DNA of 64,000 bases. Source: Ilex aquifolium. Taxonomy: Eukaryota; Streptophyta; Magnoliopsida; Aquifoliales; Aquifoliaceae. The notes under the pieces are model-generated. The model was not told the origin of the DNA. It saw only the letters and a program-made list of their open reading frames with translations, and did no database searches. The position numbers and the translations under genes are program-made. Position 1 is the first letter of the stretch. Every line of letters begins with the position of its first letter. The stretch lies in the NCBI GenBank assembly GCA_951799425.1, contig OX637409.1, forward strand, positions 12,620,960-12,684,959, written 5' to 3'. Positions 1-64,000 of the stretch are shown one piece after another.

Positions 1-119
1 TGGATAGACTATAGCAGATATAAAAGGTATAAGTCCACTTCTTTGTGCTCATTGTATCTATTTAGAAGAAAATGCTAAACCATTTGACCAAATGCAAAGA
101 AGATTGAATCCACACTTAA

Positions 120-2562
120 TGTGACGCCCCAATTTCCGGGGGTCCTTTATTCATCGTTGATAACCCATCAACCCGCGGAAGTATCCATGATTGTCGCACA
201 ACCCGACACCACATCAATAGCATACCCTTAACCGGTATTATAAAAGAAAAACAGAGTATATTTACTTTTAATCAGATGACCCATCCGAGGTCCAACGTAC
301 CACCATTGGTAGTCCATTATTGTCCATTTTGTAACATTTAAAGGAAGGGAAACATAAGCCGAAAACAAGGCAAAACAGTTTTAAAATTTGAAGTTTTTGA
401 GGAGTGTACCGGTACTGCGTACCAGTACGGTTTGCCCACTGGAAAATGCGTACCGGTACGCAGTACCGGTACTGTCTGTCTACTGGGCAGCAATGTACCG
501 GTACACAGTACCGGTACTCTCTGCCCAGTTTTGCCTTTTTCAACTGTTTTTTATTTCCAATCCATTCCAAACCTTCCCAAAATCATCCAATACATGTTTA
601 ATAAGATTTCCCATATAAAACATGATTTGTACAAGTTCCATTACAATTAATTTCATATATTTACACATCAAAATGGAATTTTCACAAAAACTTTACAGAA
701 TAAACCAATAAAAGCCACAAGTCGGCTTTCTTCATCCTTGGGGCTCGAAATGGGAGCCGTCCGCCGGTGTAAACCCAGCACCTGAAATGTTTTCCCGTAT
801 AGGGTGAGCTACGCTCAATAGAGTATCTCCTAAAGAGGCTACTCCCCAACCTATATGCATATGAAATGTTCACATGCCAACAATTCAACAATTCTCAACA
901 TTCCAATTTAGAATATGCATCCCATGTTGGAATCTACCATGTCATGCCATGAATTGAGATGAGACTCACTCACGCATATCAATCCCGAGCCCTTCCCGGC
1001 TCCTCACACATGCAAGTGTCAATGCATATGAATCCGTCATTTATGTTGCACATCAAATGACAACCATCAATTTAGGGTCTTTGTAGGGGTGGATGTTCAT
1101 GGACTCACACCAAAGGTCACCCAACCTACACGGAATTTACGGACTTCCACCGAAGGTTCCGCGTACACCTACACACTTCATGGGCCGAGCCAAAGGAATG
1201 CGTATCCTAATCACCGGGCCTTGCACCCGAGGGATCTTTTAACCCTTCTTGCTAACCCCAACCCTATCAACCATGCAAACCATGCGACTCGGCTAGGTTT
1301 TCAACCAAGCTCACTCGAGCCCACCTGTCATCCACCAAATGTGGTGTTGACAACAACCATGCACCTACACCCACCTAATGCGATGTTCCCGTGCATAATG
1401 CAATGTAATGCCTCATTGCAACATGATACAAAGTTCAATGTGCTATGAATGACATATGAACCATTTTAGCATATTTCACATATTCCATGGCAAAATTATA
1501 TCATAAGCATATAATTTTCATACTTCTTCACAAGTCAATATATCATAAGCATGTACATATATCAACAATTCACATAACTCAATTTCCAAGCATGTTATCA
1601 ACACACTAGATTTTCACGGCATATGTAAACACATAATCATGCCCACAAATTCATATAACACAAGAATCACATTGGGTCTATTTTATCTACCCAATTCTAG
1701 GAATCACACTTAAAATTTCTAATTTTCAATCCAAGCTAGGATTTATCTTTACCCATTTCAATACCCATTTCACCCAATTTACAAAGATCAGCAAGTGATA
1801 TATATATAATCTATCAACCTACCCATTTCACAAAACATACTAGGCTTGGAATAAACCTTAGTAGAAGGGAACCCTACCTCTTGAAGCGCAGAGAACAACC
1901 GTTGGAAGCCTCCAAGACCCGATTCTAGCCCAAAGCCCTAGCTTCCAAAAATCCCGTCCTTGAAATTTCGCCCAAACCCGACCTCCTTGAAATGGTTTTG
2001 TAGCCCTTGGAGAGGAGAACAACTTTCCCTCTTGGCTCGAGTTGATTTGAGCTCTCAATCTCCGTAGATCGTAGAGAGAAGGTGTGAAGAACCTAGCTCT
2101 TTCCCTCTCTTCTTTCTCACGTTGAACGGCTGAAGCAAAATGGGGAGTAATCGGATTTTCTCCCCTATTTATATCCTTTAAATACTTGGTCCACAATGCG
2201 CCACACGACCCTTCTTTCCCGGATCCGTTTTAGCCCCGGAACGATTAAATTTCGCTCCGGTTCAAGTTCAAAATATTTTTATTTTAACTTGCCTTCATTT
2301 ATTTTCTAAAATTTAAAATTTTATTAAAAATTTCGTTTTTGGGTCACCAAAGGCCTGACCGCCTCATAAAACGTGAAAAATCTGACTAACTCGGAATTCA
2401 ACGAAATTTGACAGGATAACTAGATTGCGCGAGAAGAATCCAACGGTGAGGTCCGTTTCATCATCCGAGTTCTAGAAAAATTCAAGTTTTCAACCCGCAC
2501 CGTGGTGACAAATTACCGTTTTGCCCTTTTTCACAAAAGTTAAAATTTACCCGGGTCTTACA
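120..2562 (-). mobile_element. Solo LTR J (chromovirus, GTACCGGTAC family)
   Basis: The LTR runs TGTGACGCCCC (120) to GGGTCTTACA (2562), the reverse complement of the Tekay-like LTR found in full elements here. It is flanked by perfect 5-bp TSDs CTTAA at 115-119 and 2563-2567, and Athila RT sequence reads on across it. No internal region is present, so it is a product of LTR-LTR recombination. On the minus strand it has a TATA box (2166-2173), a leader with a splice-donor-like AG|GTAGGG (boundary 1877/1878), the conserved block (about 777-873) and a palindrome array (405-518). Confidence 0.92.
405..518 (-). repeat. GTACCGGTAC palindrome array of solo LTR J
   Basis: Six copies of the palindrome GTACCGGTAC or near variants lie within 114 bp, separated by spacers containing cccactgga or tctactggg. 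The array is about 290-400 bp from the LTR 3' end, the same position as the TTCCGGAA arrays of chromoviruses 1 and 3. Its function is unknown. Confidence 0.9.
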
Positions 2563-5500
2563 CTTAAAAGAAGTAGTTCGCGCTGAAGTACTTAAAATAT
2601 TAGATGCTAATATTATATATCTTATATCTGATAGTAAATAGGTTAGTCCTACACAAGTAGTTCCAAAAAAATCTGGTGTTACTGTAATAAAAAACAAAGA
2701 AAATGAATTAGTCCCAATGCGTACAATCACAGGTTGGCGTGTATATATTGACTATCGAAAGCTAAATTCCCTCACCAAAAAGGATCACTTTCTGTTACCA
2801 TTCCTAGATCAAGTACTTGAAAGAATAGCTGATCATGCATATTATTGTTTTCTAGATGGATATTCTGGTTATAATCAGATTGAAATTGCAATCAATGATC
2901 AAGAGAAAACTACATTTACATGTCATTTTGGTACTTTTGTTTATAAAAGAATGCCTTTTGGGTTATGTAATGCCCCAGCTACTTTTCAGCGTTGTATGTT
3001 AAGTATATTCAGTGATATGGTAGAACGACATCTAGAAGTTTTTATGGACGACTTTTCAATATATGGTGATTCATTTCACTTATGCTTAGAAAATCTTGAA
3101 AGAGTACTTATTCGATGTGAAGAAACAAACCTTGTTTTGAATTGGGAAAAATGTCATTTTATGGTTACACAAGGTATTGTTTTAGGTCACATAGTCTCTG
3201 AAAGAGGAATTGAAGTTGATAAATCCAAAATTGACTTAATAGCTAATCTTCCTTCACCGAAAACTGTAAAAAATATTCGATCTTTTTTAGGTGACGCTGG
3301 ATTTTATAGAAGATTCATTATAAACTTTAGTTCAATATCTAAACCAATCTCTAATCTTTTATATCAGGATATAATATTTGAATGGAATGATGCATGTCAA
3401 TTAGCATTTGATGAATTAAAAAACATGTTTATTTCTGCACCTATCATGCAACCTCCTGACTGGTCTTTACCTTTTGAATTAATGTGTGATGCAAGTGATT
3501 ATGCAGTAGGAGCTGTATTAGGTCAAAGAAAAGATAAAAAACCATATGTTATTTACTATGCAAGCAAAACTCTAAATGATGCACAAATGAATTATTCAAC
3601 CATAGAAAAAGAATTACTTGCTGTCGTGTTTGCATTAGATAAATTTCGATCATATCTAGTTGGATCGTCAATTGTTATATTTACAGATCTTGCAGCTCTA
3701 AAATACTTACTTACTAAAAAAGATGCGAAGCCACGTCTCCTGCGTTGGATTTTATTACTTCAAGAATTTGATCTTATAATTAAGGATAAGAAGGAGTTGA
3801 AAATGTGGTAGCGGATCACTTGTCAAGATTGAATTACAATAGAAAGGAAGAACCAATTCCAATTAGAGAAACATTTCCAGATGAACAACTTTTAGTAATA
3901 ACCGAAGTACCATGGTATGCAGATATAGCTAATTATTTAGCTACTGGTACTATTCCTTCTAATTATACCTGGACTGATAAAAACAAGTTCCTAAGTGAGG
4001 TACGTAATTTTTTCTGGGAAGATCCTAATTTTTTTTAAATACTGTAAAGATCAAATAATAAGACGTTGTGTACCTAATCATGAAATTAGTCAGGTAATTC
4101 TGTTTTGTCATTCTAAAGCTTGCGGAGGCCATTTTGCTTCAAAGAAAACCGCTGCTAAAATTTTGCAGTGTGGATTTTATTGGCCAACTCTTTTTAAAGA
4201 TGCTCATAGTTTATGTTTAAATTGTGATAGATGTAAAAGAATGAGAAATATTTCAAAAAGAAATATGATGCCTTTAAACCCTATTTTAATTATTGAAATT
4301 TTTAATTGTTGGGGCATCGATTTTATGAGACCATTTCCTCCATCCTTTGGATATCTGTATATTTTGGTTGCAGTTGAGTATGTTTCTAAATGGGTAGAGC
4401 AATTCCAAGTTGAAATAATGATCACAAAACGGTGATCAAGTTTTTAAAAGAAAATATTTTATCCAGATTTGGGATTCCTCGAACAATCATCAGTGATGGT
4501 GGATTACATTTTTGTAATAAAGTTTTTGAAAATCTGATGAAAAAATACTTGATTTCTCATAAAATATTCACTCTGTATCATCCTCAGACAAGTGGACAAG
4601 CTGAATTAGCTAATATGGAGATAAAATATATTTTAGAAAAAATAGTAAATCCAGATCGTAAGGATTGGTCTTTAAGATTAACTGATGCACTTTGGGCTTA
4701 CCGTACTGCGTATAAGACTATTCTAGGAATGTCTCCTTATCGGTTAGTTTATGGTAAACCATATCACTTGCCTGTAGAATTAAAACATAGAGCATATTGG
4801 GCAATCAAAATGATGAATTTTGATATGGATAAAGCTGGAATATCACGTAAATTACAAATTAATGAATTAGAGGAATTAAGAAACGAAGCTTATGAAAACG
4901 CAAAAATTGCTAAATCAAGAACAAAAGTTTTTCATGATAAAAATCATAATGAGAAAATCTTTTGAACCATCTCAAAAAGTTCTGTTGTACAATGCAAAAC
5001 TTCGTTTATTCCTTGGAAAATTAAGATCTAGATGGGCATGACCTTATATAGTCAAGCAAGTTTTTGACTATGGGGCAATTGAAATTGAAAATCCAGTAAC
5101 TGGGAATATCTTCAAAGTAAATGGGCAAAGGCTTAAACCTTATTATAATGGATTCACTCAAAATGTAACTTCTATGCAACTTTTTAATCCTGTCTATGTA
5201 TGTTAAAAAAAGATATATCGTTGTTTGATTATAAGTAATATTACTAATTACTTGTAATTTGTTTGACAGATTAAATCTCCTGAGTGAAAGCCAGATATCC
5301 TAATTGCTGAAAGTGTAAAACCCGAGAAAATTTAAACCTTTGTGAAAAAGGGCAAAACGGTAAATTACCACTACGGTACAGGTTGTAAACCTGAATTTTT
5401 CTAGAACTCGGATGACGAAACGGACCTCACCGTTGGATTCGTCTCGCGAAATCTAGTTACCACGTCAAATTTCGTTGAATTCCGAGATAGTCGGATTTTT

Positions 5501-5701
5501 CGCGTTTTACGAGACGAACGGGCCCCGGGTGACCCTGTACACGAAATTTTTATAAAGTTTCCAAGTTTGGGGAAATATTAGACACAAGTTAAAATAAAAA
5601 TAATTCGAACTCGAACCGGAGCGAAATTTAATCGTTTCGGGATTAAAACGGCCCGAAATTAAATAGGACGTGTGGCGAATTGTGGGCCAAGTATTCTAAA
5701 A

Positions 5702-5709
5702 TATAAATA
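5702..5709 (+). promoter_or_regulatory. TATA box, chromovirus 1 5' LTR
   Basis: TATAAATA followed by agggg. The same sequence in the same context occurs in the 3' LTR (13365-13372), in LTRs of chromovirus 2 (21569-21576, 30895-30902), D (46943-46950) and chromovirus 3 (58654-58661), and on the minus strand in J, I and G. Confidence 0.8.
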
Positions 5710-5810
5710 GGGGGAAAAATTAGATTTTTCCCCATTGTTCAGCCGGTTTCAGCCGATAGAGAGAAAGAGGGAGAAAAGAGAGAAAACTCACCTTATCTCT
5801 ACGATCTACG

Positions 5811-5994
5811 GTGCTACGGACCTCGAATCCACGCAAGCCAAGAATTAAAGTCGCTCTACTCATCGAGGGCTACGCGGCTATACCAAAAAGCGCAAGTTTT
5901 ACCGAAGATCAAGGTACGGGATTTTCGAGAAGTGAGGGTTTTTGCTTGAATCAGGTCTTGGAACTTCCCTTGGTCGTTCCTCACGCTTCAAGAG
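5811..5994 (+). other. Conserved R-region leader ending at a splice-donor-like site
   Basis: The segment has counterparts in all Tekay-like LTRs here: a purine-rich tract, a cgagggctacg motif, an accgaagatc motif, and an end at caagag|gtaggg. An open frame starts at 5811 but runs past the putative donor and is in a different phase from gag after the inferred splice, so I read it as untranslated leader or uORF. The matching acceptor-like tgtgtag lies directly 5' of the gag ATG at 8287. Splicing is inferred, not seen. Confidence 0.5.
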
Positions 5995-7300
5995 GTAGGG
6001 TTTATTCCTACTAAGGTTTATTCCAAGCCTATAATGTTTTTATGGAATGGGTAGGATGATAGCCTATGTATCTCTTGCCTATTGTTGTGAAATTGGGTGA
6101 ATTGGGTATTGAAATGGGTAAAGGAAATCCTAGCTTGGATGGATATTTAGAAGTTACTAAATGTGATTTCTATGATTGGATATGTGAAATGAACCCAATG
6201 TGAATTCATGTGTTATGTGAAATTGTGGGCATGTTATGTGTTTATATATATGCCTTGAAATTTTAGTATGTTGATAACATGCTTGAAATTTGTATTATGG
6301 GAATTATATGCTTTTGATATGATTTTGCCATGGAATATGAGAAATGTGTTGAGAATGTTCATATGTCACTCATACCATATCGAACATTGTATTAATGTTG
6401 CAATGAAGCACCACATTGCATATGCACGGGAACATCGCATTTTAGGAGGTGTGTGTGCATGGTTGTTTGTCTTCACCACGCATGGTGGATGACGAGTGAG
6501 CTCGGGTAATATGGGTCGATGACCTAGTCAAGTAGCATGGTTTATATGTTGATAGGGTTGGGGTAGCAAGAAGGGCTAGAAAATCCCTCGGGTGAGAGAC
6601 CCGGTGATTGGATACGCACTCCGTTGGTATAAGAGCCCATAAAGTGTGTCGGTGTACGCGGAACCGTTGGTGGAAGTCCATGAATTCCGTGTAGGTTGGG
6701 TGACCTTTGGTGTGAGTCCATGAACATCCACCCCTACAAAGACCCTAGAATGAAATGTCATTTGATGTGAAACATAAATGACGGATTGGTACACATTGGC
6801 ACTTGCATGTGTAGAGGAGCCGGGAAGGGCTCGGTTGATGTGCATGAGTGAGTCTCACCTCATTTCATAGCATGGCATTACATGTTTCAACATGGAATAT
6901 ATTCTTGTTATGGATTGTTGATTGATAGCATGTGAACATTTCATATGCATTTAGGTTGGGGAGTAGCCTCTTTAGGAGATACCCTATTGAGCGTGGCTCA
7001 CCCTTTATGGGAAAAACATTTCAGGTGTGGGTTTTGCACCGGCGGATGGCTCACTTGGAGAGTATCGAGCATGAAGGGGGCCGGCTTGTGGCCTTAGTTT
7101 GAGTTTTGTAAAACCTTTAACAAAATTCCATTTTGATGTATATATATTATGGAATGAATTGTAATAGAGCTTGTATGGGTTGTGTATTATATGGAAAATC
7201 TCATTAAACATGTATTGGATGAGTTTGGAGTGTATGGGGTAGCTTTAAGGATGGTTTGGAGGGGAAAGAAATCCATTTTTTTTGTTCCCAGTCTGAAAAC

Positions 7301-7692
7301 CTACCGGAAGGTGTATGTCGGCCTTCCGGAAGGTTTTGCTAAAAAAACCCTGGATGTCTTGTTCACGGCTAATACCTTCCGGAAGGTTTTGCCCACTGGA
7401 ATGAACCTTCCGGAAGATTTTAGTTACTGGAGTAAATCTTACCGGAAGGACTTGTCTACTGGAATGGACCTTCCAGAAGGTTTTGCCTTGGGTTTCTTTT
7501 TGACTGCCAAATTCTTCCGGAAGGTTTTGTTTTCTGGAATGAACCTTCCGGAAGGTTTTGGCTACTGGAATGAACCTTCCGGAAGGTTTTTGCTACTGAT
7601 GTCGACCTTCCGGAAGTTCTTGCAATTGATTCTTTTCATTTAACTGTACTTTCATCGATCTTCCGGTAGGTGTACGTCGACCTTCCGGAAGG
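7301..7692 (+). repeat. ACCTTCCGGAAGGT palindrome array, 5' LTR of chromovirus 1
   Basis: About a dozen copies of a palindrome with core TTCCGGAA, five or so perfect as CCTTCCGGAAGG, occur at irregular 30-60 bp spacing. Spacers repeat a ctactggaatgaa motif. The same array is in the 3' LTR (14963-15356) and in chromovirus 3 (60263-60654). TTCCGGAA fits the TTCnnGAA half of a heat-shock element. Confidence 0.93.
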
Positions 7693-7932
7693 TTTTTCCA
7701 AAAATCTGAAATTTTCAAAATGCTTAGCCATGCTCTTGGGCTTTGTTTTCTTTGGTTCCTATGACTTAAATGGACATAAATTGAGGTATAATTGACCTTG
7801 TGGATGGTAAATCCGGTTAAAAGCATGTGAATGACGTGGTGTCGGGTTATACGACTATCACGAGTATTTCCGCGGGTTGACGGATGGTCAACGGTTAATA
7901 AAGGACACCCGGAAATTTGGGGCGTCACAGCT

Positions 7933-7944
7933 TGGTATCAGAGC
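7933..7944 (+). other. Primer-binding site (initiator tRNA-Met), chromovirus 1
   Basis: TGGTATCAGAGC lies three bases after the 5' LTR and is complementary to the 3' end of plant initiator tRNA-Met, the usual minus-strand primer for this group. Confidence 0.92.
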
Positions 7945-8286
7945 ATAGGTATGCGATTTACCTAGGGCTTGATGGGGCATGGGTGTAGACCATTGCATTC
8001 ATTGTACATTACATGTTATGTGCTTAAATTGCTACATGTTATGTGATATGTGATATGTGTATTATATGCATGGTAAAACGTGTATGAAAAATGGACACAC
8101 TAGGGTTAGAGAACTTAACCTTGGGAGTGGGAAAGCAAATGAACGGGAAAGTTCAAAGCGTAAGGGTCCACTATTGGAGGCATACGCTCTACTAGTGAGA
8201 CAATGAGAAAGATTTAAATGTTTTAACTTTGGTCCCTACTTCGGGATACTAAGTTAGTGTGCCATTGCCATTTGACGTGTGTGTAG
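7945..8286 (+). other. Untranslated region between PBS and gag, chromovirus 1
   Basis: No ORF is supported. Related sequence sits at the same place in chromoviruses 2 (23482-23825) and 3 (60906-61241). The stretch ends in tgtgtag directly before the gag ATG, which looks like a splice acceptor. Confidence 0.6.
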
Positions 8287-11200
8287 ATGGCAAGTGGAAG
8301 GAGAGGACGTCGGGGCGGTGGACGGAACAATAACCAACCACCACCGGTCTTCGATCAACAAGCATTTACGGAAACCATGGGTATGATGGCGGCTACTGTT
8401 GCACAAGCTAGTGCAAGTGCCGGGCATGGAGGTGCGAGTAACCTCCAACAGTTTAAAGCACACAAACCTCCAGTCTTCATGGGAGGGGCGGACCCGATGG
8501 TGGCTGACCATTGGTTCCGGCAAGTCAACAAAATCTTAGGGGCGATGGAGGTCACCTCAGACGCTACTAAGATAAGACTAGCTGCATTCCAGCTAGAGGG
8601 AGAAGCCCAATTGTGGTGGGATTGGGTGACGGCCTCGAAGAACTTAGATGCCATGACATGGGGAGAGTTCAAGGAGCTCTTCATGGGTAAATATTTCCCA
8701 ACGGCCGTTCGACATGCAAAGGCCCGAGAGTTTCTAGATTTGAAGCAAGGGTTGATGACGGTGATGGAGTATGTGGCTAAGTTCACCGAATTAGCCCGAT
8801 TTGCTGATGATTACGTGGCCACGGATATAGCCAAGGTAAGAAGGTTCGAGGATGGGTTGAAGCTATCCATCCGGGGAAAGATTGTGGGCCTCCGCCTGCA
8901 AGACTTGGACTTTATGGTCGAGACAGCTATGGCCATTGAGAGGGAGGTTGACGATGCTCGAAGCATCCGTGAGGCGGGTGCTAAGGATAAGAAGAAGGAG
9001 GGCCAATCCTCTTCTTCTAGTTCGGGGAAGAAGCAGAGAACTTCTACTCCACAAGGACAACAAGGACAGGGCCATGGCTATCAAGGCCAAGGCCAAGGTC
9101 AATTTTCCCAGGGCGGGAGAAACTTCAGGACTACCCACCAGGCAGGCCAGAAGACATGTTTCCATTGCCACCAACCGGGGCATATGAAGCGGGATTGTCC
9201 GCAGAGGCAAGGATCCCAGAGCTATGGGACACCTCAGTCCCAGTCATCAGTGGGACAGTCACAGACACACCTTGTTCCTCCCTACCCCAACATGGGCCAG
9301 AGAAACCAGTATCAGTTCCAGGGCACTACTCAGGCCCCTACCACCTTTCGAGCGGGGACTCCGCAGTCGGGCCAGATGGGCCAAGGCATGGGTCGAGGCC
9401 GAGGACAGGGCATGCAGGCCGGGACTTCGGGGACCCAGGGGCGTGTCTACGCCATTACACCTCAGGCTGAGCCAGTGGACCAGTCGGTCATTCAGGGTAC
9501 ATTTCTACTTTCTCGCTTATGGGCTAAAGTATTATTTGACTCTGGTGCATCACATTCATTCATTTCTGCATCATGTGTGAGGGATTTGGGCTTAGAGGTT
9601 GATGCCTTGGAAGAGCCGTTGTATGTGAATTCACCCCTAGGAGCTAGGGTGTGTGTGAATCAGATATGTCGGGGTTGTGAGCTAGAGATCTCGGGGATTC
9701 TACTCACCGTGGACCTTAGGGTTATGGACATGTCGGAATTCGATGTCATCCTTGGGATGGACTGGTTGGCGGCGTATCGGGTCGTTATTGATTGTGACAG
9801 GAAGAGGGTCACTGCCTATACACCGGACGGTGTTTGTTTCAAGTTTCAGGGGGAAAAGCATGATGCTTTGCCTCAAGTCGTGTATGATTCGCGATGGCAT
9901 GGACAATTGATGGGTTGGCTTGCGAGCCTTACCCTGGAGGACGAGGCAAGACAAGAATTGGGTCTACCTCGGGTGGTGTGCGAGTATGAGGACGTCTTTC
10001 CGAACGAGTTGCCGGGATTACCTCCCCATAGGGATGTGGACTTTAGCATTGAGTTGCATCCGGGTACTTCGCCCATTTTTATGACTCCACATAGGATGGC
10101 GCCAGCTGAGTTGCAAGAACTCAAGGTCCAATTACAAGAATTATTGGACAAGGGCTTTATTAGACCGAGTACCTCACCTTGGGGCGCTCCGGTGCTGTTT
10201 GCCAAGAAGAAGGATAAGACCCTTCGATTGTGTATAGACTATCGGCAGTTGAACCGGGTCACCATCAAGAATAGGTACCCTTGCCGAGGATCGATGATCT
10301 GTTTGATCAGCTGAGGGGAGCGCGTGTCTATTCAAAGATAGATCTCCGCACGGGCTACCATCAGTTGAGGATTAGGGAGTCAGATATCCCTAAGACGGCG
10401 TTCAGAACGCGGTACGGGCATTTCGAGTTCACGGTGATGCCATTTGGGTTGACGAATGCCCCAGCGGCATTCATGGATCTCATGCATAGGGTGTTCCAGC
10501 CCTATTTAGATCAGTTTGTCGTAGTGTTTGTTGATGACATCCTGATCTACTCCAAGACAGAGGAGGAGCATGAGGGTCACTTGAGGATTGTTCTCCAGAC
10601 CTTGAGGGACCATAAATTGTACGCCAAGTTCAGCAAGTGTGAATTTTGGCTCACGGAGGTGAAATTCTTGGGACACGTGGTGTCAGCTTCGGGGGTGTCA
10701 GTTGACCCGGAGAAGGTTGATGCAGTTATGAGCTGGGAGAGGCCAAAGTCAGTCTTCGAGATACGTAGTTTCTTGGGATTGGCGGGGTATTACCGGAGGT
10801 TCATCGAGGACTTCTCCCGACTAGCCGCACCGATGACTAGATTGACCCGGAAGGAGGTCAAGTTCGAGTGGAATGATTCGTGTGAGAAGACATTCCAAGA
10901 ACTAAAGAGGAGACTCACTGCAGCTCCTATCTTGATTGTTCCAGAAAGGGGACAAAACTACACGGTATATTGTGATGCCTCCAAAGACGGACTGGGTTGT
11001 GTCTCGATGCAGTCCGGGAGAGTGGTGGCTTATGGTTCTCGACAGTTGAAGAATCACGAGCAGAATTACCCTACGCATGATATGGAGTTGGCGGCCGTTG
11101 TCTTTGCCTTAAAGGCTTGGCGCCACTATTTGTATGGCGAACAATTTGAGGTGTTTTCGGACCACAAAAGTCTGAAGTACATCTTCACTCAGCGGGACCT

Positions 11201-12881
11201 CAACATGAGGCAACGTAGGTGGATGGAGTACCTAGAAGACTATGACTTCACATTGCATTACCACCCTGGTAAGGCAAATGTGGTGGCTGATGCATTTAGC
11301 CGGAAGTCACGGGGTGTTTTAGCTAGTGTAGCTTCCCGGGAGTGGCGGATGCTTGAGGCCGTGGGCCAATTTGGGCTGCATTATCAGGGTCGGACTCAGG
11401 GTGTTTTAGGGAGCTTGGCGGCTACGCCTTCCCTACTGAGTAGGGTTATTGAATCCCAGAGTCAGGACACGGAGCTATTGTCCATCCGGGACCGTATACA
11501 TGCAGGTACTAGTGACGAGGGCTGGGCCATTCACTCGGATGACAGTCTTCGGTTTAGGGGAAGGGTTGTGGTTCCCCAGTCGGCGGAGCTGAGAAAGGAG
11601 ATCCTCAGGGAGTTCCATTGCTATCGTTTTGCGGTGCATCCAGGCGGCACGAAGATGTATCACGATCTTCGTCGCCAGTATTATTGGAGCGGGATGAAGA
11701 GGCAGATTGGCGACTTCGTCAGTAGATGCCTCACGTGTCAGCAGATTAAGGCTGAACACCAAAGACCAGCTGGTTTGCTCCAACCATTGGAAGTGGCTGA
11801 GTGGAAGTGGGAGCACGTCACGATGGACTTTGTGACCCACTTTCCACGGACATCGCGGGGGCATGACGCGGTGTGGGTGATAGTGGACCGGCTTACGAAG
11901 TCGGCGCACTTTTTGGCGGTGCGGATGACCTTTACAATGGAGGAATTCTGCAGGTTGTACATAAGGGAGATAGTCCGGTTGCATGGGGTACCCGTGTCTA
12001 TAGTATCAGATCGGGATCCCAGGTTTACGGCTCACTTTTGGGAGAGTTTCCAGCGAGCCATGGGGACTCAGTTGAGGATGAGCACAGCCTACCATCCCCA
12101 AACGGACGGTCAGTCGGAAAGGACCATCCAGACATTAGAGGACATGCTACGGGCATGCGTCCTAGATCTCAAGGGTAGCTGGGAAGAGCATTTGCCCTTA
12201 GTGGAATTCGCCTACAATAACAGTTATCAGGCGAGCATACGGATGGCACCCTATGAGGCGCTTTATGGGAGGCCTTGTCGTTCTCCGGTTTGTTGGACTG
12301 AAGTTGGAGAAAGACCCTCTACGGGTCCAGACTTGATTAGAGACACCTCGGAGAAGGTGAACCTGATAAGGAAGCGTCTTCTCACGGCTCAGAGCCGGCA
12401 GAAGAGTTACGCCGATAGGCGGCGGCGACCTCTGGAATTTGAGGTGGGAGATCACGTCTTCTTGAAGGTGATGCCTAAGAGAGGGGTGATCAGATTCGGC
12501 AAGCGGGGAAAGCTGTCGCCGAGGTATATTGGGCCCTTTGAGGTGCTTGAGAGAGTGGGCACTGTGGCCTACAGATTGGCGTTACCGCCAACTTTATCGG
12601 GTGTTCACGCGGTATTCCATGTCTCCATGCTCCGGTAGTATACTCCAGATCCGACGCATGTTGTGGATTGGGGCGAGCTCATATTTGATGCAGATGGGAC
12701 CTTCGAGGAGGGACCAGTGCGTGTCATGGATAGCCGAGAGCAGGTTTTGCGAGGCAAGACCGTGAGGCTAGTGAAGGTGTTGTGGCAGCACCGAGGAGTG
12801 GAGGAGGCAACATGGGAGCGTGAGGACACCATACGTGCCAATTATCCTTTGTTATTTGAGGATGGAGGTGCATTCTTATAG
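8287..12881 (+). pseudogene. gag-pol: gag-pol polyprotein of chromovirus 1 (one frameshift, one nonsense codon)
   Basis: The polyprotein reads: gag from ATG 8287 with RG-rich start and capsid-like part; zinc knuckle [14 protein letters not shown] (about 9157-9198, CX2CX4HX4C); protease with DSGASHSF (about 9538); RT with FVDD active site (about 10528); RNase H (CDASKDGLG, about 10970); integrase HHCC (about 11620-11750), DDE residues near 11826, 12008 and 12115; chromodomain-like tail with VKVLWQHRGVEEATW (about 12772-12816). A one-base loss in a T-run near 10280 splits it into frames 8287-10314 and 10281-12638. A stop at 12636-12638, where chromovirus 2 has Lys, cuts off the chromodomain part, which otherwise stays open to 12881. 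The start is chosen because it directly follows a conserved TAG acceptor-like site and is shared with elements 2 and 3. Confidence 0.93.
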
Positions 12882-12957
12882 TCATTTAGTATTATATGAC
12901 TGTTGCATATGCGTGTAATTGTGTGTGCATGAGTGTGTGAATTTCGGGGACGAAATT

Positions 12958-12975
12958 CTTTTAAGGGGGGAAGAA
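12958..12975 (+). other. Polypurine tract, chromovirus 1
   Basis: TTTTAAGGGGGGAAGAA abuts the 3' LTR and is the expected plus-strand primer. It is preceded by a short gggacgaaattc motif shared with chromovirus 2. Confidence 0.85.
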
Positions 12976-15592
12976 TGTAAAACCCGAGAAAATTTAAACC
13001 TTTGTGAAAAAGGGCAAAACGGTAAATTACCACTACGGTACAGGTTGTAAACCTGAATTTTTCTAGAACTCGGATGACGAAACGGACCTCACCGTTGGAT
13101 TCGTCTCGCGAAATCTAGTTACCACGTCAAATTTCGTTGAATTCCGAGATAGTCGGATTTTTTGCGTTTTACGAGACGAACGGGCCCCGGGTGACCCTGT
13201 ACACGAAATTTTTATAAAGTTTCCAAGTTTGGGGAAATATTAGACACAAGTTAAAATAAAAATAATTCGAACTCGAACCGGAGCGAAATTTAATCGTTTC
13301 GGGATTAAAACGGACCCGAAATTAAATAGGACGTGTGGCGAATTGTGGGCCAAGTATTCTAAAATATAAATAGGGGGAAAAATTAGATTTTTCCCCATTG
13401 TTCAGCCGGTTTCAGCCGATAGAGAGAAAAAGGGAGAAAAGAGAGAAAACTCACCTTCTCTCTACGATCTACGGTGCTACGGACCTCGAATCCACGCAAG
13501 CCAAGAATTAAAGTCGCTCTACTCATCGAGGGCTACGCGGCTATACCAAAAAGCGCAAGTTTTACCGAAGATCAAGGTACGGGATTTTCGAGAAGTGAGG
13601 GTTTTTGCTTGAATCGGGTCTTGGAACTTCCCTTGGTCGTTCCTCACGCTTCAAGAGGTAGGGTTTATTCCTACTAAGGTTTATTCCAAGCCTATAATGT
13701 TTTTATGGAATGGGTAGGATGATAGCCTATGTATCTTTTGCCTATTGTTGTGAAATTGGGTGAATTGGGTATTGAAATGGGTAAAGGAAATCCTAGCTTG
13801 GATGGATATTTAGAAGTTACTAAATGTGATTTCTATGATTGGATATGTGAAATGAACCCAATGTGAATTCATGTGTTATGTGAAATTGTGGGCATGTTAT
13901 GTGTTTATATATATGCCTTGAAATTTTAGTATGTTGATAACATGCTTGAAATTTGTATTATGGGAATTATATGCTTTTGATATGATTTTGCCATGGAATA
14001 TGAGAAATGTGTTGAGAATGTTCATATGTCACTCATACCATATCGAACATTGTATTAATGTTGCAATGGAGCACCACATTGCATATGCACGGGAACATCG
14101 CATTTTAGGAGGTGTGTGTGCATGGTTGTTTGTCTTCACCACGCATGGTGGATGACGAGTGAGCTCGGGTAATATGGGTCGATGACCTAGTCGAGTAGCA
14201 TGGTTTATATGTTGATAGGGTTGGGGTAGCAAGAAGGGCTAGAAAATCCCTCGGGTGAGAGACCCGGTGATTGGATACGCACTCCGTTGGTATAAGAGCC
14301 CATAAAGTGTGTCGGTGTACGCGGAACCGTTGGTGGAAGTCCATGAATTCCGTGTAGGTTGGGTGACCTTTGGTGTGAGTCCATGAACATCCACCCCTAC
14401 AAAGACCCTAGAATGAAATGTCATTTGATGTGAAACATAAATGACGGATTGGTACACATTGGCACTTGCATGTGTAGAGGAGCCGGGAAGGGCTCGGTTG
14501 ATGTGCATGAGTGAGTCTCACCTCATTTCATAGCATGGCATTACATGTTTCAACATGGAATATATTCTTGTTATGGATTGTTGATTGATAGCATGTGAAC
14601 ATTTCATATGCATTTAGGTTGGGGAGTAGCCTCTTTAGGAGATACCCTATTGAGCGTGGCTCACCCTTTATGGGAAAAACATTTCAAGTGTGGGTTTTGC
14701 ACCGGCGGATGGCTCACTTGGAGAGTATCGAGCATGAAGGGGGCCGGCTTGTGGCCTTAGTTTGAGTTTTGTAAAACCTTTAACAAAATTCCATTTTGAT
14801 GTATATATATTATGGAATGAATTGTAATAGAGCTTGTATGGGCTGTGTATTATATGGAAAATCTCATTAAACATGTATTGGATGAGTCTGGAGTGTATGG
14901 GGTAGCTTTAAGGATGGTTTGGAGGGGAAAGAAATCCATTTTTTTTGTTCCCAGTCTAAAAACCTACCGGAAGGTGTATGTCGGCCTTCCGGAAGGTTTT
15001 GCTAAAAAAACCCTGAATGTCTTGTTCACGGCTAATACCTTCCGGAAGGTTTTGCCCACTGGAATGAACCTTCCGGAAGATTTTAGTTACTGGAGTAAAT
15101 CCTACCGGAAGGACTTGTCTACTGGAATGGACCTTCCAGAAGGTTTTGCCTTGGGTTTCTTTTTGACTGCCAAATTCTTCCGGAAGGTTTTGTTTTCTGG
15201 AATGAACCTTCCGGAAGGTTTTGGCTACTGGAATGAACCTTCCGGAAGGTTTTTGCTACTGATGTCGACCTTCCGGAAGTTCTTGCAATTGATTCTTTTC
15301 ATTTAACTGTACTTTCATCGATCTTCCGGTAGGTGTACGTCGACCTTCCGGAAGGTTTTTCCAAAAATCTGAAATTTTCAAAATGCTTAGCCATGCTCTT
15401 GGGCTTTGTTTTATTTGGTTCCTATGACATAAATGGACATAAATTGAGGTATAATTGACCTTGTGGATGGTAAATCCGGTTAAAAGCATGTGAATGACGT
15501 GGTGTCGGGTTATACGACTATCACGAGTATTTCCGCGGGTTGACGGATGGTCAACGGTTAATAAAGGACACCCGGAAATTTGGGGCGTCACA
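12976..15592 (+). repeat. 3' LTR of chromovirus 1
   Basis: 2617 bp, almost identical to the 5' LTR. Visible differences include a one-base indel near 13314, and single substitutions such as in the TATA-downstream purine tract and in the palindrome spacers. It carries the TATA box at 13365-13372, donor-like site at 13657/13658 and palindrome array at 14963-15356. Confidence 0.95.
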
Positions 15593-15597
15593 GAAAG

Positions 15598-15848
15598 ACA
15601 ACAAATTGCTGGTTTTTATCATCAATGCGGGTTATTACTGTTTTTACATTAGAGATAAGGTTTAATTTAAGTAATATTATCAATGGGTGTGAAATTACTT
15701 TTTGTTTTTAGCATAGTAATTTTTATTTAAAAATTATGTTCGTCTTTGTAACTAGCAGACGTTAAAGAACCAGATAGTGAGTCAATTTTCAATAATTTTT
15801 TGAGTCATTTTTAATTTTTTTCTTTCTTTCTTCTTAAAAGTTAGAAAA
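15598..15848 (+). other. Athila sequence between pol and the small Cys-rich ORF
   Basis: AT-rich continuation of Athila after the chromovirus 1 insertion; together with 5207-5308 it forms the pol-downstream spacer of about 350 bp. No ORF is supported. Confidence 0.6.
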
Positions 15849-16190
15849 ATGGATGAAAAATTATTTTGGTTAAGTTTACTTTTACTACGTCACTTTCCAA
15901 AAGATATACATGCGTTGATCATGCAAAAAGCTAGATATGTTAGAAACTTAGAAATCTTTGAAAGTCAGGCAAGACCCCTGTGTGGAAAAAGTACGCATGC
16001 TAAACACCGACGAGCAAATCGTCTTGGTGGTTGTGTAAGATGTGGTCGTACAGAACATTTGAGACAATATGATCAGTGCGCGGAACAAATTTCAGGTCGA
16101 GCGTCAAATCGTTTACGGTGGATTAGGAATGGGCAGAGTAAGGATTATCCTGAGGCGTTATCCTATTATACCCCAATGTCAACAAGATAA
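15849..16190 (+). CDS. Small cysteine-rich basic protein, similar in layout to flexivirus nucleic-acid-binding proteins
   Basis: The 113-codon ORF is intact, although the pol and env-position ORFs around it are broken. The N-terminal third is hydrophobic/aromatic (residues 5-30). A basic stretch KHRRANR (52-58), preceded by GKST, leads into a C62-X2-C65-X4-H70-X6-C77 finger, followed by a Ser/Arg-containing segment and a Trp-Ile-Arg motif near 95. This order (GxST, Arg-rich stretch, short Cys/His finger) resembles the cysteine-rich nucleic-acid-binding proteins (silencing suppressors) encoded at the 3' end of Betaflexiviridae genomes such as carla- and vitiviruses. That match is from memory of the family's layout and is not a search result. 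It could also be an independent zinc-knuckle-like aORF. It lies on the Athila sense strand between pol and the env-position ORF. Confidence 0.5.
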   Translation: MDEKLFWLSLLLLRHFPKDIHALIMQKARYVRNLEIFESQARPLCGKSTHAKHRRANRLGGCVRCGRTEHLRQYDQCAEQISGRASNRLRWIRNGQSKDYPEALSYYTPMSTR

Positions 16191-16439
16191 GTGAGAAGTG
16201 AAGTTAACCGTGTCACTAGTGTTGATGCAGATAGTTCTGATACTGACTAAATATGATCAACAAGATATATAATTTTAGAAATATTGTAAATAAATGTAAA
16301 TAACTATAGAATAAGTAAGGAAATTAGTAAATAATAAATAACAAATAAAAAAATAATAAAACCAATTCTTTTGAAAGAAAAAGAGTGGTTAGCAAAGTTT
16401 TGTAGAATATATAAAATTGTATCTAATTTTGTAAACTGC

Positions 16440-16783
16440 AGGAATTTACAAGAAAAAGAGAAAAATGCAGAAAATCAGAAAAACAGTCTGCAGTTGCAAA
16501 CCAAAAACCAGTCAGATAGCACCGTCCGGACGGTGTGACTAGCATCCGGACGGTAGTACCCATATATATATCTTCTCCATGCAGAAAATCAATTAGTTCA
16601 GTTTCCCTCGCAAGCCAAATACAAAATTAGCCGAAATTCTCCAAAGAATAGCTCTCAAATCTGCTACACTCAACCGTTTTTCGTCAAATCTGCTCCGATT
16701 ATTCTTCTACCCATCACATTTTGAAGATAACTACTGATTGAAATCAGTTGAAACGGAGTATTTGAAGAGAAATCAAGAAAAAT
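16440..16783 (+). promoter_or_regulatory. Putative internal promoter of Athila env-position ORF
   Basis: A perfect palindrome ACCGTCCGGACGGT (16521-16534) is followed by a half copy catccggacggt (about 16542-16553) and a TATA-like tatatatat run (16563-16571). The 3' LTR has the same pair in the same order (19912-19947) upstream of its TATAAATA (19996-20003). About 210 bp of leader then precede the ATG at 16784. No other ORF lies here. Promoter function is inferred from this duplication. Confidence 0.5.
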
Positions 16784-17893
16784 ATGGATTCAAGACGACG
16801 AACAAGAGGGTCTTCAAGCTGAGCACAAAGGGATCAATCTCCACCACCTCAAGCACCTCCACAACAACCTCATCCAGGAAATATCTTCAATGAGGTGATG
16901 TTTGAGAATTTTCAACAACAAGTCTGGTATGATGCTCACTTTATCTCCAAAACTATCATTTCTGAACGACTGGTTATTTATGAAGATTTTGAGAATATAG
17001 GGATAAGACAAATTCTTGCTAAAAGGTGATGGTTGCATTATGTTAGATTGACTGCTCCTGCCTATGACTGCTTAGTTTGTGAATTTTATAGTAATACTGA
17101 TATAATTGGGGAAAGACAATTATGTATGTTCGTACGGGGTATTGCTTTTCAAATTACACCGGCTACTATAGCCGATTTCTTTCAACCCATGCAGAGACCA
17201 GAAAACCCACAATATCCTTATACTGAACTACCTGATCTGAATGTCATAGGAAGAGAAGTGACAGGTAATCTAGAATTTGTTTGGCGTAGACCAAACAAAT
17301 ATATAAAGCAAGGGGATTTAACAGACAAATACCGCATTCTGAATTTGATAACAATGTACAATTTGCTACCCCGAGCCCAAAAGAATCAAATTTATACTGA
17401 GCAGGCTTATTTCTTATATGCATTTGGGATGGGACACACAATTGACCTGCCGAACTTAATCATGGACCAAATGATACTGGTTGTGGATAGAAAGAAACCA
17501 TCACTCCCATATGCTATGTTAGTTTCTCAGCTATGCAGGAACGAGGGTGTGATCATTAATCCGATATGGAAGACAGTGGACCATTTTGGAGCATTGGATA
17601 AAACTTCATTGAAAAAGAGTCATGGAGGACAACCAGAAGACCTACCTGAAGCACCACCTGCAAAACAAGAAGAGTCATTCCAAGTACCTGAAGAATTCTT
17701 CCCACAAGAACAACAGTAGCCACAAGAGGATCAACCATACATACCGGTAGATGACAGAATTGATAGACAGATCTTACTAGGGATGGAGACCAACATTACT
17801 CTGATCAACAAACGCATGGATGAATATCAGAATCAAGCTGAGCTTTTGAAGTTATTTAGAGATCATTTCGGAGCAGGACCTTCTACTTCCTAA
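16784..17893 (+). pseudogene. Athila env-position ORF (putative plant transposon protein type)
   Basis: One frame from ATG 16784 to the TAA at 17891-17893 encodes about 370 residues, with a Pro/Gln-rich N-terminal part, a globular middle (about residues 35-260) and a Pro/Glu/Gln-rich linker before a possible short helical end. Three in-frame stops break it: TGA after 12 codons, TGA at 17027-17029 and TAG at 17717-17719, the two TGAs consistent with CGA to TGA change. The middle (RLTAPAY, then FVRGIAF and a TPATIADFF motif) matches the plant 'putative transposon protein' family often found in the env position of Athila elements. I see no signal peptide or convincing membrane segment, so calling it an envelope is not supported. 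A C-terminal coiled-coil-like stretch (ITLINKRMDEYQNQ) precedes the stop. Confidence 0.72.
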
Positions 17894-19639
17894 ACAGACT
17901 GGAGATTTTACAAAACAATTTACTATCTTTCACTTATCTTTTACATTATGCACTTTTACTTTATGCACTTGAACTTTAAATTACTTCATGTTTTGAATTT
18001 ATGTTGATTTTGAACTTGTTTATGTTAAGTTTTTTCTTTGCCATGATGAAACTTATATTTTTAAGTTAGGAAGGTTATTTCATATAATTTACAGTTGAAT
18101 TAGATTAATATTCATATGCTTCGTGAAAATAGCCTTAATCTGATCACGCGGGATTTTCATATTTTAGTTGTATATTATCTTAATATTTTCGTTTAAACTT
18201 ACTCTGATAAAGCACGAATAGATTTCTTTACTTCAGAAAGCTTGTGAAATATTACACTCTTTGCATATATAGTGGAGATGTATAACCAATTTAAGAATTT
18301 GAGCCAATCTTCCTTGGAGAGATATTCTACATCTACTCAAATAAACATCTTCGATTCTACGGTAAACTTTCTTTGAATAATCTCATTAATTTTGTCTTGA
18401 TTAGCACTTGTTAGATTATATTATTAGCATTATCCGTGAAATTCTTTTATGTAGGATTGATACAGATGAATAATTTCTAGAAAATGATCTTAGGCCATTT
18501 TTGATTAACTTGAGCCTTGACCATTTCTTTTACAAAATTATATTCTTAGTCAACCATGATTGAGCCTGAAAAAGTATAAATTCTTTTCACGAAACCCGAA
18601 AAATTCCCGAGCCATATGAAAATAAATTAAACCTACCTTTTGCTATCTAATTTTCTTACATCCTCTTTTAAATTAGTATGATGCAGAAAAACAAAAGGAA
18701 AAGAAAACCAGACAGTGAAAAGAAAACAAAAGAGTAATGGCTATTCAAAGAAAAGAAAAACCCGTGGAAAAAAAAATGTAAAGAGAAAAACAGAAAGAAA
18801 AGAGCCAAGAAAGTGAAAAATGGAAAGGATGAACATGCAAAGTCTTAGAAAGCTAAGAAAAGGTGTGCCACAATACAAAGAAATGGTAGCTTTTGAATCC
18901 CATAGATGTCGTTTCTTAAACCCTAAATCAATGGCACATTACAACCCAAATAAAGTCCTTTTTGATTCTAGAAATTATATATTTGTATTAATCCTATCTA
19001 TCCATAAACGGGAGAATGTTGAGAATATATCTAATATAGTGTTAATTTCCAGTCATGAGATTATGTCAAAATTCAATTTTATTCAGATACCCGTTCTTCA
19101 GATATATTACATGTGATATTATTTGTTTTGTTAACAATATTTCAAATCACATGTAACTATTAAGAGAATAGTCACTATAACGTATGTGTATTCTTTGCCG
19201 AGTGTATTTCAGGAAAGGATTGACATCAAGACTACCATGAAAGATGATAATATTTCTTGAGTGATTTTTGAAACAAAAGAAATCAGTAAACACACACACA
19301 AGTTTTTATAAAAATATATAGATAATGTTACAACTAACGTGTGTTACTCTTGTAGTGATCAGAAAAAGGAAGTATTGTAACAATGCATAGGAATATTAAT
19401 TTAATTTTAGTTGTGAAAAATATGAGTTATAAACTCCTAACTACTGAAGTTTGTAGGCAGCTTCACTGAAAACTTTCACGAGACAAAACTAGTCAACTAG
19501 GAATCACCTAGGGGTTAAAAGGCTTGTTGCATATGCTAAATGCAATCGTGAAAAAATCTACGAAAATGATTTTACCTCAGTTCATATTTTATTTTGTGAA
19601 ATAGTTTTTATAATTTACGTTTACTAGGGACTAGTAAAG
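17894..19639 (+). other. Athila 3' noncoding region
   Basis: About 1.75 kb of AT-rich sequence between the env-position ORF and the PPT, with A-rich tracts (about 18690-18830). A 98-codon ORF at 18820-19116 has no recognisable domain and is probably chance. Long noncoding stretches before the 3' LTR are usual in Athila elements. Confidence 0.7.
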
Positions 19640-19652
19640 TTTAAGTTGGGGG
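19640..19652 (+). other. Polypurine tract of Athila
   Basis: TTTAAGTTGGGGG directly before the TGTGATTAAC that opens the LTR. The form is typical of Athila elements. Confidence 0.8.
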
Positions 19653-19911
19653 TGTGATTAACTCTAACTAGTAGGTAAATTAAAATGATTAAGTAATCAA
19701 CTTTGTAAAATAAAATAATTAAAAATTATGAATTAGGGTTTGTGCGTAAACTAGGGTTTTATGAGTTTTATGTTTGAAATTTCAGGGTTTAAATGCGGAA
19801 TTGACAGAAAATACAAGGAACAATGTATAGAAGCTTGAAAGAGCAAGGACCAAAGTGTAAAACTACACATGTAAGCTCCAGAAAATGACACATGGATCAA
19901 CTGCAAAGCAC

Positions 19912-20003
19912 CACCGTCCGGACGGTGGTGGTGGCTTCCGGACGGTCACCCTTGGCGGTTTGGCTTTATCTCTCCACCTCATGCTTCCTTTTTCCTATAA
20001 ATA
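19912..20003 (+). promoter_or_regulatory. Athila LTR promoter: CCGG palindrome pair plus TATA box
   Basis: CACCGTCCGGACGGTG (19912-19927) and a second half-diverged copy (about 19934-19947) lie roughly 50 bp upstream of TATAAATAGGGG (19996). The arrangement is repeated upstream of the env-position ORF. Confidence 0.65.
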
Positions 20004-20530
20004 GGGGTGCCCTCCTCCACAAGAACAAGGCCGGCCACCCAAGAGCCAAGGGAGAACTCCAAAGAGAGAAAGAAAGAGAGAAAGAAAAAGAGAAAAGAGA
20101 AAGTCAAATTCAAAGCCGGTCTGTCCTACACTCCACCCGATACTCTGTATTTCTACATTTATGTTGTATCTTTCTATTCGGATAATTGAACTGCCGCCAC
20201 TTTGTTGTTTTAATTAATAATAAAGTTGGTTGTGTTTCAGTTGTTCCTTGTGAAAGAAGTTTTAGAGTTTGTATTTTAATTTCAGTTGTAATGAGAACTG
20301 CCTGCACTCCTTGCTTATCTGTAGCAATGGGGCGTGAGTAGTCACTTATACCCTTCAATAAAGGGTGAACATATGTATAAGTATTGGTTAGATAATGGAA
20401 ATGTTGATATTTTATTCATATATTTATTTATATATGTATTATGTGCTTCATGCATGATACAGTGATGTAAGTAATTTCGGTGATGTGCCTGGAATTATGT
20501 CATCAGTGCATCATTAAGCTGCCGGTTAAA

Positions 20531-21070
20531 TGTCTACGGTGTTCTTATCGGTATGGTTTATCCTCCACCGGAACGCTGAGGACGTTCTACTGATGTACGG
20601 TACAAAACCTAAATGATCCTCATGAATGGCTCGTCCTTCTGGGTTATTAGGGTTGTTTAACTATTATATATAACTATAATGCCCATCGAATATCTACGGT
20701 GTTCCCACCGGTATGGCTTGTCCTCCACCAGAACGCTGAGGAAGTTTAATTGGTATATATATATCATAGATGACCAATTGAGTAATTCAAGAATTCCTCA
20801 TGAATGGCTTGTCCTTCTGGTTTGCTCGAATTAGTCAATTGACACATCTATAACCAGCTAACCTAAGAAGTTGTTGTGTTATGACTTAATACCAGCAGCT
20901 AACCTAAGAAGTTGCTGAGTTATGGTTTACTATATACGCACTTAATATCAAATGATCAATTGAATAATTCAAGTATTCCTCATAAATGGCTTGTCCTTCT
21001 GGTTTGCTTGGATTAATCAATTGTCATGGATACCACCAGCTAACCTAAGAAGTTGCTGTGTGATAGTTTA
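20531..21070 (+). repeat. Interspersed short repeats in Athila LTR R-U5
   Basis: Three motifs recur: a 'tctacggtgttc...ccggaacgctgagga' unit (20531 and 20692 regions), an 'attcctcatgaatgg...tccttctgg' unit (about 20610, 20795, 20975), and a 'cagctaacctaagaagttg' unit (about 20855, 20895, 21038). They alternate rather than run in tandem, giving a mosaic of about 150-bp composite units. Confidence 0.75.
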
Positions 21071-21186
21071 CATACATCAGACCTACCAGTTTACTTGTTA
21101 GTAACATGGAAGTTAATTGATGTAAGGTGGCATTTCCAGTATTTAACCAATATAATTTATATGGAATCCCTAAAGTGAAGGGTACC

Positions 21187-23465
21187 TGTAAAACCTGGGT
21201 AAATTTGAACTTTCTCTAAAAAAGTGCAAAACGGTAATTTGCCACTATAATGCGTATTTAAAATACTCATGTTTCTAGAGCTTGAATGACACAACAGATT
21301 TCGCCATTAGATTCGTATCACGAAATCTAGTTACCCTGTCAAATTTCATCGAATTCTGAGATAGTCAGATTTTGCACGTATTTCGAGGCAACTGGGTGGC
21401 AGTTAACCTCACAAAGGTCCCCACAAATAAATTTTATAAAATTTCCTTATAATTGAATTAAAGTTCAAGTAAAATTAATTTGAACTTAAGCCGGGATGAA
21501 ATTAATTATTTCGGGGACCCAAGAAAGAGGGGGGCGTGTGGCGCGACGTGGACCGCACATTTTGAGGCTATAAATATAGACAAATATCAGAATTTTGGGG
21601 AAATATCCCCATTCATCAGCCGGCCAAAGAGTGGAGAGAAAGAGAGAAGAGAAAAATTGGACTTCAAGCCTTCTCTCGACGATTTTCGAAGCTCCGTTGA
21701 TTGAATTGACTCAGACCAAGAGTTAAAGTCGATCACCTCGACGAGGGCTACGCAAACACACCAAGAATGAGGGATTTCACCGAAGATCCAAGGAGGAGAT
21801 TTTGAGAAATTCAAGGTTTGAGGGTGGGGTTGGTGTTTTTGAAGGTTCTACCATTCGTTCAACGCTCCAAGAGGTAGGGTTCCTTCCTACTTTGGTTTAT
21901 TTCCATCATATGGTGTCCATAGGAAATGTGGGCTGTTATGTGGACTGTTTTGGGGCTGTTATATGGGCTGTTTGGGGGCTATTATCTGGAATGTTTTGGG
22001 GCTGTTTTATGGGCTGTTTGGGGGCTGTTATATGGACTGTTTTGGGGCTGTTTTATGGGCTGTTATATGGGCTATTTGGGGGCTGTTATATGGACTATTT
22101 ATGGGTTGTTTTATGACTGTTATATGGACTGTTTTGAGGCTGTTATATGGGCTGTTTTGAGGCTGTTATGTGGGCTGTTTTGGGGCTGTTTTTGGGCTGT
22201 TATGTGTTATATTGTGCCTTGTGAAAGAGATGAATTTTGGCAAGTATATGCATTAGATATCTAATGCCATGACATATGTTGAGATATGTGGTTGAAATGG
22301 GTCCATATGACATTCATAGCATGTTGGAAATAATTGTTGTCTGCAATGATTCATTACATTGCATATGCACGGAGACATCACATATATTGGGTGTGAGTGC
22401 ATTGTGATAACAAACACCACACTTGGTGATTGATAAGTGGACTCGGAAAGGTTGGGTCGAATACCCCTTTGAGTCGCATGGTTGCATGAGAATGAAACTT
22501 GTGTCGGGTATAGCAAGAAGGGCTAGATCCTTCCTCGGGTGCAAGACCCGGCTACTTGGTTCATACACTCCGACGGTGCAAGTCCAAAAAGTGTAAAAAG
22601 GCGTACGGAGCCGGGGGTGTGATTCCAAAATCCGTTGCCCAACAAAGACACAAGATTTTGTTTTATAAAAATACCCATTCAATGGGTAACATCCAACAAT
22701 GATTTGAGTTTATAAATACATAACTTTTATTTCAAACAATCATTAGATGTATTTTTGTCAATTGACGGATTCATTGCACATGTGCATTGCATTGTGTTGT
22801 AGGAGTCGGTGAGGACTCGGGTTAAAGTTGCATGAGTGAGTTTCATCTCAATTCATAGCATGACATGGAAATTCCTATTATGGGATTGCACTTTCTTGAT
22901 TGAAAAGTATATTGCTCGTAAATTGTTGCATGTGTGCACATTTATATGCATCTAGGGTGGGGAGTAGCCTCTGTAGGAGATACTCGATTGAGCGTTGCTC
23001 ACCCTATACGGGAAAACATTTCAGGTGCAGGATACACACCGGTGGACAGCTCTCATTTGGGGCCTCAAGGGTGAAGAGAGGTCGAATTGTGGCCTTTAAC
23101 CTTGGCTTTTATAAAACTTTTGTTAAAACTATGTTTTGGGCATGTAATATATGTAATCGAACTTATATGGACTACTTTTAATATAACCTTGCATGTTTTT
23201 ATATGAGTATGGATAAATGGACCCGGTACGGTCAATGTTGTGTATTAGACCTCGGATGGGTCATGTGATTGTATATTACACAGGTTGTGTTTTTGGGTAG
23301 AGCTTCCCGTACAAAGGAGGCTCTGCCCGAATTTTGTTAATTTATGGATCCCGGTAAATGGGGCATAACGGCGTGATATCGAGTTACACGGTATCCATGG
23401 TTATTCTACGGGTTGATGGGTGATCAACGGGTTGACCAATGACCCCCGGTTCTAGGGGCATCACA
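21187..23465 (+). repeat. 5' LTR of chromovirus 2
   Basis: 2279 bp, TGTAAAACCTG to GGCATCACA. It has a TATA box (21569-21576), a donor-like AG|GTAGGG at 21873/21874, a 'ggctgttatatggactgtttt' minisatellite (about 21927-22203) and the conserved block (about 22936-23031). It lacks a CCGG palindrome array. Confidence 0.94.
21927..22203 (+). repeat. Minisatellite in chromovirus 2 5' LTR
   Basis: Units are built from gggctgtt and atatgg/ttttgg steps, variable in length and order. The 3' LTR array (31254-31532) differs in unit order and number. Hydrophobic 'proteins' predicted here in three frames are artefacts of the repeat. Confidence 0.88.
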
Positions 23466-23468
23466 GAT

Positions 23469-23481
23469 TGGTATCAGAGCC
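23469..23481 (+). other. Primer-binding site (initiator tRNA-Met), chromovirus 2
   Basis: TGGTATCAGAGCC lies three bases after the 5' LTR end. Confidence 0.9.
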
Positions 23482-26400
23482 TAGGTATACAATTTACCTA
23501 GGGCTTGATGGGCATGGATCTAAACCATTGCATTCATTGTGCATTTCATGTTATGTGCTTTAATATGCTACATGTTATGTGCTATGTGTTATGTGGATTA
23601 TATGCATGGTGAAATGTATATGGAAAGATAACCACTAGGGTTAAAAAAAAAAACATAACCTTGGGTTTCGGAAAAGGATGAACAGGTTGGTTCAGGGTGT
23701 AAATGTCTACTAGTAAGTGGCATACACATTACTAGTGAGACAATGAGAGAATTCTCAACGTTTCAATTTTGATCCCTATCTTGGGACACTATGTGAGGCT
23801 CTATTGCTATCTTACCTGTGTGTAGATGGCTAATCGAGGAAGAGGACGCCGAGGCGGTGGGCGGAATAACAACCAACCATCACCGGCCTTTGACCAACAA
23901 GCCTTTATAAAGGCTATTGGTACTGCGACTGTTACCATTGCACAAGCTAGTGCTGCGGCTGCCACCATTGCACAGGCTAGTGCAAATGTGAGCCAAGGAG
24001 GCTCAAGTCATCTCCAGAAGTTTAAGGCACACCAGCCTCCGACATTCATGGGAGGGGCGGATCCGATGGTAGCTGACCATTGGTTCCGGCAAGTTGACAA
24101 GATCTTAAGGGCTATGGAGATCACCTCCGATGCCACTAAGATAACGCTAGCTACATTCCAGCTAGAGGGAGAATCCCAATTGTGGTGGGATTGGGTGAAG
24201 GACTCCAAGAACTTGGAGGCGACGACATGGGGAGAGTTCCGAGAGCTCTTCATGGGCAAATATTTTCTGGCGTCTGTCTGACAAGCTAAGGCTCGGGAGT
24301 TCCTAAATTTGAGGCAAGAAACTATGACGGTACTAGAATACGTGGCTAAGTTCACAGAATTAGCCCGTTTTGATGATGATTATGTGGCCACAGACATGGC
24401 CAAGGTGAGGAAGTTTGAGGATGGCTTGAAATTATCCATCTAGGGTAAAATTGTGGGACTCTGCCTGCAATACTTGGACTAGATGGTCGAGGCATCTATA
24501 GCCATTGAGAGAGAGGCAGATGACGCACGGAACATCCGGGAAGCGGGTGTTAAGGACAAGAAGAAGGAGGCCCAATCCTTTTCTTCTAGCTCGGGAAAGA
24601 GGCAGAAGACCTTCAGTCTGCAAGGATAGCCAGGACAGGGCCGTGGCTATCAAGGCCAAGGTCAAGATCAATCCTCCCAAGGCGGGAGACACTTTAGGGC
24701 TTCCAACCAGGCAGACACACAGACTTGTTTCCATTGCCACTAGTCGGGTCACATGAAGCGGGATTGCCCTCAGAGGCAAGGATCCCTAATCTATGGGACA
24801 TCTCAGTCCCAGTCGTCAGTGGGGCAGCCACAGACATACTTTGCTCCTCCCTACCCCACCATGGGCCAGGGAAGCCAATACCAGTTCCAGGGTGCCGCAC
24901 AGGGCCCTACTACTTCACGTGTGGGGCTCCCGCAATCAAGCCAGATGGGCCAGGGCATGGGTCGAGGTCGAGGCCAGGGCTCACAAGCCTGGACTTCAGG
25001 GACCTAGGGGCGTGTCTACGCCATCACTCCTCAAACTAAGTCAGTGGATCAGTCGGTTATTCATGGTACATTTCTACTCTCTCGCTTATGGGCAAGAGTA
25101 TTATTTGATTCTGGTGCATCTCATTCATTTATTGTTGCATCATGTGTGAAAGATTTGGGCTTAGAGGTTGAAACCTTGGAAGAGCCATTGCATGTGAGTT
25201 CTCCCCTAGGAGCTAGGGTGAGTGTTGATCAGATATGTCGAGGTTGTGAGTTAGAGATCTCGGGGATTCTACTCACCGTGGACCTTAGGGTCATGGACAT
25301 GTCGGAGTTCGACGTCATCCTTGGTATGGATTGGTTGGCGGCACACCGAGTTGTCATTGATTGTGATCGTAAGAGGGGTCACTGCCCACACACCGGAGGG
25401 TGTTTGTTGCAAGTTCCAGGGGGGAAAATATGACGTTTTACCTCAAGCAGTGCATGACTCCTGTTGGCATGGTAGTTGATGAGTTGGCTAGCAAGCCTTA
25501 CCGCGGAGGACGAGGCGAGACAAGAGTTGGGTCTACCTCGGGTGGTTTGTGAGTATGAGGATGTTTTTCTGGATGAACTACCAGGATTACCTCCACATAG
25601 GGATGTACACTTTACTATTGAGTTACACCCTGGTACATATGCTATTTCTATGACTCCGCATATAATGGCACTAGCTGAGTTGCAAGAACTTAAGGTCCAA
25701 TTGCAAGAATTGTTTGACAGGGGCTTTATTAGACCGAGCACTTCACATTGGGGCGCTCCGGTATTGTTTTCCAAGAAGAAGGACAAGACCCTTCGACTAT
25801 GCATAGACTACCGGCGGTTAAATAGGGTTACTATCAAGAATAGGTACCCTTTGCTTAGGATTGATGATTTGTTTGATCAGCTGAAAGGGGCGCGAGTCTA
25901 GTCCAAGATAGATCTCTGTACCGGTTACCATCAGTTGAGGGTTATGGAGGCGAATATCCCTAAGACGGGGTTTATGACGCGGTATGGGCACTTCGAGTTT
26001 ATCGTCATGCCTTTGGGATTGACGAATGCCCCGGCAGCATTCATGGATCTCATACATAGGGTATTCCAACCCTACCTAGATCAGTTCATCGTGGTCTTTG
26101 TTGACGACATTTTGATCTACTCCAAGTCTGAGGAGGAGCATGAGGGTCACTTGAGGATTGTTCTCCAGACCTTGAGGGACCATCAATTGTACGCCAAGTT
26201 CAGCAAGTGTGAATTTTGGCTGACTGAGGTGAAATTCATGGGGCATGTGGTGTCAGCTTTGGGTGTATCCGTGGACCCGGAGAAGGTTGAGGCAGTTATG
26301 AGTTGGGAGAGACCGAAGTCAATTTTCGAGATACGCAGTTTCTTGGGATTGGCGGGGTATTACAGGAGGTTCATTGAGGACTTCTCCCGACTAGCTGCAC

Positions 26401-26770
26401 CTATGACGAGATTAACCCGGAAGGAGGTCAAGTTTCAGTGGGATGATTCGTGTGAGAAGGCATTCCAGGAGTTGAAGAGGAGGCTTACTTCAGCTCCTAT
26501 TCTGATAGTCCCAGAAAAAGGAGACAGAGGTACACAGTGTATTGTGATGCCTCTAAGGATGGACTTAGATGTGTTTTTATGCAGTCCGGGAGGGTAGTGG
26601 CTTATGGTTCTCGGCAATTAAAAAACCACGAGCAGAATTACCCCACATATGACATGGGGTTGGCGGCCATTGTCTTTGCCTTGAAGGCTTGGCGCCACTA
26701 TTTATATGGTGAGCAGTTTGAGGTGTTTTCGGACCATAAGAGTCTAAAGTACATCTTTACACAGCGCGAC

Positions 26771-28721
26771 TGATTGATGAAAAACGTTGTTATTCCTAAC
26801 CCCTAAACATCACCATTTGACATGTGTATATGGCTTATGTGTGAAAGAGAGTGTCACTCTCCCTCGGGGTGATGCAAGAGATTAGGCAACAACGAATTGG
26901 TGGAAAATGAAATGAACAAAATGTATGAAATGAAATGTGTGAACAAAAGTGCTCCCCAATCGCAAGGAGTCTTTCGCGTGTCGTGTTTTACTTGGTGGTA
27001 TTCCAAGGTCGTCTCCTTAGGGAAGGAAAGTTCAAGTGTGTGAAGGTGATTTTGTCAAAAAGAGAAAGTGTAAAATCTTTTAGTTTGTTTTGTAGAGTTG
27101 TGTTTGTACTGAAAATGCAAGAAAACAAGTGTTGGCTAATCCAAAGGGTCATTCCAATGGGAATACCAACTCAACTCAAAACCTTCCTCCAAGGGTTTAT
27201 AGATGAATGATTGATTCGTGGGAAGCTCGAGACAAATGGAAATGAGGATCTAAGCATAAACCGTGACAAGTTTACGGAATATCAAAGCCTCACAACCAAA
27301 TGGAGGTGAGGATCCAAGCATACTCCGTGACAAATGCCTACGGGATATCAAGGACTCACCACCACGTCCACACTCAACCCAGTCAAACCGAACCATCGTA
27401 CACCGGGGAGGAAAGAAAATAAGTTGAAATGGAGGGCCCAAGAGGAATTCTCCCTTGAATTAGCCAACTAAAAATCTAGTTAGTCATGCATAAAGGAAAG
27501 ACAAGCATAATGTAAATGGACATAATGAAATGGAGCATGAAACTTGAACTAATACAAGAAAACTTAAACTAAGAAGACAAATATGAAAAACCCAATTTAA
27601 AAGCTTGAAATGAAGAGAACTTAAATAACAATGGTGAAATCTAGAATATTCAACTAAACTTGCAAAGCACTTGAAGTAAATGACATTAAAAGTAATTAAT
27701 GAAGCTTACAAGAGTATTCAAGAAGATTACAAGTGAAAAGATGGAAGAAAATGCAAAAACATAAATTTCTTACACTATGGCACTATTCATTATCTTCTTC
27801 ATGGGATTTTCTAAGTATAGGTAGCCACCCCTCAAGAACTTGTGTAATGCTGAGTATATGGTGTGTTTGCCTTCAAATTTCGTGCATGGTGGTCCCCCAT
27901 AGCTGTGTGAAAGGCCTCCATCAATAGGAGGCTGAATGGATGGGTGTTGCAGGCTAGGACAAGCCTCCCCCAGGCTACCCCTTCTCTCCCATCCTCATTA
28001 ATGCAATGGCCTCCAAAGTCTTTTAATTGTGTAAGGGAGGCATGGAAATGTGTAAGGAAATGTTGGGGGGCAAATGGGAGAAGTGTAGGTGGGACCCCCA
28101 AACAAGTGGAGATGAGTTGCAGGCGTTTTTGGGCTGTTCGACACGGCGTACCGGTACTGAGTAATGGTACTGTACCGTACCGGTACTTCGTACACCAGTA
28201 GCTTCGGCGTACCGGTACTGAGTACCGGTACGGTACAGTACCGGTATTGAATACCGGTACGGTTTTTTCTACTCCAGACCAGTCTTCGTAGAATTGGCAT
28301 AACTTGTTATCTAACCATCCGATTGAGCTGAAATTTTGACACAATATATAAGACATCCAGATCTACAACTTTCATGTTTTGAAATTTTTCAGATTCGAAG
28401 TGGATCATGGTAAAAATGGAGGAATACCTAGGCTCTATTTCCAGATGGTGTGGCTGCTGGTGCTTTTGTTCCCAAACACCAATACCTCCTTGATTTCTTC
28501 ACTTTTAAGCCTCCAAATCTTCATGTAATGTGTCCATGCCCTCACCACACATCCATCATAGTTGCAAGGTCCTAAAATCAATCATTTAAGCTATAAAAAC
28601 TTGCAACATCGAGAATTCAACATTATTCATAAAATCGGCTAACTCTAAGTACTTAGATGCAAAAGTTGAGTTAAAATGCATGTAATGAGGCCTTGAAATA
28701 TACAATATTTTGTGCTCATCA
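26771..28721 (-). mobile_element. Solo LTR K (about 1.95 kb) in RNase H of chromovirus 2
   Basis: Bounded by TGATTGATG... and ...GCTCATCA with perfect TSDs GCGAC (26766-26770 and 28722-28726); the RNase H coding sequence reads on after it. It is the same family as solo LTR L (44080-45989) in opposite orientation. It holds no PBS, PPT or retroelement protein. A GTACCGGTAC array lies at 28148-28260. The parent clade is unknown. Confidence 0.9.
28148..28260 (-). repeat. GTACCGGTAC palindrome array of solo LTR K
   Basis: About seven GTACCGGTAC or one-mismatch copies. One spacer holds accagtag, the complement of the ctactggt spacer core seen in the chromovirus arrays. Confidence 0.88.
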
Positions 28722-30487
28722 GCGACCTCAACATGAGGCAACGTAGGTGGATGGAGTACTTGGAGGACTACGATTTCACTTTGCCCTACCATCCCGGTAA
28801 GGCAAATGCGGTAGCTGATGCACTCAGCCGGAAGTCACGGGGAGTCTTGGCTAGTGTGGCTTCCCGGGAGTGGCATATGCTCGAGACTATGGGACAGTTC
28901 GGGCTACGCTACATGGGTCAGGCTCAAGGCACTTTGGGGAGTTTGGTGGCTACGTCTTCCCTACTGAACAGGGTGATTGAGTCCCAGGGGCAAGACCCAG
29001 AGATAGTGTCCATTAAGGACCGAGTACGGTCGGGTACAAGTGACGAGGACTGGACCATTCATACGGATGGTAGTCTTTAGTTTAGGGGAAGGATTGTGGT
29101 TCCCTAGTCTGCGGAGCTGAGAGAGGAGATCCTTAGGGAGTTCCATTGCTCCCGTTTTGCTATACACCCCAGTGGCACGAAGATGTATCAAGATCTTCGT
29201 CGCCAGTATTATTGGAGCGGGAAGAAGAAACACGTTGGGGATTTTGTTAGCCGATGTCTCACGTGTCAGCAGGTGAAGGTTGAACACCAGAGACCAGCAG
29301 GGTTACTCCAGCCCTTGGAGGTAGCTGAGTGGAAGTGGGAGCATGTCACGATGGATTTTGTGACCCACTTGCCACAAACATCGCGAAGGCATGACGCGGT
29401 ATGGGTGATAGTGGACCGGCTTACGAAGTTGGCACACTTTTTGGCGGTGCGGATGACCTTCACACAGGAGGAATTATGTAGGTTGTATATACGACAGATT
29501 GTTCGGTTGCATGGGGTGCCCGTATCTATAGTATCGGATCGGGATCCCAGGTTTACGGCTCATTTTTGGGAGAGTTTTCAGTGAGCCATGGGGACACAGT
29601 TGATGATGAGCACTATTTTTCATCCCCAGACGGACGGTCAGTCGGAGAGGACCATCCAGACTTTAGAGGACATGCTACGGGCATGCGTCCTAGATCTCAA
29701 GGGTAGTTGGGAAGGGCACTTACCCTTAGTGGAGTTCGCCTACAACAACAGTTATCAGACGAGCATACAGATGGCACCCTATGAGGCACTATATGGGAGG
29801 CCTTGTCGTTCTCCGGTTTGTTGGACGGAAGTAGGGGAGAGACCCTCTACGGGTCCGGAATTGGTTAGAGACACCTCAGAAAAGGTGGACTTGATACGGA
29901 AGCATCTTCTCACGGCTCAGAGCCGACAGAAGAGCTACGCTGACAGACGACGACGACCTCTAGAGTTTGAGGTGGGAGATCATGTCTTCTTGAAGGTGAT
30001 GCCTAAGAGAGGAGTGGTCAGGTTCGGCAAGCGGGCAAAGCTGTCGCCGAGGTATATCGGGCCCTTCGAGGTACTCGAGAGGGTAGGTACAGTTGCTTAC
30101 CGGTTGGCGTTACCGCCAAATCTATCAGGTGTTCATGCGGTATTCCATGTCTCTATGCTCCGGAAGTATACTCCAGATCAGACACATGTGGTGGATTAGG
30201 GTGAGTTGATTGTTGATGTGGATGAGACCTTCGAGGAGGGACCGGTACGTATCATGGATAGCCGGGATCAAGTTTTACGAGGCAAGACCGTGAGGCTAGT
30301 GAAGGTGTTGTGGCAGCACCGAGGAGTGGAGGAGGCGACATGGGAGTGTGAGGACACTGTCCGTACCAATTATCCTTTCTTATTCGATGATGGAGGTACA
30401 TTTTTTTATAGTTATAAGTCTGATATACTTGTCACATATGCATGTAGTTGAATGTGTACGTGTGTGTGAATTTCGGGGACGAAATTC

Positions 30488-30504
30488 TTTTAAGGGGGGA
30501 AGAA
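30488..30504 (+). other. Polypurine tract, chromovirus 2
   Basis: TTTTAAGGGGGGAAGAA immediately before the 3' LTR, identical to that of chromovirus 1. Confidence 0.85.
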
Positions 30505-32795
30505 TGTAAAACCCGGGTAAATTTGAACTTTTTCTAAAAAAGGGCAAAACGGTAATTTGCCACTATAATGCGTATTTAAAATACTCATGTTTCTAGAGCT
30601 TGGATGACACAACAGACTTCGTCGTTAGATTCGTATCACGAAATCTAGTTACCTTGTCAAATTTCATCGAATTCTGAGATAGTCGGATTTTGCACGTATT
30701 TCGAGGCGACTGGGGTGGCGGCTGACCTCACAAAGGTCCCCACAAATAAATTTTATAAAATTTCCTTATAATTGAATTAAAGTTCAAATAAATTTAATTT
30801 GAACTTAAACCGGGATGAAATTAATCGTTTCGGGCAGAAACGGACCCGAGAAAGAGGGGGCATGTGGCGCGACGTGGACCGCGCATTTTGAGGCTATAAA
30901 TATAGACAAATATCAAAATTTTGGGGAAATATCCCCATTCATCAGTCGGCCAAAGAGAGGAGAGAAATAGAGAAAAGAAAATTTGGACTTCAAGCCTTCT
31001 CTTGACGATTTTCGAAGCTTCGTTGATTGAATCGACTCGGACTAAGAGTTAAAGTCGATCACCTCAATGAGGGCTACGCAACCACACCAAGAACGAGGGA
31101 TTTCACAGAAGATCCAAAGAGGAGATTTTGGGAAATCCAAGGTTTGAGGGTGGGTTGGTGTTTTTGAAGGTTCTACCATTCGTTCTGCGCTCCAAGAGGT
31201 AGGGTTCCTTCCTACTTTGGTTTATTTCCATCCTATGGTGTCCTTTGGAAATGTGGGCTGTTATATGGGCTGTTTGGGGGCTGTTATATGGACTGTTTTG
31301 GGGCTGTTTTATGAGCTGTTATATGGGTTGTTATATGGACTGTTTTGTGGCTGTTTTATGGGCTGTTTTATGACTGTTATATGGACTATTTTATGGGTTG
31401 TTTTTATGACTGTTATATGGACTGTTTTGGGGCTGTTTTATGGGCTGTTATATGGGTTGTTTTGGGGCTGTTATGTGGGCTGTTTTGGGGCGGTTAAGTG
31501 GGCTGTTTTTGGGCTGTTATGTGGGCTGTTATGTGTTATATTGTGCCTTGTGAAAGAGATGAATTTTGGCAAGTATATGCATTAGATATCAAGTGCCATG
31601 ACATATGTTGAGATATGTGGTTGAAATGGGTCCATATGACATTCATAGCATGTTGGAAATAATTGTTGTTTGTAATGATTAATTACATTGCATATGCACG
31701 GAGACATCGCATATATTGGGTGTGAGTGCATTGTGATATCAACCACCACACTTGGTGATTGATAAGTGGACTCGGAAAGGTTGGGTCGAAGACCCCTTTG
31801 AGTCGCATGGTTGCATGAGAAAGAAACTTGTGTCGAGTATAGTAAGAAGGGCTAGATCCTCCCTCGGGTGCAAGACCCGGCTACTTGGTTCATACACTCT
31901 GACGGTGCCAGTCCAAAAAGTGTAAAAAGGCGTACGGAGCCGGCGGTGTGATTCCAAAATCCGTTGCCCAACAAAGACACAAGATTTTATTTTATAAAAA
32001 TACCCATTCAATGGGTAACATCCAACAATGATTTGGTTTTATAAATACATAACTTTTATTTCAAACAATCATTGGATGTATTTTCGTCAATTGACGGATT
32101 CATTGCACATGTGCATTGCATTGTGTTGTGGAAGTCAGTGAGGACTCGGGTTTAAAGTTGCATGAGTGAGTTTCATCTCAATTCATAGCATGACATGGAA
32201 ATTCCTATTATGGGATTGCACTTTCTTGATTGAAAAGTATATTGCTCGTAAATTGTTGCATGTGTGCACATTCATATGCATCTAGGGTGGGGAGTAGCCT
32301 CTGTAGGAGATACTCTATTGAGCGTTACTCACCCTATACGGGAAAATATTTCAAGTGCAGAATACACACCGGTGGACGGCTCTCATTTGGGGCCTCAAGG
32401 GTGAAGAGAGGCCGAATTGTGGCCTTTAACCTTGGCTTTTGTAAAACTTTTGTTAAAACTATGTTTTGGGCATGTAATATATGTAATCGAACTTATATGG
32501 ACTACTTTTAATATAACCTTACATGTTTTTATATGAGTATGGATAAATGGACCCGGTACGGTCAATGTTGTGCATTGGACCTCAGATGGGTCATGTGATT
32601 GTATATTACACAGGTTGTGTTTTTGGGTAGAGCTTCCCGTACAAAGGAGGCTCTGCCCGAATTTTGTTAATTTATGGATCCCGATAAATGGGGCATAACG
32701 GCGTGATATCGAGTTACACGGTATCGATGGTTATTTCGCGGGTTGATGAGTGATCAACGGGTTGACAAAAGACCCCCGGTTCTAGGGGCGTCATA
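30505..32795 (+). repeat. 3' LTR of chromovirus 2
   Basis: 2291 bp, TGTAAAACCCG to GGCGTCATA. TATA box at 30895-30902, donor-like site at 31198/31199, minisatellite 31254-31532, conserved block about 32265-32360. Confidence 0.93.
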
Positions 32796-32880
32796 GTACC
32801 TTTTCTATTATTGTCGTTAAGAAGCTTACCTACACATTTTATTTAAAGTAGACTAGTTATCAATCTAAGCTCACATCACA

Positions 32881-33190
32881 AGCTATGAACTGTTATAATG
32901 CTTTAAACAACTTTACTATTTTTTGTCCAAGGGATGCGTTTCAACAAGATGAAACCACTGAGGATGTTCCTATAGTAGTTGAAGATCGTGATACCTACCC
33001 ATTTCGTAGGACTGAGCTTGATCCTATGCTTATTCCAAGTAAGAGGGTTATGACATCTGAAAATAGACAAGATGATAATATCGATGATGATTTCATTTGT
33101 GATGACGATGATGAGACACTATTGGAGTATGGTAATTTTGAAGAAGATATGAATAGCATTTCTAAATCTGATGTTGGTCCAGATATGTAG
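32881..33190 (+). pseudogene. CACTA TnpD transposase, C-terminal fragment
   Basis: A frame open from the Athila junction to TAG at 33188-33190. It contains CPRDAF followed by an acidic run (DDDFICDDDDET), which is the style of the C-terminal tail of plant TNP2-type transposases, after the catalytic part. The catalytic domain would lie to the left, beyond the Athila insertion and outside this window. The call leans on the position directly upstream of the TnpA-like gene. Confidence 0.55.
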
Positions 33191-33307
33191 AATATTTTAG
33201 GCAAATTTACTAGGCGATGGTATGATTATTTATTATGTTTTTAATTATTTTATTTATGATTAAATATTTGCATAATCACTTGAATATCTTAATGTTACAG
33301 GACACAT

Positions 33308-35041
33308 ATGCCTCGAAAACATAATCTCGGCTTATCTGCACCTACACGTTCAGATGTGCCATCTGGTGGGACGATTGGTTCACTGATATCGATTACGCCT
33401 AGTCCACGAATTGAGGGTAGTGATTTTATTTGCTTAAGTTGAATCTAAACTATTTATATTATTCAATTTTGTTTTTTGCTTGATAGGATCGACCTCGAGA
33501 CGAGGGCGAGGTCTTACTTGAGGAAAGGCTACAGAGAAGATATTAGCAGCACATGGAAAATTACGTGTTGAGATCCCCGCAAGTGTGGGTGCTCTTGTTG
33601 GCAAAAATGCACAGCCTTTTATCACGGAGATTGGAACCCTGGCTAGGGGTTTTGTCCCAGTCAGGGATGTGACCCAATGTCACGAGTTACCTGTTGAAAA
33701 AAAGGCCCCTATCATTGAAAGACTCTTGGTAATTATTTTTTTTTAATGTTTCTAGTTAACATATATATTTAATTTTTCTGGAAATTATATACTACTTTTT
33801 CGTGCAGACTAAGTGTAATGTTGTGGGGATGGTGAATTTGATCATGTTGCGGAATTCATTGACAAAAAGTTTGCTAAGTTGCATGGTCATTACCGTTGTA
33901 GAATGCACAAGTATTACATTAGATTGGTGGAGTCTGGGGTGGACCAAAAAAATAAGCCTAATCGAGAAATTAGTCAAGATGATTGGATTTATATAATAGA
34001 ACATGTATACAAGGATCAAAACTTCTAGGTAATTTGTTGATGGTTTTTAATGCAATATAAATGAGTAATTTGTTGTTCTAAATTTATTTTTTTTTATTTT
34101 TTATTTTTTGTAGAAACAATCAAAGACAAATTCAGAAAATCATGCTAAATTGCCCTACAATCACACTGTGGGTTCTAAGTCTTTTATTTCTTCGATGCAT
34201 GATATGATTATAATTTTTTAACTTAAAATTATTTGTCTTTCATTTGTTTAAAATGTTGAAAGTATATAGTTTCACGTGAATTTCTGAAAACAGTTGGACC
34301 GACACATGAGCCACCTCATATCGTGGACTTCTTTTATAAAACCCACATCAACAAGAAGTCAATGAAGTGGATTTCACCAGAAGCAGAATCTCGATATGTA
34401 AGAATATCAGTTGCCATTGTATTTCCATTTTCAAAATACATAGGTTTTGTTGTTGGGTTATAACTTTTTAAAAAATTTAGAAACGGATGAAGGAGTTGAA
34501 GGATCAACAATAGAGGATGGTGCATCCCCCTTGTCTCAAGAAGAGATTATATGCACTGTCCTTGGCAATAGGTCCAATTATGGCGTTGGCCCAAAATCAT
34601 TTTCTTCAATAAATGTTGCCAAAACTCTTGAACATGAGCAGGAGGTAAGAGGGTTGAAGGCAGTTGTTGCGACTCTTCAGGGTGAAAATAAAAGCAGAGA
34701 AAGAGAGTTGGATGAGACTAAGGCAAAACTCGAGCAGATGGAAAAGACACAAGAGATGATGTTGCGGCAAATGACAGAGGTAAAGTTGGTGATGCAACGT
34801 GGTGGAGGCAATAGGGAGACTAGCGAGACGACTTCATCTTGGTATGTATTTTTAGTTCTAAATATATGCTTAATTTACTATTTATTCTAGCAAATAATTT
34901 TTTAGTTTTGCTAATGCACTTTTGTTGTGTTTGATACAGATTAACAATGGATTACTTGGAGTTGGTTTTGGCGATGAGATCTCTTCCTCTATGATCCAAG
35001 TAGTTCGAGTTCTTGTGGCATCAAGATATTGTGGGATTTAA
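33308..35041 (+). pseudogene. CACTA TnpA-like gene (Transposase_24, Ptta/En/Spm), multi-exon, broken
   Basis: Exons by eye: 33308-33416 from ATG; 33488-33729 with the conserved HGKLRVEIPAS and NAQPFITEIG parts; about 33810-34027 with AKLHGHYR and a SQDDWIYI motif; 34113-34210; 34292-34398 with GPTHEPPHIVDFF; about 34450-34842 ending in a coiled coil (VRGLKAVVATLQGENKSRE); last about 34941-35041. Introns are GT...AG and AT-rich. Plant TnpA-type proteins bind subterminal repeats and bring CACTA ends together. Damage: a CGA-to-TGA stop in exon 2 (near 33520), a one-base frame break at the start of exon 3, and an in-frame TAG near 34027. Confidence 0.78.
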
Positions 35042-35229
35042 TTTTTTTTTCAGTTTAGTTTTTTACATAGGATGTTTTGGTATGAGATTTTATTATGAAA
35101 TTATATACGAATGTTTTGGTATGAGTTCTTGTATGAATGTTTTTAAATGTGTTTCGAATGAATGATTTGGAAATTATTTTTTATTTTTTTTATGGATTAT
35201 TTATTTTATAATGATCTTCAATGATTGAA

Positions 35230-36229
35230 GCACTACAGTGAATTTATTTTGATTTGTTACAAGGACAATATTAATCATAAAATGCCACTCTTTAGAAATA
35301 ATTTTGTTTGGCAATGAGTAAAATTTGGTTGCTAAAAATCTCTTATTTTGGTGACAAATAAATTTTGTCGCCTATTATTTAAAGGTGAGAGTATTCATTT
35401 GTTATTTGGCGTCAAAAATATGTTAGTTGCAAAAAATGTACCTTGATTTTCAGCGACAAATATTATGTCATCGCCAAATAAAAAAAATATGACCATAATA
35501 TAATTTCTTTTGGCGACGAAGGTTTTTTTGTGACAAGTAGATGAATTTTTAAGCGACTAAGTTTTTTGTCACTGATAATCTACTTTAGCGACGATATTTT
35601 AGTTGGTCGTAAAAAACTCTCAGTGGTGAGCCTGCCGTGACAAATTGGCATGTGAGATCCTGGTGTCCCACATCGGTTAGGGAGGGGAAAGTTGCTGGGC
35701 TTATTAGTAAGCCTTTTGCCTTACATGGCATAAGGCTTTTTCCCAGGGGTACTGGGAGGAACAAAACCGTGAGGGCCAGTGGGCCCAAAGCGGACAATAT
35801 TATGCCATGTGAAGGGTGGGGTGTTACAAGTTGGTATCAGAGCCGACTCTCGCCGAGATCGAGTGTGGGCCCCTGCCGTGCTCACGTGTAGTGGGAGGCT
35901 AGGTAGCTGGCGAGCTGCTACATGGGGACGTGCAGCCTTGAGGAGGGTGGATTGTGAGATCCTGGTGTCCCACATCAGTTAGGGAGGGGAAAGTTGCTGG
36001 GCTTATTAGTAAGCTCTTTGCCTTACATGGCATAAGGCCTTTTCCCAGGAGTACTGGGAGGAACAAAACCGTGAGGGCCAGTAGGCCCAAAGAGGACAAT
36101 ATTATGCCATGTGGAGGGTGGGGTGTTACATGGCAACCAATTTTTTTTGCCACAGAAAACTTTTAGCGGCGAATTATTCACTTTTAGCAACGACTTTTTT
36201 TGCCAATAAAAAATATTTTTCTTGTAGTA
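35230..36229 (+). repeat. CACTA 3' subterminal repeat region and terminal inverted repeat
   Basis: Outside the TRIM it carries about ten short motifs of the form ttGGCGACaaa or ttAGCGACga in both orientations, ending in the terminal TTCTTGTAGTA. Such subterminal repeats are the TnpA binding sites in CACTA elements. No gene lies here. Confidence 0.72.
35651..36130 (+). mobile_element. TRIM: 480-bp miniature LTR retrotransposon
   Basis: Two 178-bp direct LTRs (35651-35828 and 35953-36130), TGTGAGATCC to GGTGTTACA, flank a 124-bp interior with PBS TGGTATCAGAGCC (35832-35844) and a purine-rich gaggagggtggat before the 3' LTR. Perfect TSDs TGGCA lie at 35646-35650 and 36131-36135. It has no coding capacity and depends on an autonomous element. 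The LTRs differ at only a handful of positions. Confidence 0.94.
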
Positions 36230-36470
36230 AGGGGTAGGATTCTTCTCCAAGCTAGATTTATTTTCAATCTAGGGTTTCATATGAAATGGATAGCATGACT
36301 TGAGATGAAATCTCTTGTCAAAATGTATTTCTAGTGTAACTAAAATTTGGGAAATATATAGATATGTTATAAAACCAATTTTTGCATGAATTGAGTTTTG
36401 GGTGAAATTGCTTGTTTTGGTAATTTCATGAGAAATGTGTTGATTGGGCATGTTATGTGTTTACATTTAT

Positions 36471-38945
36471 TGTGATGTCCCTAATACCGGGGGTCCATTA
36501 TTAACCGTTGATCATCCATCAACCCGCGAAAATACCCGTGGATGTTGCTTAACCCGACACCACGTCGATAGCATCCCCTTAACTGAGATTATAGCCCACA
36601 AGTGTAACCTGTGTTCCATTGTTCATTGGATCCAACCAGGTCCAATATACCATGATTTATACTCAATTATGGTCCATTTACATCTTTGGAGGGAAGGAAA
36701 ACATAGGCTGAAAACATGGCAAAACAGTTTTAAAATTTCTGATTTTTAGAAAGTGTACTGGTACGCTGTACCAGTACTATATGCCTACTGGAAAAAGTGT
36801 ACCGGTACTGTGTACCGGTACGGTTTGCCCACTGGACAGCAGCGTACCGGTACTGTGTACCGATACTGTCTGTCCATTTTTGCCTATTTCAACTGTTTTG
36901 GATTTCAAATCCATTCCAAACCCTTCCACATCCATCCAATACATGTTTAACATCATTTCCCACAAAAAACATGGTACTCACAAGTTCTATTACATCCACT
37001 TACATAAATTTACATGCCAAAACTAAGTTTTCATAAATATTTTTACAAAAACTCCAAGTAAAGCCACATTCCTGCTTTCTTTACCCTTAAGGCTCCAAAT
37101 GAGAGCCGTCCACCGGCGTGTATCCCACATCTGAAATGTTTTCCTGTATAGGGTGAGTTACGCTCAATAGAGTATCCCCTACAGAGGCTACTCCCCACCC
37201 TAGATGCATATGAAATGTTCACAATGCAACCGATCAACACTTTATAACATTCCACTCAAGAATATGTATTCCATGTAGGAATTCACCATGCTATGCCATG
37301 AAATGAGATGTGACTCACTCACGCACATCAACCCGAGCCCTTCCCGACTCCTTAACACATGCAAGTACCCATGTGAATGACTCCGTCATCTATGTTACAC
37401 ATCAAATGACATTTACAAATCTAGGGTCTTTCTTGGGGTGGATATTCATGGACTTACACCAACAGCACCCAACCGACACGGAATTCATGGACTTCCACCA
37501 ACGGTTCCGCGTACACCGACACACTTTATGGGCTCTTATACCAACGGAGTGCGTATCCAATCACCGGGTCTCTCACCCGAGGGATTTTCTAGCCCTTCTT
37601 GCTACCCCAACCCAATTTTCATGCAACCGCGCGACTTAGTCGGATCATCGACCCAACTTTCCCAAGTCCACATGTCATCCACCAAATGAGGTGATGACGA
37701 CAACCATGCACACACACTCTCATGATGCGATGTCTCCGTGCAAATGCAATGTAATGAACCATTACATATCAATGTCATGTCTCATATGTAATGAATGTCA
37801 TATGGACAATTTAAACCACATATCAACATGTACCATGTCAATTTATATCATATGCATATAAACACCAAACCTTGTCACATTGTCAATACATCAATAAGCA
37901 TATATCAACAACAATTTACCAACATGTTATCACATAACCCATGTCATTCATAAGGCACAATATAAACATATAACATGCCCACCAAATGCCAAATTCCAAT
38001 CACTCAAGGCATTTTATCAAACACCTTCAAGGCAATAATCATGTTAAACACATAACATGCCCAAAATTTCACCAAGTCACAAGAAATTATTCAAGTAACT
38101 TCCACATACCAAAATCAAGCTAGAAATTAGTCTAAATCATTTATATGTCAAATTTCCTCATTCCCATGACCATAGACATGTCTTGGGTCAATTTCTATAT
38201 CTAACCCTTTGTCTATCAACACCCAAGGGTGGAATAAAACCAAAGTAGGAAGAACCCTACCTCAAATGAAGTGTGGAGACTTCAAAAACACCAACCAAAC
38301 CTCAAGACCTTGATTTTCTGAAAATTTCCCCTTTGGATCTTCGGTGAAATTCTTTGTTTTTTTGTGTGGTTGCGTAACCCTCGTCGATGTGATCGACTTT
38401 AGTTCTTGGCTCGACGGATTCCGACCGACGGAACTCCGAGAATCGACGAAAGAAAATTTGTTTTCTCTCTTTTCTCTCCCTCTTTCTCCCCAACGTTGAA
38501 GGTTGATCTTCAGTAGAGATATCTCCCAAAATATCTAATTTTAGTCCCTATTTATAATTTTCAAGGTTTGGCTCTCGTTGCGCCAAGTGTCCCCCACTTG
38601 TTCGGGTCCGTTTTCGCCCCGAAACGATTAATGTCGTTCCGGTTTAAGTTCAAATTATTTTATATGAACTTTATTTAAATTATTTTCCAACTTTCAAAAT
38701 TTTCTTAAAATTTTCGTTTTTGGGGTTCACCGGACACCCATCGCCTCGAAAAACGTGAAAAATCCGACTATCTCGGATTTCGATGAAATTTGCCTGGGTA
38801 ACTAGATTTCGTGAGACGAATCCAACGGTGAGGTCCGTTTCGTCATCCGAGATCTAGAAAATTTCAGGTTTGTAACCCGTACCGTAGTGGCAATTTACCG
38901 TTTTACCCCTTTTTGTAAAAAGTTCAAATTTACCCGGGTTTTACA
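36471..38945 (-). mobile_element. Solo LTR I (GTACCGGTAC family)
   Basis: TGTGATGTCCC to GGGTTTTACA, perfect TSDs TTTAT (36466-36470 and 38946-38950). Minus-strand TATA box at 38549-38556, donor-like AG|GTAGGG at 38261/38260, conserved block about 37124-37220, palindrome array 36755-36867. Close relative of J in layout. Confidence 0.92.
36755..36867 (-). repeat. GTACCGGTAC palindrome array of solo LTR I
   Basis: Six copies, several with one mismatch (GTACTGGTAC, GTACCGATAC). Spacers contain cctactgga and cccactgga. Confidence 0.88.
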
Positions 38946-39508
38946 TTTATGCCTTGAAAGTGTTTCATAAAATGCCTATGTTGATTTAGCATGTTGGTTT
39001 CATTGAAAATGTTATAACATGCTTGGTGAAAAATGTGGAATGTAATTATATGCACAAGATATAGTTGACATTTGTGAAAATGGTGTATGTCATGCTACGT
39101 TTATGATATGATAAACATGACATGGAAAATTGTAATTGTACATCACATTGCATAAGCACGAGAAGCATCACATTCATGGGAATGTGACATGGGTGTGAGT
39201 GTATGCATGGTTTGATCAAACACCATTATTTGTGGATGATGCGTGGGCTCGGGAAAGTTAGACCAAGGTTCGACTAAGTCGCACGGGTTGCATTGAAAAT
39301 AGGGTTGGGGTTAGCAAGAAGGGCTAGATAGTCTCTTGGGTGAAAGACCCAGTGAATTGGATACGCACCCCGTTGGTATCGAGTCCATAATGTGTGTCGG
39401 CGTATGCGGAGCCGTAGGTGGAAGTCCATAAATGTCGTGTCAGTTGGGTGCCCGTTGGTAGAAGTCCACAATTACCCACCCAAGAAAGACCTAGGATTTA
39501 TAATAGTT

Positions 39509-41732
39509 TGTGACGCCCCAAAATCCGGGGGTCCGTTGATCACCCATCAACCCGCGGAATGCCTGTGGATATCGTGTAACTCGATATCACACCGTTGTGT
39601 CCCATTTACCGGGATCCATAATTTAACAAAATCGGACAGAGTCTCCTTTGTACGGGGAGCTCTACCCAAAACCCAACCTGTACAATATACATTAACATGA
39701 CCTATCCGAGACCCAATATAACACAATGACCTCACCGGGTCCATTTATGAGTAAAAATTGACCACACCGGGTCCATTTATCCATACTCATATAAAAACAT
39801 GCAAGGTTATATTAAAAACAGTCCATATGAGTTCCATTACAACTCTCTTATATAAAATTACATGCCAAAACTAGTTTGATCCAAAAGTTTTACAAAAGGA
39901 GTTATAAAAGTCATAAGTCGGCTTTCTTCACCCTTGCGGCCCCGACTGAGAGCCGTCCACCGGCGTATATCCCGCACCTGAAATGTTTTCCCGTATAGGG
40001 TGAGCCACGCCCAGTAGAGTAATTCCTACAGAGGCTACTCCCCACCTAAGTGCACATGCAATGTTCACATTCAACAATTTATATTCACATCAACATTCTA
40101 AGTAAGAATATGCAATTATAGGTTGGAATTCTACATGTTATGCCATGAAATGAGATGAAACTCACTCATGCATCATAACCCGAGCCTTCACCAACTCCCA
40201 CCACACAATGCAATGCCAATGTGTAATAAAATCCGTCATTGATGAATTACATCCAATGATCACTTTGAAATAAAAGTCATGTGTTTATAACCAAAACTTG
40301 TTGGATGTTACACCTCGAATGATCATTTCATAAACAAAACCATGTGTCTTTATGGGTAGCGGATTTTGGAATCACACCGCCGGCTCCGCAAGCCTATCTA
40401 CACTTTTTGGACTTTCACCGTCGGAGTGTATGAACCAGTAACCGGGTTTTTCACCCGAGGGAGTGTCTAGCCCTTCTTGCTATACCCGACACAAGTTTTC
40501 CATGTCATGCGACCGTGCGACTCTGTTGAACCTTAACGGTACCGAGCCCACTTATCAATCACCAAATGTGGTGTTTGCTTTCAACCATGCACTCACACCC
40601 ATGGAATGCAATGTCCCCGTGCATATGCAATGTAATGTACCATTGCATGTCAATGTCATGTCTCATATGTAGTGAATGTCACATGGACAACTTAAATCAC
40701 ACATTTCATCATGTATCATGGACAATCATATCATATGCATATAACCTCCAAAAACTCATCCCAATGTCAACATATTAGTACACATATATCAACATTTTAT
40801 CTAACAACAACAACAACCAAGCATGTCATTACATAATCAAGCAATAACACCCTTAATCCTCAAGGCATAATGTAAACCTATAATATGCCCACAAAATAGC
40901 CCACATAATAGCCCCTAAACAAGCCATATAACGGCCCCGAAACAAGCCACAAAACAGCCCCAAAAATAGGCCACCAAAACAGTCCCAAAAATCAGCCCAA
41001 AAGGTAGGAATAAAACCAAAGTAGGAAGAACCCTACCTCTTGTAGCGTGTAGGAAGTAGTAGAACTTCCAAGAACATCAACCAAAGCCCAAGAACCTTTG
41101 ATTTCTCCAAAGTCCCCTCTTGGATCTTCAATGAAATTCACTTTTCTTGGTACGTAGACGTAGCCCTCGTCGCGGTGATCGACTTTAACTCTTGGTCTGA
41201 GTTGATCCGAGCGACGGAACTTCGAAGATCCGAGGTAGGAAGCTTGAAGAACTCACTTTTCTCTCCCTCTTTCTCCCACACGTTAAAACCAGAACAACCA
41301 GCAGAATTTTCTGCAAAATTTAGATATGTTGCCCTATTTATAATTTTAAAGACTTGGCTCAGATCGCGCCACACACCCCCCTCTTTCCCGGGTCCGTTTT
41401 GGCCCCGAAACGATTCATTTCATCCCGGTTTAAGTTTAATTTAATTTTATTTGAACTTTAATTCAATTATAAGGAAATTTTATAAAATTTATTTGTAGGG
41501 ACCTTTGTGAGGTCATCCGCCACCTAATCGCCTCGAAATACGTGCAAAATCCGACTATCTCGGATTTCGATGAAATTTGATAGGGTAACTAGTTTCCGCG
41601 ATACGAGTCCAATGGTGAAGTCCGTTTCCTCATCCAAGGTCTAGAAAAATACTTATTTCAAATCGGCATAGCGGTGGCAAATTACTATTTTACCATTTTT
41701 CAGAAAAAGTTCAAATTCACTCGGATTTTACG
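39509..41732 (-). mobile_element. Solo LTR G (chromovirus 2-like)
   Basis: TGTGACGCCCC start and a slightly mutated end (TTTTACG). TSDs TAGTT (39504-39508) and TGGTT (41733-41737) differ at one base, so it is older. Minus-strand TATA box at 41335-41342, donor-like site at 41037/41036, conserved block about 39975-40064. A degenerate ggctgtttt-type minisatellite lies at about 40890-41000, as in chromovirus 2. Confidence 0.85.
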
Positions 41733-42290
41733 TGGTTATTAGATGTGTAACATAAATGGTGGGGGCTTGGAATGCCTAGATTCATACGCATGGCATCGCA
41801 TGTGTTATGGGAGCTAGTAAAGGCTCGGGTTACATTGCATGTGTGTGTCTCATCTCATAACATGACATCTCATAGAGAACTCCATTATGAATTGCATATT
41901 CTCAAATGGATTGTTAGTTGATTATTGAGTTGCATGTGAGCATTTCATATGCATCTAGCTTGGGGAGTAGCCTCTTTAGGAGATACCCTATTGAGCATGA
42001 CTCACCCTTTAAGGGGACAACATTTCAGGTGTGGGACAAGCGTTGGTGGATGGCTCTCACTTGGGCCCTCATTGATGAAGAAAGCCGAGTTGTGGTTTTG
42101 AATTACATTTTTGTAAAACAATTGTGTAATTAATTTTTAGACATGTAATATTGTGTAAAGGAGTGTAAAACGAACTCATATGAACTATATTTTGTGTAAA
42201 GTTTGATGTTATATGAGGGTGAGTGGATGTTGTATGAGATTGGATAATTTGGAATTTGAAAAAGGATTGAATTGGGGGTAAACTAGGCTC

Positions 42291-42480
42291 TTCTACCGGT
42301 AGAATATTGATTATCTACTGATAGAGACGTTGCAGAGAGCTCTTCTACTTGTAGAACGTTGATTATCTACCGGTAGAAGAATTCTAGTGGACTCTTCTAC
42401 TAGTAGAACGTTGTTTACCTACCAGTAGAAGAATTTCATAAGGTTTTTCTACCGGTAGAACGGTGATTATCTACCGGTAG
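42291..42480 (+). repeat. TTCTACCGGTAGAA palindrome array of LTR F
   Basis: Eight copies of CTACCGGTAG or one- to two-mismatch variants, many extended to TTCTACCGGTAGAA. Spacers alternate between an acgttgattat type and a agaattct type. It sits at the same LTR position as the arrays of chromoviruses 1 and 3 but with different arms. Confidence 0.9.
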
Positions 42481-43300
42481 GTCCTCTTAAAATTTCAGAA
42501 ATTTAAAATAATTTTGTCAAGCCTCCGGGTCTTGAGTCCTTTTGTCCAAAGGATGTAAATAGAGTAAAATTAAGGGCATATTGATGTATATTGGACCTGG
42601 GAATGGTCAAGTAATAGAAATGTACATAGGTTATGCGTTTGGGAGTGCCCGGTACAAGGGAGACTCTGTCCAAATGCAGTGTTGTTTATGATCTCGGTGA
42701 ATGGGGATGTTATTTCCATGGTGTCGGGTTATGCGGTGTTCACGAGTATTTTCGCGGGTTGATTGGTGGTCAACGGGTTAACAAAGGACTCCTGATTTTT
42801 GTAAACCCCCACATGTTTATATTAATATAGTAATGTAATTGTTTGACAATTTTTATATATGTAATGAACTAATAATGAATCATATAGATTGTAACAGTAG
42901 GAATAAATACTAGGGAGACAAATTGATTGTGAAGTTTAAGTTTCGAAGGCGTTTAAACTTGGGAAAGGTTGTTAGGTAAGTTTCTAAATATTTTTAGGTC
43001 AAAATAAGATTTCCATTGAATTCGGAAGATCGAGAAATCTTGGGAGAGGTAATATGGGGTGTATTAAAAGTTAGGAAGTATTCCGGAGTTAAAACAAATT
43101 TTAGAAAGAATTTTGCTAGAAAGAAATTTGACACTACCTTAGTATTTTAGCTATAACTCTTTACTCCTAACTCCGATTAATCTAATTTTTGGACCGTAGA
43201 AACTACACTTAAAGGGCTACAAAAGTGTATTTAACGAAAATTTTCTGAATCGACTTCTAAATAGGTCAAAATCGATCTGGAAGTTGAGGGTATACTCCCA

Positions 43301-43380
43301 CCCGCGTCCAGACGGGAATAAACACACGTCCGGATGCGTGTAGCAGAACGTTGGGCGAAGAAACACGCGTCCGGACACAC
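43301..43380 (+). repeat. GTCCGGAC-type palindromes in solo LTR E
   Basis: Three related sites: cccgcgtccagacggg, acgtccggatgcgt and cgcgtccggacac. The core is TCCGGA with GC-rich arms, near the Athila type ACCGTCCGGACGGT. The site is about 500 bp into the LTR; no clear TATA box follows. Confidence 0.6.
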
Positions 43381-44079
43381 CAAGCCGGGGGCTTCACATC
43401 CCAGACCTCTTGTGGGTGTTTTCTCCACTTTTCATCTCATTTCATCAAATCTAACTCTTGAGAGGCTTAGAGGAGAAGAAGGAAGGGAAAAACAAGATAT
43501 TAAGGTGTTGATTCAAGTGGGGAAAGATCAAATCTTCTAGTTCTTCACACAAAAACTAAGGAGAAAGGTAGGGGATTCTTCTCAAGTTCTTTCATTGAGG
43601 CTTAGGGTATTATATATGTATGTTTTCAATATTCTTGATATTTATATGATAAATAGTTATGAGTTCTTGGTTTCTTTGTTATTAAAACATAGTTTTGAAC
43701 AAAATACATGTTTGGGTTCAAGAAACATTGTTCTTGAATTTCTAAAATCTTAGTTTTGCTAAATACATGTTTGGGTTATGAAAAATACATAGATTCTTGA
43801 TTTCTAAATGTCTATTCTTGATTAAATCATGTTTTCATATAATACTTGTTCTTGTTCCAAAAAATTATGATTTTTGGCAAAACCCTAGAATTTTGATATC
43901 AAGATTGTGAAGGTTTTATTGATATGATCTCTTGCATATTTTTGTTCCTTTATTATTGTAGTATGTTGAGAATTGAACAATTGTGATACTTGAATTATTA
44001 ATGAAAATTGTGATTGACTAAGATTGTGGTTGTTGAGAAAAAATGTTGGTTTTATCTCTTGTATGGTTTGTTGTGATGG

Positions 44080-45989
44080 TGATGAGCACAAAATATTGTA
44101 TATTTCAAGACCTCATTACATGCATTTTAACTCAACTTTTGCATCTAAGTACTTAGAGTTAGCCGATTTTATGAATAATGTTGAATTTTCGATGTTGCAT
44201 GTTTTTATAGCTTAAATCATGTATTTTAGGACCTTGCGACTATGTTGGAGGTGTGGTGAGGGCATTGACACATTACATGAAGATTTGGAGGCTTAAAAGT
44301 GAAGAAATCAAGGAGGTATTGGTGTTTGGTAACAAAGGCGCCAACAGCCACACCACTAGGTTGAAGAGCCTCGATTTTCCTCCATTTTGACCATGATCCA
44401 CTTCGAATCTGAAAAATTTCAAAACATGAAAGTTGTAGATCTGGATGTCTTCTGTATCGTGTCAAAATTTGAGCTCAATCCAACGGTTGGAGCAAAAGTT
44501 ATGCCTATTCTACCAAGACTAGTCCGGAGCAGAAAACAGTACCAGTACACAGTACCGGTACTATACAGTTCCGGTACTGCGTACCGGTACTTCGACTCCA
44601 GAAGGTTTAGAGTACCGGTACACAGTACCGGTACGCTCCCAGAACAGCCCAGAACACCTGCAAACTCTTCTCCACTTGCTTGGGGGTCCCACCATTGATT
44701 CTCCCACTTGTTCCCCATCATTCTCTTACACATCTACGTGCCTCCCTTACACATTTTGAAGACTTTAAAGGCTTGGCATTAAATGAGGATGGGAGAGAAG
44801 TGGGCTGCTCAGGGGAGTTGCAGGCTAACCTTCTCCTAGCCTGTCCAAGCATCATTCAGCCTCCCATTGATGGGAGGCCTGCACACAGCTAGGGGGGACC
44901 ACCATGCACGAGAATTGAAGGCTAACTCTCCAATATATTCTGCATTGCAGAGGTGGTGGCTACCTAAGCTTAGATAGTTTTAGTGAAGAAGATGATGAAT
45001 AGTAGAAAGCTTATGTTCTTGCATTTTCCTTTCCATTTTCGTTCTTGTAAGCTTTAATCTTCTTGTAATCTTTATTTCTTGCATTGTAATCTCCTCTATT
45101 TCAAGTCTATTCCAAGTTTAATCACATGTTCTAGATTCCACCATTGTTGTATTAAGTTTTTCTTAATTTCAAGCTTAAAATGGGTATTTCATATTTGTCT
45201 TCTTAGTTTACGTTTTCTTGTATTAGTTCAAGTTTCATGCTCCATTTCATTATGTCCATTTACATTATGCTTGTCTTTCCTTTATGCATGACTAGCTAGA
45301 TTTTTAGTTGGCTAATTCAAGGGAGAATTCCTATTGGGCCCTCCATTTCAACTTATTTTCTTTCCTCCCTGGTGTACGATGGTTCAGTTTGACTGGGTTG
45401 AGTGTGGACGTAGTGGTGAGTCCTTGATATCCCGTAGGCATTTGTCACGGGGTATGCTTGGATCCTCACCTCCATTTGGTTGTGAGGCTTTAATATTCCG
45501 TAGACTTGTCACGGTTTATGCTTAGATCCTCATTTCCATTTGTCCCGAGCTTCCCACGAATCAATCGTTCATCTATAAACCCTTGGAGGAAGGTTTTGAG
45601 TTGAGTTGGTATTCCCATTGGAATGACCCTTTGGATTAGCCAACACTTGTTTTCTTGCATTTTCAGTACAAACACAACTCTACAAAACAAACTAAAAGAT
45701 TGTACACTTTCTCTTTTTGACAAAATCACCTTCACACACTTGAACTTTCCTTCCCTGAGGAGACGACCTTGGAATACCACCAAGTAAAGACTCCTTGCGA
45801 TTGGGGAGCACTTTTGTTCACACATTTCATTTCATACATTTTGTTCATTTCATTTTCCACCAATTCGTTGTTGCCTAATCTCTTGCATCACCCCGAGGGA
45901 GAGTGACACTCCCTTTCATACATAAGCCATATACACATGTCAAATGGTGATGTTTAGGGGTTAGGAATAACAACGTTTTTCATCAATCA
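44080..45989 (+). mobile_element. Solo LTR L (same family as K)
   Basis: TGATGAGCAC to CATCAATCA with perfect TSDs GATGG (44075-44079 and 45990-45994), inserted in solo LTR E. 1910 bp, collinear with the reverse complement of K. Palindrome array at 44539-44634. No retroelement protein. Confidence 0.9.
44539..44634 (+). repeat. GTACCGGTAC palindrome array of solo LTR L
   Basis: Six copies, some with one mismatch (GTACCAGTAC, GTTCCGGTAC). Shares a ccagaaggttt spacer element (in complement) with the array of element C. Confidence 0.86.
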
Positions 45990-47510
45990 GATGGACTTGA
46001 ATTGCCTTCGAGAGCTGCCGTAGAGTGTTAGAGGTTAGTCTATCCCAGTGGGGGTGAGATGGTTTCCTAGCACTTGTAGTGGATTGTTGTTTGTGAGAGC
46101 AACCACTATTGTTCACGTAAGTTCGAGGCTGAGGGATGGTATACCTTTCCTGGGAAGGATTCGTCAATGCCGTGGGAAACGGTATACGCCCTTCCTAAAG
46201 TAGTTTGTGATGTGCCCTGCGGGGAATGATTGGTTTGTGGTGGATGAACGAGGTAGAATCGTTGTGTAGATTCCTGAAAAGCAACCAACATATATGACAA
46301 TGGGAAGAAACCAACATACATGAGAATATGGAATGATGTTACTGAATTATTTATGGATTGCTTTAATTTCTTGTAAGTTTATTCCTGTCATTAATTTACT
46401 GTATTTTGTACACTTGAGATCATTACAACTATCATGGTTTTATTCTCAAAATCTATATATGATATTTTCCAAAAGAGACTTGCCATCTTTTATTTGTTTT
46501 AAAACCTTGTTCGAGTTTGGGAGGATGTTGCTACAGAGCTTAGTACTCACCCCCTACTGTAAAACCCGGGAAATTTGAACTTTTTCCGGAAAGGGCAAAA
46601 TAGTAATTTGCCACTATAATGTGTATTTAAAATACTCATGTTCTAGAGCTCGGAAGGGGAAACGGAGTTCGCCATTGTATTCGCAATGCGGAATCTAGTT
46701 ACCCTGTCAAATTTCACCGAATTCCGAGATAGTTGGATTTTTCACGTTTTTCGAGGCGACGGGTGTCTAGTGACCCCAAAAACGGATTTTTTATTAAAAT
46801 TATAAATTTTCCTTAAAATTTGATGAAATTTCAAATAAAATTAATTTGAACTTAAACCGGGACGAAATAAATTGTTTCGGAGCGAAAACGGACCCGAACA
46901 AGTGGGGGGCGTGTGGCGCGACTCGAGCCAAGCCTTTGAAATTATAAATAGGGCTAAATATCAGATATTTCAGTAGAAATATCTCTGATATTCAGCTGGC
47001 TTCACACGTTGGAGAGAAAGAGGGAGACAAGAGAGAAAATCAATCTTCTTTCGCCGATTCTTCGAAGTTCCGTCGCTCGGATTGCTTCAGACCAAGAGTG
47101 AAAGACGATCTCCTCGACGAGGGCTACTTCTACGTACCAAAAAAAAGATATTTCACCGAAGATCCAAGAGAAGTCTTTGGAGGAATCAAAGATCTTGGAG
47201 TTTTGGTTGGTGTTCTTGAGGTGTTCTTGAAGCCCTTGAAGCACTAGTCTTCATTTCACGCTACAAGAGGTAGGGTTCTTCCTACTTTTGTTCATTTCCT
47301 ACCTAGCATGTTCATAAGGGGTGGTTAAGTGTATGTGGATGTATATCACTTGTGTATTGTTAAGGAAAGGAAGAATGGAGTGTAGGAATAACTTAAGCTA
47401 AATTCTAGCTTGCAATTGATACATGGAAGTTACTTGTATATCTTCTTGTAAGTGAATGAAATAGTGGACTGGTTTATAGCCTATTTCGGGACTGCTATGT
47501 AGCCTTGTTT

Positions 47511-47826
47511 GGGGGGCTGTTTTGTGGTTATTGCGGACTGTTTTTAAGTTGATTTTGGACTGAAATTGCGGACTGTTTTTGGACTGATTTTGCGGACTGT
47601 TTTTGGACTGTTTTTGGACTGAAATTGCGGACTGTTTTTAAGTTGTTTTGGACTGAAATTGCGGACTGTTTTTGGACTGATTTTGGACTGAAATTGCGGA
47701 CTGATTTTGGACTGAAATTGCGGACTGGTTTTGGACTGATTTGGAGCTGAAATTGCGGACTGTTTTTGGACTGATTTGGAGCTGAAATTGCGGACTGTTT
47801 TGGGTTGAATTTATGGACTGTTTTGG
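47511..47826 (+). repeat. ggactg minisatellite in solo LTR D
   Basis: About 20 steps built from ggactgttttt, ggactgaaattgc and ggactgatttt. It sits at the same place as the chromovirus 2 minisatellite but with diverged units. The long ORF on the other strand (NFSPKSVQKQ-type repeats) is an artefact of the repeat. Confidence 0.88.
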
Positions 47827-49625
47827 GCTTATTCCATTCTATGATGTTCATGTGAAAGGGGTTGATGTATGAGACCTTGTATAGGACTCTTACCTATTGT
47901 TGGTGACTTGATTAAGTGGGTGTTGGAAGTGGAGAGAAGATATTCCATCTTGAAATAGTAGAGTAGAAATTACTTAGAATAATTTATTGTGTTATATGAT
48001 GACTTGTAGGATTCCTCCTATTTGGGATTATTCCTAACCTAGGTGGTTTATATGAAATGTTTATATTGGATGAATAGGGTGTTAGGGACTTAACACTTAC
48101 TAAATGGTTATGGAAATGGCCTAGATCACTTCCTTTTTTAATTGGATGTAGGGATTCTCCTATTTGGGATTATTCCGGTAGAAATGACTTGGAACAAATT
48201 CTATTATGAGATTTGGTGTGAAAATTCTTTGTGAAACCACTTAGAACATGGTAGTGTGTAGGCACTCTAAATGTTAATATTCTGTCTTGTGAATAAAATG
48301 GATTGGTGACATGAATTATAGGATGACTTGTAGGGTTTTCCTTCCATTTGGGTTCCTCCTATTTGTGTATAGTTATGGAATTAAGGAAAAAGGGTAGAGA
48401 ATTGGCTTAGGCTATCTCTTAGCTTGAGAATGATGCATGATAGTTACTTGTGAACTTTCTTGTAACTTAGTGAAATTTGGGCATGATTTGTGTTCAACAT
48501 GATGGTTGCCTTGAAGGTGATTGATAAAATACCTTGAGTGATTGAAATCATGTGTTACATGACTATGTTTAGCATGTTGAATGTTGTGGTGAAATATGTT
48601 AATATGTTGTTAAGATATTAGTTTCATGATGTTTTATGGTAATAGTATGCTTAAGATATATATTGCCATGACATATGTTGATATGTGGTTTAAATTGTTC
48701 ATAAGACATTTATTGCATCTTGAACATGTGGAAAGTGTACAATGAGGCATTGCATTGCATGTGTATGGGAGCATCACATTCATGGGCATAAATCATGGGT
48801 GTGGGGGTGTGAGGTGCATGTTTAATCAAACACCTTGTTTGGTGGTTGATATGTGGACTTGGAAATGTGGATCGATGGTCACATGAAGTCGCATGATTGC
48901 ATGAGAAAAACTTGTGTCGGGTATAGCAAGCAGGGCTAGACTCTCCCTCGGGTGCAAAGCCCGGTCACATGGTTCAGGCACTTTGCCGGCGGTGAAATTC
49001 CAGAAAAGTGCTGGTGTTTACGGAACCGGAGGTTGAGATACCAAAATCCGTTGCCCAACAAGACACAAGATTTTGTTAATAAAAACATACTCTGTCAATG
49101 AGTATCATCCCATAATGATCTGATTTATAAAACGCATGACTTTTATTCAAAGCGATCATTGGATATTTTTTCGTCAATGACGGGTTCATTACATATTGGT
49201 ACTGCATTGTGTCGTGTGAGTCGGGGAGGACTCGGGGAAATCTGCATGAGTGAGTCGCATCTCATTTCATGGCATAACATAGTAGAAGTCCAGCCCTTAA
49301 TGCATGTTCTTTTAAGGAATAGTGGATGTGTGTGTAAATTGTTGCATGTACACTCTTCATGTGCATCTAGGGGGGGGGGGAGTAGCCTCTGTAGGAAATT
49401 CTCTACTGGGCATTGGCTCACCCTATACGAGAAACATTTCAGGTATGGGACATGCGTTGGCAGATGGCTCTCATTCCGGGCCGCAAGGGTGAAGAAAGCC
49501 GACTTGTGGCTTTTATAACTCTTTTTGTAAACCTTTTGGAGCAAACTAGTTTTGGCATGTAACTTTTATGTAAAGATTTGTAAATTGAACTTATATTAAC
49601 TATGCTTGATGCATAGGTGTGATGT

Positions 49626-51706
49626 TGTAATACCCCAAATACCACCCTGGACGGCATTACATACTAAAACCATTTACATCATGAGAGCACTAATATCATC
49701 CATAGATAAATTAAACTTCATTCATCATCCATAAAATATTTACATCATTATCCAAAAGAATATGCCCAACCATGGCATTTACATCTCAAAAATTAATTAA
49801 AGTAGCACAGCGGAATAGCAAAAGAAACTAGACCTTACAGTGTCCAAAAGAATAACCTAGTCTAGTACAAAAGAAAGCTACATCTCTACATATCCACCTC
49901 GGGATCTAGGTTCCCCTCGAGTGGAGCCTCCCAATGCCCTGACCCGTCGATGCCGAGATCCTCCTCTAGCACCAAATCTGAAAAATGTAATTTGTAGGGG
50001 ATGAGCACGAAGCTCTGTAGCAAAATCTTCCCAACTCAAACAAGGTTTATAAAAATATAAAACGGGTCGGTCACATTTCGAAAATAATATATATCAATTT
50101 TTGAAGGAAAAACAGGACAGTTTAAAGAGATCTCAAGTTTAAGCCATAACAACAATCAAGTAAAAGAATCAATTAAATTGAACAACAATACACCGTGTCC
50201 AAAGTTAGGCCAATTCGGAAGGGCGTCTTCCGATGCATTGTCCCATACCAATGCACCGGCCAAGACGTTCCAACTCATCATCCCATGTATATTGGTTCAT
50301 CTCCGTACCATGTATGTTGATTGTTTCTCATGAATCTACCCAACGATTATACTTAGTCCACCAATCACAATCACATTCACAAGCATTTTAGGAAAGGGCG
50401 TCTACCATCCCAATGGCAGTGACGAGTCCCTTCCCAGGAAAAGTATACTATCCCTTGTTCGAACTCCAGTGAACGATAGTGGTTTCATTACCAAATGACA
50501 ACCCACTACAAGTGCTAGGAAACCATCTCACCCCCACTGGGGTAGACTAACCTCTAACACTCTACGGCATCTCTCGAAGGCAATCCAAGTCCCTCACAAC
50601 AACCATACAATTGAGGAAACCAACATATTCTCAATTCATCAACATTTCAAGGAATTACCAAATTCCACAATTTCTAATATAATGTTTCACAATATGATGG
50701 AAGAAAATGAGCAAGAGATTATCATAAGTAACATTTTGGTGTACAATATCAAACACTAAAGTTTTGAAAGCAATACCAAGGAAAAATAGAGGGAAAAATC
50801 CATTTCTCTTTAGAACCAAGGTTTGAAGATGAAAAAGAGAAATTTAATAGTTACCCAACCATCACAATGTTCAAAACATGGCATTTATTTCAAGAGGAAC
50901 AAGAATCATGTATTTCTTATCATGTATATAAGGATGAGAGTAAAAAACATATATATATACATAAACCCTAGCCTCAATGTAAGAGATTAGGAAGAAATCC
51001 CCTACCTCAATGCTCAAGAGTTTTGGCCAAATACCCAAGCTTCAAGACCTTCTTGCTTTCCTTTCTTTTCCTTTTAATCTCCTCTCCCTAGGGTTTTCAA
51101 AAGATTTGGGTGAGAGGGGGGTGAAGAATGGAAGAAAAGAGAATGAGTAGAGAAGTGAAATCTTAGAAATCTAGGGTTTTAATCTTCTAAAATGGTGTAT
51201 CTCTCCTTATCTTTGATGTTCTTCTCTCCCTCTCTTTCTCTCTAAAGGTGCCTAGGGTTTAGAAGGCTGAAATGGGGCTCAAATAGTCGGCCTTAAGTAT
51301 TTATAGGGAGAGAGAGAGAGGCCGAAATTCGCGACTTTAAAATAAACAGTCTGGTTTCGGTAGTACTGGTACTCAGTACCGGTACCCAGTACCGGTACCA
51401 TTTACCCAGTTTTGCCTATTTCTTTTGTTTTCCATTTCCAATCCATTCCAAAACTAACCAAATCCATCACAAACCTCTCCAACACATATTTATACACCAA
51501 ACCTATCTAATACAAGTTATAGGACCTAACATTTTATATTTTCACTCACTAAAACTAAATTTCAACTATGATTTTCATTAACATTTTAAATCTTTACTTT
51601 TCAAATTTACAAAGTTCAAACACACTTCAATACCCCTATCCACATCTTTACAACCATTATTTGCTATATCTATATATCTATATGAATGAAAATGCGGGGT
51701 GTTACA
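49626..51706 (-). repeat. 3' LTR of element C
   Basis: 2081 bp; on the minus strand it opens TGTAACACCCCGC and ends GGGGTATTACA. Minus-strand TATA box at 51298-51305, with a GTACCGGTAC array (about 51363-51400) roughly 60-100 bp upstream of it. Confidence 0.9.
51298..51400 (-). promoter_or_regulatory. Element C promoter: palindrome array plus TATA box
   Basis: Three GTACCGGTAC-type palindromes (51363-51400) lie upstream of TATAAATA (51298-51305, minus strand). The other LTR copy has a longer array (54164-54249) upstream of its TATA (54099-54106). Confidence 0.65.
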
Positions 51707-51744
51707 ATCCACCCCCCTTAAAGAAAGTTTCGTCCTCGAAACTT

Positions 51745-52310
51745 ACCTCAAGTAGTGAACAAAAAGGGATACTTCTCCCGCATTTCTTGCTCCGGTTCCC
51801 ATGTAGCTTCCTCCACTCCATGGTGTTGCCACCAAACCTTCACTAGTCGGATGACTTTGTTATGGAGTACCTTTTTCCTTTACGTCGAGAATTTCTACCG
51901 GTTGTTCTTCGTAGGTTGCTCCGTCTTAAATTTCCATCTCCTCCAAGTTCATGACTGGAGTTGCATCCGAGTGACACGTCCTCAACATCGACACGTGAAA
52001 CACGCCATGTACTCCGGATAGCTGGGCTGGTAGTCAAAGTTGATACGCCGCATTGCCTACTGCTTTGATCACTTCAAACGGTCCGGTATATCTTGGCGCT
52101 AACTTCTCCTTCTAGCCGAATCGAAACACGCCCTTCTTGTGTGACACCTTGGAAAACATGTAATCTCCCACTTTTAATTCCAAGGATCTTCGTCTGTGGT
52201 CCGCGTAGCTCTTCTGTCTACTTCGCGCCGTGCGTAGCCTCTCCCGGATGAGTTGAATCTTCTCCGTAGTTTCCCCATTGTAGTCCTTACTCCGTTAGTT
52301 CGTGCGCACT
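51745..52310 (-). pseudogene. pol: Integrase C-terminal part and chromodomain-like tail of element C
   Basis: On the minus strand it reads an integrase tail (QKSYADHRRRSLELKVGDY; a GPFEV motif; [13 protein letters not shown]) and then a chromodomain-like end (VKVWWQHHGVEEATWEPEQ). At least three stops and a frame break are visible. The DDE core and all RT are gone. The purine tract at 51709-51724 (minus strand) precedes the LTR. Confidence 0.82.
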
Positions 52311-52394
52311 CTGATATAAATTACAATCCACCAAAGGTTACAGTTGAAACCTAACCAGACTTGTCCTCCCATCTTAGCTTCCAAATCCATATAC

Positions 52395-53300
52395 ATTTTT
52401 CCAACGAAATAATTTAAGAAAAATTAACATAATATCATCGAAAATACCATTTTATTGGTCAATACCAATCTTTAGAATTTTGAATTAATGAGCAAATAAA
52501 TAATCAAGCTTTGGAATCAAGAATAAATGGCTATCAAACTTTGAAATCAAGAACGAAAGAACAAGCAAGGTTTGAAATTAATAACAAACGAATCTCAAGT
52601 TTTTGGAATCCAAAATAAAGGAACAATCAAGTCTCGAATTCCATAACAACTCATATCAAGCTTTGGAATCAAAATAAGAAACAATCAAAGCTTGAAATCA
52701 AGAACCAAAGAATGTCAAATATTGAATATCAAGAATACATGAATTACAATAGTTAGAATCAATCAAATGAATACCAAATTTGGCTATCAAGAGCAAATGA
52801 ATATTAAGCTTGGCAATCAAGAATAAAAGTGTATCAAGCTTGAAAGTCATGAATAAATGAGAAATTAAGATTTAACGGAACAATCATGTATGGAAATCAA
52901 TAACAAACGACTATCAAGGTGTGAAATCAAGAACAAAGGATTATGAAGCTTAGAAATCAAGACCAAAAGAACACTCAAGTCTTGGAACCAAGAATAAAGA
53001 ATATCAAGTATTGAATATTGAATATTGAAAATAATTGAATCACAAGGGTAGAATCAATAACAAAGGAATATCAAATTTTTGATACCAAGAACAAATGGAT
53101 CATTAAGCTTAGGAAATTAAGGACAAAGAAACAATCAAGTCTCGAGATCCATAACAACGGATATCAAGCTTGGAATCATAGATAAAGTAACAATCATATA
53201 TTGGAATTGATAACAAATGACTATCAAGGTTTGAAATCAATGACAAAGGCAAGATAAAGAGAAAACACCTCTCCCTTGAAAACTAGGATTTCAAGGGCAT
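52395..53300. repeat. Degenerate tandem repeat inside element C
   Basis: About 25 units of roughly 35-40 bp with the pattern atcaagcttggaatcaag and aacaaatga, all in the same orientation. It occupies the place where RT and RNase H should be. No ORF. I do not recognise it; it may be expanded noncoding sequence carried by this derivative. Confidence 0.75.
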
Positions 53301-53441
53301 ACCAAAAGGATTTGGTGGTCACCCACCCATAACATAGCTTAGAAAAAATAACATTTAAGTTCGGGAATCAAGAACAAAGGAGAAATCAAGAGAAAAACAC
53401 ATCTCCTTTGTAAACTAGGGTTTGAAGGCATAAGAAAAGAT

Positions 53442-54013
53442 TTAGGGTTTACCCCACCATAATATATTTTGGGACAAGGTAGTATTACCCAGAATGGCAA
53501 GACATGATGATTCCCTAGCAAGTAGATATAAATTAGAGTCAAAGAAATACATATAAGTAAACCTACTGGTAACTGAAATGTAATCCGCTTGCACGTAACC
53601 CTTGCAGACTAGCCTGGTATCCCCCTGTTCTCCCGTAGGCAAGTCAACATATAAAGCATGTTCTAGCTCCTCGGAACCCAATCCCAATTCCACAACGTCC
53701 GCAGTACGTATAGAAGAATGAGTCGCATAGGAATCCAATAAAATTCGGGCCCAAGAATGGTAGAGAAGAACGATACCATCCACAACGGCATTGGAGGCAT
53801 CTTCCTCCGGTTGGGTCAAAGCAAAAACCCTTCCTTGATTGGCGCCGCCGGGGCATGAGCTTGTAACGGTCTCTGTGGTGGTAGTGGCTGTCGTAGCGAT
53901 GGCCTGTTTGCATTCACTCGCCCAGTTGCTTGCTTGGTTATTGGGGGAAACAAGGGGCATCTATGTTTGAAGTGCCCATACTCTCCGCATGCAAAGCATG
54001 GGCACGGGTCCAT
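53442..54013 (-). pseudogene. gag: gag C-terminal zinc knuckle and protease of element C
   Basis: Minus-strand reading from 54013: zinc knuckle CFACGEYGHFKHRC (CX2CX4HX4C), then a frame break into GRVFALTQPEE and a protease with LLDSYATHSSI, where the family has DSGATHSFI. The Gly of the DSG/DTG active-site motif is changed to Tyr, so the protease is dead. Coding is lost after about 53580. Confidence 0.82.
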
Positions 54014-54049
54014 GCCTACTCTCGTCTGAGTATGGGCGCAGGTTTCTGG

Positions 54050-54555
54050 TGCCTAGGGTTTAGAAGACTGAAATGGGGCTCAAATAGTCGGCCTTAAGTA
54101 TTTATAGGGAGAGAGAGAGAGGCCGAAATTCGCGACTTTAAAATAAACAGTCTGGTTTCGGTAGTACCGGTACCATTCAGTACCGGTACCCAGTACCGGT
54201 ACCAGAAACCTTCTGGAATCGGGGGTACCGGTACTCAGTACCGGTACCATTTACCCAGTTTTGCCTATTTCTTTTGTTTTCCATTTCCAATCCATTCCAA
54301 AACTAACCAAATCCATCACAAACCTCTTCAACACATATTTATACACCAAACCTATCTAATACAAGTTATAGGACCTAACATTTTATATTTTCACTCACTA
54401 AAACTAAATTTCAACTATGATTTTCATTAACATTTTAAATCTTTACTTTTCAAATTTACAAAGTTCAAACACACTTCAATACCCCTATCCACATCTTTAC
54501 AACCATTATTTGCTATATCTATATATCTATATGAACGAAAATGCGGGGTGTTACA
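54050..54555 (-). repeat. Truncated 5' LTR of element C
   Basis: Only the first 506 bp of the LTR (minus strand) remain, joined to gag at 54049. It matches 51248-51706 apart from a few substitutions and a 48-bp longer palindrome array (54164-54249). Confidence 0.9.
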
Positions 54556-54560
54556 GATGT

Positions 54561-54638
54561 GTTTATATGTTACACTTTTACACACCAATGTCACACTTCG
54601 TACATTAACATAGGAACCCCAGTTTTAGGGGCATCACA
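54561..54638 (+). other. Orphan LTR-terminus-like piece inside solo LTR D
   Basis: Right of the C insertion, about 70 bp that end in ggggcatcaca lie between tttatatg and agtatgcataaatgg, which are adjacent in chromovirus 2 LTRs. It looks like the last bases of another LTR left behind. Confidence 0.4.
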
Positions 54639-55304
54639 AGTATGCATAAATGGACCCGGTATGGTCATGATTTTATATTGGGCCTCGGATGGGTCATATG
54701 ATTATATATTGCACATGTTGGGTTTTGGGTAGAGCTTCCCGTACAAAGGAGACTCTGCCCGGATTTTTTTAAATTAGGGATCCCGGTAAATGGGACATAA
54801 CGGTGTGATATCAAGTTACACGATATCCACAGGAATTCCACGGGTTGATGGGTGATCAACAGACCCCCAGATTTTGGGGTGTCACACCTACAAACAATAT
54901 ATTTTTCAGATTATGGTTTAGGGGAGGAGCTCGGAGTTGATGAGCAGATAGCTTGGGAAACTCAATTGGATGGAAGCGTGGATCCCGAGGGGAACGTATA
55001 TAGTTGTTCTCTTTTTGTCCTAGACTAGGAGAGGATTTTGGGACAATGTATAGATGATATTTTGTTTATTCCGCTGCAAGATAATAGTTTATTTTTGATG
55101 TACTTGTCTTAGTGGGGCATATTCTTTTTGGATGTAATGGCCATGGTTTGGCATTCTTTTGGATGATGTTATAGATATTGTGCATGATGAATGAAATTTT
55201 CTTTACTTATGGAAATTATTAGTTGCTGTCCTGATGTGAATGATTTTAGATAGTAATGTCGTCCAAGGGGGATTTTAGGGCGTTACAGTTTTAGGGACGT
55301 CACA

Positions 55305-58265
55305 AGCAATATTTACGTTTACTTTCTTGTATAAGCCTTTTTGAGTTAATTGTGTACTATTTTTCCTGTATCATTTGTCATAATTTTCCTATAAACTTCT
55401 AGCAACGATATTTCAATAACTTAATTCACATCTAAAACAAGCATTGAATGTAACATCACACAATCTCAACTTCATAAAATTATAATTAAAGGTGCAATGA
55501 AATGTCACATAAACTACATAATTAATGACAAATTATACATATACCACAAGTCTCTCCACAACCATGATCTCATTAGTCTACCCACTATTTGAAATCTATC
55601 GGCTATAAAGATAATTAACAATTGAATGAACACTACCATTATGATGTGAATAATAATAATTTTTTGTACATCAATAACAAACACCCAGCCATTAATCATC
55701 AAACCACAAAGTTTTTCTTTCTTCAATATTTTTCAACACAATTAGACATTCATATTCAATCTTTAAAAAATATATATATTATGAATTCTCTATTAATCAA
55801 AATAAATCTACCATCTATTTTATACTACTACGTTCTCACATAAAATATCACACCAATCCCATGATTAACAAGAGAGATTCAAGTAAAACATTTGAATTAT
55901 TCATCTATGAAAGTAGTAATTTGTTGCTAGTATCACTCTCACACACACTACTCCATCTTAAAATCAAGTAAAGAAACATTAGCAATAATACCAACCTCAT
56001 ATCACGTTTATGAATTTAATTTTGATATATATATATATTCCTTCTTGTCAACACAATTATATATTTGTTACCAGTATTTTCCCCCGAAGTAATGGCTACA
56101 TATTCTCTTTGATGTGTTTATAATCTCCTTTATTTATTTATTTATTTTTTGTATCCTTTAATTTCTACTTTGCTTTTCTTGATATTCATACAAAATAAAT
56201 GTTCCACACTACGCAACAAAATCCCATATAATATTATAATTAATAAGAAGAATAAGAAGATTTTTCAACACACAACATAGTCACTAAGTGAATCAATTTT
56301 AAAAATATAACATCATTATTGCTACTCACAAAACCCTTACTCACCTATTAATCCACACATCCACCCAACATCACTTCTCTTATAAAAACTTCATCCAAAA
56401 TGTATTATGTTCACATAAATAAATTTCCCCAAACACGTATTTCCCGTACTACCTTTAACCACAACTTTCCTATGAGAGTTGTATTTACTATAGAACTAAT
56501 TTTACATACCAATTATATTCGATATTCCATCTATAATGAAACTTCAGTATCTTAAGTGTTTAATAAAAGGTTTGCAGGAATCCCTATAAAAAAAAATACA
56601 ATCCTTTTAACTTTAACTAGTTGGTGCACATGTGCATTACACGTGAACCATGATGAATATATTCTCTTTTTACAAAAAAGTGTTGTTGCGTTAAAGACCT
56701 TATGTATTAAACATAATACACAATGTTGAGTGCATACTTGGTTATATTATTTGAAAACTATTGAAAAATAGATTTTTTTGAAAATGTTTAAAATTGGTTT
56801 TTAGTGTCTTTTTCATCCCAAAACACGTTTTGTTATATAATCTTATAACTATTTTGTAGTTTAGGAAATAATGCAACTTGTTTGGACAATAAACCAAAAT
56901 TTAAAAAAAGTTGCTAAATGCCTTTCGAATTAACTGTTTTTCCAAATAAAAGAAAAAAATGAGTCAACCATGCACGCTGTTAATTAGACGGAGCAACTAC
57001 ATTTTGAATTGTTTAATTTATAAAAAAAAAAAAATTATGCTACATTTGTTTTTGTCAAACATATAAAACTTTATGCTAGTTATATCATAACTTTTATGTC
57101 AGCAAGTATTTTACATTGTCAATATTCAATCAAAGGCCCAAATTATAAAAATGGAGATATACCCATTCATATCATCAACTTCATAGACAAATGTAATATG
57201 ATTAGTTATCAACCGACTACCAGTTTATTGGCTCCCTAAAAATAGGTAGTAATGTTGCTTTGCCATTGCTTAAGAGATCACATGCATTCATATCACATTT
57301 TATCAAAGCATCTATCAGGAACGTTAAAGCTGTTAGATTTTACACATATTGATTAAACTATGGAATTTTAGATAGTACTCAAGCAACATATATTACAAAA
57401 TTACAACTAAAATTCACTATTAGACAAAGAAAATAATTTGCCTCTTAATTTGCAGCACTATGAGAAATAATACTAATTTTTTATGTAATAAAATATGAGT
57501 ATCTTTTAGATTTCTTGTCATCTGCTCATTTAGTGGAAGAAGTTGAGAATGGACAATAGTCAATTGGTGTAGTGCATTCAAGTACCATTATATGAGCACC
57601 AGATTTTTCTTTCTTTGCCAAAAGCATAAGCATTTCAAGGCACTTGTGTAGAAGCAATGCACTCTCATCCTTATTGTCAAGTACAAGAGCACCAACCTTA
57701 ATTATTTCTGTCACAAATTATCAAGAAGACTATCTTTGTCGATATGCACCTCAAGCCATGGAGCTATGGTTGCAGGTAAGGAATGCTAAATAGCTAGTGA
57801 TGTATTACAACAAATCAACATTATCTCATGATTCCAAACTCTAACAATGGAAAAACTACCAATCGAAATTCCAAATGCTACAAAGTGAGATTTGACTTCT
57901 ATTTTCTTTTATGAAATATTGCTAGAATCACATGTTTTTCTCAATTAACGTCAACGATAAAGTCTTTAACAAATACCACACACAAAAAACAAAGAGAAGC
58001 TCTAGAAAAATCATTTTTTTTTAATTTATTCTTTTGTGGGTATATGTAGCTATGAAGAATTCTAATCTGATCCAATAATATCTTATATTGATCCAAGACG
58101 AGACAAAAAAAAAGTTGGCATCTTCCAAAAACAAAGATTGAACAACTTTATTAGTTCATGGATGTGACATCAATAAGAGATCTAGGATAAATCAATAAAA
58201 CGATGACAAAAACCAAGCTTTTAAATGAAGTACGAGATCTAAATTCTCAAGTGGTTGTACCAGTG
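55305..58265. other. AT-rich non-LTR sequence between LTR F and chromovirus 3
   Basis: About 3 kb with poly-A/T runs and an AT microsatellite near 56020. No retroelement protein, LTR terminus or RNA gene seen. The only possible coding remnant is at 57526-57714. It may be the original host sequence of this region. Confidence 0.55.
57526..57714 (-). pseudogene. Possible 3' fragment of an unrecognised gene
   Basis: A 62-codon minus-strand frame whose composition (ESALLLHKCLEMLMLLAKKEKSG) is protein-like and helical, unlike the surrounding AT-rich noise. The frame upstream, after a TGA, continues with WLEVHIDKDSLLDN-like sequence to about 57775, suggesting a longer helical-repeat coding region. 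Similar to no family I can name. Confidence 0.3.
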
Positions 58266-60890
58266 TGTGAAACCCGGGAAAATTTGAAATTTTTCTGAAA
58301 AAGGGCAAAATGGTAATTTGCCATTACTGCACGTATTTGAAATACATATGTTCTAGACCTCGGATGAGGAAACGGAGTGCGTCGTTGGATTCGCAACGCG
58401 AAATCTAGTGACCACCAGAAAATTCGTTGAATTCCGAGATAGTCGGATTTTGCACGTAGTTCGAGACGACTGCGTGGCGATTGACCTTTTAAAGGTCCCC
58501 AAAAACGAGAAATATTAAATTTCCTTATAATTGGATTAATGTGCCAATAAAATTTATTTGGACTTAATCCGGGACTTAATGAGTCGTTTCGGGACGAAAA
58601 ACGGACCCGAAAGTAATAAACGAGCGGTGCGATGTAGACCACACATTTAAAATTATAAATAGGAGCTAAAATATCTGAAAAATCAGAATTTCCAAGCCAC
58701 TTGAGTCTTTGTTCAGCCGTTCAAAGAGAGAGAGAAAGAAAGGAGAGAGAAAAGGGTTTTCTTAAGCCTTTCTCCGGCGATTTCTCCGACAACCGTCGCT
58801 CGGATTCCGTCAAGCTAGAAGAGAGAAGTGATCTACTCGTCGAGGGCTACGTCTACGTACCAAAAATAAGGCGTTTCACCGAAGATCCAAAGGTGGAGTT
58901 TGGGGAAAGTCTTGGATTTTGGGTGATTTTGGTGTATAGAGATTGCCTACATCTCTATTGAGGTAGGGGTTAATCCTATCTTGGATCATTCTACTCTAGG
59001 TGTAGCTAGAATAAGGGTATACATAAATATATGCATGAGTAATAATGTATATATGTGATTTATGGTTTGTGCCTACAAGGTGTTTGTTTAAATGCCTTAG
59101 TTGATAAATGGGTGTTATTTCAATTATATTGTGATAACATATTTGTGTGTATAGAGATAATTGAAATTTATGCTCTATGTTGTCAAGATATGACTTTGAT
59201 GTGTTGATATGAATATGTGGTTTGGTAGTTATATGCACTTGATATAATTGCCATGAAGTTATGACATGTTGAACATGTGGATACATTGCTCATGTAGTAG
59301 ATGTTGCATTTTGAGCATTTTCATGGCATCACATTCATGGGACTATTGCATGAGTGTTGGTGTGTGGGAGATGCATGGATATAATCAACACCTTGTTTGG
59401 TGGTTGATATGTGGGCTTGGAAATGTGGACCGATGGTCACATGGAGTCACATGATTGCATTGCATAAGGAAAAACTTGTGTTGGGTATAGCAAGAAGGGG
59501 CATGACGACTTCCTTGGGTGCAAAACCCTAAACCACTTGGTTGTGTCACTTGGCCGGCGGTGAGATTCCAGAAAAGTGACACGGTGTACGGAACCGGCGG
59601 TGTGATTCCGAAAATCCGTTGCCCAAAGAAAACACAAGGGTTTTGGTTATAAAAACACCCATTCAATGGGTAGATTCAAATGATGATCGGATTTCATAAC
59701 GATCATTGGAAGGGTTTTTCCGTCAATAGACGGGGTGCATTACACTTTGGCGTTGCATTGTGTTGCGTGAGTCGGTGGGGACTCGGGTTGAAATGCATGG
59801 GTGAGTGTCACTTCATTCCATGGCATAGCATTGTTGCATTCCATCATAGAATGCATAAGTATGTGAAATGTTAAGTGATATGTTTATGTTATGATTACAT
59901 GAGCATGTGCATCTAGGGGGAGAGTAACCTCTATAGGTTTATCTCTACTGGGCGTTGTGCTCACCCTATACGGGAAACCATTTTCAGGTGTCGGGTTTAC
60001 ATCGGCGATTGGCTCCCATGGAGAGCATCAAGGGTGAAGGGGGCCTATGTGTGGCCTTAGTTTAAGTTTTGTAAAACCTTTAACAAAATTCCATTTTGAT
60101 GTATATATATTATGGAATGAATTGTAATAGAGATTGTATGAGTTGGGTATTATATGGAAAATCTCATTAAACATGTATTGAATGAGTTTGGAGTGTATGG
60201 GGTAGCTTTAAGGATGGTTTGGAGGGGGAAGAAATCCATTTTTATGCTCACAGTCTGAAAACCTACCGGAAGGTGTGTGTCGGCCTTCCGGAAGGTTTTG
60301 CTAAAAACCCCAGCTTGCCTTGCTCACAGCTAGTACCTTCCGGAAGGTTTTGCCCACTGGAATGAACCTTCCGGAATATTTTAGCTACTGGAGTAAAACC
60401 TACCGGAAGGACCTGTCTACTGGAGTGGACCTTCCGGAAGGTTTTGCCTTGGGTTTCTTTTTGACTGCCGAGTTCTTCCGGAATGTTTTGTTTTCTGGAA
60501 TGAACCTTCCGGAAGGTTTTGGCTACTGGAATGGACCTTCCGGAAGGTTTTTGCTACTGATGTCGACCTTCCGGAAGTTCTTCAAATTGATCTTTTTCAT
60601 GTAACAGTTCCTTCAGTGACCTTCCGGTAGGTGTATGACGACCTTCCGGAAGGTTTTTCCAAAAACTTGAAATTTTCAAAATGCTTAGCCATGCTTTTGG
60701 GCTTTATTTTCTTTGGCTTCCATGACATAAATGGACATAAATGGAGGTATAATTGACCTTGTGGATGGTAAATCTGATTAAAAGCATGTGAGTGACGTGG
60801 TGTCGGGTTATACGACTATCACGAGTATTTCCGCGGGTTGACGGATGGTCAACGGTTAATAAAGGACCCCCGGAAATTTGGGGCGTCACA
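58266..60890 (+). repeat. 5' LTR of chromovirus 3
   Basis: 2625 bp, TGTGAAACCCG to GGGGCGTCACA. TATA box 58654-58661, donor-like AG|GTAGGGG at 58962/58963, conserved block about 59900-59990, palindrome array 60263-60654. From about 60060 on it is very close to chromovirus 1, before that much less so, suggesting a recombinant LTR. Confidence 0.92.
60263..60654 (+). repeat. ACCTTCCGGAAGGT palindrome array, chromovirus 3
   Basis: About a dozen copies collinear with the array in chromovirus 1, with several substitutions in single copies. Confidence 0.92.
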
Positions 60891-60893
60891 GCT

Positions 60894-60905
60894 TGGTATC
60901 AGAGC
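60894..60905 (+). other. Primer-binding site (initiator tRNA-Met), chromovirus 3
   Basis: TGGTATCAGAGC three bases after the LTR. Confidence 0.92.
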
Positions 60906-61241
60906 ATAGGTTTACGATAAACCTAGGGCTTGATGGGCATGGGTTTAGACCATTACATTCCATGTGCATACATGTTAATTGTTGTTTGCTATATGTTATG
61001 TGCTACATGACATGTGAATTATATACATGGTAGAATGTATATGTAAAGGAACACATTAGGTTAGAAAACATAACCTTGGGTTCGGAATAAGGGATGAACG
61101 GAGTGGTTCATGGTATAAATGTCTACTAGTGGGTGGCATAAGCATTACTAGTGAGACAATGAGAGAAATTCTCAAAGTTTCAATCTTGATCCCTATTTTC
61201 GGGATACCTTGTGAGACTTGTTTGCTATCTGACAAATATAG

Positions 61242-64000
61242 ATGGCTAGTCGAGGAAGGGGACACCGAGGCGGTGGGAGAACTAATCAACAACCACCGGC
61301 CTTCGATCAACAGGCCTTTAATGAGACTATGGGCATGATGGCAGCTACGGTTGCACACCGGGGAGGTATGAGTAACCTCCAACAGTTCAAGGCACATAAA
61401 CCTCCAGTTTTTACGGGAGGGGCGGATCCTATGGTGGCTGACCATTGGTTCCGGCAAGTAACAAAGATCTTGAAGGCAATGGGAATCACTTCCGACGCCA
61501 GTAAGATAACACTAGTTGCATTCCAGCTAGAAGGAGAATCCCAAGTGTGGTGGGATTGGGTCTCGGGCACAAAGAATCTTGAGACTATGACATGGGAAGA
61601 GTTCAAGGAGCTCTTCATGGGCAAGTATTTCCCACCGGCCATGCGACATGCAAAGGCCCGGGAGTTTCTGGAATTGAAACAAGGAAACATGACGGTGATG
61701 GAATACGTGGCGAAGTTCACAGAACTAGCACGTTTCGCCGATGATTACGTAGCCACAGCTGTGGCTAAGGTAAGAAGGTTTGAGGAAGGCTTGAAGCTTT
61801 CCATTCGGGGGAAAATTGTAGGTCTTCTCCTACAAGATCTGGATTTAATGATCACGACGGCCATGGCTATTGAACGAGAGGTGGATGACGCGAGGAATAT
61901 TCGCGAGGGTGGTACTAAGGACAAGAAGAAGGAGGGACCATCCTCTTCTTCTAGTGCGGGAAAGAGGCAGAGAACTTTTACTCCGCAGGGACAGCAAGGG
62001 CAGAGCCGCGGCTATCAAAGCCAAGGCCAGGGTCAATCCTCCCAAGGTGGGAGAAATCAGAGGCCTTCCTACCAGGCAGGCCAACGGACTTGCTATCATT
62101 GCCACCAACCGGGGCACATGAAGCGGGATTGTCCTCAGAGGCAGGGATCCCAGAGTTATGGGGCATCCCAGTCCCAGTCTTCAGTGGGGCGCACACAGAC
62201 ACCTTATGTTCCTCCCTACCCCACTACAGGCCAGGGAAGCCAGTACCAGTTCCAGGGTGCTGCACAGACCCCTACTACATCACGTGCGAGTGCCACGCAA
62301 TCAGGCCAGATGGGCCAGAGTTTGGGTCGAGGCCGAGGACAGGGCTCACAAGCCGGTACTTCAGGGACCCAGGGGCGTGTCTACGCCATGACGCCACAGA
62401 CTGAACCGGCAGATTTGTCGGTGATACAGGGTACATTCTTACTCTCTCGTTTATGGGCTAGGGTATTATTTGATTCTGGTGCATCACATTCATTTATTGC
62501 TGCATCTTGTGTGAAAGACTTGGGCTTAGAGGTTGAGACCTTGGAGGAGCCATTGCATGTGAGTTCTCCCCTAGGTGCTAGGGTGAGGGTTGGTCAGATA
62601 TGTCGGGGTTGTGAGTTAGAGATCTCTGGGATTCTACTCACCGTTGACCTTAGGGTCATGGACATGTCGGAGTTTGATGTCATCCTAGGGATGGATTGGT
62701 TGACGGCACACCGTGTTGTGATAGACTGTGATCGGAAGAGGGTCACTGCTTATACGCCTGAGGGTGTTTGTTTCAAGTTCCAGGGGGACAAGCATGGTGC
62801 TTTACCCCAAGGGGTGTATGACTCCCGATGGCACGGGCAGTTGATGGGTTGGCTAGCAAGCCTTACCCTAGAGAACGAGGAGAGGCAGGAGTTGGGTCTA
62901 CCTCGAGTGGTTTGTGAATACGAGGATGTTTTTCCGGATGAACTACCGGGATTACCTCCACATAGGGATGTAGACTTTACCATTGAGTTACATCCTGGCA
63001 CTTCGCCCATTTCTATGACTCCACATAGGATGGCGCCTGCTGAGTTGCAAGAACTCAAGGTCCAATTGCAGGAATTGTTGGACAGGGGATTCATTAGACC
63101 GAGTACCTCACCATGGGGCGCTCCGGTGTTATTTGCAAAGAAGAAGGACAACACCCTTCGACTCTGCATAGATTACCGGCAGTTAAATAGGGCTACTATC
63201 AAGAACAGGTACCCTTTGCCGAGGATTGATGACTTGTTTGATCAACTGAGAGGGGCGCGGGTCTACTCCAAAATAGATCTACGTACCGGTTACCATCAGT
63301 TGAGGGTTAGGGAGGCAGATATCCCTAAGACGGCGTTCAGAACGCGGTATGGGCATTACGAGTTTACTGTCATGCCTTTCGGATTGACGAATGCCCCGGC
63401 GGCATTCATGGATCTCATGCATAGGGTGTTCCAACCCTACCTTGATCAATTTGTCGTAGTCTTTGTTGACGACATCTTGATCTATTCCAAGTCTGAGGAG
63501 GAGCATGAGGGTTACTTGAGGATCGTTCTTCAGATCTTGAGAGACCATCAGTTGTATGCCAAGTTCAGCAAGTGTGAGTTTTGGCTGACTGAGGTGAAGT
63601 TTTTGGGACATGTAGTGTCGGCTTCGGGTGTATCCGTAGACCCGGAGAAGGTCGAGGCGGTGATGAATTGGGAGAGGCCGAAGTCAGTTTTCGAGATACG
63701 CAGTTTCTTGGGATTGGCTGGGTATTATCGGCGGTTTATCGAGGACTTCTCTAGGTTAGCTGCACCTATGACGAAGTTGACTCGGAAGGAGGTTAAGTTT
63801 GAGTGGAATGATTCTTGCGAGAAGGCATTCCAGGAGTTGAAGAGGAGGCTTACTTCAGCTCCTATATTGATAGTCCCAGAAAGGGGACAGAGGTACACAG
63901 TCTATTGTGATGCCTCTAAGGACGGGCTCGGATGTGTGTTGATGCAGTCCGGGAGGGTCGTGGCTTATGGTTCTCGACAGTTAAAGAACCACGAGCAGAA
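61242..64000 (+). CDS. gag-pol: gag-pol polyprotein of chromovirus 3 (intact as far as seen, 3' end off-window)
   Basis: I translated it codon by codon across gag and at checkpoints in pol and found no stop or frame break from ATG 61242 to the edge (919 codons). gag has an RG-rich start and the [15 protein letters not shown] capsid-side motif; the zinc knuckle [14 protein letters not shown] is at 62091-62132; protease DSGASHSF near 62473; RT with FVDD at 63462-63473; RNase H begins near 63895 (CDASKDGLG). Integrase and chromodomain would follow outside. It is the same family as chromovirus 1 and reads normally where that copy has its frameshift. The start directly follows an acceptor-like atatag. 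Potentially active if the rest is intact. Confidence 0.93.

Follow-up and report, generated by a model that had tools for sequence, protein, structure and literature searches.

The window, the whole stretch of 64,000 nt of Ilex aquifolium DNA analysed here, contains arrays of short palindromes within the LTRs of its retrotransposons. An initial annotation had listed clusters of such palindromes in most LTR families of this DNA, and every cluster it listed is present where it had been placed. The arrays, and the two ORFs that bear on them, are as follows.

406..517, minus strand: array J, six GTACCGGTAC copies, five of them perfect, with pairs 13 bp apart
7301..7691, plus strand: array A1 in the 5′ LTR of element A, 12 CTTCCGGAAG-type copies, eight perfect, with spacings of 22 to 53, mostly 31
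14964..15354, plus strand: array A2 in the 3′ LTR of element A, 12 copies, eight perfect
15849..16187, plus strand: NABP ORF of the Athila-like element, encoding a nucleic-acid-binding domain of carlavirus type (NABP)
16523..16552, plus strand: X16, a pair of CGTCCGGACG words (one perfect, one imperfect) 20 bp apart and immediately followed by TATATATA, 5′ of the Transposase_32 ORF
17030..17719, plus strand: Transposase_32 ORF (PF20167), downstream of X16
19915..19944, plus strand: Y19 in the presumed LTR of the Athila-like element, a pair of CGTCCGGACG words (one perfect, one imperfect) 20 bp apart, with TATAAATA downstream
28148..28260, no strand assigned: array K in a solo LTR (26771-28720), seven GTACCGGTAC-type copies, four perfect
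36755..36866, minus strand: array I, six GTACCGGTAC-type copies, three perfect, with the layout of J
42291..42480, plus strand: array F, eight CTACCGGTAG-type copies, four perfect, with spacings of 22/30
43305..43377, plus strand: array E, three imperfect CGTCCGGACG copies, in a slot homologous to the L028 arrays that carry CGTTCGAACG
44539..44634, no strand assigned: array L in a solo LTR, six GTACCGGTAC-type copies, four perfect
51363..51398, minus strand: array C1, three GTACCGGTAC-type copies, two perfect
54164..54247, minus strand: array C2, five perfect GTACCGGTAC copies, followed in the sense direction, after 57 bp, by TATAAATA (by eye)
60263..60652, plus strand: array A3, 12 CTTCCGGAAG-type copies, seven perfect

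Palindromic words and their distribution

The palindromes are real and far exceed chance. CCGG occurs 225 times, compared with 117.9 ± 11.5 expected (100 shuffles), and 10-bp palindromes centred on CCGG outnumber those in all 300 dinucleotide shuffles in each of the ten array LTRs (J, A1, A2, K, I, F, L, C1, C2 and A3), the comparison that the initial annotation had proposed; LTR A1 alone contains eight versus an expected 0.14. The six other stretches examined gave no such palindrome in B1, B2, G and E and one each in X16 and Y19. The claim that most families carry palindromes is borne out in the ten array LTRs, but not in LTRs B1, B2 and G, which are lineage mates of array LTRs and lack the words. 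E does carry the sites ascribed to it, although each of its three copies has one mismatch. In array F, the outer arms CTA..TAG are unchanged in all eight copies and all changes fall within the CCGG core; in array J, one of the two long spacers contains a box, TTTTCCAGTGGGCAAAC.

Four CpG-centred words, GTACCGGTAC (GTAC), CTACCGGTAG (CTAC), CTTCCGGAAG (CTTC) and CGTTCGAACG (CGTT), recur across different Ty3/gypsy LTR groups, and CGTCCGGACG (CGTC) is likewise recurrent, but only in twos and threes. The core of CGTTCGAACG is TCGA, not CCGG. Scans of 324 kb, requiring at least three copies per array and allowing one mismatch, found ungapped 10-mer palindrome arrays of the GTAC, CTAC, CTTC and CGTT words and of no others, where the CTTC result comes from the scans other than the one whose filter excluded two-letter arms. 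The scanned arrays hold 3 to 12 copies, and X16 and Y19 just two. A scan for gapped palindromes also returned further repeats, which we took for ordinary tandem repeats. Six 10-kb stretches, taken at round coordinates on contigs bearing copies of element A, all contained arrays (ten in total). When we extended the search to the plant's own 800 Mb genome, three words gave 12,088, 14,406 and 12,333 close pairs, compared with 0, 0 and 1 for backward-pattern controls and two for the rearranged control palindrome GATCCGGATC. The words are nearly absent outside arrays in a 200 kb arm sample, with one exact copy (CGTC, at L015). Literature searches with the 10-bp and longer words listed matches for shorter words alone, such as TACCGGTA (Phytophthora), and by title none concerned LTR promoters.

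Different words on homologous LTRs

The initial annotation had treated the clusters as separate families; several belong instead to one element or to homologous LTRs. Element A accounts for two of the clusters, 7301-7692 and 14963-15356, which are its 5′ and 3′ LTRs (99.4%); C1 and C2, at about 90% similarity, are probably the LTR pair of one element; K and L (87%) belong to the same family. The LTR of element A has homologues in J and I (about 78% where the sequences align), which are 76% alike to each other, and a tree places J and I (GTAC) beside A1 (CTTC) with 100/100 support. Arrays are found in both orientations; that of A1 runs opposite to those of J, I and L031. The Pfam domains of the coding parts tested, and their order, are those of Ty3/gypsy elements, with RT-RNaseH before integrase (the KL and E LTRs lay outside this test). 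Two ORFs of element A yielded gag, protease, RT, RNaseH, integrase and SH3_Tf2-1, with no chromodomain above threshold, and no relative of its pol was confirmed among viral contigs.

At a given slot, homologous LTRs can bear different words, with both arms altered and a spacer box sometimes retained. Elements elsewhere in the genome that are homologous to those in the window carry CGTTCGAACG, which sits in the CGTCCGGACG slot of homologous LTRs (E versus L028). This rules out CCGG as the defining rule, and the proposed methylatable CCGG core is not supported as a feature of all sites. A private word for each family is ruled out as well, and the proposal that every family has its own recognition site is not supported in that form: a few words are common to different LTR groups, vary within a backbone and occur in backbones with no other detected homology. 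The arms are constant within a subfamily, yet different LTR groups share them. A few spacings recur among arrays. Across 171 pairs compared, arrays with unlike words share a spacer box between J (GTAC) and L031 (CTTC; z = 7.2) and between F (CTAC) and L029b (GTAC; z = 4.6). A lone spacer z-score is weak evidence of descent because A1 and L030a, unlike in both backbone and word, also match in inverted orientation (z = 6.1). At their arrays, C and L029a have a chimeric appearance. The copies within an array agree, as had been observed, but the suggestion that they are kept uniform must allow for tandem duplication, as arrays are in part tandem repeats of 31- and 52-bp units.

We compared changes in words with those in their surroundings across seven same-word pairs. 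Words changed at 28 of 502 sites, compared with 107 of 767 in spacers and 472 of 3354 in flanks, so that pooled word change is 2.5-fold below that of spacers; word positions were assigned by similarity to the word, which biases these counts toward low change. The J-I pair shows the contrast within one pair (words 2/60, spacers 22/52, flanks 114/491). Words had no significant advantage over spacers in four of the seven pairs, and their advantage over flanks was significant only in J-I and C2-L030c.

Promoter setting and the Athila-like lineage

A strict TATA box (TATA[AT]A) lies within 170 bp downstream of 7 of the 15 arrays tested, compared with 3,516 of 20,000 random stretches (17.6% per stretch); C2 also has a TATA box shortly downstream, as judged by eye. 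It is absent downstream of the other eight, including L029b and L031, a count in which L034a has TATAAAAG spanning the region boundary and L034b was examined in the wrong orientation. By eye, element A-type LTRs show only weaker TATA-like runs. CpG observed/expected ratios are higher in arrays K (1.67) and L (1.11) than in their whole LTRs (0.51 and 0.44), and in array F (0.99) than in the rest of F (0.37); array A1 is below its LTR, and J, I and C2 are slightly above.

The Athila-like lineage has words in two places. X16 and L030a are flanked by the NABP ORF on one side and the Transposase_32 ORF on the other, and L034a likewise follows NABP. X16 is likely an internal promoter; the LTR containing Y19 was judged by eye to start near 19651, where a purine run is followed by TG. 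The LTR and the likely internal promoter carry one word, and both differ between two relatives: the window element has CGTC in X16 and Y19, and L030 and L034 have CGTT in both their arrays. The NABP ORF has a dN/dS of 0.25-0.28 between lineages (dS above 1) and 11 homologues in public data. Among the sequences compared, it occurs only in Athila-like copies (the window, L030 and L034, with L002 repeating the window copy). Its protein is a candidate trans factor for the words.

Possible readers of the words

We consider it fairly probable that the arrays serve as clustered, dyad-symmetric sites near promoters for DNA-binding factors that act as dimers, likely host paralogues, and that lineages switch words in place. 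The initial annotation's suggestion of recognition sites for a DNA-binding factor agrees with the dyad symmetry, the partial promoter proximity, the few recurring spacings and the pooled conservation above spacers and flanks. Each word would be the site for one protein dimer, placed in the U3 of LTRs and, in the Athila-like lineage, also in the likely internal promoter before the env-position ORF. Factors with similar specificities, most likely paralogous members of a single host transcription-factor family, would read the related half-sites GTACC, CTACC, CTTCC, CGTCC and CGTTC. The factor is presumably not encoded by each family, because the words are common to element A-type, KL, C/E and Athila-like LTRs. 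A word would change in both arms throughout an array, either through mutation together with array turnover or through exchange between arrays by recombination; the slot, the spacing and sometimes a neighbouring box would stay. Such a switch would bring the element under a different factor. CTTCCGGAAG may resemble heat-shock elements, GTAC may resemble SPL sites and GTTCGAAC may resemble the tRNA B box. Among the matches listed in the literature, none was usable for LBD or another known plant factor as the reader.

The words might instead be sites of a co-evolving protein encoded by the elements, as in VANC/VANDAL, with the Athila-like NABP as the candidate, borrowed in trans by element A-type LTRs. 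We regard this as doubtful. In its favour, NABP is conserved, and CGTC and CGTT distinguish the two relatives in both promoters together; this is, however, a single contrast of two word states, and GTAC, CTAC and CTTC arrays occur in LTR groups other than the Athila-like copies that have NABP. The near-restriction of the words to arrays in the arm sample also favours an element protein; it would be odd for an ordinary host factor and counts against our preferred reading. A broader version, which we find improbable, is a shared operator code: NABP would bind the palindromes and activate or unsilence them, lineages would evade one another, or silencing by the host, through single-base half-site changes made in both promoters at once, and LTR groups lacking NABP would parasitise the code with copies of those words.

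Alternatively, the palindromes may act as RNA or single-strand structure, where hairpins between neighbouring copies in the 3′ U3 would lead to small RNAs, RNA dimerisation or packaging. The three arrays folded have z-scores of -11.3 (A1), -10.0 (J) and -6.4 (F), GTAC pairs 13 bp apart would give 10-bp stems with 3-nt loops, and maize Sirevirus palindromes are described as small-RNA hotspots (PMC5311732, PMC10760457). Good folding is nevertheless expected of any palindrome array, the arrays occur in both orientations and at several spacings, and they lie partly upstream of the TATA box, hence outside the 5′ part of the transcript; we judge a structural role unlikely. It is very unlikely that no factor reads the words and that a palindrome-prone repeat multiplied through tandem duplication and template switching, acquiring its symmetry and uniformity from array turnover. 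The partly tandem arrays, the chimeric look of C and L029a, and several pairs whose words are no better kept than flanks are consistent with such neutral spread, but it does not readily explain the lower pooled change in words than in spacers, identical words in backbones with no other detected homology, a few recurring spacings, or arms that differ together.

Known systems provide partial parallels. In the Ty1/copia element Tnt1, U3 enhancer repeats (tandem boxes) differ between subfamilies; we know of no cross-family word set there. The closest known system is the palindromic repeated motifs (RMs) of Sireviruses, and the initial annotation's statement that no such palindrome code had been described was therefore wrong in kind. 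As described by Bousios et al. (2010; PMC2829016), these RMs are palindromes with one consensus per element and a CGG-CCG signature in 12 of 13, present in at least eight copies per element in the LTR, next to the TATA box, and also 5′ of env. The arrays here share with them the single consensus, near-identical words in distant elements, and extra copies upstream of an env-position gene (X16 and L030a); in copy number, CpG richness and an LTR cluster just 5′ of TATA the resemblance holds for some arrays and not for others. In contrast, Sirevirus RMs have the form CGG-...-CCG, lie in Ty1/copia elements and were termed Sirevirus-specific within that study's Ty1/copia set, whereas the words here overlap CCG with CGG (CCGG) or have TTCGAA, and their carriers are Ty3/gypsy. 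Also unlike Sireviruses, the words here form a one-step half-site chain, differ on homologous backbones, and precede a TATA and then the Transposase_32 ORF as a pair or array. Maize Sirevirus LTRs, whose palindromes are small-RNA hotspots (Bousios et al. 2016, as described in PMC5311732 and PMC10760457), similarly have a palindrome-rich, variable cis-region, in a different superfamily. VANC/VANDAL anti-silencing (PMC5735166, PMC10398659) likewise involves tandem arrays of short motifs in non-coding TE DNA that differ between relatives and change together; unlike there, the words here are common to different families, and 'palindrom' appears nowhere in the main text of PMC5735166.

With these arrays, palindromic promoter arrays are seen in Ty3/gypsy elements as well as in Ty1/copia Sireviruses, and they offer a means of studying how such elements become active. 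Homologous LTRs with different words at one slot make it testable how retrotransposon families change their regulator, whether the factors that read the words come from the host or from the elements, and whether the sharing and splitting of words structures the competition of families within one genome.

Palindrome arrays in the window and across the assembly

The palindrome clusters named in the initial annotation were all found in the window, and its CCGG enrichment held (225 occurrences versus 117.9 ± 11.5 expected). Compared with dinucleotide shuffles, CCGG-centred 10-bp palindromes were more frequent than in all 300 shuffles in 10/10 array LTRs, and were absent (zero) from LTRs B1, B2, G and E. 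X16 and Y19, the two-word sites of the Athila-like element, hold one each, a number matched by 5/300 and 12/300 shuffles, respectively. By self-comparison, most of these LTRs, including those of element A, belong to one homologous group (~66–83% over aligned parts), and some separately listed copies are both LTRs of one element or members of a single family.

Element A (5314–15593; LTRs 99.4% alike) encodes gag, protease, RT, RNaseH, integrase and SH3_Tf2-1 domains; it sits inside, and interrupts, the Athila-like element, and the duplication at the insertion is 5 bp long (GAAAG). LTRs K (26771–28720) and L (44080–45990) have the appearance of solo LTRs (TGAT..ATCA; 5-bp duplications GCGAC and GATGG, respectively), K being located within the internal part of element B. 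LTRs B, G and H, which yielded no palindrome-word array, have other tandem repeats elsewhere in the LTR (a 23-bp GGGCTGTTATAT type and others):

21930–22201, tandem repeat in LTRs B, G, H
31255–31530, tandem repeat in LTRs B, G, H
40888–41002, tandem repeat in LTRs B, G, H
47530–47826, tandem repeat in LTRs B, G, H

The assembly around the window (800 Mb, 103 contigs) yielded, beyond the window's own copies (L001–L002), six more copies of the A array (L003–L008), in each of which 7–9 of the 12 words remain perfect; some lie close enough together to be, perhaps, LTRs of one element. We name words by the start of their half-sites: GTACC, CTACC, CTTCC and CGTCC have a CCGG core, and CGTTC a TCGA core. 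Twenty 10-kb stretches from the arms of contigs 1 and 2 held two arrays, both of CGTTCGAACG and both in stretch L028, with 1 exact word copy outside them. Six 10-kb stretches at round coordinates, on contigs with A copies, held ten arrays, at least one per stretch (CTAC 2, GTAC 3, CTTC 1, CGTT 4). The array scan returned zero arrays on five block-shuffled versions of 264 kb. A wider 324-kb scan, gapped palindromes included, returned the same words and, besides them, repeats judged to be ordinary; CTTC arrays are missing from it because the filter removed two-letter arms. The scans did not find CGTCCGGACG as an array of at least three, and it is present in twos and threes, partly imperfect. Exact genome-wide counts were 12,088 for GTAC words 3 bp apart (backward control 0), 14,406 for CGTT words 5–35 bp apart (backward control 0) and 12,333 for CTTC words 5–35 bp apart (backward control 1); a control palindrome, GATCCGGATC, occurred twice at 0–30 bp apart.

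Different words in one LTR slot

The words differ between LTRs A1/A3 (CTTCCGGAAG), J/I (GTACCGGTAC) and F (CTACCGGTAG). The array flanks of these LTRs are mutually alignable both upstream and downstream, and therefore the arrays sit in one slot of homologous LTRs. In the upstream-flank tree, J and I (99/99) stand beside A1 (100/100), with A3 next. L031, like A1 a CTTC LTR and 94.5% identical in kind to it downstream of the array, is placed in the other half of this tree, pointing to recombination in or close to the array.

The 21–22-bp inter-word spacers of J and L031 have a common box, TTTTCCAGTGRGCAAAC, in the same orientation, with unlike words (score 29 versus 13.4 ± 2.2 in shuffles; I–L031, 23 versus 13.6 ± 2.2). 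A1 has the box in the opposite orientation to J, I and L031. F and L029b agree in their spacings (22 and 30) and in a spacer box (z 4.6), and the outer base pair of their words is unlike throughout. The comparison scored 171 array pairs, and A1 and L030a match strongly (z 6.1) although their backbones are unlike; single spacer scores consequently carry little weight.

Across seven same-word pairs, words differ at 28/502 positions, spacers at 107/767 and flanks at 472/3354, where labelling word positions by similarity in one sequence (≤2 mismatches) biases the word counts downward. The effect is strongest in J–I (words 2/60, spacers 22/52, flanks 114/491); the word–spacer difference is significant in 3/7 pairs (A1–A3, J–I, K–L) and the word–flank difference in 2/7 (J–I, C2–L030c). 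In six near copies of A, words changed (14/720) less than spacers (62/1617) and similarly to flanks (41/1859). The 176 word copies hold 77 deviations, 53 of them C to T or G to A, as would be expected if the cytosines of these sites were methylated.

A CCGG core does not hold as the rule, as the L028 LTRs, whose word is CGTTCGAACG, are homologous in both array flanks to LTR E, which carries CGTCCGGACG (upstream 74–78%, downstream 74–83%). X16 and Y19 (CGTC) match L030a/L034a and L030b (CGTT) solely upstream (67–79%), in blocks some 350 and 250–350 bp from the array, with a ~100-bp offset for Y19; K/L (GTAC) match L029a/L032 (CTAC) in a single flank (67–70%). LTR C (GTAC) resembles J upstream of the array and, in part, E downstream of it; L029a has one F-like and one K/L-like flank. 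Because kinship differs on either side of these two arrays, arrays are likely also recombination joints. The LTRs at window 51247–54860 and L029 3136–5400 appear chimeric, the palindrome array being the breakpoint. The five half-sites are joined by single steps. In tests framed after the data were seen, 43/200,000 random five-sets were joined in this way, or 52/200,000 once G+C was limited; when only the four CCGG words were considered, the figure was 4,513/200,000.

Two probable promoters of an Athila-like element

Relatives of the window's Athila-like element occur in L030 (pol 75% like that of the window) and L034 (93% like L030), both with the order integrase, NABP ORF, array with TATA box; a Transposase_32 ORF comes next after the array in L030 and the window. 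The NABP ORFs, which carry the carlavirus-type domain PF05515 (Viral_NABP; window copy E 1e-10), lie after integrase and before the array:

window 15849–16187, NABP ORF
L030 2808–3227, NABP ORF
L034 1769–2188, NABP ORF

L030 has a second array downstream, and homology (94%) puts this array ahead of gag in L034 and therefore in the LTR; Y19 is its window counterpart. Both arrays are CGTC in the window and CGTT in L030 and L034, a single contrast. Among the window and sampled stretches, tblastn located the NABP ORF only in these Athila-like elements, and it has 11 public homologues. Its dN/dS between the window and L030/L034 lineages is 0.25–0.28 (dS above 1), and by this measure it is under purifying selection; between L030 and L034 dN/dS is 1.12, with changes too few to judge.

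Of 15 arrays tested, 7 (X16, Y19, L028a, L028b, L030a, L030b, L030c) have TATA[AT]A no more than 170 bp downstream, versus 3,516/20,000 random stretches (P 0.009 assuming independent arrays, though L028a and L028b are not independent). A TATA box downstream of C2 was found by reading, and element A and its kin have, by eye, weaker TATA-like runs only. CpG enrichment of the array within a CpG-poor LTR is seen in K, L and F, and is not marked in A1, J, I and C2.

Candidate readers of the words

Arrays occur in both orientations. Since most copies are self-symmetric, both arms differ together and orientation makes no difference, we infer that the words would be bound by a dimeric DNA-binding factor. 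Alternatively, the palindromes may act as RNA structure; three arrays folded strongly (z -11.3, -10.0 and -6.4), but such folding is expected of any palindrome array. By eye, J (450–560) and I (36787–36905) have an outer stem around a word pair with a compensating change (CTGGGCAG/CTGCCCAG in J; TGGACAG/CTGTCCA in I), which hints at structure that goes further than the words.

If a dimeric factor reads the words, the main rival to a host origin is a factor encoded by the element itself, with which the joint difference of the word in two promoters of one element agrees. VANC motifs form arrays that change along with a TE protein (PMC5735166, PMC10398659). The nearest described kind is the repeated motifs of Sireviruses, which are palindromic, TATA-proximal, in CpG islands, also upstream of env, and made of words common to distant elements (PMC2829016). 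Among the matches listed, in a search mostly outside subscription literature, none reported such palindrome arrays in Ty3/gypsy LTRs by title or abstract start. We prefer a family of host factors as the reader of the words, because the words are common to different backbones and element A yielded no additional protein.
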